From the NCBI RefSeq assembly GCF_007859945.1, contig NZ_SJPQ01000004.1, positions 124,001 to 188,000 of the forward strand: 64,000 nt of DNA, given 5' to 3'. Each line of letters opens with the position of its first letter. Position 1 is the first letter of the stretch. Positions 1 through 64,000 of this stretch are shown in pieces. The position numbers and the translations under genes were made by a program. A model generated the notes under the pieces. The model was not told the DNA's origin, did not search any database, and was given only the letters and a program-made list of their open reading frames with translations. The DNA is from Pseudobythopirellula maris. GTDB lineage: Bacteria > Planctomycetota > Planctomycetia > Pirellulales > Lacipirellulaceae.

Positions 1-1
1 G

Positions 2-688
2 GCCGAGGAGGCCATCGAATTCGAGAAAGACGGCGCCTTCCTGCAAGGGAAGACTTATCTCGTCCGCGCGCGGCGCCAGCCGTTGCCCGAAGACAGCCCG
101 CTGCGTCGGTCGATCCTTGAATCGACCCAAGACCGAGGGATGAATCTCAGCCATCTTGGCCCGGCGTCACGGCCCGAAGCCCGCCGCATCGTTGAGCGCC
201 TGAAGGACGAAGGCTTGTTAGAGGCGCCTGCGTCTTACGCGTCGGTGAGGACCGTCTGCGGGTTGCTGCTCGGTTCCGCCTGGTTGTTGGGGGTCGCCAA
301 ATTGGTCGGCGGAATCAGCCGCGACAAGCCAGTCGGCTGGCTCGTTGTTTCGGTCGTGGTGATGACGATCGTTTATGCACTGATCGCGTCGATGCCCCGC
401 CAGACACGCACCGGCAAACGCCTGCTGAAGCAGTTGCAACGCAAGCGTGAAGTCTTGAAGCTGCGAGCCGAGCAAAAAACCTCCGGGTTGGGCGCCGAAG
501 AACTCGCCCTAGCGGTTGGCCTGTTCGGGCTGTCGGCATGCCACGCGCCCGAGCTCAAGCAGTTTCAGCGATCGTTGTCGACCACGGCCGCCATCAATGG
601 CGGCTGCAGCGCTAGCGGGTGCGGGGGGGACGGATCCGACGGCGGCGGTGGTTGCGGGGGCGGCTGTGGCGGATGCGGGGGCGATTAA
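2..688 (+). CDS. TIGR04222-type membrane protein, 5'-partial
   Basis: The reading frame is open from the first bases of the window, so the true start lies upstream; a TTG at 83 is only an internal codon. About 228 residues are visible. Two hydrophobic segments (around 243-315 and 327-405) are followed by a basic stretch and a C-terminal tail made almost only of Gly, Cys and Ser. A short conserved soluble region, two membrane helices and a Gly/Cys-rich tail are the hallmark layout of the uncharacterised TIGR04222 family. The tail may sit outside the membrane and be disulfide- or metal-linked, but this is inference. No function can be assigned. It ends 21 bases before the -35 box of the leuA promoter, so it is probably a separate unit. 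Confidence 0.6.
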   Translation, partial: AEEAIEFEKDGAFLQGKTYLVRARRQPLPEDSPLRRSILESTQDRGMNLSHLGPASRPEARRIVERLKDEGLLEAPASYASVRTVCGLLLGSAWLLGVAKLVGGISRDKPVGWLVVSVVVMTIVYALIASMPRQTRTGKRLLKQLQRKREVLKLRAEQKTSGLGAEELALAVGLFGLSACHAPELKQFQRSLSTTAAINGGCSASGCGGDGSDGGGGCGGGCGGCGGD

Positions 689-708
689 CGCGTTTCTCGC
701 CGCGAACC

Positions 709-738
709 TTGACCCACCCCGATCCGTCAGCTACTTAT
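709..738 (+). promoter_or_regulatory. sigma-70-type promoter of the leuA leader
   Basis: TTGACC at 709-714 and TACTTA at 732-737 are separated by exactly 17 bases. The predicted RNA would begin near 744-746, about 50 bases before the leader peptide start. The position just after the preceding gene and before the attenuator fits a dedicated leuA promoter. Confidence 0.55.
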
Positions 739-792
739 GAACGGACCAGAAGGGCTCGACCGACCGGCCCCTTCCTACCGAAATAGAGAAAT

Positions 793-849
793 ATGAACGC
801 CACGCTCCTACCGAACCTGCTCCTTCTACTCTCTTGCAAGAGGGCCTAG
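793..849 (+). CDS. leuL: leuA leucine-rich leader peptide
   Basis: This 18-residue reading frame (MNATLLPNLLLLLSCKRA) has seven leucine codons, five of them consecutive (CTG CTC CTT CTA CTC at 817-831). It starts with ATG about 48 bases after the predicted transcription start, with an AGAG tract shortly upstream, and ends in TAG at 847-849. A strong terminator follows at 884 and then leuA at 1002. In ribosome-mediated attenuation, stalling at Leu codons when charged tRNA-Leu is scarce favours an antiterminator and lets RNA polymerase into leuA. All parts needed for that are present. The symbol is by analogy with the enterobacterial leader; the peptide is not a sequence homologue. Confidence 0.7.
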   Translation: MNATLLPNLLLLLSCKRA

Positions 850-883
850 GTTCGTACGCAGCGATTCAAGCAGCCACCAAGAA

Positions 884-916
884 CCCCGGAGCCCTCGCAG
901 GCTCCGGGGTTTTTTC
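884..916 (+). terminator. leuA attenuator terminator
   Basis: A perfect 10-bp stem (CCCCGGAGCC at 884-893 with GGCTCCGGGG at 900-909) with a 6-base loop is followed directly by TTTTTT. It lies between the leader peptide stop and leuA, so it would end transcription before leuA. The segment 842-853 (GGGC and GGTTC) can pair with 881-894 (GAACC and GCCC) and so would compete with the terminator. Confidence 0.85.
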
Positions 917-1001
917 GTTTTCGCCCCGGGCCGCCCAGGCTTTCGGGGCGTTGGCGCCTCGGCCCGGGCGCCACTAAACCTTAGAATGCAGACCCCTGAC
1001 C

Positions 1002-2567
1002 ATGAATGCCGAGGCCATGTCCGAACCACGCCAGATCACGATCTTCGACACCACGCTCCGCGACGGCGAGCAATCGCCCGGCTGCAGCATGAACCTGAGC
1101 GAGAAGCTCGAGATGGCTCAGGCGCTCGTCGAGCTGCGCGTTGACGTCATGGAGGCGGGCTTCCCGATCGCCTCGCCGGGCGACTTCGAGGCCGTCAAGG
1201 CGATCGCCGGCGCCGTGAAAGGCGTGCAGGTCTGCGGCCTGGCCCGTTGCAACGACAAAGACATCGACCGCGCGTGGGAGGCTCTCAAGGAAGCCGAGCG
1301 GCCGCGGATCCACGTGTTTCTCGCCACGAGCGCGATCCACCGCGAGTTCAAGCTCAAGATGGGCAAGGAGGAGATCGTCCGGCGGGCGATCGAGGGCGTC
1401 AAACGGGCCAGGAACCTGTGCGACAACATCGAGTTCTCGCCCGAGGACGCGGCCCGCACCGAGATCGACTTCTTGTGCGAGGTGGTCGAGGCGGCGATCG
1501 ACGCCGGCGCCACGACCGTGAACATCCCCGACACGGTCGGCTACGCCACGCCCGTGCACATGGGCGGCGTGATCAAGTCGCTCGTCGACCGCGTGCCCTG
1601 CATCGACAAGGCGGTGATCAGCTGCCACTGCCACAACGACCTGGGCCTCGCCGTGGCCAACAGCTTGGCGTGTGTGGAGAACGGCGCCGGGCAGATCGAG
1701 TGCACGGTGAACGGCATCGGCGAGCGGGCCGGCAACTGCTCGCTCGAGGAGGTCGTGATGGCGCTGCGCACGCGGGGCGACTACTACGGCGCCGACACCG
1801 GGGTGCACACCCAGCGGCTTATGCCCACCAGCCGGTTGCTCTCGGGCATCACCGGCATGACGGTGCAACGCAACAAGGCGATTGTCGGTCGCAACGCGTT
1901 CGCCCACGAGGCGGGCATCCACCAAGACGGGATGCTCAAGAACCCCACGACCTACGAGATCATGCGGCCCGAGGACGTCGGGTTCACCAAGACCGACCTC
2001 GTGCTGGGCAAGCACAGCGGCCGGGCCGCCTTGGCCGACCGCGCCACGGCGCTCGGCCACCCGCTCGCCGGCGACGAGCTCGACGCGGTGTTCGCCGAGT
2101 TCAAGAAGCTCGCCGACAAGAAGAAGGAGATCTACGACGCCGATATCTTGGCCTTGATTGAAAAGAAGTACGCCGAGAAGGGCCAGGAGTGGTCGCTCGA
2201 CGCGTACGAGGTGAAGATCACGACCGACGGCGTGCCGAGCGCCACCGTCACGCTGCGTCGCGGCGACGACGTGGTGACCGACACGTTCTTCGGCGGCGAC
2301 GGGCCGTTCGACGCGCTGTTCTGTGTCATCGAGAAGATCACCGGCGCCAAGGTGCGGGTCCGCGAGTTCCGCATCCACAGCGTCACCCAAGGCAAAGACG
2401 CCCAGGCCGAATCGACCATCGAGGCGGTCGAGGGCAACAAGCGCTACCGCGGCCGCGGCGTGTCGACCGACTCGGTCGAGGCGGGCGCCCGGGCGTTTGT
2501 GAGCCTCATCAACCGCGTGCTGCGCGGGGCGGGGCAAGAGATCGACGGGCCGATCGAATCGGTCTAA
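1002..2567 (+). CDS. leuA: 2-isopropylmalate synthase
   Basis: LeuA condenses acetyl-CoA with 2-oxoisovalerate to 2-isopropylmalate, the first committed step of leucine synthesis, in the cytoplasm. The 521-residue length is the usual bacterial LeuA size. The catalytic (beta/alpha)8 barrel opens with [12 protein letters not shown] near residue 17, has the metal-binding HCHNDLG near 207, and the linker with GKHSG near 335. The last ~130 residues form the LeuA regulatory domain that binds leucine for feedback inhibition ([11 protein letters not shown] region). ATG at 1002 is taken as start; ATG at 1017 is equally possible since the motif begins just after. Transcription seems controlled by the leader peptide and terminator upstream, so both enzyme and mRNA would respond to leucine. 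No other leu gene is nearby. Confidence 0.95.
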
Positions 2568-2573
2568 GGAATA

Positions 2574-2693
2574 CTCCCCTCCCCCATGGGGGGAGGGGCT
2601 GGGGGAGGGGGTTAGCGTACCAGCACAGGTGAGTATTCCTGTCCTGAACGCGTGCCCCCTCCCCTAACCCCTCCCCCCATGGGGGAGGGGGAT
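2574..2693. repeat. Intergenic inverted repeat of CCCCTCCCCCATGGGG type
   Basis: Two C-rich/G-rich palindromes (around 2577-2598 and 2663-2690) flank a short spacer; each is self-complementary around CCATGG and the two halves are also inverted to each other, including the phrase GGGGTTAG versus CTAACCCC. It fills nearly the whole gap between leuA and the next gene and can fold into a long hairpin. It may act as transcription end for leuA, though there is no T tract. Confidence 0.6.
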
Positions 2694-2745
2694 CAAGAAG
2701 CGACGCTTCACCAAGTTCAGACTCTCTCCTACGACGGAACGCCCC

Positions 2746-3840
2746 TTGGACCCGCTGATTTACCTCTGGATCGCCCTCGGCATGCTCGGCCTCATCGGCG
2801 GGGGAGAGCTGCTCGTGCGCGGGGCTTCGAACCTCGCGCTGGCGGCCAAGATGCCGCCGCTCGTGATTGGGCTCACGGTGGTGGCGCTCGGCACCAGCGC
2901 GCCGGAGCTGGCAGCCTCGATCAAGGCCTGCCTGGCGGGCGCCAGCGACTTGGCCGTGGGCAACGTCGTGGGGAGCAACCTGGCGAACCTGCTGCTGGTG
3001 CTCGGCGCCTCGGCGATCGCCGCCCCGTTGGCGGTGAACATCAAGCTCTTCCGGCTCGACATCCCGGTGATGATCGGCGTGGCGACGGCGCTCTACCTGA
3101 TGGGCCGCGACGGCGTGCTCAGCGCCGGCGAGGGGATGCTGATGACCTTTGGGCTGGCCGGCTACCTCGGCTGGACCGTCTACGAGGGCCGCCGCGAGTC
3201 GAAGCGGCTCAGCAAGGAGTTCGAAGGGCTCACGCCGCTCCCCGAGGGCTCGCCGACCAGCGTGAAGTTCCTCGTGACGAGCGTCGTGATGTTCCTCGTC
3301 GGGCTCGTCACGCTCATCGTCGGCGCCGACTGGCTCGTCTTCGGCTGCCGCGAGCTGGCCCTGGCGTTCGGCGTGAGCGACCTGGTGGTGGGGCTCACCG
3401 TGGTGGCGATCGGCACGTCGATGCCGGAGCTGGTGATCTCGGTCCTGGCGTGCCTGCGTGGCAAGCGCGACCTGGCGGTGGGCAACGTCGTGGGGAGCAA
3501 CATCCTCAACGTCCTGGCGGTGCTGGGGATCTCGTCCACCGTGGCGCCGGCGGGGATCGTGGTCGACGCCCCGTCGCTGGCGTTCCACGTGCCGCTGATG
3601 ATCGCCGTGTCGGCCGCCTGCATGCCGATCTTCCTCAGCGGGCTGTCGATCACCCGCGGCGAAGGGGTGGCGATGCTGCTGTTCTACTTCGCCTACATCG
3701 GCTTTCTGGTCTACCAGAGCGTGGTGACGAAAACGCAGCCGGGTGTCACCGAGCTGCTGTGGTTCCTGGCGCCGCTGGCGCTGGGGCTGCTGGCCGTGCT
3801 CGCCGTGTCGCGCCGCGAGAAGGCGATGAGGCTCGGCTAG
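2746..3840 (+). CDS. Calcium/sodium antiporter, CaCA family (YrbG-like)
   Basis: A cation:proton or Na+/Ca2+ exchanger of the inner membrane, 364 residues. It shows the two inverted alpha-repeats of the CaCA superfamily: GTSAPELAAS with GNVVGSNLANL in the first half and GTSMPELVIS with GNVVGSNILNVL in the second. The acidic Glu in each G-T-S-x-P-E motif binds the cation. About ten hydrophobic segments are readable, with a short charged loop in the middle (around 3185-3260). The start is a TTG giving MDPLIYLWIALGML, directly at the first membrane helix; no ATG lies upstream in frame close by. It stands alone and converges with the gene at 3888. Confidence 0.9.
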   Translation: MDPLIYLWIALGMLGLIGGGELLVRGASNLALAAKMPPLVIGLTVVALGTSAPELAASIKACLAGASDLAVGNVVGSNLANLLLVLGASAIAAPLAVNIKLFRLDIPVMIGVATALYLMGRDGVLSAGEGMLMTFGLAGYLGWTVYEGRRESKRLSKEFEGLTPLPEGSPTSVKFLVTSVVMFLVGLVTLIVGADWLVFGCRELALAFGVSDLVVGLTVVAIGTSMPELVISVLACLRGKRDLAVGNVVGSNILNVLAVLGISSTVAPAGIVVDAPSLAFHVPLMIAVSAACMPIFLSGLSITRGEGVAMLLFYFAYIGFLVYQSVVTKTQPGVTELLWFLAPLALGLLAVLAVSRREKAMRLG

Positions 3841-3847
3841 CGGCGGC

Positions 3848-3873
3848 GCCCCCGACCGAGGTTGGTCGGGGGC
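3848..3873. terminator. Hairpin between convergent genes
   Basis: GCCCCCGACC (3848-3857) pairs perfectly with GGTCGGGGGC (3864-3873) around a six-base loop. It lies between the stops of two convergent genes and has no clear T tract on either side, so it may be a bidirectional, possibly Rho-assisted, end. Confidence 0.45.
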
Positions 3874-3887
3874 GGAACGATCGCCGC

Positions 3888-4547
3888 TCACTCGGCGGCG
3901 TGCTCGTCCTTGTGTTCCTCATCGTGCTCGGGCTCATCCGCGTGGTCGTGGGCCGCCTCGTCGTGATCGGCTTCTTCTGCGTGGTCGTGGGCCGCCTCGT
4001 CGTGATCGGCTTCTTCTGCGTGGTCGTGGGCCGCCTCGTCGTGATCGGCTTCTTCTGCGTGGTCGTGGGCCGCCTCTTCCTCGTGCTGATGCGCGCCCGA
4101 CGCGTTCTCTGCGGGCGCCGCGACGGCGAGCGCCTCGGCCGGCAGCATCTCCTTGAGCTTCTCGAGCGACGCGCGGATCTTGGCGTCGACCGCCTCGTGG
4201 TCGAGTTCGGCCGCGGCTTCTTCGGTCCCGGCGTGCAGCACGCCGTCGTACTCGCCGAAGGCGTCGTAGAGCTCGTCTTGGATCGTGACAATCTGCTTCT
4301 GAGCGTCGGCGCTCAGCTTGGCTTGCGACGCCACGAGCGGCAGCGACTTGATCACCTCGCCCACGTCGTGCAGCGTGTCGTGCGCCCGCTCGGGATCGCC
4401 GGCCGCGAACGCCTCGTGGGCCTCGTCGGCGGCCATGGTCACAAGCTGGAACGCACGGCCGAGCGGCTTGGTGTTTGGCGCCGGCGTGCAACCGGCGGCT
4501 GCGAGCAGCAGGACGAGCATAAAGATCGAGAGGGTACGTTGCATCAC
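3888..4547 (-). CDS. His/Asp/Glu-rich repeat lipoprotein
   Basis: This 219-residue protein starts with a lipoprotein signal (MMQRTLSIFMLVLLLAAAGC), with Cys20 as the likely lipidated residue. Residues ~25-145 are a helical, charged domain of unknown family that speaks of small soluble periplasmic cytochrome- or metal-chaperone-like helices, but I do not recognise it. The C-terminal quarter is a string of AHDHAEEADHDEA units ending with DEPEHDEEHKDEHAAE, rich in His and acidic residues. Such stretches usually bind Zn2+, Ni2+ or Cu2+, so a role in periplasmic metal buffering or delivery is plausible. No metal transporter is adjacent except the cation exchanger that converges on it. Function is inference only. 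Confidence 0.6.
   Translation of the reverse strand: MMQRTLSIFMLVLLLAAAGCTPAPNTKPLGRAFQLVTMAADEAHEAFAAGDPERAHDTLHDVGEVIKSLPLVASQAKLSADAQKQIVTIQDELYDAFGEYDGVLHAGTEEAAAELDHEAVDAKIRASLEKLKEMLPAEALAVAAPAENASGAHQHEEEAAHDHAEEADHDEAAHDHAEEADHDEAAHDHAEEADHDEAAHDHADEPEHDEEHKDEHAAE
3942..4078. repeat. 39-bp tandem repeat inside the His-rich lipoprotein gene
   Basis: Three complete 39-bp units begin at 3942, 3981 and 4020, and a partial fourth at 4059. The full copies are identical at the DNA level, so the array is young or kept homogeneous by recombination. Each unit encodes 13 residues and keeps frame, so copy number changes would lengthen or shorten the metal-binding tail without breaking the gene. 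Confidence 0.9.
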
Positions 4548-4589
4548 AACAATCCGCCTTGGTGAGTGGTGGGGGGTCTGCCTCTAAAA

Positions 4590-4700
4590 TAACAAAGGCG
4601 AGCCGAGAGCGTCAGCGACCGGAGCGGCCAAAACCGCACAGCGGCGCGCCAGCCCTGCGGTCGCGAAGTTTACCCACCTCTGGAGGGCTCACGGCTCGCC
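4590..4700. repeat. GGCGAGCCGAGAGC inverted repeat
   Basis: GGCGAGCCGAGAGCGTCAGC near 4590-4610 has an inverted partner ending the element (GGCTCACGGCTCGCC, about 4686-4700). The right arm overlaps the 3' end of the gene on the minus strand. This is the kind of mobile palindromic element often seen between planctomycete genes. Confidence 0.5.
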
Positions 4701-5711
4701 TAACAACTTGGTGCGCTGCGCGACTCCCACGCCGTGGCCGACGAAGCGTTCGGTGCAGGCCTTCAGCGGGTCGATCTCATCCGCCCGGTAGATCCCCGCC
4801 GCGACCATCGCCTCGTAGAACGCCTTGACGCGTTCGGGCCGCAGCACGCCGACGCCGCGCGTGAGGGCGTCGCCCGAGTCGACGAGTCCCCACGCCTTGG
4901 TCTTGCGCAGCGAGTAGGCGATCTGGCCGTCGGTCATGTCGGGGTTGTCCCGCTGGATCAGCCGGCTGGCCGCGGCGTTGTCGCCGTAAAGGTAGCGGAC
5001 CCAGCCCAAGATCGTCGCGTCGACGAACCGCTGGACCAGTTCCGGCCGCCGGTCGATCAACTCCTGGCGGGTTTCGATCGTCGTGGAGTAACTCTCCCAG
5101 CCATGATCGGCCAGCAGGAAGACCCGCGGCTCTTGCCCCAATTCCTCCTCGACCCGCTTGGGCTCGGCCGTGGCGTAGCCTTGCTGGATCCAATCCTTGT
5201 GGGCGAGGAACGGCGCCAAGCTGTGGTTGTAAGGCCGCAGCATCTCGCGGCGGAAGCCGTGGGCCGACTCCATCCAGAGGAAGAAGCTGTGCCGGCCGGG
5301 AGGGGCCATCAACAGCGGCGCCCGCGTGAGCTCCTCCCACTTGTCGTAGCCTCCCTCGGCGGAAGGCGGGTGGGCGATGAGGCACTGCGGGTCGCGTTGC
5401 AGCATGGCCGCCACGACGCGTGTGGGGATGCCCTGTTTCACGGCGTCGAACGCTTGCAGCAGGTTCGTGCCGACGAGGAAATCAACGCGGCCCACGGCCA
5501 GCAGCGGCCGGTTGTTGACCAGCGGCCCGCCGGGGCGGATCGTCACGTCCAACCCGGCCGCGGCGTACGTGCCGTCGGCGACCGACTGGTAGAAGCCTCC
5601 CAGCTCGGGCTGCGCCTTCCAGTTGAGCGCGACCGTAACCCGGTCGGCGGCCAGCGCCGGGGAGGCGAAGATCAGCAGGAGCACGCACGCGGTAGAAAGT
5701 GATCGTGGCAT
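4689..5711 (-). CDS. ABC transporter substrate-binding protein, NMT1/THI5-like
   Basis: A periplasmic solute-binding protein of about 340 residues. The start at 5711 gives a clean signal peptide (MPRSLSTACVLLLIFASP, then ALAAD); a longer frame to 5789 has no sense before it. The mature part begins with VTVALNWKAQPELGGFYQS, the typical opening of NMT1/THI5 or SsuA-type proteins that bind thiamine-precursor pyrimidines, sulfonates or nitrate. The phrase GTNLLQAFDAVKQGIPTRVV matches the ligand-cleft region of that family. No permease or ATPase gene is adjacent, so it would depend on components coded elsewhere, and the ligand cannot be told from sequence. Confidence 0.75.
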   Translation of the reverse strand: MPRSLSTACVLLLIFASPALAADRVTVALNWKAQPELGGFYQSVADGTYAAAGLDVTIRPGGPLVNNRPLLAVGRVDFLVGTNLLQAFDAVKQGIPTRVVAAMLQRDPQCLIAHPPSAEGGYDKWEELTRAPLLMAPPGRHSFFLWMESAHGFRREMLRPYNHSLAPFLAHKDWIQQGYATAEPKRVEEELGQEPRVFLLADHGWESYSTTIETRQELIDRRPELVQRFVDATILGWVRYLYGDNAAASRLIQRDNPDMTDGQIAYSLRKTKAWGLVDSGDALTRGVGVLRPERVKAFYEAMVAAGIYRADEIDPLKACTERFVGHGVGVAQRTKLLGEP

Positions 5712-5823
5712 GCCGTCAATGTAACCACCGCCGCTTTGCCGTGGGAGGCATTCAGGCAGATCGCTTTGATTGTGGGAGACGCTTCCCACAGTTCAGCTAT
5801 TTAGCGGCTGGACGAGCGCGAGA

Positions 5824-8778
5824 TCAGCGGTTGCGGCGGCGGTTGCGTCCGCGATCACGGCCGCGATTGCGATCGCCGCGGTCGTTGTTGCGGCCCCCGC
5901 CCGCCTGCTGCTCGGGGCGTCCGCCGGTCCACGGCTGGCCGAGCGCCTGGGCCAAGGCCCGCTGCAACTGCTCGGCCGAGACGCCGCCCGCGTCGACCAC
6001 CGCCACGGTGGTGTTCGGCTTGGCCGCCTCGTCGAGCGAGCGGATCATGTCGACCACGCTGTCGTAGATCTCGGTCTGTGCCGAGACGACCAGCAGGTTG
6101 GCGATGTCGTCCGCAGCGACGGAGAAGACGCCGTCGAAGCTGGCGCCGATCGGCTCGGTCTCACGCTGCTCGCCCTGGGCCTCGTAGTGGATCGAGGTGG
6201 CGTAGCGCGTGCTTGTGCCGCCCGTGCCCTTGTCCTCTTCGGTGTCGAACTCCTCGTCACGGCGGCTCAGCAGGTCGCGGTAGACGTCTTTGAGCGTCGC
6301 CGCTAGGGCCGAGGCCTTGGAGTACTGCAGTTGCACCGTGCCGGTGCGGCGGGCGAGGATCGCGTTGCGCGGCGGCAGCGTGTCCCAGCTCTTGATCAGG
6401 CCCTCGATCTCCTCGAGCTGCACGGCCGTGGCGTGCTTGACGAGGATCGTGTTGCTGGTGTTGTCGTAGACGAACTGGATCGGACGACGCTGCGACAGCC
6501 GCACGCCGGTGTCCTTCGGCCCGGTCTGCTTGACCCGACCCCACCAGTCGACCACGTAGTCCTGGTCGCCGGAGAGCTCGTCGTCGTAGTACTCCTCGAG
6601 CAGCGAGTAAATGTAGTAGGCCGAGCGGTTCTCGAGCTGGAACACCTTGTGACGCGGCGGCTCGGGGGCGACGGCCGTCGCCAGGTCTTCCAACCGGCTG
6701 AGGGCTTCTGGGTCGGCGCTGCTCAGCACGATCGACCCGTCCGGTCCGATCGACACCCGCACGGCGGGTTGCTCGGCCTTGGCCTCGCCTTGCGACTCGG
6801 CGGCCGCGACGGGCGAAGCGAGCAGCCGGAACGGCGAAGCCGCCAGCCGCACCGAGTCCGCGGAGGGAGGGAGACTCGTGACGCGGTCGCCGCTCTCTTG
6901 GGTCTGGCTCTCGGCCTCGTCTTCGGTGGCCTCGTCGTCGTTGGCTTGGTCGTCGGCCTGCTCTTGGATCGCCTCCTCACCCTCGATGATCAGCTCCACG
7001 CCGCCGCCGACCGAGGGCCACGCCTCGCGCAGCCGGCGCATCAGCTCGGCCGTCTCCTTGGGGGGCAGGGCGCCGAGCGTGCGGACCGGGCCGCGGTCGC
7101 GCGGCTCGCCGATCGGCTCGCCGAGCATCTTCAGCAGGTTCTCGACCTCGGCGATCTGCTGGTTCGTGCCGCGCACGATCAGCCGGTTGTTGTCGATGTC
7201 GGCGTCGATCCGCATCTCGTGCTGAGGCTTCTTCTCTTTCTTGTTGTTGTTCCGGCGGTAGAAGTAGAACGGCATGTCGTCCTCCTTCTCCTCCTCCACG
7301 GGGGCGAGGAGCCGCTCGATCGACCCCGCCACGGCGTCGGCGGGCAGCCGGCGTAGCGAGTAGACCACGACCCGCATCCCCGTGCCGTCGAGTTCCTCGA
7401 CCATCGAGTCGATCTTGGCGTGGTCGACTTGACTGGCGCGTGCGAAGAGCGTTTTGCTGTCGTTGTCGGCCTTGAGCTCGGCCATCGGACTCAGGTCGCC
7501 GATCTGCTGCAGGGCGTCGACCACCGACTGCGGGTCGATCGTCTTGAGCTCGTACGGCTTGAGCGTGCGGCCGAACAGGTTCGCCGTCGACGACTCGCCC
7601 GCGGGGCCGCCGCCCACCGGCACGTCGAGCGCCTCGATCGTGCGGGCGATGATCTCCATCTGCTCTCCCGGCGCATTGGCGATGATGCTGTTGCGCTGGC
7701 GGTTGTAGATCAGGTAAACGGGCGGGCCGTCCTTCTGGATCATCTTCGTCACGTCCTTGCCCTTCTGCTGCATCTGCTTGAGCAACTCCATCTTCTGCTG
7801 CTGCAAACGCAGGTCCATCTGGCTGGGACGCGACTGCGGGTCGAGGCCCAACACCACGTAGATCGAGTCGATCACCTGCGAGGCCTGCACGTATTGCAAC
7901 TCGAACTCGCGGAAGGTCTCCTCGCTCGCGGCCGCCATCCGCTCCTCGTTCAGCACCGCGCTCACCAGACGCAGGTTGGCCACCGCGTCGATCGCCAGCA
8001 CCCGGCCGCTGGCCGCCAGCGGCATCACCTTGGCGTTCTTGCTCAGCGCCTGCTTGAGGTCTTCGACCGCCTTCTCGACCGACATCTCGTCGGGCAGCTG
8101 GAACGACACCTTCACGATGTCGTGCGGCTGGCGGTCGTAGAGCTCGTCTTCGGTGACGCGTGGAACGAGACTCGGATCGATCGCGTCGAGCTTGAACACG
8201 CTGAGCACCTCGCCCGAGAGAAGCAGCGCGTAGCCGCGGGCTTGGAGGTGGCGGTTGATCAGGTCGCGGGCCTCGGGCAGCGTGTAGGCGCGCGTCGTGG
8301 TGAGATTCAGGTAGTCGTTCGGCAGTTGCTGCCAGTCGAGACTCAGGTCCGACACCGCGGCGAGCCACTGCAGCACGTCGGGCCACGGTTGCCCGGTGAA
8401 CGAGAACCGCACCCGGCCGTTCTCGGGCCGGGCGTCGAACTCGCGCGGGTCGGGCGTGCGTGGCGGCGATTCGGGCCGCTTGACCGTGTCGCCGGCCGGC
8501 TTTTGTTCCTTCTTTTCTTCTTTCTTATCCTCGCCCTCTTTCTTGGCGTCGTCGCTCTTTTTCTCTTCCTTTTTCTTCTCAGGCTTCGGCTTCGAGCCGC
8601 GCGCCTTGGCGCGGGCGGCCTCGATCTGGGCGCGGATCTCCGGCGGGACGCCGGCGGGGATCTCGCCGTCGGAGCTGAACGACTGAATGTCTTGGCCGAA
8701 TGCCGTGGCCTGAAGGGCAAGGACTGCGGCCAGCGCAGCGGGCGCCCACCGACGGATTGTGTAGCGTCGCGCCTGCAT
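5824..8778 (-). CDS. Secretin_N (NolW-like) repeat protein lacking the secretin channel
   Basis: A 984-residue exported protein. The start at 8778 gives MQARRYTIRRWAPAALAAVL and a signal peptide ending in AFGQ. After it comes a Lys/Glu-rich linker (~residues 55-105), then several copies of the short secretin N1-like beta-alpha-beta-beta-alpha fold; ones can be seen at phrases such as LRLVSAVLNEERMA, NNRLIVRGTNQQIAEVENLL and SNTILVKHATAVQLEEIEGL. A Q/E/D-rich spacer interrupts them (around 6880-6980). The C terminus is an Arg/Asn/Gly basic tail rather than the membrane-inserting secretin domain seen in GspD or PilQ. It may be a periplasmic scaffold. It is alone on its strand, and the neighbours are not secretion genes. 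Confidence 0.65.
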   Translation of the reverse strand: MQARRYTIRRWAPAALAAVLALQATAFGQDIQSFSSDGEIPAGVPPEIRAQIEAARAKARGSKPKPEKKKEEKKSDDAKKEGEDKKEEKKEQKPAGDTVKRPESPPRTPDPREFDARPENGRVRFSFTGQPWPDVLQWLAAVSDLSLDWQQLPNDYLNLTTTRAYTLPEARDLINRHLQARGYALLLSGEVLSVFKLDAIDPSLVPRVTEDELYDRQPHDIVKVSFQLPDEMSVEKAVEDLKQALSKNAKVMPLAASGRVLAIDAVANLRLVSAVLNEERMAAASEETFREFELQYVQASQVIDSIYVVLGLDPQSRPSQMDLRLQQQKMELLKQMQQKGKDVTKMIQKDGPPVYLIYNRQRNSIIANAPGEQMEIIARTIEALDVPVGGGPAGESSTANLFGRTLKPYELKTIDPQSVVDALQQIGDLSPMAELKADNDSKTLFARASQVDHAKIDSMVEELDGTGMRVVVYSLRRLPADAVAGSIERLLAPVEEEKEDDMPFYFYRRNNNKKEKKPQHEMRIDADIDNNRLIVRGTNQQIAEVENLLKMLGEPIGEPRDRGPVRTLGALPPKETAELMRRLREAWPSVGGGVELIIEGEEAIQEQADDQANDDEATEDEAESQTQESGDRVTSLPPSADSVRLAASPFRLLASPVAAAESQGEAKAEQPAVRVSIGPDGSIVLSSADPEALSRLEDLATAVAPEPPRHKVFQLENRSAYYIYSLLEEYYDDELSGDQDYVVDWWGRVKQTGPKDTGVRLSQRRPIQFVYDNTSNTILVKHATAVQLEEIEGLIKSWDTLPPRNAILARRTGTVQLQYSKASALAATLKDVYRDLLSRRDEEFDTEEDKGTGGTSTRYATSIHYEAQGEQRETEPIGASFDGVFSVAADDIANLLVVSAQTEIYDSVVDMIRSLDEAAKPNTTVAVVDAGGVSAEQLQRALAQALGQPWTGGRPEQQAGGGRNNDRGDRNRGRDRGRNRRRNR

Positions 8779-8911
8779 CTCTGTATCCGGAGCGGGAGGG
8801 AAGCGAGGGGGCCCGGGGGCCCGGCCGAGGGAGCCTTCCCCCGGCCCTCCTACTATACGGAGTGGCGGGAGCCGACTCAAACTTCGCGACGCCACGGCCT
8901 AAAACAGGCGT

Positions 8912-9349
8912 TTAGAGCTCTTCTCGCAGCTCCTCGGGCACGGTCAACGCCGAGGCGCCGCCGGCCGCGACACCCACAGCCAAAAAGCCCCCTACGGGGG
9001 GGCCACCGGCAAAGACATCCGCCAAATAAGGAAACGCCGACGGCAGCTCTTGCTGGCATTCACGCCAGGCGAACGCCCTGGCGTAGACGGTTGTGTCGAG
9101 CTCAGCCTCGGCGTCGGCCGCCTCGGCGTGCTGCATCGCGATCGCGTCGTCGACAGCCTCTTCGCCCAGCCAGCCGCAGGCGATCTGGGCGCCGAGATCG
9201 TCTTCGCAGTCCACGAGCAGCACGACCGGGTCTTTAACGCCGTCGCTGAGCGCGGTGTCGTAGGTCTCGAACAGCAGTGCGAGAGAGTTCTCGACAAGCG
9301 CCTGCTGGGCGTCGAGCGGATCGGAATCGGGGGGCGTGGGTGAGTCCAT
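8912..9349 (-). CDS. Acidic hypothetical protein
   Basis: A 145-residue, strongly acidic protein beginning MDSPTPPDSDPLDAQQALV. The start at 9349 is chosen because it is the first ATG after a strong terminator for the same strand; the frame further upstream runs through that hairpin. Residues ~15-50 look helical and residues ~95-115 contain W and several aromatic residues; a Gly/Ala-rich segment follows (GGPPVGGFLAVGVAAGG). There is no signal peptide and no family that I recognise. It ends 134 bases before the start of the secretin-N-like gene on the same strand, and a shared transcript is possible. Confidence 0.5.
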   Translation of the reverse strand: MDSPTPPDSDPLDAQQALVENSLALLFETYDTALSDGVKDPVVLLVDCEDDLGAQIACGWLGEEAVDDAIAMQHAEAADAEAELDTTVYARAFAWRECQQELPSAFPYLADVFAGGPPVGGFLAVGVAAGGASALTVPEELREEL

Positions 9350-9373
9350 ACGACTAACACACACCGAGCGGCG

Positions 9374-9413
9374 AAAAAAAGAAAGCCCGGCCCCGCACTT
9401 CGCGGGGCCGGGC
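9374..9413 (-). terminator. Strong intrinsic terminator, minus strand
   Basis: GCCCGGCCCCGC (9385-9396) and GCGGGGCCGGGC (9402-9413) form a perfect 12-bp stem with a five-base loop. Read on the minus strand it is followed by TTTC and seven T. It therefore ends RNA coming from the right, just before the gene that starts at 9349. Confidence 0.8.
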
Positions 9414-9600
9414 CGTTGCTTTTGCTTTGAGAACAGGCCACGGGCGCTGCGGCTTGCATGCCTACCGCTCTTCACTCGCAGCGGGAACTCAGAAGCAGGT
9501 GGTGGTCGCCTCTTGCGGAGCGACCCGCCGGTCGTCGTCAGGTCCGACCACCTCGCTGGCTAAAAAGACTAGGACAGTCGATCAAGGACCACCTCCTTCC
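9385..9600 (-). ncRNA. Candidate structured leader or small RNA
   Basis: The strong terminator at 9374-9413 needs a minus-strand transcript that starts to its right, yet no protein gene lies there in that direction. The segment holds two copies of GGTGGTC on the minus strand (about 9588-9597 and 9545-9552) that can each pair with the one complementary CGACCACCACC (9497-9508). Such competition is typical of attenuators and riboswitch-like leaders. The first copy is also part of AAGGAGGT, a near-perfect Shine-Dalgarno, followed by a 15-codon frame from TTG. I do not match it to any known RNA family. Confidence 0.3.
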
Positions 9601-9885
9601 TACTTAAAACATGGCGGGCCGGAAATGAATGCCAGAGACACTTCCAGCCGGCCTGCTAGTCCGTCGCGCTGCGAACGCGACCTGATGGCGTTAGTATAAT
9701 CGGCGCCCCGCCGGCGTGCACGAGAGATTTCCCGCCGGTTTGGGCCACTTTTTCTCAAGACCCGCGCCAGCACTCTCGGGTTCGGCCTCATGACGATTCG
9801 GTGAACCCCCTGGCGGGTAAAGGGTCTGTTCGGATCACGGATGACCTCGACTCCCCTCCCGCTGACCCGCCGCACGGTCGGAACC

Positions 9886-11283
9886 ATGAACCGCAAGCAG
9901 CTTCAAAAACTCGGCGTGCCGCCCGATTGCGTCGCCGCCGCGACGAGCGCCCTCGGCCGCGCGGCGAACGAGGGGACCGGCTTCGGGCTCAAAGGCGCCC
10001 GCGCCAAGAAGCTTGTTGCTGACGTGCTCGCCGAGCCAACCGGCTTTCGCGACGACCCTATTTGGGGCGCCCTCGCAGCGGAGCTGCTCGCCGAGGCCGA
10101 GGCGCCTGCGCACAAGCCGATCGACTACCGCACCTGGGGCGAGGAGATCGACGATTCGGCCCACGCCCAGATGCGCCAGGCCTGCCGTGTCCCCTCGGCC
10201 GTCGGCGCCGCGCTGATGCCCGACGCCCACTTGGGCTACGGCCTGCCGATCGGCGGCGTGCTCGCCTGCGAGAACGCGGTGATCCCGTACGCCGTGGGCG
10301 TCGACATCGCCTGCCGCATGAAGCTCTCGGTGATCGACCTGCCGGTCGACTCGCTCACGAAGCGCCGCAACCTCTACCGCGAGGCGCTCGAAAGGGGAAC
10401 CAAGTTCGGCGTGGGCGTTGAGCACACCCCCAAGCAGCAGCACGATGTAATGGACCGCGACTGGTCGGTCACGCGCGTCACGCGTGAGAAAAAGGACAAG
10501 GCGTGGAAGCAGCTCGGCACGAGCGGCTCGGGCAACCACTTCGTCGAGTTCGGCGTGCTCACCCTCGGCGAGCGCGACGAGCAGCTCGGCCTCGACGCCG
10601 GCGAGCACGTGGCGCTCTTGTCGCACAGCGGCAGCCGCGGCGCGGGGGCGGCCGTGTGCCAAACCTACAGCCAGATCGCGCAGCGGCTCTTGCCAAAGCG
10701 CCACGCCGAGCTCGGCCGGCTGGCGTGGCTCGCGCTCGACAGCCCCGAGGGCCAGGATTACTGGGCCGCGATGAACCTGATGGGCGAGTACGCCGCGGCC
10801 AACCACGCCGTGATCCACCGCCTGGTCACCAAGCTGCTCGGCGCGCAGGTCATCGCCGGCGTGGAGAACCACCACAACTTCGCCTGGAAAGAGTTCCACG
10901 GCGGCCGCGAGGTGGTCGTCCATCGCAAAGGGGCGACCCCGGCCGGCGCCGGCGTGCTGGGCGTCATCCCCGGCTCGATGGCCGACCCGGCGTTCGTCGT
11001 GCGCGGCCGCGGCGTGGCGGAGAGCTTCGACTCGGCGTCGCACGGCGCCGGCCGCCGCATGAGCCGCCGCCAGGCGCGCGACACGTACCGCTTCAGCGCT
11101 GTCCGCAAGGACTTGGCCGCCCAGGGCGTGGAGGTCCTCGCCGCCGGCTCGGACGAGGTGCCGGGCGTCTACAAAGACATCCGCTCGGTGATGGCCGCCC
11201 AGCAAGACTTGGTGGAGGTGGTCGCCCGCTTCGACCCCCGAGTGGTCCGCATGTGCGGCGACGGCAGCCGGGCGGAAGACTGA
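9886..11283 (+). CDS. rtcB: RtcB family RNA ligase
   Basis: RtcB joins RNA ends with 2',3'-cyclic phosphate or 3'-phosphate to 5'-OH, using GTP and Mn2+, in RNA repair or tRNA splicing. The 465-residue protein has the family signatures: GVDIACRM with the metal Cys, GSGNHFVEFG, HSGSRG, ENHHNFAW and VIPGSM, and SHGAGRRMSR with the guanylated His near the C-terminal third. ATG at 9886 is chosen (MNRKQLQKLGVP); an upstream ATG at 9841 would add 15 residues with no conserved content. No RtcA, archease or RtcR gene is adjacent, so the regulon known from enterobacteria is absent here. Confidence 0.9.
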   Translation: MNRKQLQKLGVPPDCVAAATSALGRAANEGTGFGLKGARAKKLVADVLAEPTGFRDDPIWGALAAELLAEAEAPAHKPIDYRTWGEEIDDSAHAQMRQACRVPSAVGAALMPDAHLGYGLPIGGVLACENAVIPYAVGVDIACRMKLSVIDLPVDSLTKRRNLYREALERGTKFGVGVEHTPKQQHDVMDRDWSVTRVTREKKDKAWKQLGTSGSGNHFVEFGVLTLGERDEQLGLDAGEHVALLSHSGSRGAGAAVCQTYSQIAQRLLPKRHAELGRLAWLALDSPEGQDYWAAMNLMGEYAAANHAVIHRLVTKLLGAQVIAGVENHHNFAWKEFHGGREVVVHRKGATPAGAGVLGVIPGSMADPAFVVRGRGVAESFDSASHGAGRRMSRRQARDTYRFSAVRKDLAAQGVEVLAAGSDEVPGVYKDIRSVMAAQQDLVEVVARFDPRVVRMCGDGSRAED

Positions 11284-11294
11284 GGCGCCAGGCG

Positions 11295-11410
11295 TGAGGA
11301 TTGAGGGGTTAGGATCTAGGGGCTAGGGGCTAGAGAGTTCCACCCGACTGCTTCGCTACCGCACGAACTTCTAGAGCTTCTAACCCCTAACCCCTAACCC
11401 CTAGCCCCCC
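11295..11410. repeat. Inverted array of GGGGTTAG / CTAACCCC heptamers
   Basis: The left side (about 11295-11336) has several GGGGTTAG or GGGGCTAG units and the right side (11381-11410) has four TAACCCC or TAGCCCC units in inverse orientation, about 45 bases apart. The whole can fold into a long imperfect hairpin. It sits between rtcB and the next gene and may act as a transcription end. Confidence 0.7.
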
Positions 11411-11417
11411 GCTCTCG

Positions 11418-11600
11418 ATGGACGACGAAGCCTCCTACATCTGCGACGCCTGTGGCGAGGAGATCGTGGTGCCGGTCGACCTGTCGGCCGGCGAGGATCA
11501 GGAGTACGTGGAGGACTGCCCGGTCTGTTGCCGGCCGAGTGTGATCCACGTCGAACTCGACCATTCGGGCGAAGCACGCGTTTGGGCGGAGCCGGAGTGA
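11418..11600 (+). CDS. CPXCG-motif cysteine-rich protein
   Basis: A 60-residue protein with CDACG near residue 10 and CPVCC near residue 36, a two-pair arrangement that should bind one zinc. The rest is acidic, and the C terminus VHIELDHS-like pattern (HVELDHSGEARVWAEPE) matches the small CPXCG family, of unknown function. It starts at the first ATG after the heptamer array, and no Shine-Dalgarno is obvious. The usual second motif is CPXCG-like but here reads CPVCC, so the final Gly is replaced by Cys. Confidence 0.7.
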   Translation: MDDEASYICDACGEEIVVPVDLSAGEDQEYVEDCPVCCRPSVIHVELDHSGEARVWAEPE

Positions 11601-11711
11601 GACGAGGAAATCGCAAAACCTTGGGATAATTTTTTGACTTCCGCTTGGACGGTTGTTAGCGTGCGGTGGCGTTCGAGAGCCCGACCCCGCACCACCAGCC
11701 ACGGCGCCGCG

Positions 11712-12092
11712 ATGCATGCTTCCCCCCGTCGATCAACCGCGACCCTTTGCCTTGCTTTCTTGGCGATCGTGTCGGCCGCCCGCTCGTCCCAAGCCGCTGA
11801 GGTTGAGGGAGAGTGGCTGCTCACCAGCGGCGAGACGAGTTACACGGTCGTCATCGAGCAGAGCGACCAGCTGCTGCTCGTCGCCGAGTTCCGCGCCACG
11901 TTCCCCACGCCCGGCGTCGGCTACTCGTTCGGCCGCACGGCGGTTTGGATCAACCTGACGGGCGCCCTCACCGCCGGCCTGGTGAACGAAGCCAACGGGA
12001 CGATGCAAGGCGGCGTCTTTTCTCTCGCCAACGGCCTCACGCCCTTCGAGGCGGAGTTGATCGGCGAAGAGCCGATCACGATCGATCCGTAA
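11712..12092 (+). CDS. Small secreted hypothetical protein
   Basis: A 126-residue protein with a signal peptide (MHASPRRSTATLCLAFLAIV, cleavage probably after SSQA). The mature part is predicted mostly beta: WLLTSGETSYTVVIEQ and GRTAVWINLTGALTAGLV alternate hydrophobic and polar residues. This resembles small periplasmic beta-barrel lipocalin-like or protease-inhibitor-like domains, but no family is recognised. The start at 11712 is chosen for the signal peptide; the frame is open back to 11634 without good content. It stands alone. Confidence 0.6.
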   Translation: MHASPRRSTATLCLAFLAIVSAARSSQAAEVEGEWLLTSGETSYTVVIEQSDQLLLVAEFRATFPTPGVGYSFGRTAVWINLTGALTAGLVNEANGTMQGGVFSLANGLTPFEAELIGEEPITIDP

Positions 12093-12271
12093 CGCGGTCG
12101 AGATTCAGCGGCCTGGTTCCTCGCATATCGCGCTGCACCAAGCCGACGATGCCGACGATCGCTGCGGCGAGCTGCGCACCAGCCGTCCGCGGCGAAAAGC
12201 TGGCGTCGCGGTTGCGTGCTATGCTAGTAACGCACCCCCGCTAGTTTTTTCTGCACGCCGAGAGCAAGCCG

Positions 12272-13075
12272 ATGCCGCGACCCATCACGTTCAAGCCTGG
12301 CGAGAAAGTCTGTTTAGCCGACATCGATCCTCGCAAGATCGACGGCGATTGGGACAAAGAGTCGGCCGCCGAGCGCATGGAGCAGAACGCCGAGCGGACC
12401 CGCGACCTCGCCTACCGGTTGTACGCCGAGAACCGCCGGTCGGTGCTGCTCGTGCTGCAAGGCATGGACACGGCTGGCAAAGACGGCACCATCCGCGCGG
12501 TCATGCACAGCGTGAGCCCGCAGAGCTGCCAGGTCACGCCGTTCAAAGCGCCGAGCAATCTGGAACTCGACCACGACTTCCTGTGGCGGATCCACCAAGC
12601 CGTGCCCCGCCGCGGCAACATCGGCATCTTCAACCGCAGCCACTACGAAGACGTGCTCGTCGTGCGTGTCCACAACCTCGTGCCCAAGGAGGAGTGGCGC
12701 AGCCGCTACGAGCGGATCAACGAGTTCGAGCAGATGCTCACCGAGGGGAGTGTCACGATCGTCAAGTGCATGCTGCACGTCAGCAAAGAGGAGCAACGCG
12801 AGCGACTGCAGAAGCGGCTCGACAACCCCAACAAGCGTTGGAAGTTCAGCAAGGGCGACCTCGCCGAACGCAAGCTGTGGGACGACTACCAAGAGGCCTA
12901 CGAAGCGGCCCTGGCGCACTGCAACACGAAACACGCCCCCTGGCACGTGATTCCGGCCGACCGCAAGTGGTACCGCAATCTGGTGGTCAGCGAACTGCTC
13001 CGCAGCACGCTCGAAGAGCTCGACCCGCAGTTCCCCCCCAGCGAGTCGGGACTCGACGACATCACCGTCGTGTGA
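12272..13075 (+). CDS. ppk2: Polyphosphate kinase 2 family protein
   Basis: PPK2 enzymes move phosphate between inorganic polyphosphate and nucleotides, in most cases making NTP or NDP from NDP or NMP. The 267-residue protein has the P-loop GMDTAGKDG (around residue 65), the FNRSHYEDVLVVRVH segment with the Walker-B-like Asp (near 125), and the lid region with KRWKFSKGDLAER (near 190). Its length and motifs fit single-domain PPK2. The nucleotide preference (ADP, AMP or GDP; class I, II or III) cannot be fixed by eye. It is monocistronic. The region before it (12093-12271) contains no gene. Confidence 0.9.
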   Translation: MPRPITFKPGEKVCLADIDPRKIDGDWDKESAAERMEQNAERTRDLAYRLYAENRRSVLLVLQGMDTAGKDGTIRAVMHSVSPQSCQVTPFKAPSNLELDHDFLWRIHQAVPRRGNIGIFNRSHYEDVLVVRVHNLVPKEEWRSRYERINEFEQMLTEGSVTIVKCMLHVSKEEQRERLQKRLDNPNKRWKFSKGDLAERKLWDDYQEAYEAALAHCNTKHAPWHVIPADRKWYRNLVVSELLRSTLEELDPQFPPSESGLDDITVV

Positions 13076-13109
13076 GATCACGCCCGCAATCGCGGTGAGC
13101 GGAGGGTCG

Positions 13110-13152
13110 TAAGCGGCAGTGCAGGGCAGGGCAGTGCGGGGCAGGGTGGCGT
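13110..13152. repeat. GCAGGGCAGGGCAG short-period repeat
   Basis: A run of GCAGGGCAG / GTGCAGGGC units between two genes. A related run occurs at 22600-22628 after another gene. These are simple G-rich repeats dispersed in intergenic regions; they can form stacked G structures but nothing more can be said. Confidence 0.5.
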
Positions 13153-13228
13153 TGTGCCGTAGGCGGCAGAGGGGGATAATCCACGGCGCCCCCAGCGCGC
13201 TGCAACTTCGCCCCCGGACGCCCTCGCC

Positions 13229-14572
13229 ATGCTGCTCTCTTCTCGGCCTACCGCCTCCCTGCTGCTCGCCATAGTCTGCCTAGCCGCAGCCCACTCCTTG
13301 GTCTCGACCGCCGTGGCCGACGACTGGCCGCACTGGATGGGACCCGAGCGTGACAACGTTTGGCGTGAAGAGGGCCTGCTGGAGGAATTCCCCGAAGGGG
13401 GCCCCGAGGTCGTGTGGCGCACGCCCACCGCCGGGGGCTACGCCGGCCCCGCCGTGGCGGACGGGCGGGTGTTCGTGGCCGACTTCGTCACCGAAGGCGA
13501 CTACACCGCGGCGAACTTCGAACGCAAAGCGCTCGTCGGCGCGGAGCGGGTTCGCTGCCTCGACCAAACCACCGGCAAGTTGCTCTGGGAGCACGAGTCG
13601 GCGGTCGAGTACGCCATCTCTTATCCGGCCGGCCCGCGCTGCACGCCGGCCGTCGACGGCGACCACGTTTACACGCTCGGCGCCGAGGGGCATCTTTTCT
13701 GCTTCGAGGCCGCCACGGGCAAGGTCGTCTGGGAGCGTCACCTGCCGACCGACTACAAGACCAAGCCCGCGCTGTGGGGCTACGCCGCCCCGCCGCTCAT
13801 CGACGGTGACAAACTGATCACGCTCGCCGGCGGCGAGGGAAGCCACGTCGTCGCGCTCGACAAGGCGACGGGCAAGGAGTTGTGGCGCTCGCTCACCGCC
13901 CCCGAGCAAGGCTACTCGCCCCCCACCATCATCGAGGCGGGCGGCTCTCGGCAGCTCATCCTGCTGAGGCCCGACGCCGTCTCGTCGGTCGACCCCGAGA
14001 CGGGCGAGGAGCATTGGTCCGTGCCGTACCAGGCGACCGGCGGTTCGATCATCATGGCGCCGCTCCAGATGGGCGAGCACCTTTACGCGGCCGGCTACCA
14101 AGACCAGAGCCTGCTGCTGAAGCTAGCCGCCGACAAACCGGCAGCCGAGGTCGTTTGGCGCAACCGCCGCAAGCAAGCCGTCTCGCCCGTGAACGTGCAG
14201 CCGATCATCGTCGGCGACATCCTCTACGGCATGGGGGGCGGCGGCTCGCTGGCCGCGGTCAAGCTGCCCGAGGGCCGGCGGCTGTGGGACACCCCGGCGC
14301 CGGTGAGCAAGCGGCCGCTGGGCACCGGCACGGCGTTCATCGTCCGCCAGGGCGAGAGCGACCGGTTCTGGCTCTTCAACGAGAACGGCGAGCTGCTGAT
14401 CGCCCGCCTCACGCCCGAGGGCTACGAGGAGCTCGACCGCGCCAAGATCCTCGAGCCGACGAACGTCGCCTTCGGCCGCGACGTGGTCTGGTGCATGCCG
14501 GCGTTTGCCGACCAGCGGATGTACGTCCGCAACGACAAGGAATGTGTCTGCGTCGAGCTGGCGAAAGAGTAG
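13229..14572 (+). CDS. PQQ-type beta-propeller protein, secreted
   Basis: A 447-residue exported protein with a signal peptide (MLLSSRPTASLLLAIVCLAA, ending near STAVA). Then WPHWMGPERDNVWREEGLLE opens the classic planctomycete outer-membrane-biogenesis-like (BamB/PQQ) propeller. Blade motifs are repeated: YAGPAVADGRVFVADF, LDQTTGKLLWEHE, FEAATGKVVWERH, LDKATGKELWRS. Planctomycete genomes carry many such proteins; no PQQ ligand residues or catalytic Asp of quinoprotein dehydrogenases can be confirmed, so it is likely a non-enzymatic propeller in the periplasm. It is followed by a Ser/Thr kinase gene after 140 bases, with no sign of shared transcription. Confidence 0.8.
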   Translation: MLLSSRPTASLLLAIVCLAAAHSLVSTAVADDWPHWMGPERDNVWREEGLLEEFPEGGPEVVWRTPTAGGYAGPAVADGRVFVADFVTEGDYTAANFERKALVGAERVRCLDQTTGKLLWEHESAVEYAISYPAGPRCTPAVDGDHVYTLGAEGHLFCFEAATGKVVWERHLPTDYKTKPALWGYAAPPLIDGDKLITLAGGEGSHVVALDKATGKELWRSLTAPEQGYSPPTIIEAGGSRQLILLRPDAVSSVDPETGEEHWSVPYQATGGSIIMAPLQMGEHLYAAGYQDQSLLLKLAADKPAAEVVWRNRRKQAVSPVNVQPIIVGDILYGMGGGGSLAAVKLPEGRRLWDTPAPVSKRPLGTGTAFIVRQGESDRFWLFNENGELLIARLTPEGYEELDRAKILEPTNVAFGRDVVWCMPAFADQRMYVRNDKECVCVELAKE

Positions 14573-14712
14573 GGATCAGGATTCAGGGATGAGGGGGAAT
14601 AGCCGACGACCTTTCAGCCGCAGGCCGATCGGACCACGCCACGCTTCGCACGGCCGATTCCAACGCTATGCTTGAGATACCCCCGCCGATCCCTCGCTGA
14701 GCCACTACGCCC

Positions 14713-16098
14713 GTGCCGCCCCGCCCCTCGACTGACAAGCTCCGCAAAGGCGCCCGGCTCGGCAAGTACCGCGTCGAGCGCAAGCTCGGCGACGGCGGAT
14801 TCGCCACGGTCTACCGGGCTTACGACACGCTCGAGGGGCAGCGTGTGGCGCTGAAGATCCCCAACAAGTCGGTGCTCGACGCCGAGGCCGAGGCCGACTT
14901 CCTCAAGGAGATCCGCCTGGCGGCCAAGTTGCGCCACCCCCACATCATGCCGCTCAAGTCGGCCGACACGATCGACGGGCGGTACGTCTTGGCCTACCCG
15001 CTCGGCGAGAAGTCGCTGGCCGACCGGCTGCAGTCGCGGCTCTCGCTCGCCAAGGCGCTCGAGTTCGCCGAGCAGATGACCGCCGCCGTGGCCCACGCCC
15101 ACTCCGAACGCGTGATCCACTGCGACATCAAGCCGGAGAACTTCATCATCACGCCCGACGGGCTGATGCTCACCGACTTCGGCATCGCGATCGTCGCCCT
15201 GCGCACGGTGCGCGGCTCCGGCTCGGGCACCGTGGGCTACTGCGCCCCGGAGCAGGCGATGGGCAAGCCGTCGTTCCGCAGCGACGTCTTCTCGCTCGGC
15301 CTGGTGATTTACCGGATGCTCGCCGGCGTGCTGCCGGAGTACCCGTTCACGTGGCCGCCGCCGGGCGTCGAGCGGATGAAACGCAAGGTCCACGCCGACC
15401 TGCTGACGGTCCTGCGCCGCGCGATCGACCTCGACCCCAAACGCCGCTACGCGTCGGCCGCCCCGATGCTCACCGCCCTGCGCAGCGCGGCGCGCAAGAG
15501 CCTCTCGACCGGCCGCACGGCGGGGAGCGCGCGGGCCAAAGCGACCCGCCGACGCACCTCGACCCACACCTCGAGCATCGGCTGGCAAGAGGTGCAATGG
15601 CGGCACTACCTGCGGCTGTTCGGCAAGGCGCTCGGCGGCCATTGCCCCTGCACCTCTTGCGGCGCGCCGGTGGCCGAGGCGATGGCCGCCTGCCCGTGGT
15701 GCGGCGTCGCCCGCAAGAAGCACAAAGGCCCCACGGTGTTGCCCACCGTCTGCCCGCGTTGCGACCGCGGCCTGAAGGCCGACTGGCGTTACTGCCCGTG
15801 GTGCTTCGGCGCCGGCTTCGAGCCGGAGTCCGACCGACCGCTCGCCGACAAGCTCGCGACGGGCAAGTGCGCGAACGCCTCGTGCGATCGCAAGCAGCTC
15901 CGCCCCTTCATGCGATACTGCCCCTGGTGCCGCACCAAGGTGCGTAAGAAATGGAAGCTCGAGCCCGCCAGCGACGACCACCCCAAAAGCAAGTGCCCTC
16001 GCTGCGCGTGCGGCGTGGCCGTCGGGTTTTGGGGGTGGTGCCCGTGGTGCGGCAAGCAACTCGATAAAACCCTCGGTTTGCACCGTACGAAATCTTAA
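14713..16098 (+). CDS. Ser/Thr protein kinase with four zinc ribbons
   Basis: A 461-residue Hanks-type kinase. Residues ~16-270 are the kinase fold: glycine loop LGDGGFATVYRAYD, VALKIPN with the ATP Lys, catalytic loop VIHCDIKPENF, DFGIA, and APEQ. The usual HRD is HCD, so the kinase is of non-RD type and may not need activation-loop phosphorylation. A basic linker follows, then four cysteine pairs of C-x2-C form: CTSCG with CPWCG, CPRCDRG with CPWC, CANASC with CPWC, CPRCAC with CPWCG. These should form two to four zinc ribbons, maybe for partner or nucleic-acid binding. No membrane helix is seen. GTG at 14713 is used as the start. A PP2C phosphatase gene follows, so the pair probably acts on the same substrates. 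Confidence 0.85.
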   Translation: MPPRPSTDKLRKGARLGKYRVERKLGDGGFATVYRAYDTLEGQRVALKIPNKSVLDAEAEADFLKEIRLAAKLRHPHIMPLKSADTIDGRYVLAYPLGEKSLADRLQSRLSLAKALEFAEQMTAAVAHAHSERVIHCDIKPENFIITPDGLMLTDFGIAIVALRTVRGSGSGTVGYCAPEQAMGKPSFRSDVFSLGLVIYRMLAGVLPEYPFTWPPPGVERMKRKVHADLLTVLRRAIDLDPKRRYASAAPMLTALRSAARKSLSTGRTAGSARAKATRRRTSTHTSSIGWQEVQWRHYLRLFGKALGGHCPCTSCGAPVAEAMAACPWCGVARKKHKGPTVLPTVCPRCDRGLKADWRYCPWCFGAGFEPESDRPLADKLATGKCANASCDRKQLRPFMRYCPWCRTKVRKKWKLEPASDDHPKSKCPRCACGVAVGFWGWCPWCGKQLDKTLGLHRTKS

Positions 16099-16203
16099 TA
16101 AGCCGTGATTCCGCCCGCCCGCAGTCCACCCGCTATGAGGCATGATTGTTAAGATCACGCGACGGTCACGCCGCTTGGTCGCGAATCGTTCCCCGACTAA
16201 TCT

Positions 16204-17088
16204 TTGCCAGCCCAACGCGTCGCCCCGCACGGCAAGCAGCCAGCCATTTTGACGACCTGTACTGAACCGACGCTCTGCCTCGCCGCGACCATGGACGCGC
16301 CGGAGTCGACGCGCGCCATGGGTGGCGAGGTCGTATACTTCTCGACGCGTTGCCCCGACAAGCCGTCGCCCAACGAAGACGCCCTGGCGGTGCTGCCCGG
16401 GCCGGCCGACGCGGCTTGGACCGGAGGCGTGCTCGCCGTCTCCGACGGCCTGGGGGGCGAGGCCGCCGGCGAGGCTGCATCTCGGCTCACGGTCGAGACA
16501 CTCCGCGACGAGGTCGGCCGGATCGCCCTGACCGGCTCGCCGCTCCGCGGCGCGATTCTTGACGGCATCGAGCGGGCCAACCAGCAGGTCATCGCCCTGG
16601 GCGTCGGCGCCGCCGCCACACTGGCCGCCGCCGAGGTGGTCGACGGCTTCGTGCGGCCCTACCACGTGGGCGACAGCCAGATCTTGGTCGTTGGTCAGCG
16701 CGGCCGGGTGAAGCTGCTCACCGTGGCCCACGCCCCGGTGGCGCAGGCTGTGGAGGCGGGCGTGCTGTGCGACCAGGAGGCGATGCACCACGACGAGCGG
16801 CACGTCGTGTCGAACGTTGTCGGCTGGTCGGAGATGCGGATCGAGATCGGCCCCACGCACCGCCTCGCGCCGCGCGACACGCTGCTGCTGGCGACCGACG
16901 GCCTGTTCGACAACCTGCACGTGGCCGAGGTCGTTGAGCGCATCCGCAAGGGATCGCTCCCGAAGGCGATCACCGGTTTGGTAGAAGAGGCCCGCCGCCG
17001 GATGGACGACTCTCTCGAAGAAGCGACGGGGCTCACGCCGAGCAAGCCGGATGACCTGACGGTTGTTGCTTTTCGTTTGGATGCTTGA
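16204..17088 (+). CDS. PP2C-type protein phosphatase
   Basis: A metal-dependent Ser/Thr phosphatase of the PPM family. Motifs seen: NEDALAV and SDGLGGEAAGE with the metal-binding Asp, VGDSQILVVGQRG, LLLATDGLFDN, and the final PDDLTVVAF. The frame opens with TTG at 16204, but the first ATG (16291, MDAPESTRAMGGEV) lies just before the conserved core and may be the real start, giving 265 residues. It directly follows the zinc-ribbon kinase (105-base gap) and probably reverses its action. It lacks membrane helices and sensory domains. Confidence 0.8.
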   Translation: MPAQRVAPHGKQPAILTTCTEPTLCLAATMDAPESTRAMGGEVVYFSTRCPDKPSPNEDALAVLPGPADAAWTGGVLAVSDGLGGEAAGEAASRLTVETLRDEVGRIALTGSPLRGAILDGIERANQQVIALGVGAAATLAAAEVVDGFVRPYHVGDSQILVVGQRGRVKLLTVAHAPVAQAVEAGVLCDQEAMHHDERHVVSNVVGWSEMRIEIGPTHRLAPRDTLLLATDGLFDNLHVAEVVERIRKGSLPKAITGLVEEARRRMDDSLEEATGLTPSKPDDLTVVAFRLDA

Positions 17089-17635
17089 TCGCGTTAGGCT
17101 TTGGCGTGGTTGGTTCTGACTGCCGCGCGGCCAATAGTTTTTCAGAAACGCACGGTGGAATCGTCCGCAGAAAAGTTTCCCGCCTGGATAGCGGCGCCGA
17201 TGTCCCAATCGACGCAGCCGCGACGGCTAGAACGGCGAGAAAGGTCTGCGAAATCGCAGCGGCGGGCGGGGCGATACACCCCTGCGGCGCCCAATTATCT
17301 TTGTAGCAGCCGTTTCACCTAATTTCGACAATCGCTTTTGGCCGCGCGCGCAGCAGCGATTCTTGGCCGTTCGCGATTTTGTCGTAAGCCGCCGTCGCTG
17401 CTTGGTTTAGTGCGGCGTGGCGGCCGTCGTTTGAGGGGCTGGGAACGCGGCGGTTTTTCCCGCCGGCGGATTTGAGCGCCCCGTCCCGTCGGGCGCCATG
17501 TGCGCCGTTTTGTGGGGCGGCGTGCAGACCTGGCGGTCGATCCTCATTACGCTCGGGGGGTCTCGCGCCGCGTTCGGCGCTCGTTTTTCTACGCTGCTTC
17601 TCAATCACGCTTATCAACTCCTCGGGCGATCTTTC
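17089..17635. other. Gene-free stretch
   Basis: No convincing reading frame is present. Base content is a little lower in GC than nearby genes and no hairpin with T tract was found. The reading frame of the following gene remains open back to 17498, but the translated sequence there has no signal-peptide or domain character. This region may hold the promoter of the rhamnosidase. Confidence 0.4.
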
Positions 17636-20260
17636 ATGCAACGGCTATGTCCTTCTTTCTTGCGCCCCGCTTTCTTGCTCGTCGTGGCGACGTTCCTGGC
17701 CGCCTGCGGGGCCGGTGATGCGTACGCCCAGCCCGCCCACTCGCTCACGGTGGGCGAAGGGTTTGTCAGCCCGCTCGGCTTCCACGACGCCACGCCGCGG
17801 TTCTCATGGAAGCTGCCCGCGGGCGCCGAACGGCAAACCGCTTACCGCCTAGAGGTCGTCGCCGATGGCGACCGCTGGGAGAGTGGTTGGGTCGAGTCGC
17901 CGCGATCGGTCTTCGTCGAGTACGGCGGCCGGCCGCTCCGTTCGGGCGAGCGGGTGCGATGGCGGGTGCAGGTGCGCGACGAGCAAGGCGAAGAGCGCCC
18001 CTGGAGTGAGCGGGCCGAGCTGGAGACCGGGCTGCTCTCCGCGGAGGATTGGCAAGCACATTGGATCCACCCGGCGGGGGAGATCGACCCCCATCAAGAG
18101 CGCGTCGCCTGGCTGCGGCGTGTCGTTTCGCTGGGGGGCGAGGTCGCCCGCGCGAGGCTGCACGTCACGGCGCGAGGCGTCTTTCAGGTGGAGATCAACG
18201 GCGAGCGTGTCGGCCGCGACCACTTCGCCAACGGCTGGACCTCCTACGAGAAGCGGCTCGACACACTGACTTACGATGTGACCGAGCAGCTGCGCTCGGG
18301 AGAGAACACACTGCGGGCGATGCTCGGCACGGGCTGGTACGCGGGCAAGCTCGGCTGGCGGAACAAGGTCGCCCATTACGGCCGGCGGCCCGAGTTCCTC
18401 TGCCAGCTGGAGATCGAGCTGGCGGACGGCAAGGAGCTGACGGTCGTCTCGGACGGCGAGTGGCAGGGGACCTACGACGGGCCGGTACTGAGCTCCAGCC
18501 TGTACGACGGCGAGCGGCACGACGCCCGGCGGGCGGTCGAGGGGTGGGCGCCGGTCGTGGCGAACGCCGAGCTCGGCCCGGCGCGGCTCACCCCCAAGCC
18601 GCTGGCGCCGGTCCGAGTGGTCGAGGAGCTCTCGCCCCAACAGATCACCGAGCCGGCCCCCGGCAAGTTCGTCTTTGACCTGGGGCAGAACATGGTCGGC
18701 TGCGCGCGGATCAGCGTGCCGACCGAGCAGGGCGAGACCATCACGCTGCGGACCTCCGAGATGCTCAAGGCCGACGGCACGCTCTACACCGAGGCGTACC
18801 GCACGGCCGAGTCGACCGACCGCTACACGGCCGCCGAGACGGGCCGCATCGAGTGGCGCCCCTCGTTCACGTTCCACGGTTTCCGCTACGTCGAGCTGAG
18901 CGGCTTGCCCGCGGGCGCCGAGCCCCAGGCCTCGTGGGTGAGCGGCCTGGTGATGCACAGCGACCTCGATCGGGTCGGCCGCTTCGACTCGTCGCACGCC
19001 AAATTGAACCAGCTGCAGAGCAACATCGTTTGGGGCCAGCGCGGCAACTTCCTCGACATCCCGACCGACTGCCCGCAGCGCGACGAGCGGCTCGGCTGGA
19101 CCGGCGACGCCCAGGTTTTCTGCCCGACCTCGATGTTCAACTACGACAGCCACGCCTTCTGGAAGAGCTGGCTCGGCTCGATGCGAGACGACCAGTTCGA
19201 CGACGGCCGCATCCCGCACGTCGTACCCGACGTGCTCGGCAATGGGGGCAGCCCCGGCTGGATGGACGCCGCCGTCGTCATCCCCTGGGAGGTCTACGTC
19301 CGCACCGGCGACACCGAGCTGCTGGCCGACAATTTACCCATGATGGAGCGGCTCGTCGGCTGGTACCGCTCGCAGTCGACCGACGGGCGGATCACCGAGA
19401 TCAAGTCTTACGGCGATTGGCTGCAGCCCTACTCCGAGAGCAACAAGGGCGACACGCCGGCGGCGTTGATCGGCACGGCCTACTACGCCCGCTGCGCCGA
19501 CCTGCTGTCGCGGGCCGCCAAGATCGTCGGCCGCGACGACCTCGCCCGCCGCTACGCCGACGAGGCCGACCGGGTCAAAGCGGCCTTCGCCGGGCATTAC
19601 TTCGACTCGGAGGGGACGCTGCAGAACGCCCCGCCCACGCAAACGGCTTACCTGCTCGCCATCGCCTTTGAGCTCATCCCCAGCGAGCTGCACGGCCGGG
19701 CGGCGGAGCACGTGGTGCGTTTGGTCGGCGAGGCCGACGGCCACCTCCGGACCGGGTTCCTGGGGACCCCGCTGCTGGTCCGCACACTCGAAGAGCAGGG
19801 CTACCCGGAGCTCGCCTACGAGCTGCTGCTCAAGGAGAGCTACCCGTCGTGGTTCTACTCGATCAACCAAGGCGCCACGACCATGTGGGAGCGGTGGAAC
19901 AGCTACAGCCACGCGGACGGTTTTGGGAACGTGTCGATGAACTCGTTCAACCACTACGCTTACGGGGCGATCGGCCAATGGATGTACGAGCGGGTTGCCG
20001 GCCTGGCGCCCGACCCCGCGCACCCGGGCTACAAGCACTTTTTCGTCCGGCCGCTTGTCGACGGCTCGCTCGAATCGGCTGGCGTCGAGCTGGAAACGGC
20101 GTACGGCCTAGCGGCGAGCTCGTGGCAAAAAGAGGGCGGCCGCGTAACGATGCGAGTCGTGACGCCGCCCAACACGACCGCTACGATCGAGTTCCCCACC
20201 GATCGGGCGAGCGAAACGGTCGGCCCTGGCGAGCACGAGTTTGAGCTGGAGCTCGAGTGA
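17636..20260 (+). CDS. Alpha-L-rhamnosidase (GH78), secreted
   Basis: An exported glycosidase of 874 residues that releases terminal alpha-L-rhamnose from plant, algal or bacterial polysaccharides. The start at 17636 gives the signal peptide MQRLCPSFLRPAFLLVVATF with a Cys near 24 (AACGAG), so lipidation is possible. Domains in order: N-terminal beta domain opening at VGEGFVSPLGFHDATPRFSW; GH78 N domain (WIHPAGEIDP to YDGERHDARR); the (alpha/alpha)6 catalytic barrel with DCPQRDERLGWTGDAQVF and EVYVRTGDTELL; the C-terminal beta-sandwich. The acidic residues in DCPQRDER are the conserved catalytic region. A GH32-like gene lies downstream beyond three repeat elements, so they may share a substrate source but not a transcript. 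Confidence 0.9.
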   Translation: MQRLCPSFLRPAFLLVVATFLAACGAGDAYAQPAHSLTVGEGFVSPLGFHDATPRFSWKLPAGAERQTAYRLEVVADGDRWESGWVESPRSVFVEYGGRPLRSGERVRWRVQVRDEQGEERPWSERAELETGLLSAEDWQAHWIHPAGEIDPHQERVAWLRRVVSLGGEVARARLHVTARGVFQVEINGERVGRDHFANGWTSYEKRLDTLTYDVTEQLRSGENTLRAMLGTGWYAGKLGWRNKVAHYGRRPEFLCQLEIELADGKELTVVSDGEWQGTYDGPVLSSSLYDGERHDARRAVEGWAPVVANAELGPARLTPKPLAPVRVVEELSPQQITEPAPGKFVFDLGQNMVGCARISVPTEQGETITLRTSEMLKADGTLYTEAYRTAESTDRYTAAETGRIEWRPSFTFHGFRYVELSGLPAGAEPQASWVSGLVMHSDLDRVGRFDSSHAKLNQLQSNIVWGQRGNFLDIPTDCPQRDERLGWTGDAQVFCPTSMFNYDSHAFWKSWLGSMRDDQFDDGRIPHVVPDVLGNGGSPGWMDAAVVIPWEVYVRTGDTELLADNLPMMERLVGWYRSQSTDGRITEIKSYGDWLQPYSESNKGDTPAALIGTAYYARCADLLSRAAKIVGRDDLARRYADEADRVKAAFAGHYFDSEGTLQNAPPTQTAYLLAIAFELIPSELHGRAAEHVVRLVGEADGHLRTGFLGTPLLVRTLEEQGYPELAYELLLKESYPSWFYSINQGATTMWERWNSYSHADGFGNVSMNSFNHYAYGAIGQWMYERVAGLAPDPAHPGYKHFFVRPLVDGSLESAGVELETAYGLAASSWQKEGGRVTMRVVTPPNTTATIEFPTDRASETVGPGEHEFELELE

Positions 20261-20287
20261 TCGGACGCACCGGGTACCAGCCCATCG

Positions 20288-20838
20288 GGTAGCCCAGCTT
20301 CTTGAAGCTGGGTCGCCGCAGGCGACAAGAAGCCATTCTAGGGGCGCCGCGCCACGAGTCGGGTGAGCCATTGGTGATGCTTCTTGCGGCTTCGCCGCCC
20401 AGGTTCAAGAACCTGGGCTACCCAATCAATTGAGTATCTGGACGCACTGGGTATCGGGTACTCCGCAGGACGCCAGAGTAAAGGGTAGCCCATCGGGTAG
20501 CCCAGCTTCTTGAAGCTGGGTCGCCGCAGGCGCCAAGAAGCCATTCGAGGAGCGCCACGCCACGAGATGGGTGAGCCGTTGGTGATGCTTCTTGCGGCTT
20601 CGCCGCCCAGGTTCAAGAACCTGGGCTACCCAATCAATTGAGTAACTGGACGCACTGGGTATCGGGTACTCCGCAGGACGCCAGAGTAAAGGGTAGCCCA
20701 TCGGGTAGCCCAGCTTCTTGAAGCTGGGTCGCCGCAGGCGACAAGAAGCCATTCGAGGAGCGCCGCGTCACGAGTCGGGTGAGCCATTGGTGATGCTTCT
20801 TGCGGCTTCGCCGCCCAGGTTCAAGAACCTGGGCTATC
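20288..20838. repeat. Three tandem copies of a 136-bp palindromic element, period 208 bp
   Basis: Units at 20288-20423, 20496-20631 and 20704-20838. Each starts with GGTAGCCCAGCTTCTTGAAG and ends with the inverse CAAGAACCTGGGCTACC, so each can fold into a long hairpin. The two 72-bp spacers are almost identical to each other, so the array arose by duplication of the element plus spacer. The last unit ends just before the next gene. Confidence 0.9.
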
Positions 20839-20844
20839 CGGTTG

Positions 20845-22593
20845 ATGAAAAAGTTTGGTGATCCGTTGGGTTCGTTTTTCGTAGACCCGCATGAGGTGGG
20901 GGGCGGTGCGACGCCCGCCGAACCGCGGTCGATCTCGTCGGCGCGACTAGCTAGACTGGGGGGCTTACCACCCCCCGCGCTCCCCACCAGTGATCAGTCC
21001 ACCGTGTTCACCGAGGCCGAAGGCACCCGCAAGGCGATCGGCGACGTCGACGTCTTTTACCACGAGGGCCTCTACCACCTGTTTCACCTGGTTCTGCCGA
21101 ACCACGACTTCATCGCCCACGCGGTGAGCACCGACGCGATCAACTGGCGGCGGGTGAACAACGCCCTGTTTATCGGCGACCCCGGGTCGTGGGACGACCT
21201 GATGCTGTGGACCATGGCCGTGTCGCCCGACCCGCACGTGAAGGGGCGCTGGCGGATGTTCTACACCGGGCTCTCGCGCCGCGAGCAGGGGAACATCCAG
21301 CGGATCGGCCTCGCCGTGAGCGACGATCTCTATCACTGGCAGAAGACGCCGGTCGACTGGACCGACCACCGCGGGCCGAACGACCCGGAGCTGGTGCTCA
21401 AGGCTCGGGAGCTCGCCCTGGAGCAGCCGACCAGCTGCCGCCACGCGAAGATCGATCCCGAGAGCAACTTCCCGTTGGAGGCCGACCCCGCTTACTACGA
21501 GTCGTCGCTCGACGAGGGGCGTGAGTGGGTCAGCTTCCGCGACCCGTACTACTACCGCGAAGGGGGCCGCGGCTGGCTGATCATGGCCGCCCGCATGAAG
21601 GAGGGGCCGGTCGTGCGACGCGGCTGCGTGGGGCAAATGGAAGAGACGTCGCCGGGCAAGTTCACCCCGCAGCCCGCGCTGCACCACCCGGGGCTGTACG
21701 ACGACGTCGAGGTGCCGAACCTGCTGAAGATCGAGGGCGAGTACTACCTGATCGGCTCGCTCAGAGAAGACGCCAAGATCCGCTACTGGCACACCGACCG
21801 CATCGGCTCGCCGTGGCGGAGCTACCACGACAACGTGCTGTTGGCCCAGGGCAACTACGCGGGGCGCATCTGCCAGGACGAGCACGGCTGGCTGATGTGG
21901 AACTTCTTCACGCTGGGGGGGCCCGACCGCACGACGCACAACATGATGCCGCCGCCCAAGCGGCTGGTGCGGACCGAGGGGGGGCTGCTGCGCGCCAACA
22001 CGTTCGAGGGCCTCGACCGCTGGGTCGGCGAGCGGGTCGAGACCCGCTGCGTGCGGCCGCTGCGCCAGGACGCCTCGACCGACGAGCATTGCTCGGTCGA
22101 CGGGAACGAGTTGGACCTCTCCTGCGAGGCGGGCTTCCAGGCGTTCGTGTTCGACGGCGTGATGTCGTCGGCCCGGCTGCGGGCGAAGATCGACCTGGAG
22201 GGCCTGGGCAAGTGCGGCTTGGTCTTCCGTGTCGACCCCGAGACGCACGACGGCTACTACCTGTCGCTCGACTTGCTCAAAGGCGTGGCGCAGCTCCGCG
22301 CCTGGCGGACCGGCCCGCCCGGCAGCGGCGAGCACATGATGCAGTTCCAGGCCCTGCAAGGGGGCAACTGGCACGTCGAGACGCCCGGCGAGGCGGAGAT
22401 GCAGCTGATCGCCTTTGGCAACTACCTGGAGCTCTCGGTCGACGGCCGGGTGATCCTCACCCTGGCCGACGGCACGTTCGAGGAGGGCTGCTTCGGCGTC
22501 TACCTCGAGTCGGCGAAGATGCGCTTGCACGACGTCGAACTGCGGCGGATGCGCGAGCCGAAGCAATCGACCGAGCATCTGGTGACCGGCTGA
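20845..22593 (+). CDS. GH32/GH43-like five-bladed propeller protein with C-terminal sugar-binding domain
   Basis: About 582 residues if started at ATG 20845; a GTG at 21004 ([19 protein letters not shown]) may be the true start because the first 50 residues are low-complexity and the domain begins there. The core has [43 protein letters not shown] and [11 protein letters not shown], the blade pattern of GH32/GH43/GH117-type hydrolases, including an Asp at the start of blade 1 and an R-D-P motif. The last ~180 residues are a concanavalin-like beta-sandwich ([20 protein letters not shown]), as in GH32 enzymes. No signal peptide is visible in either version, so a cytoplasmic place is possible. 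Substrate unknown. Confidence 0.6.
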
Positions 22594-23304
22594 GCCACGA
22601 CAGGGCAGGGCAGGGCAGGCAGGGCGGGGATCGGCCTGTTGATTCCTCCCGCGGACTTTAGCTCTGGACATTGCACTCTTATCGCGGACTTCCTGCTCTG
22701 CGCAAACTTAATAGGCTGGGCAAGGTGGCGTCCCCCGCGGGCGGGTTTTCCCTCGCCGGCTGGCGCTTTGGGCCGTTGCTCTTCTTCTGTCCCGGCTGGT
22801 AGTGGGGCGATCAGCGGGCTGCTTTGTGGATGACCGAATGGCCGGGCGGCGAGCGGGCCGCCGACAGGATCGTTGGGTGGCCCACGATGCATTCTATTGA
22901 AATCTTGTCAGCAGCTTTCGTCGCGGGCGACTCTCGACGGCACGCAAGACAAGGCTTTTTGTCGGGCTTTGCGACTCAAGGCTCAGAGATCATGGCCGCT
23001 AGCGGGCAGTGATCGGCCGATTTCGTTCTGTCGGGGGACGGTGTGGCGCCGCGATTGCTTTACAGCTTTCAGAGTCGCTCCGCGCGAGTGCGGGGGGCCG
23101 CCCTCTCTTCTCTCTAATCGGAACAGCTGCATCTCCCCCAAGAACTGCCCACGAAGTCCCGGAACAATACTCCCCGTTACCACCGCCCCCGTTTCGGGCC
23201 TCTCTGTGTAGACGGGTGTCGAGCACAAAGTCCCAGCGATCCGTACGGATGCGGCAGTGGTCGGCGTCCCACCCCAAGACCTTCCCAACGGAGGGATACT
23301 CCCC
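22594..23304. other. Gene-free stretch with short G-rich repeat
   Basis: It begins with a GGGCAGGGCAGGGCAG run (about 22602-22625), related to that at 13110. The several short open frames on both strands show no domain, no start signal and no codon bias. The last 100 bases should contain the promoter of the following gene; no clear -35/-10 pair was found. Confidence 0.4.
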
Positions 23305-23781
23305 ATGATCGATTCATCCACGCTACCGCCCACGCTCCTTTCGGATCGACCCACCGCTCGACCCACCACCCTGCGGCGCCACACCGACACCCGCCTGCAC
23401 ACCGTGCTGAGAGGCAACGCTTTGCCGCTGGGCGACGCGTTTGAACTCGTGCCGCTCAAGCTCAGCAGCCGCCGCGAAGAGGTGGTCTTTGCTATCCGCT
23501 CACGGCCCGGCCGTGATGGCCAGAAGAGCTCGGCTACGATCGACTGCCCCGGACACTACGTGTCGGGCCGCGACGGGCGTTTCTTGCTGCTGGAGAGGAA
23601 GGCGGGTAAGTCGTTCCTCGTGAACCAGCGGTACCGCGTGCAGGTGCTGCGTGTGCTCTCGCACAGCGTGCGGATCGTGGTCGACGACGAGCGCGGCCGC
23701 CGCGATCAAGACTTCCAGTGCAACGCTAGCTACGGCGCCAGCGACTGGCGCCCGCGGCGCGGCGGCTCGGGCATCGCCTGA
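23305..23781 (+). CDS. Possible tandem CsrA-like barrel protein
   Basis: A 158-residue protein starting MIDSSTLPPTLLSDRPTARP at 23305. No close family is recognised. Residues 92-131 (FLLLERKAGKSFLVN, then YRVQVLRVLSHSVRIVVD) follow the CsrA pattern: L-V-L-x-R-K-x-G-E at the first strand, then I-x-V-x-V-L-x-V, then V-x-I-x-I. Residues 31-65 (LRGNALPLGDAFELVPLKL, then EEVVFAI) show the same spacing, so the protein may be two CsrA-like units in one chain. CsrA binds GGA in mRNA leaders; the key R44 of enterobacterial CsrA is not kept at the expected place. The annotation as CsrA-like is a hypothesis. A DksA-like gene faces it 49 bases away. Confidence 0.5.
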   Translation: MIDSSTLPPTLLSDRPTARPTTLRRHTDTRLHTVLRGNALPLGDAFELVPLKLSSRREEVVFAIRSRPGRDGQKSSATIDCPGHYVSGRDGRFLLLERKAGKSFLVNQRYRVQVLRVLSHSVRIVVDDERGRRDQDFQCNASYGASDWRPRRGGSGIA

Positions 23782-23830
23782 GCAGCCGGCCGCTGAGCGG
23801 GCTCTAGATTCTGAACTACTGAGAAGAGCT

Positions 23831-24187
23831 TCAGCCGGTAGCCTCTTGCTCGCACGCGATGCAGTGTGCGGCGTACGGCACGGCGTCGAGGCGCTCTGCG
23901 GATATCTCTTCACCGCAGCGCGTGCAGCGGCCATACTCGCCCGCTTCGATCCGAGCGAGCGCCTCCTCGGTCTGCTGCAGAATCAGACGGTGCGAAGCGA
24001 CTTCTTGCAACCGCATCGCGGCCCCCTCGGAGTCGTGGTCGCCGGGGTGGCTCGGGGCGCTCACGCGGTCGCCCGGCGTGTTGACGCACTGGGCCGATTC
24101 TTCCCGCAGCCTGGTCAGCTCACGATTGAGCCGCAGCAGATCACGCTCCAAGTGTGTGCGTTGGTCTTCGATTTGAGTTGTGGTCAT
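23831..24187 (-). CDS. TraR/DksA-type zinc-finger protein
   Basis: A 118-residue protein with an N-terminal coiled coil (residues ~1-45 and 60-85) and a C4 zinc finger CTRC-x17-CIAC near the C terminus (YGRCTRCGEEISAERLDAV). This layout is that of DksA and TraR, which enter the RNA polymerase secondary channel and, with ppGpp, reset initiation. The coiled-coil tip (PGDHDSEGAA) has acidic residues, as in active DksA, although spacing differs. It converges with the CsrA-like gene and is read from the same direction as the small secreted protein at 24592, with a 96-base gap. Confidence 0.85.
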   Translation of the reverse strand: MTTTQIEDQRTHLERDLLRLNRELTRLREESAQCVNTPGDRVSAPSHPGDHDSEGAAMRLQEVASHRLILQQTEEALARIEAGEYGRCTRCGEEISAERLDAVPYAAHCIACEQEATG

Positions 24188-24283
24188 GGTGTTGATCTCT
24201 TTGTGGTGGGTTCGATTTCTGGGGATGAGCGCCGCCCTGAGCCGCGATCGACGCGGATGCGCCGACCGCGGCGGGGGCTAGGT

Positions 24284-24592
24284 TCACCGCCAGTTGCGAT
24301 AGCGGTAGCGCTGCCCGAAGATCGGCGTGCGGTAGTTGTCGCGCAGGATGCCGCGACGGTAGGGACGCACGCCCCGGTAGCGATAAGGGGAGTAGTCGCG
24401 GTAGCCGCCACGTCCGAGGTAGTTTCCACGTCCGTAGTAGGGAGACCCGGCGCCCCACGTAACGCTCACACCCGGGCCGGGGGAGTAGCGGAAAGCCTGT
24501 GCTTGCGCCCGTTCAGTGACGCAAGCGAACAACGCGGCCATTGAGAAGACAAGGGCCGTGGCCATGGTGGGTAGGAGTCGAGAAGTCTTCAT
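24284..24592 (-). CDS. Small secreted Arg/Tyr/Gly-rich protein
   Basis: A 102-residue protein with a signal peptide (MKTSRLLPTMATALVFSMAA, cleavage around AQAQA). The mature part is very basic and aromatic: repeated YGRGNYLGRGGYRDYSPYRY patterns. Three ATG codons stand in a row (24598, 24595, 24592); the last is used. No family recognised. Such Tyr/Arg/Gly-rich small exported proteins may bind the cell envelope or polyanions, but no function can be claimed. Confidence 0.6.
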   Translation of the reverse strand: MKTSRLLPTMATALVFSMAALFACVTERAQAQAFRYSPGPGVSVTWGAGSPYYGRGNYLGRGGYRDYSPYRYRGVRPYRRGILRDNYRTPIFGQRYRYRNWR

Positions 24593-24979
24593 CATCAAGG
24601 GTTCCTTGCTTTGTTGATTGCCTTAAGGCGTTCATCGGGAATTAAATGGGGTTTGTCGATTGACTGAGGCAGCAAACAGCGCGCCGGCGCGTGGAGCGAC
24701 CACCCGTTCGCAGTCACCCGTCGGCAGCGCGAGCGAATACGCAAACCAACTCCCGCGTCTCAGCCCTCGTGCATGGGGCGGGGCGGACCACTCTGGGCGC
24801 TGAGCCACTAGACAGAGCGCGATGGCCCCAAGCGGACCGGTGTCGCCCGCTATAACCGATGAGAGTGCGGGCCTGTGCGACCTGTGGCGCAGTATGTGCC
24901 CGCGCTAGAGGCACGCACTCGATAAGCCAGCAATCGCTCGTCGGAGTAGCTGGATAGCTGCCGCTCAGAAAAGGAACCG
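24593..24979. other. Gene-free stretch between divergent genes
   Basis: About 390 bases between a leftward and a rightward gene. It should hold both promoters. No recognisable operator or RNA was found; a short minus-strand frame at 24714-24914 has no supporting features. Confidence 0.4.
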
Positions 24980-26086
24980 ATGCCCGAGATCGACTTCAAA
25001 TCGTTTCCTCTCTGGATGAACCTGCTGATCCTCGTTGTTGGCGGGCTCGTCGTCTGGGCCGCAGGATTCAAGCTTTCGAGGCTAGCCGACACGATCTCGT
25101 TGCGGACCGGCATGTCGCGGGTGATCGCCGGCGCGCTGTTGCTCGGCGGCGCGACTTCGCTCCCCGAGATCGTCACCACCATGACCGCCGGCGCCCTGGG
25201 CAACGCGCCGCTGGCGGTGAACAACTTGTTCGGCGGGGTCGCGATGCAGCTAGCGGTCCTGGCGGTCATCGATTTCTGGAGCGTCCGCGATGGCCCGCTC
25301 ACGTTCTTCTCACCCGACCCGGTGCTGCTGCTAGCCGGTGTGCTGCTGGTGCTGCAAGTCGCTTTGGCGATCGTGGCGATCGCCGCCGGCGACGTGGCGG
25401 TGGTCGCCCATCTCGGTTTCTGGCCCGTGCTGCTGGTGGGGATTTACGGCATGTCGCTGTACTACCTAGACCGCTTCAACACGCGCGAAACCTGGGACGC
25501 CGTGCGGCTGCCCGAGCGACCGCAAGAGGCGGGCGCGCAAGACGACCCGGAGCATGTGGAAACTTCAGAAGAACAACAGCACACCAACAAAGGCGACGGC
25601 GCAAGCTTGGCTTGGCTGTCCGCCGTGTTCGCGTTGAACTGTCTCCTCGTGCTGCTGGGCGGCGGCGTGGTCACCGCCTCGGCCGACGCCCTGTCGGCTC
25701 AAACCGGCATCGGCAGCGGGTTCATCGGGGCGACCTTGGTCGCGGTCACCACGTCGCTCCCCGAGATCAGCACCACCGCCGGTGCGGTGCGGCTGGGGGC
25801 GTACACGATGGCGATCGCCAACATCTTCGGCACCAACACCCTGGAGATCGCGCTGCTGCTGCCCGCCGATCTCGCCTACCGCGACGGCCCGGTGATGAAC
25901 GCCGTGGACAACTCAGCCTTGCTGATGGGCGGCCTGAGCATCGTGATGACAGCGCTTTATCTGTGGGGGCTGCTCGAGCGACGCGACCGCTCGCTGTGGC
26001 GCATGGGGGTCGACTCGTGGTGGGTGATGCTCACCTACCTGGCGGGCCTGGGCGTCCTGTACTCGCAATCGGGTGGGGCGGGATAA
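24980..26086 (+). CDS. CaCA-family cation exchanger, divergent
   Basis: A 368-residue inner membrane exchanger with two alpha-repeats: [16 protein letters not shown] in the first half and [19 protein letters not shown] in the second, where Glu should bind the cation. The usual G-N-x-x-G-S-N partner motif is changed to [14 protein letters not shown] and [13 protein letters not shown], so only N-x-F-G is kept. A charged, Glu/Gln-rich loop lies in the middle (near 25500-25600), as in the Na+/Ca2+ exchangers of this group. Start ATG follows GGAAC 5 bases upstream. Differs clearly from the exchanger at 2746. The next feature is a tRNA and the integrative element. Confidence 0.8.
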
Positions 26087-26292
26087 CCCGTTACCTCGCC
26101 GAGCAGTCGATCCGCCCAGTCCGTCACGTCTTCTCAGCCGCCACGGATCTCTCTCGATCCCATAGCGTGCCAACCTCTGCGGAACCTATAGTAGTAGTCT
26201 CGCCGCGGGCGCCGGCCCGCAGCGGCAAGCGCCCTCCTCTCGGACGCTCCCCGCCAGCACTCCCCCCCGGCGGGAATAGAACGTATAACCCT

Positions 26293-27792
26293 TCAGACAA
26301 AAGCACGCGCCCGTAGCTCAGCTGGATAGAGCAGCGGACTTCTAATCCGCAGGTCGCTGGTTCGAGTCCAGCCGGGCGTGCTTTGGTTTTCTTTGGCGTC
26401 GGCTCGCATAGAGCCGCTGAAGCCCTTGTTTTTAAGGGACGAAGGCGCGGCAGACGCAACTAGTGGAACGGCCGGTTCGTCGCACCCTCCGGCGCCACGT
26501 CGACCCTTTTCGCGCCCTCTGTGCAGCGCCCTGTGCAGCGCTTCGGGGCGCTCTTCGGCGGGGTGATCTTCCCTCCCCGATGCCCCTGCCGTCTCGGCAG
26601 TCATTGGAGGTAGCAAGTCATCGAGCTTGGCGATGGCGGCAGATTCCTGTCCGGGGAACAGGTGGCCGTACCGATTCATCGTGAGGTTAATATCGCCGTG
26701 ACGCATGATTGTCTGGACCTCCTTCGGGCTCGATCCGGTCTTCGCCAGCCAAGCTCCACAGGTGTGCCGCAGGCTGTGGAAATCGAGTCGCTCGCCCTCG
26801 TGGTTCTCGTTGACCAGAAAATCGCTAAGCTCGCGTCGTTGGCGCTCTTTCAGATCGTGCTTCGACTTCGACAGCCACAATTGCCGGACCGCCTCAATAT
26901 CGGCCCTCAGCATCCTCGCCAGATTTGCCTCGTGCGGCAGGTCGAATACCGGAGACTTGGAGGACTTGGTCGCGATCAGAGACCGCAGGCGGACTGCCAG
27001 AGGGGCCCTGACGTGTTGGCGGGCTCCTTTGCCGTTCTTGGTCTTACCGGCGTCACAGACGACACAGGGACTCTCCCCGTCCAGATGAAGGTTCCCAGGC
27101 TTGAGGCTACGCAGTTCGTTGGCCCTCAGTCCGGTTTCGATAGCGGCTAAGTACAGCGTGCTGCGTTCGCTAGCTGCCATGCCGTAGCGATCCGGTGCAT
27201 CAGTCAGATAAGCCTCTAAATGCCGCCATTCCTGGGGGAGCAGCATCCGTCGTCTTAGCCGCCGATCCTTATCCGGGCTGGGCTTCTTCACGCCGGCAAG
27301 GGGGTCACGGAGGAGCTTCTGCTGCTCGGCAAGCCACTTGGTGAAGCTACGGATAGCGGTGAGGTGGGCGCCGATCGTCCGCGGTGCTCGGCCTTCACTG
27401 CGCAGCTTGCCGGCGTAGCGGTTCACGGAGTCCGGTTCGATGTCGGCAACGACCGTAAATCCTGCAAGATCAGAGATCTGACGGATGAAGCCGATCGTGC
27501 TCCGCACGTGTTTATCGGTACGCCCTGCCGCCTGCATCTTCGACTCAAAGTCCGCCAGATGCGATTCGATCGAACGCCGTGACTGATCGGTAATCGCCTC
27601 GGCATCGGCGTCGATCACACCATGCCGCCGCTGGGCCGCCTCCGATTCGAGCTTGCGGGCGATCGCCTCGGCGGCCGCCTTGTCGGTTGTCTTCGTGTTG
27701 ACTGTCCGTCGTTTTCCCGTGTGGTCGTACCACTGGACTATCCAGGGCTTGCCTTTGGCCTTGCGGCCACCGCGCTTGGTGATTGATGCCAT
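26293..27792 (-). CDS. int: Tyrosine recombinase / integrase
   Basis: A 499-residue site-specific recombinase. Residues ~1-60 form an arm-binding-like domain (GKPWIVQWYDHTGKRRTV); 80-180 are the SAM-like core-binding domain; 190-400 hold the catalytic domain with Arg in ETGLRANELRSL, HSLRHTCGAWL (His-x-x-Arg), His in RHGDINLTMNRYGHL, and the nucleophile Tyr in the same phrase. The frame continues far past the catalytic Tyr, through a Ser/Arg-rich tail, and then antisense through the whole tRNA-Arg, so the last ~28 residues are tRNA antisense and the stop (26293) lies in host DNA. In the excised circle the frame would read across attP into 48108 and down to a stop at 47924. The true functional C terminus may be near the catalytic Tyr. 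Confidence 0.9.
   Translation of the reverse strand: MASITKRGGRKAKGKPWIVQWYDHTGKRRTVNTKTTDKAAAEAIARKLESEAAQRRHGVIDADAEAITDQSRRSIESHLADFESKMQAAGRTDKHVRSTIGFIRQISDLAGFTVVADIEPDSVNRYAGKLRSEGRAPRTIGAHLTAIRSFTKWLAEQQKLLRDPLAGVKKPSPDKDRRLRRRMLLPQEWRHLEAYLTDAPDRYGMAASERSTLYLAAIETGLRANELRSLKPGNLHLDGESPCVVCDAGKTKNGKGARQHVRAPLAVRLRSLIATKSSKSPVFDLPHEANLARMLRADIEAVRQLWLSKSKHDLKERQRRELSDFLVNENHEGERLDFHSLRHTCGAWLAKTGSSPKEVQTIMRHGDINLTMNRYGHLFPGQESAAIAKLDDLLPPMTAETAGASGREDHPAEERPEALHRALHRGREKGRRGAGGCDEPAVPLVASAAPSSLKNKGFSGSMRADAKENQSTPGWTRTSDLRIRSPLLYPAELRARAFV
26307..26380 (+). tRNA. trnR(tct): tRNA-Arg (anticodon TCT)
   Basis: A full cloverleaf of 74 bases. The acceptor stem GCGCCCG pairs with CGGGCGT (first pair G-U); the D arm follows TAGCTCAGC; the anticodon arm is GCGGA-CTTCTAA-TCCGC with TCT at 26341-26343; the T arm is GCTGG-TTCGAGT-CCAGC. 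CCA is not encoded. It reads AGA codons. Its 3' half (from the first base of the anticodon stem) is repeated at 48109, so it is the integration site of the element. In the integrated state the element supplies this half. Confidence 0.97.
26334..26383 (+). repeat. attL: left copy of the 50-bp attachment repeat
   Basis: These 50 bases, from the anticodon stem of tRNA-Arg to three bases past its end, recur without a mismatch at 48109-48158 in the same orientation. The base on each side differs, so the repeat is exactly bounded. Confidence 0.95.
26521..26541. promoter_or_regulatory. Paired GTGCAGCGC sites, left end
   Basis: GTGCAGCGC at 26521-26529 and again at 26533-26541, 12 bases apart, 137 bases inside attL. 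The same pair with the same 12-base period is found near the right end. The left pair lies within the integrase reading frame. They are good candidates for integrase arm-type or excisionase sites. Confidence 0.5.
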
Positions 27793-27906
27793 TTTGGTTG
27801 TACCTTTCGCATTTTATTGTCGCGTGTCGCACTGAGTCGCGCAACCACGCAGACTGTGGTATTTAATTCCTAAGAGAGAATCCGTGAGGCACGCCGCATT
27901 GTACGG

Positions 27907-30294
27907 CTACTGTCGCCCATCGCACCGCGAGTCACTGTCCAAGTCCGATGGCTGGATGTCGTCACAGCCAACTTCATTGAAAACCTTCTCGGCTTCGCTT
28001 TCCTGGAGCACAAACCTGCGGGTCGGCCTGCCACCGCTCTCCCCCGGAGGTTGGCTTTTCCAATCGCCATGACCGGATTTTACGAGAACATTCAGCTCCT
28101 CTTCGATCTCTGCTGCGGTCGCCTTGCTGCGGACCGATCTGTGCAGTTCACGCACCGTGCACGTTCCACCCAAGGAACGGATGTGATCCATCAACTGCTT
28201 CTGTGACCGGTCGGCTTCGTTTGCGTGCAGATCGCCATAGATCCGGCGGGCCTCGTGCTTGAACCACTCCGCCAGCTTGATCCCAGCTACGACGCTCGAC
28301 TCCTCGACGATCCTGGGGTCGTCGCCACCAAGCGCAGAGTCCTTTACGGCCCACACGGCGTAGTGGATTACGAGAGCAAGTCGTGCGGCGTACCCCTCCA
28401 ATTTGGACCACGCGGCGGACAGCTCACCGGTCATCGCAGCTTGCTCGTTCGCATGGTTGTTGTAGAACTCGATCCACACCGGCTTCGCCCTATAGGAGAG
28501 CGATGCTATCCGGGGCTCCAAATCGCCTCTCTCATTCGCTTCGAAATCTAGCTCGTAGAGTCTATCGAAAAGCCTCTCCATAGCGGCAGTCTTATTTGGG
28601 TCGACCTCTTCCTCGGTCCATCTCTTGGGAAGGTGGGGCGGCGACGCAAACAGTAGTCGTGCCGCCATTCCACTTTCCCTGTATTGAGGACTCAAGGCAC
28701 GACGCAAGACTCCGGGCTGGATGCCCCCGGCAATGCTCACGGCGGCACGTGGGACGAATAGGGTGGGCTTGTCCCCGGTCTTCCGATCGACCATGAGTGA
28801 GCGGCCAGCGTGTAACTCGAGCCAACGGGCAGCGTCTCCACCGCTTGCCTGGGAGTAGCGATCGAAGCTATTGAACCACCCCGCGAGTTCATCCCTGGCT
28901 ACCAGGAGCCCCCGTGGCTGATTCGACAGGAGCCCCGCCAACGCCTCAATCGTCAGGTCGTCGGCAACGTACCGTACTGCGATAGGGGCCTCGGGGGCGT
29001 CAGGCTGCGGTCCTTCGCCCCCACGCTTCCTCCTATTGGCTTTGTCCGCATCGTAGAAGTCTTTTTTCGCCAAGTACTCGGTGTTGTTTGCGTCGTGATC
29101 GGCCATCGCTTGGCTTTGGCGACGTCTGACAGGCCCCAACGCGAGTTCGAACGCCGGGCTCTTCATCGTGCCGGAATCGCCGACGATTGCAGTCCACAGG
29201 ATTGCGGGCTCGGTCCAGCCTTTCTTTAACTCGATTCGCCGAGAGTTACCGATCGCCGCCGCCATGGCTGTGAGCATTGGCAGGGCGATGTAACTTGTGT
29301 CGCAACCGATCGCTTTGGCGCCTTCCACGACAAAACCCTTGACCGGCTCTGGAAGCACTTCGACCGGGAAGGGCTCGAAGACCAGCGGTGGCGTCGATGC
29401 CTGTTGCCCCGGTGCATAACGTGCCACGCTGGACGCGATCTGCCTAACTTCCACCGCTTCGAGCGGCGGAAGGCAGCGGGTTTTGTTCTCCGCCAACAGC
29501 GCAGCCTCGATCGCCTCAGGCGACATCCCCCGACGACGCATGCTGCCCGCGAGGCTTGCGAGGGTCGAGTTTCTCGACCCTTCAGCGATGGTTTCGCCTC
29601 CGGGCGAGTCGTACTCCGATGGCGCCGTGGAGTCGCTCTTCTCGATCAGATCGACCAACCACTCGGGGGGCTCGGCAAACGACGCCTCGTCAGGAGATCG
29701 GTCAGTGACCCACTCGTAGCCACCAGACTTGGTCTTGCCGGGGGGGGCCAGCACGTAGCCGCCGTTGGCCCGGATGTCGATTTTGTCGGCGATCTTACCT
29801 ACCGAGCACCTGAGATCCTTTCCCACAGGCATCCGGAAGTAGTAATGCCGACCGCCCCGTGGTGTCGTGGCCGTCACCGTCGCAGGCAAGCTGCCGTTCT
29901 GTGCCTCCAGTTCTTTGAGGGACTCGTCTCCGCCGGGCATGTCGACATCCAGCACCAACACTTCAGAGGTCTCACCTGTCGCGACCGCGACGATGCAGCC
30001 GCCCTTAAACTGCCTCTCGAATACTGTCGGGTTTTTGGTAGCGTCCTTAAATCCTTGCGGGGTGGCAGGTTTCTTGTCTCGATTGCAGGGGAACACCGCC
30101 AAGCCGTGCTGCTCAGCGTAGTGCCCGGCGGCTGTCGTCGGATTCAGGTCCCGTGCTAAAGAGGCTTTAACGCTACCGAACGTGTCTGACGCTGACGAAA
30201 CCCCGTCTTTCCCTGGGATTCGAGAGGTTGTGTCAGTGTCGACGGGGTTGGTCGTCCATTTGTCGGCGCTGGGGGTACTTCTTTCTTGGCTCAT
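27907..30294 (-). CDS. Prim-Pol / DUF3987 replication protein
   Basis: A 795-residue replication initiator-like protein. Residues ~55-215 are the bifunctional DNA primase/polymerase N-terminal domain (archaeo-eukaryotic primase fold), with LDVDMPGGDE carrying the D-x-D and GGRHYYFRMP carrying the catalytic His. About 235-300 is PriCT-1-like (GSRNSTLASLAGSMRRRGMS). From ~320 on is DUF3987, an ATPase-like region often fused to such primases (VGDSGTMKSPAFELALGPV is the P-loop-like segment, with a degenerate Walker A). The C terminus ends with a small winged-helix-like part. It should prime and drive replication of the excised element. It overlaps the preceding HTH gene by ATGA, so they are translationally coupled. 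Confidence 0.85.
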   Translation of the reverse strand: MSQERSTPSADKWTTNPVDTDTTSRIPGKDGVSSASDTFGSVKASLARDLNPTTAAGHYAEQHGLAVFPCNRDKKPATPQGFKDATKNPTVFERQFKGGCIVAVATGETSEVLVLDVDMPGGDESLKELEAQNGSLPATVTATTPRGGRHYYFRMPVGKDLRCSVGKIADKIDIRANGGYVLAPPGKTKSGGYEWVTDRSPDEASFAEPPEWLVDLIEKSDSTAPSEYDSPGGETIAEGSRNSTLASLAGSMRRRGMSPEAIEAALLAENKTRCLPPLEAVEVRQIASSVARYAPGQQASTPPLVFEPFPVEVLPEPVKGFVVEGAKAIGCDTSYIALPMLTAMAAAIGNSRRIELKKGWTEPAILWTAIVGDSGTMKSPAFELALGPVRRRQSQAMADHDANNTEYLAKKDFYDADKANRRKRGGEGPQPDAPEAPIAVRYVADDLTIEALAGLLSNQPRGLLVARDELAGWFNSFDRYSQASGGDAARWLELHAGRSLMVDRKTGDKPTLFVPRAAVSIAGGIQPGVLRRALSPQYRESGMAARLLFASPPHLPKRWTEEEVDPNKTAAMERLFDRLYELDFEANERGDLEPRIASLSYRAKPVWIEFYNNHANEQAAMTGELSAAWSKLEGYAARLALVIHYAVWAVKDSALGGDDPRIVEESSVVAGIKLAEWFKHEARRIYGDLHANEADRSQKQLMDHIRSLGGTCTVRELHRSVRSKATAAEIEEELNVLVKSGHGDWKSQPPGESGGRPTRRFVLQESEAEKVFNEVGCDDIQPSDLDSDSRCDGRQ

Positions 30295-30524
30295 ACCTCA
30301 CCCCCTTCCGTCTTGGCGGCCACGAAGGCTTGCAGCCCATCGGCCGGGTATCGCACGCTGCGGCCGATGCGAACGTGGGGGATCTCGCCCCCAGCGGTCA
30401 GCGACCAGAGCTTGCGGGGGCTGATCGACAAAGCCTTGGCGGCCTGGTCTGCCGTCAGAAGCAACGGCGTCGTGGGGTGGGGAGAGCCAACGCTGTTGGC
30501 TGCTGAGATGGTGTCGTGACTCAT
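30291..30524 (-). CDS. AlpA/excisionase-like HTH protein
   Basis: A 77-residue DNA-binding protein. The core LTADQAAKALSISPRKLWSL, then GGEIPHVRIGRSVRYPADGL, is the MerR-like winged helix of excisionase (HTH_17) proteins. The start at 30524 is preferred; an upstream in-frame start at 30566 adds little. Its stop codon overlaps the start of the replication protein (ATGA). In related elements such proteins help excision and regulate the early operon. The probable operon promoter is in the segment with repeats just upstream (30567-30647). Confidence 0.75.
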   Translation of the reverse strand: MSHDTISAANSVGSPHPTTPLLLTADQAAKALSISPRKLWSLTAGGEIPHVRIGRSVRYPADGLQAFVAAKTEGGEV

Positions 30525-30596
30525 CGTGTCCTCGTGAGTGAAAGGAATGAAAACCTCAACACCCACAAGTTACACAGCTCAGAAGCGGCTCAGCGG

Positions 30597-30630
30597 AGTT
30601 AGCAGCAGTTGAGCCGCAGTTAGCGGCAGT
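30597..30630. repeat. Two AGTTAGC[A/G]GCAGT direct repeats
   Basis: AGTTAGCAGCAGTT at 30597-30610 and AGTTAGCGGCAGT at 30618-30630, 21 bases apart, between the HTH gene and the unknown gene at 30648. They may be operator sites for the HTH protein or small iterons for the replication protein. The evidence is only position and repetition. Confidence 0.35.
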
Positions 30631-30647
30631 CCCACGGCATTGCTTGC

Positions 30648-31997
30648 TCAGGAGGATTGCCGGAGCTCCGAGCAGATTCCTTCGTCAAACCAGTCCGAAC
30701 GCAAGTCAAAGATATAAGACTGCCTAGTTACCTCAATGCACTTGATTTCTCCGTCCTCGATAAGCTTATTGAGGTACTTAACCCCGCTGTCCGGATTTGT
30801 CTTACCTATAAGACACGCAACCCTGCGTTTGGTAACCGGTCTACTCCTGTGCTCTGGCAGGATCACTTCGGCAGTCGCTTGGTCATGCTCTTCGTCCTGC
30901 TCGATTGCCTCATCGAGCAGACGCTTGCTCTCACGCTGTTGGTGTTGCGTCGGTCCCGTAGCCGGTTGTCCCGACGGAGCCTGCCCGTCGCAAAGCCTGT
31001 CCACGGCTTCAGGAACTCCCTCAAAAAAGAAGGGGTAACCCTTGTTCAGATTAATCAGGGCGTCCCCACCACTGCTCTCTTCAAACTCGAGGAACCAGTA
31101 GCTTGTTTCCACAGCCTCCCAGACCACCGCGAGATCATTGCGCTGATCTTCACGGCAGTCGATCAGTTCAAGATCCCCTTGGTTGAGGCGTATCCAAAGG
31201 CGTTCGATCAGCTGGCGCACGTCCCAGCGCTTCTCCGGTTCGACCTGCTGCCACTCCTGTTCCCTCAGCCTTTGGCGATGAGCCTGCTGCTCTACCAACT
31301 CCTCTTGGCTCAGCGGCGCCCGCTGGGACATCGCTTCATCGGATTCGTCCGGTTCGATATCGTGGTCGTCGGGTGGGCCCAGGTCTTCGGAGTCGATCTC
31401 GCAATATCTCTCGATGCAGGTCTCGAGCCGCTTCAGATCACTGCGAATCCATTCGGCTTCGAGTGGGATCAGTCCCATGTTCGAGCTGCTTCTCGGCAAC
31501 GCCCGCACGCGAGGATCGCTGAGCCAGATGCGTATCGCGTGCAGCACCGCCTCACGCAGAGCTTCCTTCTCCTCCGGTGTTCGGGTTTCGCTGTGGTGGT
31601 CGAGGTAACGTTCCCCCCAAGGAAGCGAGACGACCAATCGTCGCTCGTCCGTGATAGAAGCGGTCTGATCTTCAAGCCCGTGACGCTCAACCTCACAGGG
31701 CGAGATCGAGTCAACGTAGGCAAGTGACTCTAGGTCGTACCATTCCTCGTCTCCGTTGGCGCCAGCCACCGCTGCGTCTCCTTCGTCGGAGGCGACACGG
31801 AACTGCTGCCTCAGCGGCTCGGGCAGACCCAAGTCGACCGCGTGCTGAGCAAGGCTTTCCAGGGAATCGGCGAGCGACTTCGATCGCTGGGTCGGATTCG
31901 GGATCTCATCCTCTGAGATAGCGAGGATCTCGATCGCACGCTCAGCCGATCTTCGGTATCGTAGTGCGGCTCTTGTCTCAGGAGTTGATCTTGGCAT
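30648..31997 (-). CDS. Hypothetical protein with C-terminal winged-helix-like segment
   Basis: About 449 residues from ATG 31997 (MPRSTPETRAALRYRRSAER); starts at 32021 and 32042 are also open. The N-terminal part is helical and charged. The middle has WLSDPRVRALPRSSSNMGLI and a helix rich in Glu/Gln (LSQEELVEQQAHRQRLREQE). The last ~60 residues (TKRRVACLIGKTNPDSGVKY, with LIEDGEIKCIEVTRQSYIFDL) have the look of a winged helix. No known family is recognised. It is transcribed leftward like the replication genes and is divergent from the restriction operon, 130 bases away, so it could control that operon; this is inference. Confidence 0.5.
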   Translation of the reverse strand: MPRSTPETRAALRYRRSAERAIEILAISEDEIPNPTQRSKSLADSLESLAQHAVDLGLPEPLRQQFRVASDEGDAAVAGANGDEEWYDLESLAYVDSISPCEVERHGLEDQTASITDERRLVVSLPWGERYLDHHSETRTPEEKEALREAVLHAIRIWLSDPRVRALPRSSSNMGLIPLEAEWIRSDLKRLETCIERYCEIDSEDLGPPDDHDIEPDESDEAMSQRAPLSQEELVEQQAHRQRLREQEWQQVEPEKRWDVRQLIERLWIRLNQGDLELIDCREDQRNDLAVVWEAVETSYWFLEFEESSGGDALINLNKGYPFFFEGVPEAVDRLCDGQAPSGQPATGPTQHQQRESKRLLDEAIEQDEEHDQATAEVILPEHRSRPVTKRRVACLIGKTNPDSGVKYLNKLIEDGEIKCIEVTRQSYIFDLRSDWFDEGICSELRQSS

Positions 31998-32127
31998 AGC
32001 GCTCGCACCGATTCGGAACATATCGACTGCACTGGGAGTCAAGCAACTCCCGCTGAGTCGCCTAATCTGCTACATAATGCTACTTCATATTGGCGTTGCT
32101 TAAGCAGTCCTCTCTTCGTCGTGACGC

Positions 32128-35100
32128 ATGGAAAACCCTTTTTTCGATCAGCCGATTCTCAACTCTCCCTACGAGTACCCAACGAGCCACTGGGAACTTG
32201 ACGAAGAGGGGCAGCCGACTCAGCAGGTAATCGCGAGCCGTAGGCCCGCCAAATTCGTCACGCCAATCCCCAAGGCTAAGAAACGGAACCGGTCCAAGCA
32301 GCGTTCGCTTGAGATGGGCGACGAGGACGTCGATTTCGATGTCTCCACCGCCGAGCAGGAGTACGCCAAGACCGCCCGACTGGTCAACGACATCCGCGCC
32401 GAAGTGGACGCCTGGCGGAAGGACCACACGCGCGACAACAATGTCACGCCCGAAACGGCTCGACTGCTAGAACACTGGCGGAACCATCCTTTCAGCAGCG
32501 TACGCCCGTTCTTCTGCCAACTCGAGGCGGTCGAGACCGCCATCTGGCTGACCGAGGTCGCCCCCAAGACTGCGCGCGGCAAGGACTTTCTCTCCCGACT
32601 CGATGAGGCGAATGACGAGGCCAACCCGGGGCTCAACCGCTTGGCGCTCAAGCTCGCCACCGGCGCCGGCAAGACGACCGTCATGGCGATGCTCATCGCT
32701 TGGCAAACGATCAACGCGGTGCGACGACCCGGAAGCAAACGCTTCACGCGTGGCTTCTTGATCGTCGCCCCCGGCCTCACGATCAAGGACCGTCTCCGCG
32801 TCCTCCAGCCCAACGACCCTGACAGCTACTACGCCTCTCGCGAGCTGGTCCCCAACGACATGCTGCGCGAGTTGGGCCGGGCGGAAATCGTCATCACCAA
32901 CTACCACGCCTTCAAGCTCCGCGAGCGGATGGAGCTGGCCAAAGGAACCCGGGCGCTGCTCGAAGGCCGCGAAGAAGAGATGCAAACCCTCGAAACCGAG
33001 GGCCAGATGATCCAACGCGTCATGCCCAACCTGATGGGCATCAAGAACGTGATGGTCCTCAACGACGAGGCGCACCACTGCTACCGCGAGAAGCCGGGCG
33101 ATCCTGTTGAAGATGACGAGCTGGACGCCGACGAGAAGCACGACGCCAAGGAGAATGCCGAAGCGGCCCGCATGTGGATATCGGGATTGGAGGCCGTCAA
33201 TCGCAAGCTCGGCCTCAATCGCATCGTCGACCTCTCCGCCACGCCGTTCTTCCTTCGCGGGTCGGGTTACGCCGAAGGGACCCTTTTTCCTTGGACGATG
33301 ACTGACTTCTCGTTGATGGACGCCATCGAGTGCGGCATCGTCAAGCTGCCGCGGGTGCCGGTCGCCGACAACCTACCCGGCGATCAGATGCCGATCTATC
33401 GCGACTTGTGGAAGCACATCCGCAAGAAGATGCCCAAGAAAGGACGCGGCACAAAGCAGAGGAAGGGAGAAACGCAGGTCGATCCGCGCAAGCTGCCAGC
33501 CGAGCTGATGGCGGCCCTCGACGCCCTCTACGGCCACTACAAGAAGACCTACGCGTCATGGCAAAAGGCCGGCATCGACGTGCCACCATGCTTCATCGTT
33601 GTTTGCAGCAACACCTCCGCGTCGAAGCTCATCTACGACTACATCTCCGGGTTCGACCGGCTGACCGAAGAGGGGGAAGTCTCTTACGTTCCCGGGCAGC
33701 TCGAACTCTTCCGCAACTACGACGAGTACGGCCAGCCGCTCGCCCGGCCAAACACGCTGCTGATCGACAGCCAGCAACTCGAGTCGGGCGAGGCGCTCGA
33801 CAAGAACTTTCGTGACGCGGCGTCCAACGAGATCGCCCGGTTCCGTGAGGAAATCATCGAGCGGACCGGAAGTCGCCAGGAAGCCGAGAACCTATCCGAG
33901 TCCGACCTGCTTCGCGAGGTGATGAATACCGTAGGCAAGAAGGACCGGCTCGGCGAACAGATCCGCTGCGTCGTCTCGGTCTCGATGCTCACCGAGGGCT
34001 GGGACACCAACACCGTGACCCACGTCCTAGGCGTTCGGGCCTTCAAGACCCAGCTGCTCTGCGAGCAAGTCATCGGCCGGGCCCTGCGGCGGCAGAACTA
34101 CGAGATCAACGAGCAGGGGCTGTTTGACGTCGAGTATGCCGACATCCTCGGCATCCCATTCGACTTCACCGCGAAGCCGGTTGTCACGAAGCCGACGCCG
34201 CCACGCCCGACGGTTCGGGTGCAAGCGGTCCGCCCGCAGCGCGACGTATGCGAAATCCGCTTTCCTCGGGTTGAGGGCTACCGCATCGACCTGCCGAGTG
34301 AGGAACTCGATGTCGAGTTCACGGCCGAGTCGATCCTCGAACTCTCGACCGATTTGATTGGTCCGACTGAGGCCCGCAACCAAGGCATAATCGGCAAACC
34401 CGTCGATCTCAACCTGATCCATACCGGGAAGGTGCGGGCCAAGACGATCGCGTTCGAGCTTGCCCAGCAGCTTCTCGAAACGCGTTTCCGTGACGCCAAC
34501 GAAGACCCCAAACAGCACCTCTACTTTCCATTGGTTCGCGTCTGCGAAAAGTGGATCGATCAGTGCCTCAAGTGCCGCGCAGGCACGTTCCCCGCCCAGC
34601 TCAAGTACCGGCCGATCGCTGAGATGGCGTGCGAGCGTATCTACGCCGCCATCACGACCCGTTTTGCCGATGAGCGGCCGGTGACGGCGATCCTCGATCC
34701 CTACAACCCAACCGGTTCGACGGCTCACGTCGGCTTCAACACGTCGGCTTCTCAATTGTGGGAGACAGACTCGCGACGATGCCACATCAACTACGCTGTG
34801 CTCGATAGCAGCTGGGAGGGCGAGTTCTGCCGCCTTGCCGAGCAGCACCCTCGGGTGTACGCCTACGTCAAGAACCACAACATGGGGTTCGAGGTTCCTT
34901 ACCGCGACGGCAGTCGGCAGCGACAGTACGTGCCCGACTTCATCTTGCTGGTGGACGACGGCAACGGACGCGATGACCCGCTGCACCTGGTGGTCGAGGT
35001 CAAAGGCTACCGTGGCGAGAACGCCAAGGACAAACGCCTGACGATGGACACCTACTGGGTACCCGGCGTCAACAATCTCGGCACGCATGGCCGGTGGGCG

Positions 35101-35205
35101 TTTCAAGAACTGACCCGCATTCTGGAGATGAGTGGCGACTTCGACGAGCGCCTCGAAGAAGAGTTCCGCAACATGATCGCTGCAACCGGAGACCGTCGTG
35201 TTTGA
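32128..35205 (+). CDS. res: Type III-like restriction endonuclease helicase subunit (BPTD_3080-like)
   Basis: A 1025-residue SF2 translocase with a nuclease domain. Walker A is LATGAGKTT at residues ~177-184; the DEAH-type Walker B is VLNDEAHHCYRE near 308-318; motif VI is found in VIGRALRRQNY near 650. The C terminus has a PD-(D/E)XK core: VPDFILLVDDG with VVEVKGYRG near 934-962. This fits the Res subunit of type III and related ATP-dependent restriction enzymes, which cut after meeting unmodified sites. It is the first gene of a four-gene operon; the second gene starts 8 bases before its stop (GTGTTTGA), a translational coupling. ATG at 32128. Confidence 0.9.
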   Translation: MENPFFDQPILNSPYEYPTSHWELDEEGQPTQQVIASRRPAKFVTPIPKAKKRNRSKQRSLEMGDEDVDFDVSTAEQEYAKTARLVNDIRAEVDAWRKDHTRDNNVTPETARLLEHWRNHPFSSVRPFFCQLEAVETAIWLTEVAPKTARGKDFLSRLDEANDEANPGLNRLALKLATGAGKTTVMAMLIAWQTINAVRRPGSKRFTRGFLIVAPGLTIKDRLRVLQPNDPDSYYASRELVPNDMLRELGRAEIVITNYHAFKLRERMELAKGTRALLEGREEEMQTLETEGQMIQRVMPNLMGIKNVMVLNDEAHHCYREKPGDPVEDDELDADEKHDAKENAEAARMWISGLEAVNRKLGLNRIVDLSATPFFLRGSGYAEGTLFPWTMTDFSLMDAIECGIVKLPRVPVADNLPGDQMPIYRDLWKHIRKKMPKKGRGTKQRKGETQVDPRKLPAELMAALDALYGHYKKTYASWQKAGIDVPPCFIVVCSNTSASKLIYDYISGFDRLTEEGEVSYVPGQLELFRNYDEYGQPLARPNTLLIDSQQLESGEALDKNFRDAASNEIARFREEIIERTGSRQEAENLSESDLLREVMNTVGKKDRLGEQIRCVVSVSMLTEGWDTNTVTHVLGVRAFKTQLLCEQVIGRALRRQNYEINEQGLFDVEYADILGIPFDFTAKPVVTKPTPPRPTVRVQAVRPQRDVCEIRFPRVEGYRIDLPSEELDVEFTAESILELSTDLIGPTEARNQGIIGKPVDLNLIHTGKVRAKTIAFELAQQLLETRFRDANEDPKQHLYFPLVRVCEKWIDQCLKCRAGTFPAQLKYRPIAEMACERIYAAITTRFADERPVTAILDPYNPTGSTAHVGFNTSASQLWETDSRRCHINYAVLDSSWEGEFCRLAEQHPRVYAYVKNHNMGFEVPYRDGSRQRQYVPDFILLVDDGNGRDDPLHLVVEVKGYRGENAKDKRLTMDTYWVPGVNNLGTHGRWAFQELTRILEMSGDFDERLEEEFRNMIAATGDRRV

Positions 35206-37012
35206 CACTTCGAAGATACAACTCAAGCAGCTCTTGGAGGACGCCGAGTCGGGCAAGCTTCAGCTCCCCGATTTTCAGCGCGACTATGTCTGGGGTGATG
35301 AAGACGTTCGAGGCTTGATCGCGTCGATCGCCAAGGGATTCCCGATCGGAGCCCTGCTCACATTAGAGGCGGGCGGCGAAGTTTCCTTTCAGCCACGGCT
35401 GCTCGCAGGTGTACCCGAGAGCGACGTGGAGCCCGAGCACCTGCTGCTTGACGGTCAGCAACGCGTCACATCGCTCTACCAGTCCCTTTCCTGCAAGGAC
35501 CCGGTCAAGACGCGGTACCGAAAGAAGAAGACCCTCGACCGTTACTACTACTTGCGGATCGAGGCGGCCCTAGAGGAGTCGGCCGACATCTACGATGCGA
35601 TCCTCTCAGTGCCTCACGACCGCGTCTTGCGATCGGACTTTGGCAAGAAGATCGATCTCGATGTCTCCACCCGAGAACTGGAATACCAACAGCGGCTCTT
35701 CCCGCTGAATCGCTCGCTCGACCCACTAGAGTGGGTGCTAAAGTGGCAGGCCTACGCGCAGGAGAGTGGTGATGACGTGACGGACCTTATGCAGGCATTC
35801 AACGACCGGTTCTTGGTGCCGCTTGCAGCGTACAACGTCCCACTTATCAAGCTCGACAAGAGCAACTCACGCGAAGCGATCTGCCTCGTATTCGAGAAGC
35901 TCAACATCGGCGGCAAGAAGCTCGACACGTTTGAGCTGCTCACCGCCATCTACGCCGCCAATCAGTTTGACCTGCGCGACGCCTGGAATGGCATCAAGAA
36001 GCGGCTTGTCGGCAAGCGCGAAGAGCGAGCCGTATTGAAGCCATTGGAGAACACGGAGTTCCTGCAAACCTGCACGGTTTTGCACACCTGGCGAGTGCGC
36101 CGTGAGCGTGAGGCGGCGGGCGTGGCGCCAAGCGACCTCCCACAGATTTCGTGCAAACGCCCCGCAATGCTTGGGCTGCCGCTTGAGGATTTCGAGCGTG
36201 ACTTGCCGATGGTCGAAGCCGCGTACCGCGAGGCGGCCGAGTTCATGCACCAGCAGAATATTATCGACGAAGATGACACGCCGTACCCCTTGCATACCGT
36301 TACGCTCGCCGCGGTGTTTGCCTCGCTCGGTGGAAAGCCGCCGACGATCGCCTCGTACGAAAAACTCGTCCGATGGTTTTGGTGCGGCGCTCTCGGCGAA
36401 GTCTACGGCAGCGGCGGCGAAACGCGGATGGCGGTTGACTTGCCGCAACTGGTCGCTTGGCTACGTGGCGAGGGGGGGCCGCCGAAGACGGTCGAAGACG
36501 CCATCTTTCAGCAGAATCGGCTTTGGTCGCTCCGAGGGAAAATGTCTGCCGCGTACAAGGCGATCCATGCCCTGCTGATGCGGAATGGCTGTCGCGATTT
36601 CATCACCGGTAAACCCACCGACTTGATGACTTACCACCAATCGAAGATCGACATTCATCACGTATTCCCCCGCGCGTGGTGCATACGCCAACAGATCCCC
36701 AAGACGCGGTTCAACAGCATCCTCAATAAGACCCCGCTTTCAAAACGATCCAACCAGATCATTGGTGGGGCCGCCCCATCGATTTATCTACGGAAGATCG
36801 AGAGCGAAACGGGACTTTCGACAGAGCAGCTCGACGAGGTACTCCGCAGCCACCTTATCGAGCCCCAGCATCTCCGTAACGACGACTTCGAAGCTTTCGT
36901 CGCCTCTCGCGTCGACGCCCTTTCCGGCCTCGTGTCGGACGCGATGGGCAAACCGGTGGTTCTGGGCGCCCCAGACTCCGCAGCCAGCCTCGACGAAGAC
37001 GAAAACGAATAA
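35198..37012 (+). CDS. DUF262 (GmrSD-like) protein with C-terminal HNH-like domain
   Basis: A 604-residue protein. The N-terminal DUF262 has LQLPDFQRDYVWGDEDVRGL, FPIGALLTLE and LLLDGQQRVTSLYQ, the ParB-like signatures of GmrS; this domain can hydrolyse NTP or bind nucleotides. The C-terminal part carries IDIHHVFPRAW followed by N-x-TPLSKRSNQIIG, which fits the DUF1524-like HNH nuclease of GmrD. So it has both halves of a GmrSD-type modification-dependent restriction enzyme in one chain. Its place between res and mod is unusual: it could cut phage DNA that carries modified bases and so escapes Res. It starts with GTG that overlaps the res stop and ends 20 bases before mod. Confidence 0.85.
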   Translation: MFDTSKIQLKQLLEDAESGKLQLPDFQRDYVWGDEDVRGLIASIAKGFPIGALLTLEAGGEVSFQPRLLAGVPESDVEPEHLLLDGQQRVTSLYQSLSCKDPVKTRYRKKKTLDRYYYLRIEAALEESADIYDAILSVPHDRVLRSDFGKKIDLDVSTRELEYQQRLFPLNRSLDPLEWVLKWQAYAQESGDDVTDLMQAFNDRFLVPLAAYNVPLIKLDKSNSREAICLVFEKLNIGGKKLDTFELLTAIYAANQFDLRDAWNGIKKRLVGKREERAVLKPLENTEFLQTCTVLHTWRVRREREAAGVAPSDLPQISCKRPAMLGLPLEDFERDLPMVEAAYREAAEFMHQQNIIDEDDTPYPLHTVTLAAVFASLGGKPPTIASYEKLVRWFWCGALGEVYGSGGETRMAVDLPQLVAWLRGEGGPPKTVEDAIFQQNRLWSLRGKMSAAYKAIHALLMRNGCRDFITGKPTDLMTYHQSKIDIHHVFPRAWCIRQQIPKTRFNSILNKTPLSKRSNQIIGGAAPSIYLRKIESETGLSTEQLDEVLRSHLIEPQHLRNDDFEAFVASRVDALSGLVSDAMGKPVVLGAPDSAASLDEDENE

Positions 37013-37032
37013 CACCGGAATAGATCGCCACG

Positions 37033-39909
37033 ATGGCTAAAAAACGCACCACCAAGAAGAAGACCAAGAAGACGGTCGAGGCGCTGACGCACCCCTCCAG
37101 CAAGCGGAAGAACTTGCCGTCGGCCGAGCACGAGCCGGTGATGGCGGCGGAGGACCGCGCGCCGGTGCGGGTGGCCATCGAGCGGCGTGATCCGGACCTC
37201 GATCCGCAGCTTGTTTGGCGGGGCAAGTTTGATGGGGACGAATCGAAGCTCGAGGTCCAGGCGCCGCCGGTCTACATCCAGGAGCGGGTCCACCCCAAAG
37301 CGCTCGTCGACGACCTGCTGCGCGAATCGACAAAGCGGGAGAAGAAGCAGGAACAGGATGAGCTGGAACGGGGCGACCGCGAGCCGCTGCTGTTTGCGGA
37401 CATGTACGAGGACTTCAACGGGGTGCCCGAGGAAGCCAAGGGGGCCGAGTTCTACCAGCACGACGCCAACTGGACCAATCGGCTGATCCTCGGCGACTCG
37501 CTCCAGGTGATGGCTTCCTTGGCGGAACGCGAGGGCCTCCGCGGCCAGGTGCAGTGCATCTACTTCGACCCACCTTACGGCATCAAGTTCAACAGCAACT
37601 TTCAGTGGTCCACCACCTCCCGCGACGTCAAGGACGGCAAGGCCGACCACATCACCCGCGAGCCGGAGCAGGTCAAGGCGTTCCGCGACACGTGGCAGGA
37701 CGGCATTCACACCTACCTATCCTACCTGCGCGACCGTCTCATCACGGCCCGTGACCTGCTCACCAACTCCGGCTCCCTATTCGCTCAGATCGGCGACGAA
37801 AATGTCCACCGTGTTAGGGCTGTGATGGATGAGGTCTTCGGGGAAGATAATTTCGTCTCGCTTGTAACCATGAAGACTACAGGTGGATTAGGTAGTGCAG
37901 GCTTAAAGAGCGTCGGAGACTACATACTATGGTATGCCCGAGATAAAGAAGTTATGAAGTTTCGGAAACCGCTTCTGACTAAAGTTCAGGGAGAGGGTTC
38001 TTCCACTGGAGCCCGATACAGCGCGGTCTACGATCGTGAAGCAGGGGAGTACCGTACATTAACCAGGCAGGAGCGTGCGGATGCATCTCTGATCCCCCCG
38101 TCAGTCAGCACTTTCCGTTATGACAATTTAATTTCGTCTGGATACACTACAACGTGTATTTTTCCGCTTGATTTTGAAGGGCAGACCTTCAAGCCAGGCG
38201 GTGGTAGGAGCTGGAAAACCAATCGACAAGGGATGGTCCGTCTAACGAAGGCTGGTCGTCTTGGATGCACTGGAAAGAGTGTTCAGTATCGCCGATTTCT
38301 GGATGATTATCCGAGTTACGAAGTCAACAACATTTGGGATGATCTGGCGGTTCGAACTGACAAACAGTATGTAGTAGAAACTTCTACCTCAGCGATAGCC
38401 CGCTGCCTTCTGATGGCAACCGATCCTGGCGATCTGGTGTTGGACCCAACGTGCGGGTCGGGGACGTCTGCGTACGTGGCCGAGCAGTGGGGCAGGCGGT
38501 GGATCACGATCGACACCTCGCGAGTGAGCCTTGCCCTGGCACGAGCGAGGATCATGGGCGCCCGCTACCCGTACTACCTGCTGGCCGACAGCCCCGAGGG
38601 ACAGCAGCAAGAAGCGAAGATCAGCCGCACCGAGCCGAGCACCCAGCCTACCTACGGCCGCGTGCGGCAAGGCTTTGTCTACGAGCGGGTGCCGCACATC
38701 ACGCTTAAGAGCATTGCGAACAACACCGAGATCGATGTCATCTGGGAGCAGTATCAGGGGGAGCTTTCAGCGATCAGCGATCAGCTGTCAGCCGAGCTGA
38801 AACTCAAGAAGCCTTGGGAGGAGTGGGAGATCCCCCGCGAGGCGGACGACTCCTGGAGCAAGAAAGCCAAGAAGCTGCACGTCGATTGGTGGAAGCAGCG
38901 GATCGCGCGGCAGAAGGAGATCGACGCCAGCATCGCCGCCAAGGCGGACTACGAGTACCTGTACGACAAGCCGTACGAGGACAAGAAGAAGGTCCGCGTC
39001 GCCGGCCCGTTCACCGTTGAAAGCCTCAGCCCGCACCGCACCCTGGGGGTCGGCGCCGATGACGAACTGATCGATCCGCTCAAGCTGGGCAAGAAGCGTC
39101 GCGGCGGGCAGTCTGACTCGGGCACGTCGCCCGACTTCGTGACCGTCATCCTCGAAAACCTCCGCACCGCCGGCGTGCAGCAGGCAAGCAAGGAAGACCG
39201 CATCGAGTTCTTGTCGCTCAAGCCTTGGCCCGGCGAGCACGTTTGCGCCGAGGGGCAGTACGAAGAGTCGGGTGACGACAAGCGAGCCGCCGTGTTCATC
39301 GGCCCCGAGTTCGGCACCGTCGCGCGCAGCGATCTGGCCGCCGCGGCAAGAGAAGCAGCCGAGGCAGGCTTCGACGTGCTGATCACCTGCGCCTTCAGCT
39401 ACGACGCGCACGCAAGCGAGTTCGACAAGCTCGGCGCCCTGCCGGTCTTGAAGGCCCGCATGAACGCTGACCTGCACATGGCGGGCGACCTGGCCAACAC
39501 CGGCAAGGGTAACCTGTTTGTGATCTTCGGCGAGCCCGACATCGAGATGCTCAGCGTTTCTTCGGACAAGGGGGGCAAGCAGCTCCGCGTGAAGGTCAAC
39601 GGCGTCGACGTGTTCGACCCCTCCACGGGCGAGGTCCGCAGCGACAACGCTGACGGCATCGCCTGCTGGATGATCGACGACGACTACAACGAAGAGAGCT
39701 TCTTCGTCCGCCACGCCTACTTCCTCGGCCAGGGCGATCCGTACAAGAGCCTCAAGACAACGCTCAAGGCCGAGATCGACGCCGAGGCCTGGGCCACCCT
39801 CAACAGCGACACCAGCCGCCCCTTCGACAAGCCGAAGAGCGGCCGCATCGCGGTGAAGGTGATCAACCACCTGGGGGACGAGGTGATGAAGGTTTTCCGG
39901 GTGGAGTAA
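37033..39909 (+). CDS. mod: Beta-class adenine DNA methyltransferase (type III Mod)
   Basis: A 958-residue site-specific DNA methyltransferase. It begins with a Lys/Thr-rich stretch. Motif IV is FDPPYGIKF near residue 178; motif I, LDPTCGSGTSAYVAEQWG, comes later near 470, so it is the beta order expected of type III Mod. Between them lies the target recognition domain (~257-469). Coding bases 37800-38440 are clearly poorer in G+C than both flanks, so that domain was probably exchanged. The C-terminal half has further conserved segments for complex formation. A short repeat sequence (SAISDQLSAEL, 38760-38800) is inserted in frame after the core. It should protect self DNA from the Res protein and sits 9 bases before the next gene. 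Confidence 0.9.
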   Translation: MAKKRTTKKKTKKTVEALTHPSSKRKNLPSAEHEPVMAAEDRAPVRVAIERRDPDLDPQLVWRGKFDGDESKLEVQAPPVYIQERVHPKALVDDLLRESTKREKKQEQDELERGDREPLLFADMYEDFNGVPEEAKGAEFYQHDANWTNRLILGDSLQVMASLAEREGLRGQVQCIYFDPPYGIKFNSNFQWSTTSRDVKDGKADHITREPEQVKAFRDTWQDGIHTYLSYLRDRLITARDLLTNSGSLFAQIGDENVHRVRAVMDEVFGEDNFVSLVTMKTTGGLGSAGLKSVGDYILWYARDKEVMKFRKPLLTKVQGEGSSTGARYSAVYDREAGEYRTLTRQERADASLIPPSVSTFRYDNLISSGYTTTCIFPLDFEGQTFKPGGGRSWKTNRQGMVRLTKAGRLGCTGKSVQYRRFLDDYPSYEVNNIWDDLAVRTDKQYVVETSTSAIARCLLMATDPGDLVLDPTCGSGTSAYVAEQWGRRWITIDTSRVSLALARARIMGARYPYYLLADSPEGQQQEAKISRTEPSTQPTYGRVRQGFVYERVPHITLKSIANNTEIDVIWEQYQGELSAISDQLSAELKLKKPWEEWEIPREADDSWSKKAKKLHVDWWKQRIARQKEIDASIAAKADYEYLYDKPYEDKKKVRVAGPFTVESLSPHRTLGVGADDELIDPLKLGKKRRGGQSDSGTSPDFVTVILENLRTAGVQQASKEDRIEFLSLKPWPGEHVCAEGQYEESGDDKRAAVFIGPEFGTVARSDLAAAAREAAEAGFDVLITCAFSYDAHASEFDKLGALPVLKARMNADLHMAGDLANTGKGNLFVIFGEPDIEMLSVSSDKGGKQLRVKVNGVDVFDPSTGEVRSDNADGIACWMIDDDYNEESFFVRHAYFLGQGDPYKSLKTTLKAEIDAEAWATLNSDTSRPFDKPKSGRIAVKVINHLGDEVMKVFRVE
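38759..38800. repeat. AGCTTTCAGCGATCAGC repeat inside mod
   Basis: The phrase GGGAGCTTTCAGCGATCAGC here recurs at 61945-61965 in an intergenic region outside the element. Within mod it is kept in frame and encodes ELSAISDQLSAEL. It resembles short palindromic TCAGC repeats that spread through genomes. Confidence 0.6.
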
Positions 39910-39918
39910 GGAGCAGCC

Positions 39919-40782
39919 ATGGCGCGGAAAAAGACAGCGGTATACGCCCACCCGATGGACGAGGGCGAGAAGCTATACCAGCAGCGAGCGCGAATCGCGT
40001 TGCCCCTGTTGGTGCGTCAGGCGCTCGCTCAGGAGCAGATCAAGTACGATCCGCTCGCCAAGGAGATGGGGATGCCCAATCCCCGTAACCTCAACTTCGT
40101 CCTCGGCAGCGTGGGGGCCACGCTCGAAAAGCTGGGCGCTAGATGGGGCGAGCGGATCCCACCGATTCAGTCGCTCGTGGTCTCGCAAGGTTCGGGGCTT
40201 CCCGGGGCAGGGTTCTTCAGCGGTTTCGCGAAGCTGGAGAAGCCCACACGCCAGCAGCTAGAGGCGAAGCTCAAGGAGTACCACGCCGACATATTCGCTT
40301 ATCCGAAGTGGCTTGAAGTGCTGCCGGCGTTGGGGCTGTCGCTCGCGGAAACCGTACCGAGCGACATGATCGAAGCCGCCCGTGCGTTCCGAGGGGGCCC
40401 CGAGAGTGAGCACCACAAGGCCCTCAAGGACTTGGTGTTGAACAACCCCCGGCTGCTGGGCATTCCAGTACGCTCCAAGGGCGAATTGGAATTTGCCTTG
40501 CCTTCCGCCGACCGCATCGACGTTTTCTTTACCAGCGGGAGGAAGCAGTTCGGCATCGAGGTCAAGTCGTCGATCTCCGGTGAGCAGGACATCATCCGTG
40601 GGTTATTTCAGTGCGTGAAATACCAAGCGGTACTCGACGCGTGGCGGGCCACGGAGCAGATCGTCGCCGATATCCGAGTGATGCTTGTGCTCGATAGACA
40701 TCTCCCAGCAACGCTAGAAAAGTTGCGGAACACGTTGGGCGTCCGTGTCGAAGAGAACTTTTCAGCCAGAGCGAAGGCGTGA
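39919..40782 (+). CDS. PD-(D/E)XK-like protein, last gene of the restriction operon
   Basis: A 287-residue protein that is not a family I can name. Residues ~150-235 hold a likely PD-(D/E)XK core: SADRIDVFF (Asp), GIEVKSSISGE (Glu-x-Lys) and then QCVKYQAVLDAW, an arrangement of Res-like or resolvase-like nucleases where a Q-x3-Y helix follows the core. The N terminus is helical (KLYQQRARIALPLLVRQAL) with a start-like phrase of a DUF-type regulator, and MGMPNPRNLNFVLGSVGATL resembles a small DNA-binding helix pair. Ribosome-binding sequence GGAG lies 8 bases before ATG. The short gap after mod (9 bases) shows it belongs to the operon. It may be an accessory nuclease. Confidence 0.6.
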   Translation: MARKKTAVYAHPMDEGEKLYQQRARIALPLLVRQALAQEQIKYDPLAKEMGMPNPRNLNFVLGSVGATLEKLGARWGERIPPIQSLVVSQGSGLPGAGFFSGFAKLEKPTRQQLEAKLKEYHADIFAYPKWLEVLPALGLSLAETVPSDMIEAARAFRGGPESEHHKALKDLVLNNPRLLGIPVRSKGELEFALPSADRIDVFFTSGRKQFGIEVKSSISGEQDIIRGLFQCVKYQAVLDAWRATEQIVADIRVMLVLDRHLPATLEKLRNTLGVRVEENFSARAKA

Positions 40783-40994
40783 GCAGCGACGAACGCATCA
40801 TCGACACAAGCATTCCATGCCTGGTGAGCGGCGTCTTGATGACCGGCAAACATTACGCGTGCCTGATCGCCACTGCGGAGCGGCTAGCGGTTAGCGACAG
40901 AGCTGCTGGGAGGGGTGATGAGGCATGCGGCGCGCCGCACCCGTGGACCCCCGGAGTTTCCGCAAAAAACGCGCACGCCCCCCATGTCGGCTAA
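40779..40994 (+). CDS. Short reading frame coupled to the nuclease-like gene
   Basis: A 71-residue frame starting with GTG that overlaps the preceding stop (GTGA). Residues 1-45 (LMTGKHYACLIATAERLAV) look like a normal protein, but the rest is Gly/Pro/Ala-rich and has no fold. It could be a small accessory protein, a truncated gene end or chance. It is kept because of the overlap only. Confidence 0.25.
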   Translation: MSSDERIIDTSIPCLVSGVLMTGKHYACLIATAERLAVSDRAAGRGDEACGAPHPWTPGVSAKNAHAPHVG

Positions 40995-41015
40995 GTGGCA
41001 TTTCGGCTGTGCATC

Positions 41016-44000
41016 TCAACCCACCCCCCCTGCCAATTCGATCGCGGTTTCGAGCCGTTCTCGCGCCGACTTGGCGAGCCGCGACAGCCCGATTTCGCGA
41101 GCGAAGGCGATCGCCGGGTCGTCGCTCGAAGTCAGATCGGGTCGGCTCGAGACCAAGCCGATGAGTTCCGCCATCGGGATCTCGTCGAGGCTTCGCCGTT
41201 CGTCCTCGGGCGCCGCGTGGCGGAATGGCGCGGTCGCGGCGGGCTTGTCGCTGGGCCATAGGAACCGGCCGGCTTCTTCCTTGGTCGAGGTGACCTCGGG
41301 GATCATCGCCAGCACCCGATCACGGATCCTCGCCCCGGTTCGTGCGAACCCGTGAGCCCGTGCGATGCGTCGCGCTAGCACGTCGTCTCGGATCGGGCCT
41401 TCGGTCTCGACGATCGCCAACGCCAATTCTCGAAGATCACGGGAGTATTCGTCGTCATAGAATCGGTCCTGGTCCGCGGTGCGGTCGTCCAGTTTGGTGA
41501 TGACATAGGCCTTTCGTGGCTTGTCATTCGAAGCCTGCTTGGCGACAAGCCGGGGGTGGCGGCTGTCATCGGTCGCAGGCGCGTCGGCGATCTCGTGCGT
41601 GTAGTTGACCGGCGGTAGGAGATCGTCACCGGCGGCGCCTGCCCTTGGCGGCGTAAACGCCTGAAGGCCCTCCGGCGAATCTTCGTTGGCCGGCGTGCTT
41701 GAGGGCCGGTCGCCCTCTCGAGAGGCTTGCAGCAGGCTGGTGAGCCGGTTGTGCAGGTCATCGATCGCCGCGTCGGGGTGGCGCCACCAATCGGGCGACC
41801 ATACCCGCAAGATATTCCAGCCGAGGTTCTCGAGCACCTGCTGGCGTGTCTTGTCCCGATCGCGAGCCGCCGCCGCCCGTAGGTAGGCGGCGCCGTCGCA
41901 TTCGATCCCCGCCAAGTAGGCTTCTGGTCGGTCGGGGTGGACGACCCCCAGGTCGACACGGAACCCCGAAACGCCCACCCCGGGGGTCAAACTCCACCCA
42001 CGGCTTTCGAGGGCCACACTGACCGCCTGCTCGAAACAGGGGGCCGCGTCGCCCGTCGATTCTATCGTGGCGGCGAGGACCGTCTCCGGCCCCTTGTGGG
42101 CGTATTCCAAGAAGGCCTTGAGGTCGTGCACGCCCCGTGCCTTGGATCGATCGGCCCGCAGCTCGTCGGGCAGGAAGGAAGCGAAGACACGCAACGCCTG
42201 CCGGGCCCGGGTCACCGCCACGTTCAGCCGCCGTTCGCCCCCCTCCCGGTTGATGGCCCCGAAATCGACGGGGAACTTGCCCGCCGCGTCCTTGCCGAAA
42301 GTGATCGAGAAATACATCACGTCTCGCTCGTCGCCCTGGACGTTCTCCAGGTTCTTGACGGCGGTCGGCTCGACGCGGTCGTCGGCAAAGAACCACTCCA
42401 ACTCGGGGGCGTCTCGCAGGGCCTGGTCGAACAGGTCTTGGATCAGAGCCTGCTGTTGGCTGTTGAACGTCACGACGCCGTAAGTCAGACGCTCCCCTTC
42501 GGGCCTGGCGAGGCAGCGACGCATCCGCTCGACGGCGTCGGCCACGATCGCCTCGGCCTCCGCGCGGTTGGTGCGGCTCTTGCCACGGTCGTACAGCCCT
42601 CCCGCCACTGGGATCAACGATACGCCCCGGTCTTCCGACTCCGCCGCCGGGAAGGTGACTAGTCCGTCGCCGTAATAATGGTGATTAGAGAAGGCGATCA
42701 GCGATTCGTGGCGGCTGCGGTAGTGCCAGTTGAGCACCAACTCGGGCAAGCCCGAGGCGTGCGCCTCGTCGAGGATGCTCGCCAGGTCCTTCTCGTAGTC
42801 TTCGAGTTCGGCGTTGTCTTCGTCGTCGTCGGCCTTGCCAAAAAAGTTGGTCGGGGGAAGCTGCTTCGGGTCGCCGACAATGATCGTTTGCTTGCCGCGG
42901 GCGATCGCCCCGATCGCGTCCCAGGTAGCGATCTGCGACGCCTCGTCGAAGACGACCACGTCGAACGGCGCCTGATCCGCCGGCAGGTACTGCGCGATCG
43001 ACAGCGGCGACATCATCAGGCACGGCGCGAGCTTGCTGAACGTCTCGGGCATGCCGGAGATCAATTCACGGATCGATTTGCTCGGCCGCTTCAGCCCTAT
43101 TTGGTGCCGGAGCAGCCCTAACTCTGACTTGCGAGGGACCTGCTCGCTCGCTGGAAGGCCGTGGTAGATTGCCTGCACCGCCCGGGGCGCCGCGGCCTTG
43201 CGAGCCGATTCATCGAGTTGGCAAAAGTCCTTGATCGCGTCCTCGTGACGGATCCGCTGAAATTTCCTCAACGCGTCGGACTGGTCCACCGCCAACGGCA
43301 GCCACCAGCGGGCGTAGGCGTGTTCGAATCGCGAAGCGGCCTCTTCGACCGTGAACTCGCCCCGTTGCAACGATGCGACGAAAGGCGCCAGGCCAAGCGT
43401 CTCGGCACGGCGACGAGCCGCCGTCCACGCGATCCACTGATTCAGCACGGAACGATTGGAGAGAACCCGCTCCGCCTGTTCCGCCGCGTCGCGGACGACC
43501 GAGACGGAGGCTTTCGGGACGGGCGTCACCTCCGCGAGCCTGGCGTACTCTTGCCATGCGTTCTGGAAATCCTTAGCGCTTCGGCGGCAATCGGACGCCG
43601 ATTGGCGCCCTTCTTCGGTCAGCGATGCCTGCAGCCCAGCGACCGACGCGTTCGACAAGCCGAGCGTCGCTGCGATTTCACGGAGTCGCCCCGCGGCCTC
43701 GAGCTGCGAGTCGAGGGCGGAGCCATCTTCCAACACCTCCGCTTGAAGATCGGGAGGGAGATCGAGCGCCGCCATGTTCTCCTGCAGCTCGATGCGTAGC
43801 TGCTCCATCACACGCCCTGGTGGGTAGAGACGCCGGGCGGCAGCGATCAACGGCTCGAGTGATTGACGGTTGGCCTCTCCGACACGCTCCGGTGAGCTCT
43901 CGGCCGCGACGAACGCGTCACGCAACCGGCGGGCCGCTTCGAGCGGCGGGCGAAGGCTCGGCGGGTCTTGGTCGACAGCCAACTGCAGCTCCTGAGGCAG

Positions 44001-47000
44001 CGCCATGGACGCGTGGTTTTCCGCCAGCAGATCCTGACTATCCAGATGCTCTCTTAGCAAAGGGAGATCGATGTCGGGTTCCGCGGTGGCGTCCGCCGGC
44101 ATGTAGGCCTTGAGTTTCTTCGTGACGCTCCTCCGGCGGAGGAGCGACAGCGGCCATATTGATCCGACGGCCTTGAGCCATGCCGCTTCGATCTCGTCGA
44201 GTCTGATCCGCTTCACGAGCGAGGGGTTGAAGCGGCGAGCATCGATCATTTCCCAGGCATCGGCTCTCTGCTTCAGCAGTATCTCGTGCCTTGTGAGTTG
44301 TTCCGGAAGGCTGTCGAAGGCGGCGTGGAAGACGAGTGGGGCAGGGGGGGGATCGGGTTTAACCAACTCGTTCGCCAAGCGGTAGTACATCGGCTTAGCG
44401 TCTTCCGGCGGTTGGTCGCGTGGCGGGGCGCCGAGCGCGGCGGCGAAGGAAGATAGGGCCTCATTCAGATCCCTTCGGGAACGCTCGCGACGCTCAAGCA
44501 ATTCACGCCTTGCGGCAAGCAACGCCTTGAGCTCATCAATTTTTTCGTGAAGGACGAGCGATTCAGCGGGCTGTTCGCCACCTAGCAACTCTTGGGTCAG
44601 GCGATAGAGGGCGCCCAGTTGTGCAGCAGAAATATTCGCGGACAGCGGCAAGCCAATTGCCTTCGAAAGCTGCCCTACTCCGTCAGCCAGCGAATCAGAC
44701 GATTCTTTCAACCGGCCGCACGTTGCCAGGAAGTCTTCCTCCCACGCCATCGACCATTCGGCCGCTTGCATGCGGCCCAGGTCGGCGTTGTCGGGCAACG
44801 CTACGTAATCGAAAATGATTTCGTCAACCGATTTCCTGAGTGTTTCGTAGTCGTCCCTGATTAGGGGGCGGTCACGGGACCAACCGAGATCGACCGCCTT
44901 CGAATCCTGCCGATCGGCACAAACGCCCATCGCCCGGTAAGCAGTCCATCCATTCGGGTGCACGGCATGGAGCGCAGCGACGTACGCGTTGAGTTCATCG
45001 CGACGCAGCCGCAAGCTGTCGTTCACCGCGATCCACTCACGGTCCCCTTGCCGAGAAGGCCTTTTCCAGGAGACCTCGAGCTGATCTAGCAAGCGGCGGC
45101 GCTCCGCTTTGTTTGAATGAAGCTCAACACAGCAATCCCCCAGCCCGTGTTGACGGAGGCGACGGTGCACGACGTCCAGGGCCGCGGTCTTCTCCGCGAC
45201 AAAAAGCACGGTCTTGCCCACAGCCAAGCACTGCGCGATCAAGTTGGCGATCGTTTGGCTTTTGCCGGTCCCGGGGGGGCCGATGATCACCAAGTCGTGC
45301 CCCTCCGACACAGCCATCACAGCAGTCAATTGCGAGGAATCCGCCGGCAGCGGATGAAAGAGGTCGCTCGGCTCATAGCGTGTATCGATCTCATGCGGAC
45401 GCGGGATCGGTCCGACATCGCTCCGCGCGAAGGCCTTGTCCGGTTCATTGACCAAATGACGCACCACCCGGTTGCGTTCGAGCTGGTCAACCCGGTCTAC
45501 CAAGTCTTTCCACATCAGGTACTTCGCGAAGGAGAAGGAGGCGACCGTCGCTTCTTCGACCACTTCGAACCCCGGTATGTCCCGGACCGCGCGTCGCATG
45601 CGGTCGAGCACCCGGGGGACGTCGATCCCACTGTCGTCGGTCGGCAGATCCGACTCCATCGCCGTGAGGTCACAGTCGAAATCTTTTTTCAAGAGTTGCA
45701 ACAGGGTTGCGTTGAAGCGGACATCGTCTTCGTGGTGGGCGAAGTAGAACGGTGATGAAGCGCTACGCCGCAAAAGTTTTACCGGCACGAGAAGCAGCGG
45801 GGCTCGATAGGTCTTCTCGGCCGTAGGCGTTTGCTTCCAGCGTAGGAACCCCACCGCGAGGTACAGCGTGTTGCACCCACCCTCGGCCAGGTCGTTCTTC
45901 ACCTTTCGAAAGAGGGCTGTCAAACGCTTCTCGAGGTCGTGCGACTCGATCGGACACGCCACCTCGCCACGCTCCAACGCCTCACTCGCGAACTCAAGAT
46001 CGAGGTCTTTCCGCGTGCGTTGCTGGTGGAGCGCGGGGTCGCGGTCGACGACAGCGTTGTGCTCATTCAGCGACACCAACCGCATCCGTGACCCATCCGC
46101 CAGGAGGTCTTCCAGCCGTGAGACGTTCGGGCAGAGAACAGGGATCGTCTGTTTGTTCGGCCGGAAATTCAGCAGCTTGTTTCGCAGGGAGAGGTCCAGT
46201 AATTTTCGCTGCCACCGCTCGACCCGACCCGCGGGGGTTTGAGGAAGGGGGTCGTCTTGCTCGGCTAGAGGACGCTCGTATCCCGGAGTGTCTGGCAGCG
46301 CCGGCGGCCCGGCCCCCTCGGCCTCTTGCGCGGGTTTGACGTCGCGCGCGCCGTGCGACGCGAGCGGACGGATCTGCGACATCCGGGCCCTCGCCACATC
46401 CACGGCAGCGACGAATTCGTGCTCACAAGCCTCGGAAACCTTGGCTTCGGCTGCGCGGATCGCATCGGCGAACTTGGCCGCGGGAACGTGAGTGACGAGC
46501 GTAGTCTCGAACACGACTAGCTCCTTAGCCGACAAGGCCTTCCGAACCTCGCTGCAATCCGGCTCACAGAGGCGGTTGAAGGTCTTCTCGGTCAGCCAGA
46601 CACCCGCAAAGCAGTGGCCCTCGGTCATCAGGACCACCGGATGGAGCCCGATCGCCTCCAATCCCGAAGCGAAGAGCAAGGATGTGTCGAGGCATGTCGC
46701 CAAGCCGTCTCCGAGCACCGTGGTGACACGACGAGTCTTCTGACCGACCTGTTCGAAACTGCCGGGCGGGTTGGCGTACGTCAAAGACCTAGCCGCCACC
46801 GCAGACCACAGGGCCGCAGCCAGCATGTACGACCGATTGGGGTCACCCGACTGGTAGCCATCGAGCGCCGCAGGGTGACCATGACTGCTGAGAATCTCAG
46901 CCGTCGATTTGAGCAGAGGGGAGAGCGCAGGCTCATTGGGCGTCACGAATGCCGGGAGCAACTCTCCCATCCCTCCCATGCCGCCCCACTCGTCACGGGC

Positions 47001-47384
47001 GAGGACGCGCACGGACTCGCAAGTCTCGGCAAGTGATTGCTCGCCCTTCCGCAGTCGGAATACGAGCACGCCTCGGATCGCTTCGTCGAGAGAATCGAGA
47101 TAGTCGGCGTCAACCTCGATATCGACATCACTCAGAGAGATTTGCTGGCCGGCTCCTATACGGTCAATGATCCAGCTCTTGGGGCGGACGAATGCGGGGC
47201 TCGTCGTCAGTTCGACGATGACCGACTCCAAGTCTTCCCCCGTCGGGTTGTGCACGACCACCGATCGCAGCAAAGGGATAGCGTTCTGCCACGCCGCGTA
47301 GTTGAAGCACTGCTCTACGGTGGCGACTATCCATGGATTTACCTCCTCGCGTACTTGCGAGCCTTCGCGTTCTGACAACGGCAT
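41016..47384 (-). CDS. DUF4011-SF1 helicase-Vsr-like nuclease defence protein
   Basis: A 2122-residue protein. In order: N-terminal beta domain (~20-125); a transglutaminase-like segment (~170-360) with TCLDTSLLFASGLEAIGLHP and EGHCFAGVWL, giving a possible Cys-His pair; DUF4011 (~385-660); SF1 helicase with P-loop VIIGPPGTGKSQT near 700, long helical insertions, FDEASQIATWDAI near 1480 and FNSQQQALIQDLFDQAL later; a Vsr/MTES_1575-like nuclease (~1800-1880, IECDGAAYLRAAAARDRDK and ENLGWNILRVWSPDWW); and DUF3320 (~1970-2110). The DUF4011-helicase-Vsr architecture is that of single-gene anti-phage systems reported in defence islands (Hhe type). Its location in an integrative element beside restriction genes supports defence. 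It converges with the restriction operon. Confidence 0.85.
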   Translation of the reverse strand: MPLSEREGSQVREEVNPWIVATVEQCFNYAAWQNAIPLLRSVVVHNPTGEDLESVIVELTTSPAFVRPKSWIIDRIGAGQQISLSDVDIEVDADYLDSLDEAIRGVLVFRLRKGEQSLAETCESVRVLARDEWGGMGGMGELLPAFVTPNEPALSPLLKSTAEILSSHGHPAALDGYQSGDPNRSYMLAAALWSAVAARSLTYANPPGSFEQVGQKTRRVTTVLGDGLATCLDTSLLFASGLEAIGLHPVVLMTEGHCFAGVWLTEKTFNRLCEPDCSEVRKALSAKELVVFETTLVTHVPAAKFADAIRAAEAKVSEACEHEFVAAVDVARARMSQIRPLASHGARDVKPAQEAEGAGPPALPDTPGYERPLAEQDDPLPQTPAGRVERWQRKLLDLSLRNKLLNFRPNKQTIPVLCPNVSRLEDLLADGSRMRLVSLNEHNAVVDRDPALHQQRTRKDLDLEFASEALERGEVACPIESHDLEKRLTALFRKVKNDLAEGGCNTLYLAVGFLRWKQTPTAEKTYRAPLLLVPVKLLRRSASSPFYFAHHEDDVRFNATLLQLLKKDFDCDLTAMESDLPTDDSGIDVPRVLDRMRRAVRDIPGFEVVEEATVASFSFAKYLMWKDLVDRVDQLERNRVVRHLVNEPDKAFARSDVGPIPRPHEIDTRYEPSDLFHPLPADSSQLTAVMAVSEGHDLVIIGPPGTGKSQTIANLIAQCLAVGKTVLFVAEKTAALDVVHRRLRQHGLGDCCVELHSNKAERRRLLDQLEVSWKRPSRQGDREWIAVNDSLRLRRDELNAYVAALHAVHPNGWTAYRAMGVCADRQDSKAVDLGWSRDRPLIRDDYETLRKSVDEIIFDYVALPDNADLGRMQAAEWSMAWEEDFLATCGRLKESSDSLADGVGQLSKAIGLPLSANISAAQLGALYRLTQELLGGEQPAESLVLHEKIDELKALLAARRELLERRERSRRDLNEALSSFAAALGAPPRDQPPEDAKPMYYRLANELVKPDPPPAPLVFHAAFDSLPEQLTRHEILLKQRADAWEMIDARRFNPSLVKRIRLDEIEAAWLKAVGSIWPLSLLRRRSVTKKLKAYMPADATAEPDIDLPLLREHLDSQDLLAENHASMALPQELQLAVDQDPPSLRPPLEAARRLRDAFVAAESSPERVGEANRQSLEPLIAAARRLYPPGRVMEQLRIELQENMAALDLPPDLQAEVLEDGSALDSQLEAAGRLREIAATLGLSNASVAGLQASLTEEGRQSASDCRRSAKDFQNAWQEYARLAEVTPVPKASVSVVRDAAEQAERVLSNRSVLNQWIAWTAARRRAETLGLAPFVASLQRGEFTVEEAASRFEHAYARWWLPLAVDQSDALRKFQRIRHEDAIKDFCQLDESARKAAAPRAVQAIYHGLPASEQVPRKSELGLLRHQIGLKRPSKSIRELISGMPETFSKLAPCLMMSPLSIAQYLPADQAPFDVVVFDEASQIATWDAIGAIARGKQTIIVGDPKQLPPTNFFGKADDDEDNAELEDYEKDLASILDEAHASGLPELVLNWHYRSRHESLIAFSNHHYYGDGLVTFPAAESEDRGVSLIPVAGGLYDRGKSRTNRAEAEAIVADAVERMRRCLARPEGERLTYGVVTFNSQQQALIQDLFDQALRDAPELEWFFADDRVEPTAVKNLENVQGDERDVMYFSITFGKDAAGKFPVDFGAINREGGERRLNVAVTRARQALRVFASFLPDELRADRSKARGVHDLKAFLEYAHKGPETVLAATIESTGDAAPCFEQAVSVALESRGWSLTPGVGVSGFRVDLGVVHPDRPEAYLAGIECDGAAYLRAAAARDRDKTRQQVLENLGWNILRVWSPDWWRHPDAAIDDLHNRLTSLLQASREGDRPSSTPANEDSPEGLQAFTPPRAGAAGDDLLPPVNYTHEIADAPATDDSRHPRLVAKQASNDKPRKAYVITKLDDRTADQDRFYDDEYSRDLRELALAIVETEGPIRDDVLARRIARAHGFARTGARIRDRVLAMIPEVTSTKEEAGRFLWPSDKPAATAPFRHAAPEDERRSLDEIPMAELIGLVSSRPDLTSSDDPAIAFAREIGLSRLAKSARERLETAIELAGGVG

Positions 47385-48108
47385 CCTTCATTCCTCTTGC
47401 TCTGTGTATCACATCAGACAGGAGCTTCCTGTTAGCCGGGGACAAACGAATGATGAGCAATGTCCGAACAGGCCCTAGCGTGCATTCTGGCTACCCCAGC
47501 GCAGCTCGCGTCTACCCCACGAAGAAAATTGTAGCTGTCGCCGCCGGCGCTTGCTCGTTGTACTCCGACAATCTCAGACTCTGAGTGCTAGAGAGGGCAA
47601 CGCAGCTTTACTTGTAGTCCACCTAGATGCGTGCTTGAGGTGTACATGACGCAATTATCCAACCAGGCGTCGTGAGCCCCAGGCTCGGTCTCCGATAGGT
47701 TTCGGCGTCATATGGGTCTAAACGCCTAGAAAAAAGAGAACTCACGCCCCCGTGATATCCTGCTCGCAGACCCAAATCGATACGGGCACGGCAGGTTGGC
47801 AAAGCACAGACCGCAGAGCCCCCCAAGGCTTTGCCAAGATAACGTCTGTGCTGGACCAGTCGGGGCTCGACTTGTTCAAGACAATGGATCATGACCCATC
47901 CGCTCAGAGACAGCGAGTCGCAGCTATTCGCACAGGGAGCGAACCATTGCCAAGATTCCCGTTTGTGCGGCCCGGGGAAGCTTCGTCCAAGACTCAACAA
48001 CTAGTAACAGATCGGGATCGAGCCCGCACGATGCGTCGTCGAGTGCAGCGCATAGTGCAGCGCTATCCTGAGAATCGACTTCTTCCGCGGTGAATAGATC
48101 ATCTGCGT
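47385..48108. other. Right end of the element, no clear gene
   Basis: No well-supported protein gene. The promoter of the helicase gene should lie near 47385-47600. A frame at 47752-48093 (plus strand) lacks features. On the minus strand the integrase frame would, in the excised circle, run from attP through 48108 down to the stop at 47924-47926. Lower GC and short repeats are seen near 48043. Confidence 0.45.
48043..48063. promoter_or_regulatory. Paired GTGCAGCGC sites, right end
   Basis: GTGCAGCGC at 48043-48051 and 48055-48063, 12 bases apart, 45 bases inside attR. It matches the pair at 26521-26541 in sequence, period and orientation. Likely arm-type sites for the element integrase. Confidence 0.5.
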
Positions 48109-48158
48109 GCGGACTTCTAATCCGCAGGTCGCTGGTTCGAGTCCAGCCGGGCGTGCTT
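48109..48158 (+). repeat. attR: right copy of the attachment repeat
   Basis: Identical to 26334-26383. It carries only the 3' part of tRNA-Arg, without the acceptor 5' strand or D arm, so it cannot make a tRNA. Confidence 0.95.
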
Positions 48159-48242
48159 CTCAGACCCCCGTTTCGTGAGCCTCCGGCTCGCCGCTCTTCG
48201 GCTGATCCGCCTCCGGGTTATGAGCGCTGCTCTCAGCGTTAC

Positions 48243-48403
48243 CTAGAGCGGTATTCGAATTGGTGTGGACGAGGGGGGAAGCGATTGGCGGCGTGGCGAG
48301 GAAGCCGAAGCAGGCAATGCGGTGCATTATCGATGCAGGCTGACGAAGCCATGACGCCGATCGCGAGCCGAGCGTCTACACCAATGAGCAAACCGCTCTA
48401 GAG
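48243..48403. repeat. MITE-like element with CTAGAGCGGT terminal inverted repeats
   Basis: Left end CTAGAGCGGTATTCGAATTG (from 48243) and its inverse ending ACCGCTCTAG at 48401 match over about 29 bases with few changes (shared TTGGTGT-GACG part). About 160 bases long with no coding capacity. It lies directly outside attR. Such ends are typical for non-autonomous palindromic elements. Confidence 0.55.
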
Positions 48404-48568
48404 CCTCAGTACTGGCAAGTTCGCCCGTTTACCGCTTCTCGGATCAACCGAGCGCGCGCTTGCTCGGACTCCTCGCTCGACTCTAAATGTGTCGCCGGCA
48501 GTTGACACTGTCATCTGTGCCTACCGGTTCACGCAGCTAAAAAGCCTGGAAATCACCGGATTCATGGG

Positions 48569-48584
48569 CGGCATGGCGATTGCT
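48569..48584 (+). promoter_or_regulatory. Sigma-54 promoter candidate
   Basis: CGGCATGGCGATTGCT matches the -24/-12 form (GG at 48570-48571, GC at 48582-48583, exactly 12 bases apart, with GGCA and TTGCT boxes). It is 56 bases before the small membrane protein gene and upstream of a histidine kinase and a sigma-54 activator, so the operon may be autoregulated. Confidence 0.5.
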
Positions 48585-48639
48585 TTAATGCTTGTCATGA
48601 AACAAGGATGTTCCCCTTACTCGAACTGGAGAACTTTTC

Positions 48640-48786
48640 ATGTCGACGCTCCGCCCTACCCACGGCAGTCGCAACGCTGCAGACCATACCAACAACTACG
48701 AATCGATGACTCCCCGCGAACAGTTGCTGGGGATGTTCGTGGTCCTCCTCGTGTTGCTGCTCGCCGTCGTGCTGAAGTCGCTGTAG
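48640..48786 (+). CDS. 48-residue single-pass membrane protein
   Basis: ATG at 48640 follows GGAG by 8 bases. The polar N-terminal half (MSTLRPTHGSRNAADHTNNY) is followed by MTPREQLLGMF and a strong hydrophobic helix (VVLLVLLLAVVLKSL) ending at TAG. This is a clear one-helix membrane peptide. It precedes the PAS kinase gene by 61 bases and follows the sigma-54 promoter candidate, so it may be a membrane accessory of that two-component system; the function is unknown. Just after the stop the sequence GCTGAAGTC[G/T]CTGTAGGG is repeated, a small duplication of its own 3' end. Confidence 0.5.
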   Translation: MSTLRPTHGSRNAADHTNNYESMTPREQLLGMFVVLLVLLLAVVLKSL

Positions 48787-48847
48787 GGGCTGAAGTCTCT
48801 GTAGGGAAAGGCATGCTGGGAAGGAAACAAGGACGCATCGCGATACA

Positions 48848-50068
48848 ATGGACCGTATGCCAAACCAGGATGAGCACAACTCAGCGACGGCCCCACCGAT
48901 CGACGGCTATGTCTTCCGGGCGATTGCGGACTGCACCTACGACTGGGAAGGCTGGCACCAGCCCGATGGCAAGTTGCTGTGGGTCAATGCCGCGGTCGAG
49001 CGGATCACTGGCTATTCGCCGAGCGAATGCCTGGCGATGGAGGATTATCCCTTGCCGCTGGTTGCCGACGAAGATCGCGACAAGGTTGCCGAGGTCCTCC
49101 GAGACGCGATCGCCGGCGGCAGCGGCAACCACGTCGAGTTTCAGGTGGCTCGACGCGACGGGCAGGAGCGGTGGGCCGCCGTGTCTTGGCAGCCGATGTA
49201 CGACCACAGCAAGCGGCATCGAGGTTTTCGAGCCAGCGCGCGGGACGTCACCGAGCGGCGTCAGCTACGCGAAGAGCTTCGGCTTCACAACCAGCACCTC
49301 GAGCAACTCGTTCAGGAGCGAACCGCGAAGATCGCTCAACTGGAAGAGCAGCGGCTCAAGATGGAAAAGCTGGCCGCCCTGGGGCAGATGGCGGCGGGCG
49401 TCGCTCATGAGGTCAACAATCCGCTGGCAGGAATCCGCAACGCGTTCACGCTGTTTAAAAACAACCTGTCGCCAGACGACGAAGACTACGGCCTGCTGGA
49501 ACTGATCGACAGTGAGATTGAACGCATCAGTTCGATCACGCATCAGATGTACCAGCTCTACCGCCCCAGTCAGCAATCGCCGAGGCTGTTCGATCTTTGC
49601 CGAACGGTCGCCGATGTCGTCCTGCTGGCCGAGCCGCTGGCGAAGGAAACCGATGTGCGGATCACAGTCGAGACCGGCGGTTGCGTCGCCGATGAACAGC
49701 TCGGTCCGACCGAGGTGATTCTGCGAGAAGGCGAGCTGAAGCAGGTGCTGTTGAACGTGCTTCGCAACGCGATCCAGGCGTCGCCGCCCGGCGGCAACGT
49801 TGTCGTCAGAGTCTCGACCACGCGGGCCGAGGCGTGCGTGCTCCTGATGGACGAGGGGGGCGGCGTGTCCGAAGCAACGTCGGCAAGGCTGTTCGAGCCA
49901 TTCTTCAGCACCAAGACGGAGACCCGCGAAGGGATGGGACTGGGCCTGCCGGTGTCCCGCAGCTTGACCGAAGCGATGGGAGGGACCATCTCCCTACGCA
50001 ATCAAAAAACTGCCGGAGCGTGTGCGACGGTCACCGTGCCACGCCGGGGCGTCGCCGGCCATGAATGA
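48848..50068 (+). CDS. PAS-domain sensor histidine kinase
   Basis: A 406-residue cytoplasmic sensor kinase with no membrane helix. Residues ~20-140 are a PAS domain with PAC part ([20 protein letters not shown] and [18 protein letters not shown]). A coiled coil (~142-178) leads to the HisKA phospho-acceptor, [20 protein letters not shown] with His near 187. HATPase motifs follow: [10 protein letters not shown] (N box), MDEGGGVS (G1), [20 protein letters not shown]. The gene overlaps the response regulator by 8 bases (ATG 50061 inside, stop 50066-50068). It should phosphorylate that regulator, like NtrB, ZraS or AtoS. The signal is unknown. Confidence 0.9.
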
Positions 50069-51461
50069 CTCACCCTCGAAGAAGAGAATCCTGATCGCCG
50101 ACGACGAGCCGCTGTACTTGCGGACGACCGGCCAACTGCTGCGCAAAGCGGGTTACGAGTGCGTTTGTGTGCCCGACGGCAAGGAGGCGTTGGAGAGGCT
50201 TCACAAGGAGCCATTCGACCTGATCCTTTCCGACCTCAACATGCCGGGCAACCTGAAGCTCGAACTGCTGCAACAGGGACGCTCGCAGTGGCCGCACATC
50301 CCCTTGATCGTGATCACAGGCGTGCCCTCGCTGCCGACCGCCATCGAAAGCGTACGGCTCGGCATCGCGGACTACCTGCTCAAGCCCGTCAAGTACGAGG
50401 ACCTGCTTGCCAGCGTGAGTCGCATGCTGTCTCAACCGACGGCGATGGCTTCCGAATCGATTCCGATCCCACCCGACGCTGAAGCCCTCTCGGCGAAGTA
50501 CCCGGAGATCATCGGTCGCAGTGAGCCGATGATCGAGGTGCTGGAAGTCGTCGATCGAGTCGCTCACACCGACACCAACGTGCTGATTAGCGGCGAGAGC
50601 GGCACAGGCAAGGAGGTAATCGCTCAGGCGATCCACCGCTACGGCCGTCGCGCCCAGCAAAGTTTCCAAGTCATCGACTGCACCTCCATCCCCGAATCTT
50701 TGTTCGAGTCGGTTCTGTTCGGCCACGCCAAAGGCGCATTCACCGGCGCCACCCAAGATCAGGACGGCTTGCTGAGCCACAGCCATCGCGGAACGGCTTT
50801 CTTCGATGAGCTGGGTGAGCTCCCGATGGCGTCGCAAGCCAGGCTGCTGCGCGCCGTGCAGGAGCAGGCGTTCACCCCTGTCGGCAAGAGCCAACTTGTT
50901 CACATCGACACCCGATTCATCTGCGCGACGAATCGCGATTTGCAGGAAGAAGTCAACGCGGGCCGGTTTCGGCAAGACTTGTTCTACCGGCTCGGAGTCA
51001 TCCACATGGAGCTGCCTCCCCTGCGGGAGCGTGGTGACGATGTGGTCCTGCTGGCCCACGCGTTCCTGGATAAGCTGCAACGGGGCGAGGCTCGCATCAA
51101 AGGCTTGTCCGACGAAGTGATCGACTGCTTCGGTCGCTACCGATGGCCGGGAAACATCCGCGAATTGCGAAACGTCATTGAACGTTCGGTGGCCTTGTCT
51201 CAAACGGAAACCGTTCAGCTGTCCGACCTCCCGAAGCCGATACGCGATGCGGAGGCGTCGGCGCCCCGTGCGGTTTCTGTGCTGGCCGAGATTTCAAGAG
51301 AGGAAGCCCTCGACAACGCCGACCAAAGCTACCTGACGGCGTTGCTAGAGAAGCACAAAGGCAACATCTCTCAAGCCGCACAACAAGCCGGCCTCTCGCG
51401 GCAAGGCATGCACAAGCTGCTCTCTCGGCACGGGTTGAGTGCAGACGATTTCCGAGCTTAG
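50061..51461 (+). CDS. Sigma-54-dependent response regulator (NtrC family)
   Basis: A 466-residue transcription activator. The receiver domain (residues ~1-125) has [11 protein letters not shown], Asp in [11 protein letters not shown]-like [11 protein letters not shown] and Lys in [10 protein letters not shown]. The AAA+ domain (~150-385) has Walker A GESGTGKE and the sigma-54 contact loop GAFTGA, plus R-finger region. The C terminus is a Fis-type HTH ([20 protein letters not shown]). All parts for enhancer binding and open complex formation with RNA polymerase sigma-54 are there. The frame is open back to 50022, but ATG 50061 ([15 protein letters not shown]) is the natural start. It works with the PAS kinase before it. 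Confidence 0.92.
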
Positions 51462-51682
51462 GCCTGCCCCCGCCCCGCACCACGGACTCGGTCTTTGCGT
51501 AGGGAGGTGAATCCAGCTTCACTCTCCAGCAAGGGCGATCCTCATGGCGCTCCGGCAATAGATCGCTAGGGATGATTCGCTCGATGATTTCCACCTCGAA
51601 ATCTTGCAGGGCACTCGCGGGCTGACTCTCGGCGCTTTGTTTTGACTGCTCGACGATAAATAGAGACCTTAAGGAGCTTCGC

Positions 51683-52099
51683 ATGACCGATCGACGCCAA
51701 ATCATCATCACTGCTGAGGATTACGAACGGCTGGAAAGCTTGCTCGCGAGCGAATTCGCCGCCGCCTTCAGCGACAAGCCTTACCTCCAGGTCTTGCGCG
51801 GCGAGTTGCATGCCGCCAAGATCGTCAGCCCTCGAGAGGTCCCGTCGGATGTCGTGACGATGAACTCGACCGTTCGATTGCGGCAGACCCGCAGCAAAGA
51901 GGTCGAGACTTACACGCTCGTCTATCCGGAAGACGCCGACATTGCGAAATGCAAGCTCTCTGTCCTGGCTCCCATCGGCACGGCGATCCTCGGCTATCGA
52001 GTCGGTGACCGCGTCGAATGGAACGTGCCGAGCGGGGTGATACGATTCCATATCGAAGCCCTTTCGTTCCAGCCGGAACGCGATGGGGTCGTCGCCTAG
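51683..52099 (+). CDS. rnk: Rnk-like GreA/GreB C-terminal domain protein
   Basis: A 138-residue protein. The N terminus (MTDRRQIIITAEDYERLESL) is the Rnk opening; the C-terminal ~90 residues form the FKBP-like GreA/GreB C domain, with VSPREVPSDVVTMNSTVRLR and LSVLAPIGTAILGYRVGD. Rnk binds RNA polymerase near the secondary channel and was named as regulator of nucleoside diphosphate kinase. GGAG is found 5-9 bases before the ATG. It follows the two-component pair after a 220-base gap and may be a target. The DksA-like protein on the far side of the element acts at the same RNA polymerase site. Confidence 0.9.
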   Translation: MTDRRQIIITAEDYERLESLLASEFAAAFSDKPYLQVLRGELHAAKIVSPREVPSDVVTMNSTVRLRQTRSKEVETYTLVYPEDADIAKCKLSVLAPIGTAILGYRVGDRVEWNVPSGVIRFHIEALSFQPERDGVVA

Positions 52100-52410
52100 C
52101 GTTGGCTACCGCACCCTCGTCACGTTGTCGTGCGGGTTGGGGTCGGGCAGCAGCAATTGGGGGTCGGCCCCGGCGTTGCTGCTGGGCAGGCGCACGCGGC
52201 GGGCCCCGCAGTGAGCGTCGGCTTTGCGCAGCCGGGTGGGTCGACTTGCGCTGTGGGTCTGCCGTTGTAGGCTTGGGGGGGACTGGCGAGGGCGCAATCG
52301 GTCGTTTGACGTGAGCGAAAGATGAAGATTCTCGACTCTTTGTTGAGGCGTGGGCCTGACGGCATTATCCTTCAATACGCACTTCGAAGGTTTCCCCCAG
52401 GACGAACCAC
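52100..52410. other. Intergenic region with a possible gene remnant
   Basis: On the minus strand, 52106-52230 encodes a coding-looking C terminus (SSNAGADPQLLLPDPNPHD, then NVTRVR and stop) that has no start and no upstream protein context. It may be a decayed gene end. The remainder holds the promoter of the phosphoesterase gene. No repeats were seen. Confidence 0.3.
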
Positions 52411-54357
52411 GTGAATTCATCGCTCCGCTGCTTTGCGCTGTTGCTGCTCGCCGTCACCCCCGCGTGGGGCCACGAGAACCACGCCGACGAAAGCCACGAC
52501 CACGCCGGCCCCGACACTGAGGCACGCGAAATCGGGGCACGCGAAATCGGGTCCGCCCTGGCGCTCCCCACGTTCGATGGCCCCAAGCCGTGGTCCGACA
52601 AGCCGGTCCTCAGCGACGAGGGGCGGTTCCAGATCGCCATCATGACCGACCGCACCGGCGGCCACCGGCCGGGGGTTTGGATGCAAGCGGTGCGCAAGCT
52701 CAACATGCTCCGACCGGAGTTCGTTGTTTCAGTGGGCGACCTGATCGAGGGATACACCGACGACCGCGACCGGGCGCTGGCCGAGTGGCGCGAGTTCCTC
52801 GGGTTCATCGACCGGCTGGAGATGAAGTTCTTCTTCGTCGCCGGCAACCACGACGTCACCAACCCGATGCTCCACAAGCTGTGGCGCGAACGGTTCGGCA
52901 AGGAGTGGTACTCGTTCGATTACCGTGGGGTCCACTTTCTCTGTCTCAGCAGCGAGGACCCCACGCCGCAGCACCTGAGCGACGAGCAGGTCGCTTTCGT
53001 TCGCAGCGACCTCGACCAGCACGCCGACGCCAGCCACACGCTGGTGTTCCTGCACAAGCCGCTGTGGACTTACGCCGAGCGCGATCTGGCCGGCGGCGGC
53101 CCGGACCGCACGAACTGGAAGAAAGTCGAGGCGCTGCTCGCCGGCAGGCCGCACACGGTCTTCTCCGGCCACGTGCACCACTACGTGCAGTACGAGCGTA
53201 ACGGCGGCAGCAACTACTACTCGCTCGCCACGACCGGCGGCGGCTCGCAGCTGCGCGGCGACGACTACGGCGAGTTCGACCACGTCACGTGGCTCACGAT
53301 GCAAGGGGGCCGCCCGCACGTGGTGAACCTGCGGCTCGAAGGCATCCTGCCGCACGACGTGGTGACCGAGGAGAGCGCCAACACGTTCCGCGGCTTCTTG
53401 GCGGACACGGCGGTCGAGGTCGCCCCGATTCTCCTCACCAGCGAGGAGCAATTCACCGAGGGCGACTTGCACCTGCGACTCGTGAACGACTTCGGCGAGA
53501 CGGTCGAGCTCGAGGGCGAGTTCGACGGGCTGCCGCTCAAGGGGCTCACGGTCGACCCGCAGAAGATCCGCATGTCGGTCGGCCCGACCGGCGTGGCCGA
53601 GAAATCGGTCCGTTTGCGTTTCGAGGAGCCGATGGACCTTGACCGGCTGTCGATGGTGACCTTCGTCGCCAAGACCAAGACCCTGTCGGACAACCCGCTG
53701 CGGGCCGAGCGGCTCGTGCCGGTGTTGATCGACCGCAAGCACACGGCCTGGGCATTGACGGAGACTCCCAAGATCGACGGCGAGCTGGGCGATTGGCGCC
53801 CGCTGACCGGCGGCAAGGCCTTGCCGTTCCGCAGCCGCGACAACGCGCTGGTGCTCGACGCGCCGGAGCATTGGCAGGGGCCCACCGACGGATCATTCGC
53901 CTTCGCCGCCGCTCACGACGAGAAGCGTCTCTACTTCGCCGGCGAGGTGACCGACGAGCGCCTGACCGAGGGAGACCGCCTGGAGTTCATTGTCGACGGC
54001 CGCCCGCTGGCGAGGCGTCTGGAAAGCCACTGGCTCTACAAAGAGGTGCGGCTGAGCGTCGCCCCGGTGGGAGACGGCGAGCGTGTCGAGGCCTCGGCCC
54101 GACGCGGCGATAAGAAGCCGATCGAAGGCGTCGAGGGCGCCGGCCACAAGACGGAGCAGGGCTACGCATTCGAGGCGTCGCTGCCGATCGAGGTCTTGAG
54201 CGAACGCTCGGGCGACGACGCGTGGCGAGGGTTCCAGCTCGCCGTGGTGCTGCACGACGTGGACGACCGCGGCGAGGTCGCCTCGAGGGTCCTGTGGCGT
54301 GGTTCGCCGTCGGTCGACAGCACGAACACCGGCTACGGCCAGTTCCTGTTGGACTGA
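52411..54357 (+). CDS. Secreted calcineurin-like metallophosphoesterase with C-terminal CBM9-like domain
   Basis: A 648-residue exported protein. A GTG start gives the signal peptide MNSSLRCFALLLLAVTPAWG, followed by a His/Asp-rich short segment (HENHADESHDHAG). The phosphoesterase fold has FVVSVGDLIEG, FFFVAGNHDVT, LVFLHKPLW and FSGHVHHYVQY, metal-ligand motifs of the calcineurin family; the usual first D-x-H reads MTDRTGGHRP, so the His of motif I is replaced. After ~300 residues there is a beta domain, and from ~450 a CBM9-like domain (KIDGELGDWRPL, FAFAAAHDEKRLYFAGEVTD). The substrate is not known; many planctomycete homologues exist. It is alone. Confidence 0.8.
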   Translation: MNSSLRCFALLLLAVTPAWGHENHADESHDHAGPDTEAREIGAREIGSALALPTFDGPKPWSDKPVLSDEGRFQIAIMTDRTGGHRPGVWMQAVRKLNMLRPEFVVSVGDLIEGYTDDRDRALAEWREFLGFIDRLEMKFFFVAGNHDVTNPMLHKLWRERFGKEWYSFDYRGVHFLCLSSEDPTPQHLSDEQVAFVRSDLDQHADASHTLVFLHKPLWTYAERDLAGGGPDRTNWKKVEALLAGRPHTVFSGHVHHYVQYERNGGSNYYSLATTGGGSQLRGDDYGEFDHVTWLTMQGGRPHVVNLRLEGILPHDVVTEESANTFRGFLADTAVEVAPILLTSEEQFTEGDLHLRLVNDFGETVELEGEFDGLPLKGLTVDPQKIRMSVGPTGVAEKSVRLRFEEPMDLDRLSMVTFVAKTKTLSDNPLRAERLVPVLIDRKHTAWALTETPKIDGELGDWRPLTGGKALPFRSRDNALVLDAPEHWQGPTDGSFAFAAAHDEKRLYFAGEVTDERLTEGDRLEFIVDGRPLARRLESHWLYKEVRLSVAPVGDGERVEASARRGDKKPIEGVEGAGHKTEQGYAFEASLPIEVLSERSGDDAWRGFQLAVVLHDVDDRGEVASRVLWRGSPSVDSTNTGYGQFLLD

Positions 54358-54389
54358 ACGCCGGCCGACACGAGATCAGAGACAACGCA

Positions 54390-55436
54390 TCAAGCGGCCG
54401 CGGCCTGCGGCTCGGCGCCGCTGAGCACGCGTTTGTAAGTGGCGATCACCGCTTCCTCGGAGAACCCGCCTTGCAGGCTGGCTTGGCCGCCGGCGGCCAG
54501 GTGGGTCGCCAGCCCGCGGTCGTCGAGCACCTGACGGATCGCCCGTGCGCAGTCTTCCGGTTCGCCGGTCTCGAACAGCAGGCCGTTCTGCCCCTCGCGG
54601 ATGAGCCACAGCGGCCCGCCGCTGTTGGAGGCGACGACCGGCTTGCCCTGCGACCAGCCCTCGAGGATCACGTTGCCCAGCGGCTCGAGCCGCGAGGGGA
54701 GCACGCAGACATCACTCGCCGCCAGGCAGGGGCGGGCGTCGTTGCGCCAGCCGGTGAACCGGACCCGCGGGGCGACGCCGATCCGCTCGGCCAGCTCCTC
54801 GAGCGCCGTGCGCTCGGGGCCGTCGCCAACGATCCAAAGGAAGGCTTCCGGCACGTGGGCGATCGCCTCGATCAGCCAGTGGAAGCCCTTGCGCGGCACG
54901 AGCCGGCCGACGCTGCAGACGACCGGGGCGCCCGCAGGCGTATCGAGCTCGGCGCGGTCGATCGGATCGACACGCTCGGTCGAAGTGAAGTTCGTGACCA
55001 GCTCGACCGGCTTGGTCCAGCCGAGGTCGCGCACCCGGTCGATGATGCCGGGGGCGTTGCAGATCAGTTTGTCGGCGCGTTCGAACTGGGTGAGCCGGTC
55101 GGGGTAGTCTCCCAGCCGGCCGAGCCGCAAGGCGCCGCCCGCGTCGACGGGCAGCAGGTGCCCGGCGCGAGCCATCCAGGCGAGCACGGCGTCGGGACGC
55201 CAGTCGCGGATCACCCGTTGGATGCGCCGCGGCACGGTCCAGCGGTCGAGCGAGAGATTCCGGAAGTTGCTCTCGGCGAGGATCTCAGCGGAGCCGGCAA
55301 CCTTGTCGCGCCACGACCGGCCTGGGCGGATCACGACCTTCTGCTCGACGCCGCTGTCGGCGAGGCCGCGCACCAGGTGGCAAAAGAACGCCTCGGCGCC
55401 CCCTTCTTTGCCGAAATGGTAGTGTAGGACTTTCAT
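54390..55436 (-). CDS. Glycosyltransferase family 4
   Basis: A 348-residue GT-B fold enzyme of cell-surface glycan assembly. Start MKVLHYHFGKEGGAEAFFCH contains the typical acceptor-side Gly-rich loop. The C-terminal half has VVCSVGRLVPRKGFHWLIEA, the donor site ARPCLAASDVCVLPSRLEPLGNVILEGWSQG (E-x7-E) and PVVASNSGGPL. The substrate is not known. It is followed on the same strand by GT2 and methyltransferase genes upstream (55488, 56419), with gaps of 51 and 55 bases, so they probably form one operon read from 57141 to 54390. Confidence 0.9.
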   Translation of the reverse strand: MKVLHYHFGKEGGAEAFFCHLVRGLADSGVEQKVVIRPGRSWRDKVAGSAEILAESNFRNLSLDRWTVPRRIQRVIRDWRPDAVLAWMARAGHLLPVDAGGALRLGRLGDYPDRLTQFERADKLICNAPGIIDRVRDLGWTKPVELVTNFTSTERVDPIDRAELDTPAGAPVVCSVGRLVPRKGFHWLIEAIAHVPEAFLWIVGDGPERTALEELAERIGVAPRVRFTGWRNDARPCLAASDVCVLPSRLEPLGNVILEGWSQGKPVVASNSGGPLWLIREGQNGLLFETGEPEDCARAIRQVLDDRGLATHLAAGGQASLQGGFSEEAVIATYKRVLSGAEPQAAAA

Positions 55437-55487
55437 GTCGCTGATCGGCCGCGTGAGGGGCCGCCGGGTGTGGGGAGTGGGCGAACG

Positions 55488-56363
55488 CTAGGCGACCTTC
55501 TTGAGCGGCTCGGCCGGGGCCGACGCGATCGGAAGCGTTCGGGGCGGGGCGCCCTCCATGTCGTCGTGCGAGGGCCGCCGCTTCAGGGCGTGGCGTTGGT
55601 AGATCTTCGCTTCGGTCAGGAACGAGTAGACCGATCCGGTGAGCGCCTGAATCAGGCCGGGGAACCCGCACCGCCACAGCCCGTTGCGGACGTAGAGCCG
55701 CAGGAAGTAGAGCGGCGGGTTGAGGAAGAACTTCGCGAAGCGCGCTTGGGCGCCGCGCTCCAGCAGCATGTCGGCCTTGAGCGTCGAGTAGCTGTTCTCC
55801 TTGAGGATCTGCTCCTCGACCGGCAGCGGGCGGTAGTGCAGCAGGCTGCCCGGCTCGCAGTCGAGCACGTCGCCATCGGCCAAGATCCCTTCGTGGACTC
55901 TGAGCGTGAGGTCGAAAGCTCCGCGGTCCTTGCGGATGAGCCGCAAGATCTTGCGCTCACGCACGCTCTTGGGTGTGTAGCCGAACCCGATCAGGTAGGG
56001 GCGGCGGGCGAAGCGGTAGCCGGCGACCGAGTCGGGCGCCCCGAGCAGCCGCGGCAGCTCGTCGCGCAGCTCCTCGTCGAGCCGTTCGTCCGAGTCGATG
56101 CTCAGCAGCCAAGGCTGCGTGCACTGCTCCAGAGCGAACTGCTTCTGGGCGGCGTAGCCACGCCACGGCTCGTAGACGAACCGTATCGGCCAGCCGGCCG
56201 CGGCGTAGCTCTTCACCAGCTCGGCGGTGCCGTCGGTCGACCCAGAATCGACGATCACAATCTCCGCGCAGTCGGACAGGCTCTCGATGCAATTGCCGAG
56301 GTACTGTTCCTCGTCCTTGCAGATGATGAACGCTGAGACGGGCAGTCGGGCTTCGGGAGGCAT
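55488..56363 (-). CDS. Glycosyltransferase family 2 (WaaE/KdtX-like)
   Basis: A 291-residue GT-A enzyme. N terminus VSAFIICKDEEQYLGNCIES, then IVIVDSGSTDGTAELVKSYA and SIDSDERLDEELRDEL with the D-x-D metal site. The length and the phrase GYAAQKQFALEQCTQPWLLS are those of WaaE-type beta-1,4-glucosyltransferases, which add sugars to the LPS inner core. The last 40 residues are basic, with a membrane-associated helix. In operon with GT4 and methyltransferase. The acceptor is not known. Confidence 0.9.
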   Translation of the reverse strand: MPPEARLPVSAFIICKDEEQYLGNCIESLSDCAEIVIVDSGSTDGTAELVKSYAAAGWPIRFVYEPWRGYAAQKQFALEQCTQPWLLSIDSDERLDEELRDELPRLLGAPDSVAGYRFARRPYLIGFGYTPKSVRERKILRLIRKDRGAFDLTLRVHEGILADGDVLDCEPGSLLHYRPLPVEEQILKENSYSTLKADMLLERGAQARFAKFFLNPPLYFLRLYVRNGLWRCGFPGLIQALTGSVYSFLTEAKIYQRHALKRRPSHDDMEGAPPRTLPIASAPAEPLKKVA

Positions 56364-56418
56364 GGCTTGGGGCGACGCTGAGTGACGTGTCCTTGGGGGG
56401 CTGACGGCTGCGTGACGG

Positions 56419-57141
56419 CTACTTGATCGCCGAGATAAAGTGGCCTTCGGCGATGTTGCAAATCCGCTCGCCGCGCTGTCCGTCGTATACCCCGCGACGG
56501 AAGTAGAGCGACGCGCCGATCGAGTCCCACGCGTGGGCCGCGTGGCGCCGCAGCTTGCCGCCGCCGGTCATGTTCAGGCCCATCGCCGCCCGACCCCAGA
56601 TGAGCGGGGTGACGGTCGCCCGGCTGTAGCCGATCTCGGCCAGCGCCTGCCGCCACCAGCTTGGCGTCACGCGGTGGAAGTCGTCCGGGTGGCCGTGGAT
56701 GCGGAACATCCAGGGAACGGTGATGTAGACAACGCCCCCGGGGCGCAGAACGCGATGCATCTCCTCGAGGATCTGCTGCGGGTCGAAGACGTGTTCAAGC
56801 GTGTTGAGCGAGAGGCACTTGTCGAACGCCGCGTCTTCAATCGGGAGCGGGTCTCCCGGTTCGACAAGCCAAGTGGGCTCTGCGTCGGGATCGATGTTGA
56901 CGGACGAGTAGTCGATGCCCTGCGGGAGCCGCTTGATGTAGAGCGATTTCTCGCCCCCACCGACGTCGAGCACCCGCCCCGACAGGTCGAGCCGCTCGAG
57001 CAGCTCGTACTCGAGCTTGCGGATCGTGCTGACGCCGGGGAACTGCCGGCAGAGACGCCACCAGCGGCTGAGCGAGGGAGCCGGCGGCGGGGCGGTGGTG
57101 AACTGCATATTGCTGGTCTCCGGGCGTCTTTTCTTGTTCAA
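56419..57141 (-). CDS. SAM-dependent methyltransferase, class I
   Basis: A 240-residue methyltransferase. The SAM-binding motif I is GRVLDVGGGEKSLY; motif II region VNIDPDAEP; then FDKCLSLNTLEHVFDPQQIL and VLRPGGVVYITVPWMFRIHG, as in the sugar- or lipid-modifying methyltransferases often found among glycan genes. It starts at 57141 or at 57108 (MQFTTAPPP). It is the first gene of a three-gene operon with two glycosyltransferases, so it could methylate a surface glycan. It is divergent from the FkbM gene. Confidence 0.85.
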   Translation of the reverse strand: MNKKRRPETSNMQFTTAPPPAPSLSRWWRLCRQFPGVSTIRKLEYELLERLDLSGRVLDVGGGEKSLYIKRLPQGIDYSSVNIDPDAEPTWLVEPGDPLPIEDAAFDKCLSLNTLEHVFDPQQILEEMHRVLRPGGVVYITVPWMFRIHGHPDDFHRVTPSWWRQALAEIGYSRATVTPLIWGRAAMGLNMTGGGKLRRHAAHAWDSIGASLYFRRGVYDGQRGERICNIAEGHFISAIK

Positions 57142-57394
57142 ACGCCCCCGGTTTGGGCGATTCTGTCCGCCTCGCGAATGCCCGGCGGCGGCGGCTGTCC
57201 GCTCGGGTCGGGAGTGAAGTTGATTCGCGGTATGGCGTCAACACCAACCCGGTCCTGAGACTCGGGTTGCGCCGCCCGGCGGGGCGGCGGACGAGCCGTG
57301 GGATCGCTCTTGAGCCGCCCGCGGCGGTTCGTGTACTCTCGCCGCCCGCGCCTGCCAGGGGGCAGCCGCCAATCCGTCGACCGAGGGACCAACC

Positions 57395-58153
57395 GTGAGC
57401 ACCGCCCACGCCAGCCACGATCTATCGTCCAGCACCAGCACGCCCTTGGGCGTCGCCTCGACCGGCGGGCCTCACTTGCCGCGCCAACGGCTCAAGGACC
57501 AGTTCTGGGTCAAGGCGATCAAATGGCGGCTCTACAAGCGACGGTTCGGCCACGCCGGCTGGTCCACCCGCTACCTGTTCGACAAGATGGTCCGCCAGCT
57601 GACGCCGGCCGACACGGTGATCGACTGCGGCGCCAACGTGGGGCTGTTCACCCGCATGCTCGCCGAGCGCGGCTCGACCGTGCACGCGTTCGAGCCCGAT
57701 CCGTACTCGTTCTCGCGGCTCAAGCAGAACACGTCCGACCTGCCGAACGTGGTGCTGCACAACGCGGCCGTGGGCACGTGTGAGGGCTCGATCAAGCTCT
57801 ACCGCAAGCCGGGGTTCGATGACTCGCCCGAGTCGGCGTCGCTCAGCTCGTCGGTCTTCGCCGACAAGGTGAACATCGACCCCAACAGCTACGTCGAGGT
57901 CCAGCAGATCGACTTCTTGGCGTTTATGAAGGAGCTCGGTTCGCGGGTGGCGATCCTCAAGATCGACATCGAGGGCGCCGAGGTGCCGCTGCTGGAGGCG
58001 ATGCTAGAAGACGGCTCGCTCCAGCTCAGCGACGCGACGTTCGTCGAGACGCACGAGAGCCGTGTGCCCGAGCTGGCCGACCGGACCGCCGCGCTCAGGC
58101 GGCTGGCCGAGACCGACGACTGGCACGGGCTGCTGCACCTGGACTGGGAGTGA
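57395..58153 (+). CDS. FkbM family methyltransferase
   Basis: A 252-residue SAM-dependent methyltransferase from GTG 57395. The central motifs are VIDCGANVGLFTRMLAERGS (motif I), VHAFEPDPYSFSRLKQNT, ILKIDIEGAEVPLLEAML, as in FkbM enzymes that O-methylate sugars or polyketides. It faces the opposite way from the glycan operon, with a 253-base gap containing both promoters. It probably also acts on a surface glycan. Confidence 0.85.
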   Translation: MSTAHASHDLSSSTSTPLGVASTGGPHLPRQRLKDQFWVKAIKWRLYKRRFGHAGWSTRYLFDKMVRQLTPADTVIDCGANVGLFTRMLAERGSTVHAFEPDPYSFSRLKQNTSDLPNVVLHNAAVGTCEGSIKLYRKPGFDDSPESASLSSSVFADKVNIDPNSYVEVQQIDFLAFMKELGSRVAILKIDIEGAEVPLLEAMLEDGSLQLSDATFVETHESRVPELADRTAALRRLAETDDWHGLLHLDWE

Positions 58154-58252
58154 GCGGCGCAGGCCAACGGCCGGTGGTCAGGGGAGGATGTTGAGCGCCT
58201 CACCGCTGGTGCGACGCAGCACGCCGAAGCGCCGGCATGAGCGATGCCGACT

Positions 58253-58459
58253 TCAAATGACAGCCTTATCCGGCTCGAGCGTGTGCTGGGTTTTGCCGCC
58301 GTAGCTGGCGGCCGCGGCGCCGGCGAACCAGCCGACCGTGGCGATGAGCATCAAGGTCTTGTTCAGCTCGAGCGACACGCTGCCCGCTAGGTAGAGCAGC
58401 GGCGAGGCGATCGCCAGCAGCAGGCACACACGCGACACGATCTTGGCGATTGGCTTCAT
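58253..58459 (-). CDS. Small two-helix membrane protein
   Basis: A 68-residue protein with two hydrophobic stretches (VCLLLAIASPLLYLAGSV and LMLIATVGWFAGAAAASYGG) and a short C-terminal polar tail. No family is recognised. It is read in the same direction as the permease gene (58493) and starts 33 bases after its stop, so the two may form an operon and act together. Confidence 0.55.
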   Translation of the reverse strand: MKPIAKIVSRVCLLLAIASPLLYLAGSVSLELNKTLMLIATVGWFAGAAAASYGGKTQHTLEPDKAVI

Positions 58460-58492
58460 CGGAATCTTATTGCTGTAAGGAAAAGAGGAGGC

Positions 58493-59914
58493 TCAAGCGT
58501 CGACCGGCAGCTTGGACTGCGTGAACTTGCTGATCAGCAGGTAGAGCACCCCGCAGGTCAGCCAGCACGGAATGACCGCGTAGGCGGCGAACAGCCCCTG
58601 CCAGTAGATCAGGTAAAGCGCTACAAGCACCGGCAGGCCCCAAGCGAGAAGGACCGCGGGGTTGATGCCCGATCCGGCACGGGCGGCGTATTCGTCGGCC
58701 AGCCCGAAACGCTTCATCAGGTAGAAGTCGACGAAGATGATGGCGCCCATCGGGCCGAGGACCGTGCCGTAGGTGCCGACAAAATCGAGCAGCTTCGCCG
58801 ACAGGTTGGGGAAGATCCCCGCCGCGGTGGCCACCGCGCCGGCAATGATCGTGGCCAAGACACGCGGCATCCATGGCGCCACGCCCTGGAAAGCCAATCC
58901 GGCGCGGTAAATCGTCGGGTTGGCCGTCGTCCAGCCGGCGATCACCACGCACAGGATGCCGGTCCAGCCGATCGCGTCCCAGGTGAGCAGGCCGGGATTG
59001 ACCGACACGCCGGCGTCGAGCGGGTAGGCGTCGGTCGACACCCGCATCGAGGCGGCCAGCAGCAGCCCGGCGGCGATCCAGGCCATGTAGTGGCCGAGGA
59101 ACATGCCGATCGCCGGCGCCCAGCCGGCCGACTTGTTCTTGGCGAAGCGGAAGATCGACAGGTCGGCCATGCCGAAGTGCATCGCCCCGTTGCAGAGCCA
59201 GGCGAACACGACGATCTGCCAAAACGGGAAGGCGTTCTCGCCGTTGCGCGCCTGGACGAACGCGATCGCCTCGTCCCACTTCTGCGTCAGGTCGCCCCAG
59301 CCGCTCACCTCCATCTGGCCGAGCGACACGACGCCGCAGGAGGCGAACACGACGATCATCCACGGCGCGGCGAGGTTGGCCATGCGGGCGACCCGCTCGT
59401 AGCCGCCGGCCGCCACGGCCGTGATCACCACGCCGACCAGCACGCAGATCAGCGTGAACGACGGGGCGCCGAGCCCAAACGTCTCGCTGGGGACCTCGTA
59501 GAAGACGTTGAACGGGATGCCCACCGCGCTGGCCGAGACCGTAATCATCGCTCCCGCCAAGAAGCAGAACAGCACGCCGTTCACGACGTTGTAAAGCTTC
59601 ACGAGCGAGCCGCCGGCGATCCGCTCGAGCTGGTAGTAGAGGGTGAGCCGCTTGCTCAGCGCGATCGGGGCCACCAGGTAGCGCCAGGTGAGCACCGCCA
59701 GCAGGTTGCCCAGCAGCAGGCCGACAAACACGTCTTGCAGGCTCGCCCCGGCCGCCAGGAACAGCGGGCCGATCATGAACTCGGTCCCCGCGCAGTGCTC
59801 GCCGGCGTACATGCCCCAGAACTTGCCGTCGCCCAGCAGGGCGCTCTTGGGCACGGGCTCGCGTTCGAACTCACCGCCCGAGGATTCGCCGCTTGTGGAA
59901 GCTTGGTCCGCCAT
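58493..59914 (-). CDS. NCS1-type permease (nucleobase/cation symporter)
   Basis: A 473-residue transporter with about twelve hydrophobic segments. The N-terminal soluble part is acidic; the membrane part begins at FWGMYAGEHCAGTEFMIGPL. Phrases such as WRYLVAPIALSKRLTLYYQL, VAAGGYERVARMANLAAPWM and LLTWDAIGWTGI are of the NCS1 purine/cytosine/hydantoin type, though more distant than CodB. The solute could be cytosine, purine, allantoin or thiamine precursor. ATG at 59914. A tiny membrane protein follows it. Confidence 0.75.
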   Translation of the reverse strand: MADQASTSGESSGGEFEREPVPKSALLGDGKFWGMYAGEHCAGTEFMIGPLFLAAGASLQDVFVGLLLGNLLAVLTWRYLVAPIALSKRLTLYYQLERIAGGSLVKLYNVVNGVLFCFLAGAMITVSASAVGIPFNVFYEVPSETFGLGAPSFTLICVLVGVVITAVAAGGYERVARMANLAAPWMIVVFASCGVVSLGQMEVSGWGDLTQKWDEAIAFVQARNGENAFPFWQIVVFAWLCNGAMHFGMADLSIFRFAKNKSAGWAPAIGMFLGHYMAWIAAGLLLAASMRVSTDAYPLDAGVSVNPGLLTWDAIGWTGILCVVIAGWTTANPTIYRAGLAFQGVAPWMPRVLATIIAGAVATAAGIFPNLSAKLLDFVGTYGTVLGPMGAIIFVDFYLMKRFGLADEYAARAGSGINPAVLLAWGLPVLVALYLIYWQGLFAAYAVIPCWLTCGVLYLLISKFTQSKLPVDA

Positions 59915-60146
59915 CGGTGGCCTTAGTAGCTAAAAAAGGATGAGGGAAAAGACGCTCGTGGGCCCTAGAATGACCAACCGGCGAAGCCGTGGCAAGCCTC
60001 GACGCGGCAAGCTTCTGAGACAGCCGAGCGACTGATGCCCGGCGGGCACCGCCCGCCTCGCCTGACCCGGAATCTTTACCACCGCCGGTTGTTCACTGAC
60101 GCCGCCCACCCTGAGCCCGCAAGAGGTGAAGGCCGACCGCGGCCTC

Positions 60147-61058
60147 TCACAGCCCCCAGTCGGGCGCCAGGGCCCGCACCTTCTCGGTGAAGCGCAGCAG
60201 CGTGGGGATGTCGAGCTGCTCGGTGCGGGTGTCGGGGGCGAACTCCATCTCGTCGAGCAGCACGTCGACCTGCTCCTTGGTGGCGTGCTGCTTGAGCGCG
60301 GACACGACGTTCGCACGCAAGAACTTGCGGCGGTGCAGGAAGATCGCCTTGATCCACTGGTGGAAGAACTTCAGGTCGGGGATCGCCGCCCGCCGCTCCG
60401 GGTCAACGATGATCCGCACGATCGCCGAGGTGACCTTGGGCATTGGCCAGAAGACCTTGGGCGACATCTCGCGCACGACCTCGGTCGTGCACTGCGCCTG
60501 CATCCACACGCTCAGCGCGCCGTAGTCCTTGCTCCACGGCTTGGCCACGAGCCGGTCGGCCAGCTCTTTCTGGATCGTCGCGACCATCGTGTGCGGCGTG
60601 TGCTCGCACAGCAGCAGGTTCGAGAGGATCGGCGTCGCCACGTTGTACGGCAGGTTGGCCACGAGCTTGAGCCGCGAGTCGGGCAGGTCGGCCAGGGCGT
60701 CGCCCACGGCGTCCATCACCTCTGGCGCGAAGCGGTTCTTGTTCTTCAGCGCGTCGCAGCGCAGCTGCGTGACGTTGCCGAACCGCAGCAGCTGCTCGCT
60801 GGCGAGCTCGTACAGGTGGCCGTCGATCTCGACCGTCACCACGCGGCCCGCCTCGGGGGCCATCAGCGTGGTGAGCGACCCGGTGCCGGTGCCGATCTCG
60901 AGCACCACGTCTTGGGGTCCCAGGTCGGCCGAACTGATGATCATCCGCACCAGGTTCATGTCGATCAAGAAGTTCTGCCCATGGCGCGAAGCCGGCTCAA
61001 CGCCGATTTCGCGGAGCTTCTGCATGAGGAACGACTTGGTCTGAAGCGGAGGTGGCAC
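60147..61058 (-). CDS. rsmA: 16S rRNA adenine dimethyltransferase
   Basis: RsmA (KsgA) dimethylates A1518 and A1519 near the 3' end of 16S rRNA. The 303-residue protein has HGQNFLIDMNLV, SAM site LEIGTGTGSLTTLM, VTVEIDGHLYELA, and the catalytic NLPYNVATPILSNLLL (N-L-P-Y). The C-terminal helical domain is normal in length. The long start at 61058 (MPPPLQTKSFLMQKL) is kept because conserved-looking QTK comes before the second Met. The gene lies 279 bases downstream of ribE on the same strand, past a repeat region. Confidence 0.95.
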   Translation of the reverse strand: MPPPLQTKSFLMQKLREIGVEPASRHGQNFLIDMNLVRMIISSADLGPQDVVLEIGTGTGSLTTLMAPEAGRVVTVEIDGHLYELASEQLLRFGNVTQLRCDALKNKNRFAPEVMDAVGDALADLPDSRLKLVANLPYNVATPILSNLLLCEHTPHTMVATIQKELADRLVAKPWSKDYGALSVWMQAQCTTEVVREMSPKVFWPMPKVTSAIVRIIVDPERRAAIPDLKFFHQWIKAIFLHRRKFLRANVVSALKQHATKEQVDVLLDEMEFAPDTRTEQLDIPTLLRFTEKVRALAPDWGL

Positions 61059-61108
61059 AGGCGCGGGGCGGGGCAGGGGGGAGGGGGGGATCGTGAGCGT
61101 GGGGGCGA

Positions 61109-61188
61109 TAGCCGACGAGCTACGCTCGTCGGGGGAATCAAAGGCAATGTCACCCGTGGCGCTTCCGACGAGCGTAGCTCGTCGGCTA
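61109..61188. repeat. Inverted repeat of CCGACGAGCTACGCTCGTCGG
   Basis: TAGCCGACGAGCTACGCTCG (from 61109) and its inverse (61165-61188, ending CTCGTCGGCTA) each are nearly palindromic themselves and lie 32 bases apart. The region lies between rsmA and ribE. It may terminate or stabilise ribE mRNA, or be a mobile palindrome. Confidence 0.7.
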
Positions 61189-61239
61189 CCGGCAAATGGC
61201 TACACAACCGTATCCTGCGGGGCGACGCGATCCTAGCCC

Positions 61240-61364
61240 TGACGGCCCGCAAATTGCCATTCGACGCAGGGTTATGGGCCCGCGAGCTGCCGCTCCACGC
61301 AGTGTTATCGGCCTGCGAGCTGGCGCTCGACGCAGGGCTACCGGGCCGCGAGCTGGCGCTCGAC
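61240..61364. repeat. 33-bp tandem repeat derived from the 3' end of ribE
   Basis: Units start on the minus strand at 61364, 61331, 61298 and 61265 (fourth partial and divergent), period exactly 33. The first unit includes the last codons and the stop of ribE; later units still encode VERQLAG-like ends, each with its own stop codon. So the gene end was copied behind itself several times. Confidence 0.85.
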
Positions 61365-61940
61365 GTACTTCGCCAGCAGGTCGGTCTCGATGTTCACCCG
61401 GTCGCCGACCCCGCGGGCGCCGATGGTCGTGGCGCCCAGGGTGTGGGGGATCAGGGCGACGGAGAAGCGGCCCCCCTCCTTGTTGTCTTCCACATCGACC
61501 AGCGTGAGGCTCACGCCGTCGACCGCCACCGAGCCCTTGCTCGCCATCTGGCGGATCTGCTCGGCGGGGACCTGGAAGTAAAACTTGGCCCACTCGCTGT
61601 CTTCCTCGCGGGCGTCGACCACGCCGACACAGTCGACATGCCCCGCCACGTAATGCCCGCCAAGCTGGTCGCCGGCCCGCAGCGACGGCTCGAGATTGAC
61701 CCGGTCGCCCGCCTTCAGCTCGCCGAGCGTGGTGCGGGAGAGCGTCTCCTCGCCCGCCTGGAACGCCATGTCCACGCCCTCGCGGGCGACCACCGTCAGG
61801 CAGCAACCGTTCACACTAACGCTGTCGCCCAGCGCGACCGCCTCGGCGATCGCCCGATCGCGCACCGTGAGGCGCACACCGGGCCCCTCGGGCTCGATGG
61901 CGACGACTTCGGCGAGTGATTGAACAAGGCCGGTGAACAT
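61338..61940 (-). CDS. ribE: Riboflavin synthase, alpha chain
   Basis: This enzyme makes riboflavin and a pyrimidine from two 6,7-dimethyl-8-ribityllumazine. The 200-residue protein has the two internal lumazine-binding repeats: MFTGLVQSLAEV, VNGCCLTVV, GDRVNLEP, then HYVAGHVDCVGVV, SVAVDGVSLTLVDV, GDRVNIETD. Start ATG 61940 with the canonical MFTG. Other rib genes are not nearby, and no FMN riboswitch is visible upstream (61941-62056). Its stop is followed by the tandem copies of its own end. Confidence 0.95.
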   Translation of the reverse strand: MFTGLVQSLAEVVAIEPEGPGVRLTVRDRAIAEAVALGDSVSVNGCCLTVVAREGVDMAFQAGEETLSRTTLGELKAGDRVNLEPSLRAGDQLGGHYVAGHVDCVGVVDAREEDSEWAKFYFQVPAEQIRQMASKGSVAVDGVSLTLVDVEDNKEGGRFSVALIPHTLGATTIGARGVGDRVNIETDLLAKYVERQLAAR

Positions 61941-61944
61941 GGGG

Positions 61945-62050
61945 GGGAGCTTTCAGCGATCAGCTTTCAGCGGTCAGTTTTCTTGTAATCCCCTTCCCCT
62001 GGTTGGGAGGGGCTTAGGGAGCTGACAGCTGAACGCTGACAGCTGACCGC
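61945..62050. repeat. TCAGC/GCTGA palindromic repeat cluster
   Basis: GGGAGCTTTCAGCGATCAGC with related TTTCAGCGGTCAG on the left side, then GCTGACAGCTGAACGCTGACA on the right side in inverse sense. The left part is shared word for word with the repeat in the mod gene (38759). A GC-rich CCCCTTCCCC/GGGGAGGGG-like hairpin lies in the middle (61991-62018). Confidence 0.6.
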
Positions 62051-62056
62051 TTCTCA

Positions 62057-63511
62057 TCACTTAATCACCGGGCAGATATCAAACCACTGCCGGCCTTCTT
62101 GGTACATCCACTCGGTGCTCTCTTCCGGACCCCAGAAGCCGGGGTCGTACATGTAGAGCGTCGGGCGGTCGCGTTCGGCCCAGGCATGAAGGATCGGGTC
62201 GCAGATCGCCCAGGCGGCCTCGACCTCGTCGGCGCGTGCGAACAGGCTCGCGTCGCCCTCGAGCGCGTCGAGCAGCAGCCGTTCGTACGCCTCGGGCATC
62301 GTGCCGCGAAACTCGCGCTGGTAGTTGAAGTCGAGGTCGGTCTGACGCATCTTCATGCCCTGGTCGGGCACTTTGGTCTCGAAGTGCATCTGGATCCCCT
62401 CGTTCGGCTGCACCTGGATCACGAGCCGGTTCGCCTCGGACACGCTGCGCGGGCCGTCGTCGAACAGCATGTGCGGCGGCTCGCGGAACTGGATCACGAT
62501 CTGCGTCGTGCGGCAGCTCATCGCCTTGCCGCTCCTGAGGTAGAACGGCACGCCCTGCCAACGCCAGTTGTCGATCGACAGCTTCATCGCGGCGAACGTC
62601 GCCGTGCGGCTGCGGGCGTCGACCCCTTCCTCCGCGGTGTAGCCGCGGTACTGGCCGCGCATCGTGCTGGTCTTCACCTCGTCGGCCGACATCGTGCGGA
62701 CCGCCTGCAGCACTTTCACCTTCTCGTCGCGCACCGGGTCGGCGGCGTAGCGGATGGGGGCCTCCATCGCCGTGATCATCAGCAGCTGCAAGATGTGGTT
62801 CTGGAACATGTCGCGCACCACGCCGGCCGAGTCGTAGTAGCCGGCCCGCTTGCCGACCTCCACCTCCTCGGCCACGGTGATCTGCACGTGGTCGATGTAG
62901 TTGCGGTTCCAGACCGGCTCGAAGATGGTGTTGGCGAACCGCAGCACCATCAGGTTCTGCACCGTCTCTTTGCCGAGGTAGTGGTCGATGCGGTAGACCT
63001 GGTGCTCGTCGAACGCGCAGTGGACGGTCTTGTTCAGCTCGCGGGCCGAGGCGCCGTCGGTGCCGAACGGCTTCTCGATCACGACGCGGCGCTCGCCGTT
63101 CGTCTCGTCGGCCAAGCCCGCCTTGCCCAACCGCTCGCACGCCTGCCCGTAGAACCGCGGCGCGGTCGACAGGTAATAGACGCGCGTCGAAGGCTCGCCC
63201 CCTTCGAGCTCGTCGAGGAAAGCGGCGAGCTTCGCGAAATCCTCGTCCTGGCCGATGTCGCCCGGCTGGTAGTAGATGCTCTGCGAGAACTCTTCCCAGA
63301 GGGCGGCGTCGAACAGGTCGCCGGTAAACTTTGCGGTGGTCTCGGTGAGCTCCTTGCGCCAATCCTCGTGCGAGAAGGGCGTGCGGCTCACGCCGACGAT
63401 CTTGGCGTCCTCCGGCAGCCGCCCCTTGCGCCGCAGGTTGTAGAGCGCGGGGATCAGCTTGCGGCTGGTGAGGTCGCCGGAGGCGCCGAAGATGACAAAC
63501 GTGTGGGGCAT
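62057..63511 (-). CDS. zwf: Glucose-6-phosphate 1-dehydrogenase
   Basis: First step of the oxidative pentose phosphate pathway: glucose-6-phosphate and NADP+ to 6-phosphogluconolactone. The 484-residue length is normal. N-terminal Rossmann motif FVIFGASGDLTSRKLIPALY; substrate-binding RIDHYLGKETVQN with the catalytic His region; EKPFGTD; QNHILQLL. ATG at 63511 follows the dinucleotide site motif by 3 codons, so it is the true start. Next gene upstream is gnd, the third enzyme of the pathway, read in the same direction with a 94-base palindrome between. Confidence 0.96.
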   Translation of the reverse strand: MPHTFVIFGASGDLTSRKLIPALYNLRRKGRLPEDAKIVGVSRTPFSHEDWRKELTETTAKFTGDLFDAALWEEFSQSIYYQPGDIGQDEDFAKLAAFLDELEGGEPSTRVYYLSTAPRFYGQACERLGKAGLADETNGERRVVIEKPFGTDGASARELNKTVHCAFDEHQVYRIDHYLGKETVQNLMVLRFANTIFEPVWNRNYIDHVQITVAEEVEVGKRAGYYDSAGVVRDMFQNHILQLLMITAMEAPIRYAADPVRDEKVKVLQAVRTMSADEVKTSTMRGQYRGYTAEEGVDARSRTATFAAMKLSIDNWRWQGVPFYLRSGKAMSCRTTQIVIQFREPPHMLFDDGPRSVSEANRLVIQVQPNEGIQMHFETKVPDQGMKMRQTDLDFNYQREFRGTMPEAYERLLLDALEGDASLFARADEVEAAWAICDPILHAWAERDRPTLYMYDPGFWGPEESTEWMYQEGRQWFDICPVIK

Positions 63512-63517
63512 GGGGGA

Positions 63518-63600
63518 TTAACCACAGAGAGCACAGAGGACACAGAGAAAAACACAGAGAGCACTCTCCGTGCTCTCTGTGTTCTCTGTGGTGAACTACT
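63518..63600. repeat. ACCACAGAGAGCACAGAG inverted repeat
   Basis: The sequence ACCACAGAGAGCACAGAGGA (from 63521) and its inverse (CTCTCTGTG... ending TCTCTGTGGT, around 63575-63593) fill the gap between zwf and gnd and fold to a long hairpin with a short centre. The same motif is a common dispersed repeat in planctomycete genomes (from general knowledge). Confidence 0.75.
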
Positions 63601-63605
63601 AAGCC

Positions 63606-64000
63606 TCACGAAGGGTCCTTACGCAGATCAAGCCACTCCGTGTGGAACATCTCCCCACGCGGCTTGTCGACGCGCTCGTAGGTGTGGGCGCCGAAGTAGT
63701 CGCGTTGGGCTTGCAGCAGGTTGGCCGGCACGGTCTCGCGGCGGAAGCCGTCGTAGTACGCCAGCGCGGTGTAGAACGCCGGGGTCGGGATGCCCAAGAG
63801 CGCGGCCTGCGACACCACGTGCCGCCAGGCGTCTTGCGCCTTGTCGACCGCCTCGCCGAAGTACGGCGCCAACAGCAGGTTTTCGAGCTTCGGGTTGGCG
63901 TCGAACGCCTCTTTGATGCGGTCGAGGAACACCGCCCGGATGATGCAGCCGCCACGCCACAGCATCGCGCAGTCGCCGTAGTTAAGCGGCCAATCGTGCT
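63606..64000 (-). CDS. gnd: 6-phosphogluconate dehydrogenase, C-terminal part (window edge)
   Basis: The last ~131 residues of 6-phosphogluconate dehydrogenase, which makes ribulose-5-phosphate, CO2 and NADPH. The visible frame opens in the window edge with HDWPLNYGDCAMLWRGGCII, then IRAVFLDRIKEAFDANP, and ends TYERVDKPRGEMFHTEW, the conserved C-terminal tail. The N-terminal NADP domain lies beyond 64000. The gene precedes zwf in the same direction; the pair supplies NADPH. Confidence 0.95.
   Translation of the reverse strand, partial: HDWPLNYGDCAMLWRGGCIIRAVFLDRIKEAFDANPKLENLLLAPYFGEAVDKAQDAWRHVVSQAALLGIPTPAFYTALAYYDGFRRETVPANLLQAQRDYFGAHTYERVDKPRGEMFHTEWLDLRKDPS

What the first reader, a model, noticed from the sequence alone, without database searches (positions are those of the whole stretch)
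26334..48158. Integrative defence element with exact 50-bp ends in tRNA-Arg(TCT)
Perfect repeats 26334-26383 and 48109-48158 bound 21.8 kb with integrase, excisionase-like HTH, Prim-Pol replication protein and mainly defence-like cargo, but no capsid or transfer genes. The first base of the repeat is the first base of the anticodon stem. Such a compact island would combine at least two anti-phage modules on a satellite-like vehicle.
Basis: partly seen in the sequence, partly recalled or inferred. Interest (0 to 1): 0.7.

Follow-up and report, generated by a model that had tools for sequence, protein, structure and literature searches.

The report
Integration cuts off integrase's own tail
A 21.8-kb mobile DNA element carrying anti-phage genes sits in a bacterial tRNA gene, and its joining site lies inside its own integrase gene, so that inserting into the chromosome cuts a conserved tail off the integrase: a possible built-in switch that also appears in many relatives.

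Summary
In detail: an exact 50-bp repeat (26334-26383, 48109-48158; 21,775 bp apart) bounds an element at tRNA-Arg(TCT) in a planctomycete, starting at the first base of the anticodon stem. Integrase, AlpA-type excisionase, Prim-Pol/DUF3987 and defence cargo (BPTD_3080-family restriction enzyme, type III-like methylase, DUF262, ProA) are confirmed; no capsid or transfer gene was found. A flank-matched empty site could not be shown.

The more important finding was missed: the attP core lies inside the int gene. In the chromosome Int reads through attL and the tRNA and stops on a host codon. On the rejoined circle the same frame continues 61 residues into a conserved tail, which integration strands at attR (47924-48108). 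In 14 of 14 elements with both ends recognisable (13 others not assessable), int and tail frames agree across the core; tails show protein-level selection; shared arm-like repeats flank the core. Natural unsplit genes exist: one contiguous ORF on a phage contig (L228), and one frame on an apparently circular 9.1-kb contig (L298). Two contiguous cases are out of frame. The tail motif, not confined to integrases, occurs in 157 of 396 genomes of the order. The tail's function is inferred. It resembles archaeal 'suicidal' integrases, but the catalytic core survives.

The parts
26307..26381 (+). tRNA-Arg(TCT), the integration target (attB)
   Evidence: ARAGORN; Rfam RF00005 70.4 bits
26334..26383 (+). 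attL core, 50 bp, inside the tRNA gene and (antisense) inside the int ORF
   Evidence: exact repeat
26293..27792 (-). int, integrated form, 499 aa; reads through attL and the tRNA; its stop codon (26293-26295) is host DNA. R223 K252 H339 R342 H365 Y375 are invariant in the window and 7 relatives and all lie before the cut
   Evidence: their role as catalytic residues is recalled
26521..26529 (-). arm-like repeat GCGCTGCAC, int-side arm, inside int coding sequence
26533..26541 (-). arm-like repeat GCGCTGCAC, int-side arm
27907..30294 (-). Prim-Pol / PriCT_1 / DUF3987 replication protein, 795 aa
   Evidence: PF09250, PF08708, PF13148
30291..30566 (-). AlpA/excisionase-type HTH, 91 aa
   Evidence: PF12728; TIGR01764 above cut-off
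30648..32042 (-). unknown, 464 aa; short similarity (47 residues) to a protein of a relative's element
   Evidence: no family
32128..35205 (+). BPTD_3080-family restriction endonuclease (SF2 helicase + nuclease), 1025 aa
   Evidence: NF046055 1320.4 bits vs cut-off 800; PF04851
35198..37012 (+). DUF262/GmrSD_N protein, 604 aa
   Evidence: PF03235 106.4 bits
37033..39909 (+). type III-like DNA methyltransferase, 958 aa
   Evidence: PDLC03632 1317.8 bits; PF01555
39919..40782 (+). unknown, 287 aa, possible nuclease (my reading of its C-terminus, untested)
   Evidence: no family
41016..47384 (-). ProA anti-phage protein (DUF4011-helicase-MTES_1575-DUF3320), 2122 aa
   Evidence: NF058533 2067.7 bits vs cut-off 1500
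47924..48108 (-). severed C-terminal tail of Int (61 residues, the first codon split by the junction, then a stop); conserved motif at 47927-48031
48043..48051 (-). arm-like repeat GCGCTGCAC, tail-side arm, inside the tail coding sequence
48055..48063 (-). arm-like repeat GCGCTGCAC, tail-side arm
48109..48158 (+). attR core, 50 bp; the severed tail frame is open back through it
   Evidence: exact repeat

Best explanation
This is an integrative defence element whose attachment site attP is embedded in its integrase gene, between the catalytic domain and a conserved C-terminal tail. SHOWN by sequence: on the rejoined molecule one frame encodes Int - linker containing arm repeat, core, arm repeat - tail; in the chromosome that frame is cut at the core, Int ends a few residues later on a host codon, and the tail is stranded as an orphan frame at attR. 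INFERRED: the full-length protein, which only the free molecule can encode, is the form that integrates; integration at once removes that form, leaving a tailless Int with an intact catalytic core that needs the AlpA-type factor to excise. So the DNA state of the element dictates which integrase it makes. I put about 0.5 on 'tail licenses integration, tailless form still excises with AlpA', 0.3 on 'tailless form is inactive' and 0.15 on 'tail controls stability'.
For: (1) Rejoining the ends extends Int from 499 to 547 aa in the window, 487 to 544 (G004), 486 to 554 (G024), 488 to 566 (G027), all with a similar end (invariant D, P, L, W, L, R). (2) Int frame = tail frame across the core in 14 of 14 elements with both ends and int recognisable: 11 of the 24 (the other 13 not assessable), G034, L193 and L194. 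Recognition of int in the far-end frame was by eye. (3) Core-to-tail is open in the tail frame in 10 of 10 elements tested and closed in 19 of 20 alternative frames. (4) 61 distinct tail segments: differences at codon positions 1/2/3 are 5550/3206/8457 over 673 pairs. (5) In 10 of 10 elements a word of 10 bp or more is shared between the two sides of the core, at +43 to +59 on the tail side and -124 to -186 on the int side (150 and 250 bases compared); in the window a 9-mer occurs 4 times, two per arm, and nowhere else in 22.6 kb. (6) Natural unsplit genes: L228, a contig with a terminase match, one open frame of 550 codons with no joining; L298, a 9,200-bp contig with exact 99-bp terminal repeats, read as a 9,101-bp circle, one frame of 580 codons. 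In both the core looks like a tRNA 5' half; the Rfam tRNA matches are below the gathering score (26.7 and 26.4 against 29). (7) AlpA-like genes in 8 of 11 relatives' regions, including all 7 whose int aligns full length, and all six catalytic-type residues lie before the cut: this argues that excision is retained.
Against: No transcription, protein or excision data. Two contiguous int-core-tail cases are out of frame (L123, L124), and one relic is frameshifted (L125). In one search, 11 of 24 tails had no far-end repeat in what was fetched and 2 were ambiguous. Of 67 of the 101 int loci that I examined, only 1 had a tail right after int and 2 a tail upstream; most flanks were 10 kb or less, shorter than most elements. 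L123/L124 are not explained as tandem junctions: no second tail at 22 bits or more in the neighbouring stretches. The int extension before the core is nearly neutral at codon level (0.467/0.492/0.575 at positions 1/2/3, against 0.338/0.249/0.629 in the catalytic domain), so that stretch is at most a linker. The motif also occurs on proteins that are not integrases, so 157 of 396 is not a count of split integrases. Frame agreement is 1/3 by chance per element and the elements are related. Circularity of L298 rests on its terminal repeats alone.
Confidence: 0.8

Rival explanations
1. Suicide type: the tailless Int is inactive, so integration is locked until an intact relative supplies full-length Int in trans, as discussed for archaeal SSV-type elements.
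For: Same logic of attP inside int; int remnants joined to tails exist, and tandem-like arrangements in which one int or remnant lies next to another tail (L193, L194).
Against: Unlike the archaeal case, the catalytic domain is not split, and all 7 relatives' elements with a full-length int keep an AlpA-like gene.
Confidence: 0.3
2. The tail is a stability or localisation tag on the free-form integrase, removed by integration, as the ssrA-like tag is in mycobacteriophage integration-dependent immunity.
For: Same geometry: attP in a coding gene, 3' part lost on integration (passages of PMC9934374 and PMC8092301).
Against: The conserved part is a W..L segment upstream of the last residues; tails end variously (SLCE, ST, CRT, ANP).
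Confidence: 0.15
3. Ordinary read-through: int merely overlaps the tRNA by chance, and the conserved ORF at the far end is an independent small gene.
For: Int-tRNA overlaps are common in annotation (recalled); shuffled linkers are open in the tail frame in 22-55%; the int extension is nearly neutral.
Against: Frame agreement 14 of 14 although all three frames of the core word are used by different loci; arm geometry; contiguous genes L228 and L298.
Confidence: 0.05
4. One reading: a compact defence island or satellite, nothing unusual in the recombination module.
For: Cargo and backbone confirmed.
Against: Does not account for the severed conserved tail.
Confidence: 0.05

Closest known systems
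Archaeal suicidal (SSV-type / type I) integrases
   Same: att core inside int; integration splits the gene; an intact gene exists only on the free element
   Different: There Int(C) carries the catalytic domain and the gene is disrupted (PMC8371274, passages). Here the catalytic domain stays whole and only a C-terminal tail is lost; bacterial; PF00589 and no PF16795 match listed. [quoted passage not shown]
Integration-dependent immunity (mycobacteriophage type)
   Same: attP inside a coding gene, 3' end severed at integration, C-termini of free and integrated forms differ (passages)
   Different: The gene there is the repressor, here the integrase itself; no ssrA-like tag is evident
Tyrosine integrases whose 3' end overlaps attP (phage P22 and similar; recalled, no call)
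   Same: int reading into the core
   Different: I recall no conserved domain cut off in those; not tested here
Phage satellites (PICI) and integrative defence islands (features recalled)
   Same: Int, AlpA, primase-type replication protein, cargo, no structural genes; contig L298 has a terminase small subunit and DnaB-like helicase
   Different: Window element has no packaging gene found; helper not searched
BPTD_3080 restriction enzyme, type III-like methylase, and ProA
   Same: restriction enzyme and ProA above NCBIfam cut-offs
   Different: DUF262 lies between the restriction and methylase genes, whereas in G024 these are adjacent

Membership tests
Archaeal suicidal (SSV-type) integrase | att core lies inside the int reading frame | tested here: met
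   natural copies
Archaeal suicidal (SSV-type) integrase | integration separates the catalytic domain from the N-terminal part | tested here: not met
   R223 to Y375 all precede the cut at residue 486
Archaeal suicidal (SSV-type) integrase | Phage_integr_3 (PF16795) domain, archaeal host | tested here: not met
   only PF00589, PF02899, PF13495 listed at E 0.01; no archaeal record title among 72 loci, 63 of them planctomycete by my count
Integration-dependent immunity | attP inside the phage repressor gene | tested here: not met
   attP is inside int
Integration-dependent immunity | severed part is an ssrA-like degradation tag | tested here: inconclusive
   tail ends vary; stability not testable here
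Integrative defence element in a tRNA gene | exact direct repeats that leave the tRNA gene whole, integrase, defence cargo | tested here: met
Integrative defence element in a tRNA gene | flank-matched empty site in a relative | tested here: inconclusive
   no same-genus genome; flanks not syntenic
Phage satellite (PICI-like) | integrase, AlpA/regulator, primase-rep (recalled definition) | tested here: met
Phage satellite (PICI-like) | packaging or helper-interference gene | tested here: inconclusive
   none found in the families searched, but two proteins match nothing
Phage satellite (PICI-like) | helper phage | not tested
   no search for a helper was made
ProA anti-phage protein | NF058533 at or above curated cut-off | tested here: met
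   2067.7 vs 1500
BPTD_3080 restriction endonuclease | NF046055 at or above curated cut-off | tested here: met
   1320.4 vs 800

The most novel reading that the evidence does not exclude
A large group of planctomycete phages, satellites and defence elements uses 'tail-switched' integrases: attP, with both arms, is embedded in the coding sequence so that recombination itself edits the recombinase. The tailed form exists only on free DNA and drives integration; insertion into a tRNA gene, whose own sequence or flank supplies the stop codon, creates the tailless form and so sets recombination direction without any transcriptional signal. Tandem insertion would recreate tailed hybrids when frames match.
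Probability: 0.55. Interest if true: 0.85.

Novelty: new variant of a known kind. Interest (0 to 1): 0.72.

Why it matters
Control of direction (integrate versus excise) in tyrosine integrases is normally ascribed to accessory factors and promoters (general knowledge). Here the recombination event itself rewrites the C-terminus of the recombinase, with host sequence supplying the new end. It would extend to bacteria the principle of self-severing integrases, which a 2021 review calls exclusively archaeal, in a milder form that spares catalysis, and make directionality testable by one deletion. It also gives a practical marker: orphan tails behind tRNA fragments mark attR ends, and unsplit genes point to free molecules, useful for mapping mobile elements in planctomycetes.

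Tried and rejected
Independent small gene at attR: rejected on frame, arm geometry and natural fusions. Flank-matched empty site: not possible with what is held. Tandem-junction explanation of the two out-of-frame cases: looked for and not supported. L228 Int against isolated phages, and window Int against plasmids: no match at E 1e-8; the two other pairings were not run. A class II int against viral contigs: none; L228 Int against viral contigs: itself and one 40% partial match. Structure of unsplit Int (L228, 4-row alignment): mean pLDDT 67.8, residues 385-509 below 50, last three blocks (the tail) 73, 81, 70; too weak for a fold search, none made. The counts 157 of 396 (E 0.01) and 60 of 294 (another profile, E 1e-5) count the motif, which other proteins also carry. 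Literature: ten searches (two were on the cargo); in the listings I saw no bacterial self-severing integrase, but lists were cut at 8-30 titles and most subscription papers are not held. I saw passages only of PMC8371274, PMC9934374, PMC8092301 and (a reference entry) PMC11078800; the rest only as search listings.

Set aside before the 14-of-14 count: G017a, G021a-e, G048, G189, G016, G171, G260 (no far-end repeat of 14 bp in what was fetched), G017b and G017c (int side not recognisable), and a G017 tail at 1123982, 57 kb from an int, whose core is read in another frame than int's over its first part. G027b is counted on a 14-bp match and G034 on similarity of the translated ends. G024b's int is not of the pattern of the ten others: a 716-aa frame that runs past its tRNA-Ser.
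Full report
The observation. The exact 50-bp repeats, the tRNA-Arg(TCT) and the starting base in the anticodon stem are as described. In a search of the own genome the only other 100% match of the core is the attR copy. The element holds int, a Prim-Pol/PriCT_1/DUF3987 protein, an excisionase-family HTH, a 464-aa unknown, a BPTD_3080-family restriction enzyme, a DUF262 protein, a type III-like methylase, a 287-aa unknown and a 2122-aa ProA anti-phage protein. No capsid or transfer family turned up beyond weak cross-matches. Both defence genes are sporadic: the restriction enzyme at 50% identity or more in 2 of 58 other genomes (36-38% in 4 more), ProA at about 65% in 2 of 58 (partial, 39-40%, in 2 more). 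In G024 the restriction and methylase genes are adjacent, without DUF262 between them. GC is lower inside, but also in the 4 kb beyond attR.

The int gene crosses the attachment site. The int frame (26293-27792, minus strand) continues past the catalytic domain through attL and the entire tRNA and ends on a host codon. In ten of eleven relatives' regions, with tRNA-Met (7) or tRNA-Lys (3), the int frame likewise enters the tRNA antisense and ends inside its 5' part (bases 7 or 19-21); three of these ints are truncated or partial (G009, G034, G035), and the eleventh, G024b, runs past its tRNA-Ser.

What lies at the other end. If the ends are rejoined as on an excised circle, the frame does not stop: it goes on for 61 residues in the window and for similar lengths in the three relatives with exact repeats, and all four share a motif. 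That motif sits at 47927-48031, just inside attR, in a frame open back through the core. A search with it found matches in 157 of 396 genomes of the order (E 0.01) and, with a broader profile, in 60 of 294 of the phylum (E 1e-5). Of the 30 loci returned, 22 have a T-loop-like antisense tRNA word within 450 bases upstream, in all three frames relative to the tail (my count; the word is short and some matches may be chance). Others carry the motif on different proteins, such as a kinase-like one and HTH proteins.

Tests. Frame: int and tail use the same frame across the core in 14 of 14 elements in which both ends and int could be recognised: 11 of the 24 examined (13 not assessable), G034, L193 and L194. 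Openness: core to tail is open in the tail frame in 10 of 10, and closed in 19 of 20 other frames; shuffled linkers are open in 22-55%. Selection: tail codons differ mostly at third positions, 5550/3206/8457 (the 61 segments include a few non-integrase proteins). The linker before the core is nearly neutral, the catalytic domain constrained. Arms: each of 10 elements has a word shared between the two sides of the core at similar distances, with an element-specific sequence (shuffles reached the observed length in 0 of 200 for six elements and in 3, 5, 8 and 10 of 200 for four, the window being the 10). In the window it is a pair of GCGCTGCAC per arm, 12 bp apart, found nowhere else in 22.6 kb. 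This is what a lambda-like attP would look like if embedded in coding sequence; that comparison is from general knowledge, and no binding was tested.

Natural unsplit copies. L228 (from a 15.2-kb IMG/VR contig with a terminase match) has int, a tRNA-like core and the tail in one contiguous open frame of 550 codons, with no joining on my part. L298 (9,200 bp) begins and ends with the same 99 bp, so I read it as a 9,101-bp circle; one frame of 580 codons runs from int through a tRNA-like core to the tail. It also carries a DnaB-like helicase and a terminase small subunit, which suggests a phage satellite. The Rfam tRNA matches in both cores are below the gathering score. L228 was the only one of 67 int loci examined (of 101 fetched) with a tail directly after int. 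Against: two contiguous arrangements, L123 and L124, have int and tail out of frame, and I could not explain them. Three C-terminal int remnants fused in frame to a tail were seen (L099, L100, L130, recognised by eye), and another in L193.

Mechanism. Shown: the DNA state decides which C-terminus the int frame encodes. Inferred: this matters for function. All six catalytic-type residues precede the cut, and AlpA-like genes are found in 8 of 11 relatives' regions, including all 7 whose int aligns full length, so I favour a switch of direction over suicide: tailed Int integrates, tailless Int excises with AlpA. A predicted model of L228 Int gives a disordered linker and two short helices for the tail, at low overall confidence.

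Context. Of 72 named loci with related ints, 63 carry planctomycete titles by my count; the other 9 are mainly weak matches or MAGs of other labels. The nearest published principles are archaeal suicidal integrases, which a review describes as exclusively archaeal (passages of PMC8371274), and integration-dependent immunity, where attP lies in the repressor (passages of PMC9934374 and PMC8092301). The former of these two also notes that reading frames constrain tandem insertion, a useful parallel. In my search listings I saw no bacterial integrase of this kind, in an open-access library only.

Noticed in passing
L101 and L102 (G368, G390); L132 (G062); L281 (G427): A similar tail motif lies in proteins that are not integrases: kinase-like, LuxR-like and XRE-like (names by eye, not by family search).
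   Followed up: no
L123 (G042:C265) and L124 (G126:C21): int, tRNA-like core and tail are contiguous but in different frames, overlapping at the core; possible frameshift, decay or hybrid junction.
   Followed up: partly
L193, L194: Tandem-like arrangements: an int remnant continuing in frame through the core to a tail, with a second int further on; exact 45- and 47-bp cores.
   Followed up: partly
window 48243-48401: Imperfect inverted repeat (29-nt arms, 83%, 101 nt apart) just outside attR.
   Followed up: no
G000:C4:214915-216666: A second, distant DUF4011/ProA-like region (41% over 592 residues) in the same genome, about 43 kb beyond the element.
   Followed up: no
L068 (G010), 3793-3867 and 14258-14303: tRNA-Arg(TCT) with a second core fragment 10.4 kb away: probably another insertion at the same tRNA, without a tail match.
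   Followed up: partly
L299 (IMGVR_UViG_3300036820_000070): A viral contig whose end carries an antisense tRNA 3' half that looks like tRNA-Arg(TCT), followed in frame by the tail.
   Followed up: partly
linkers of Int in L228, L298 and several relatives: A short motif ATGTD recurs just after the catalytic domain in otherwise divergent integrases; less clear in the window (ASGRE).
   Followed up: no
window 35198-37012: DUF262 gene sits between the restriction and methylase genes here but not in the G024 homologue.
   Followed up: partly
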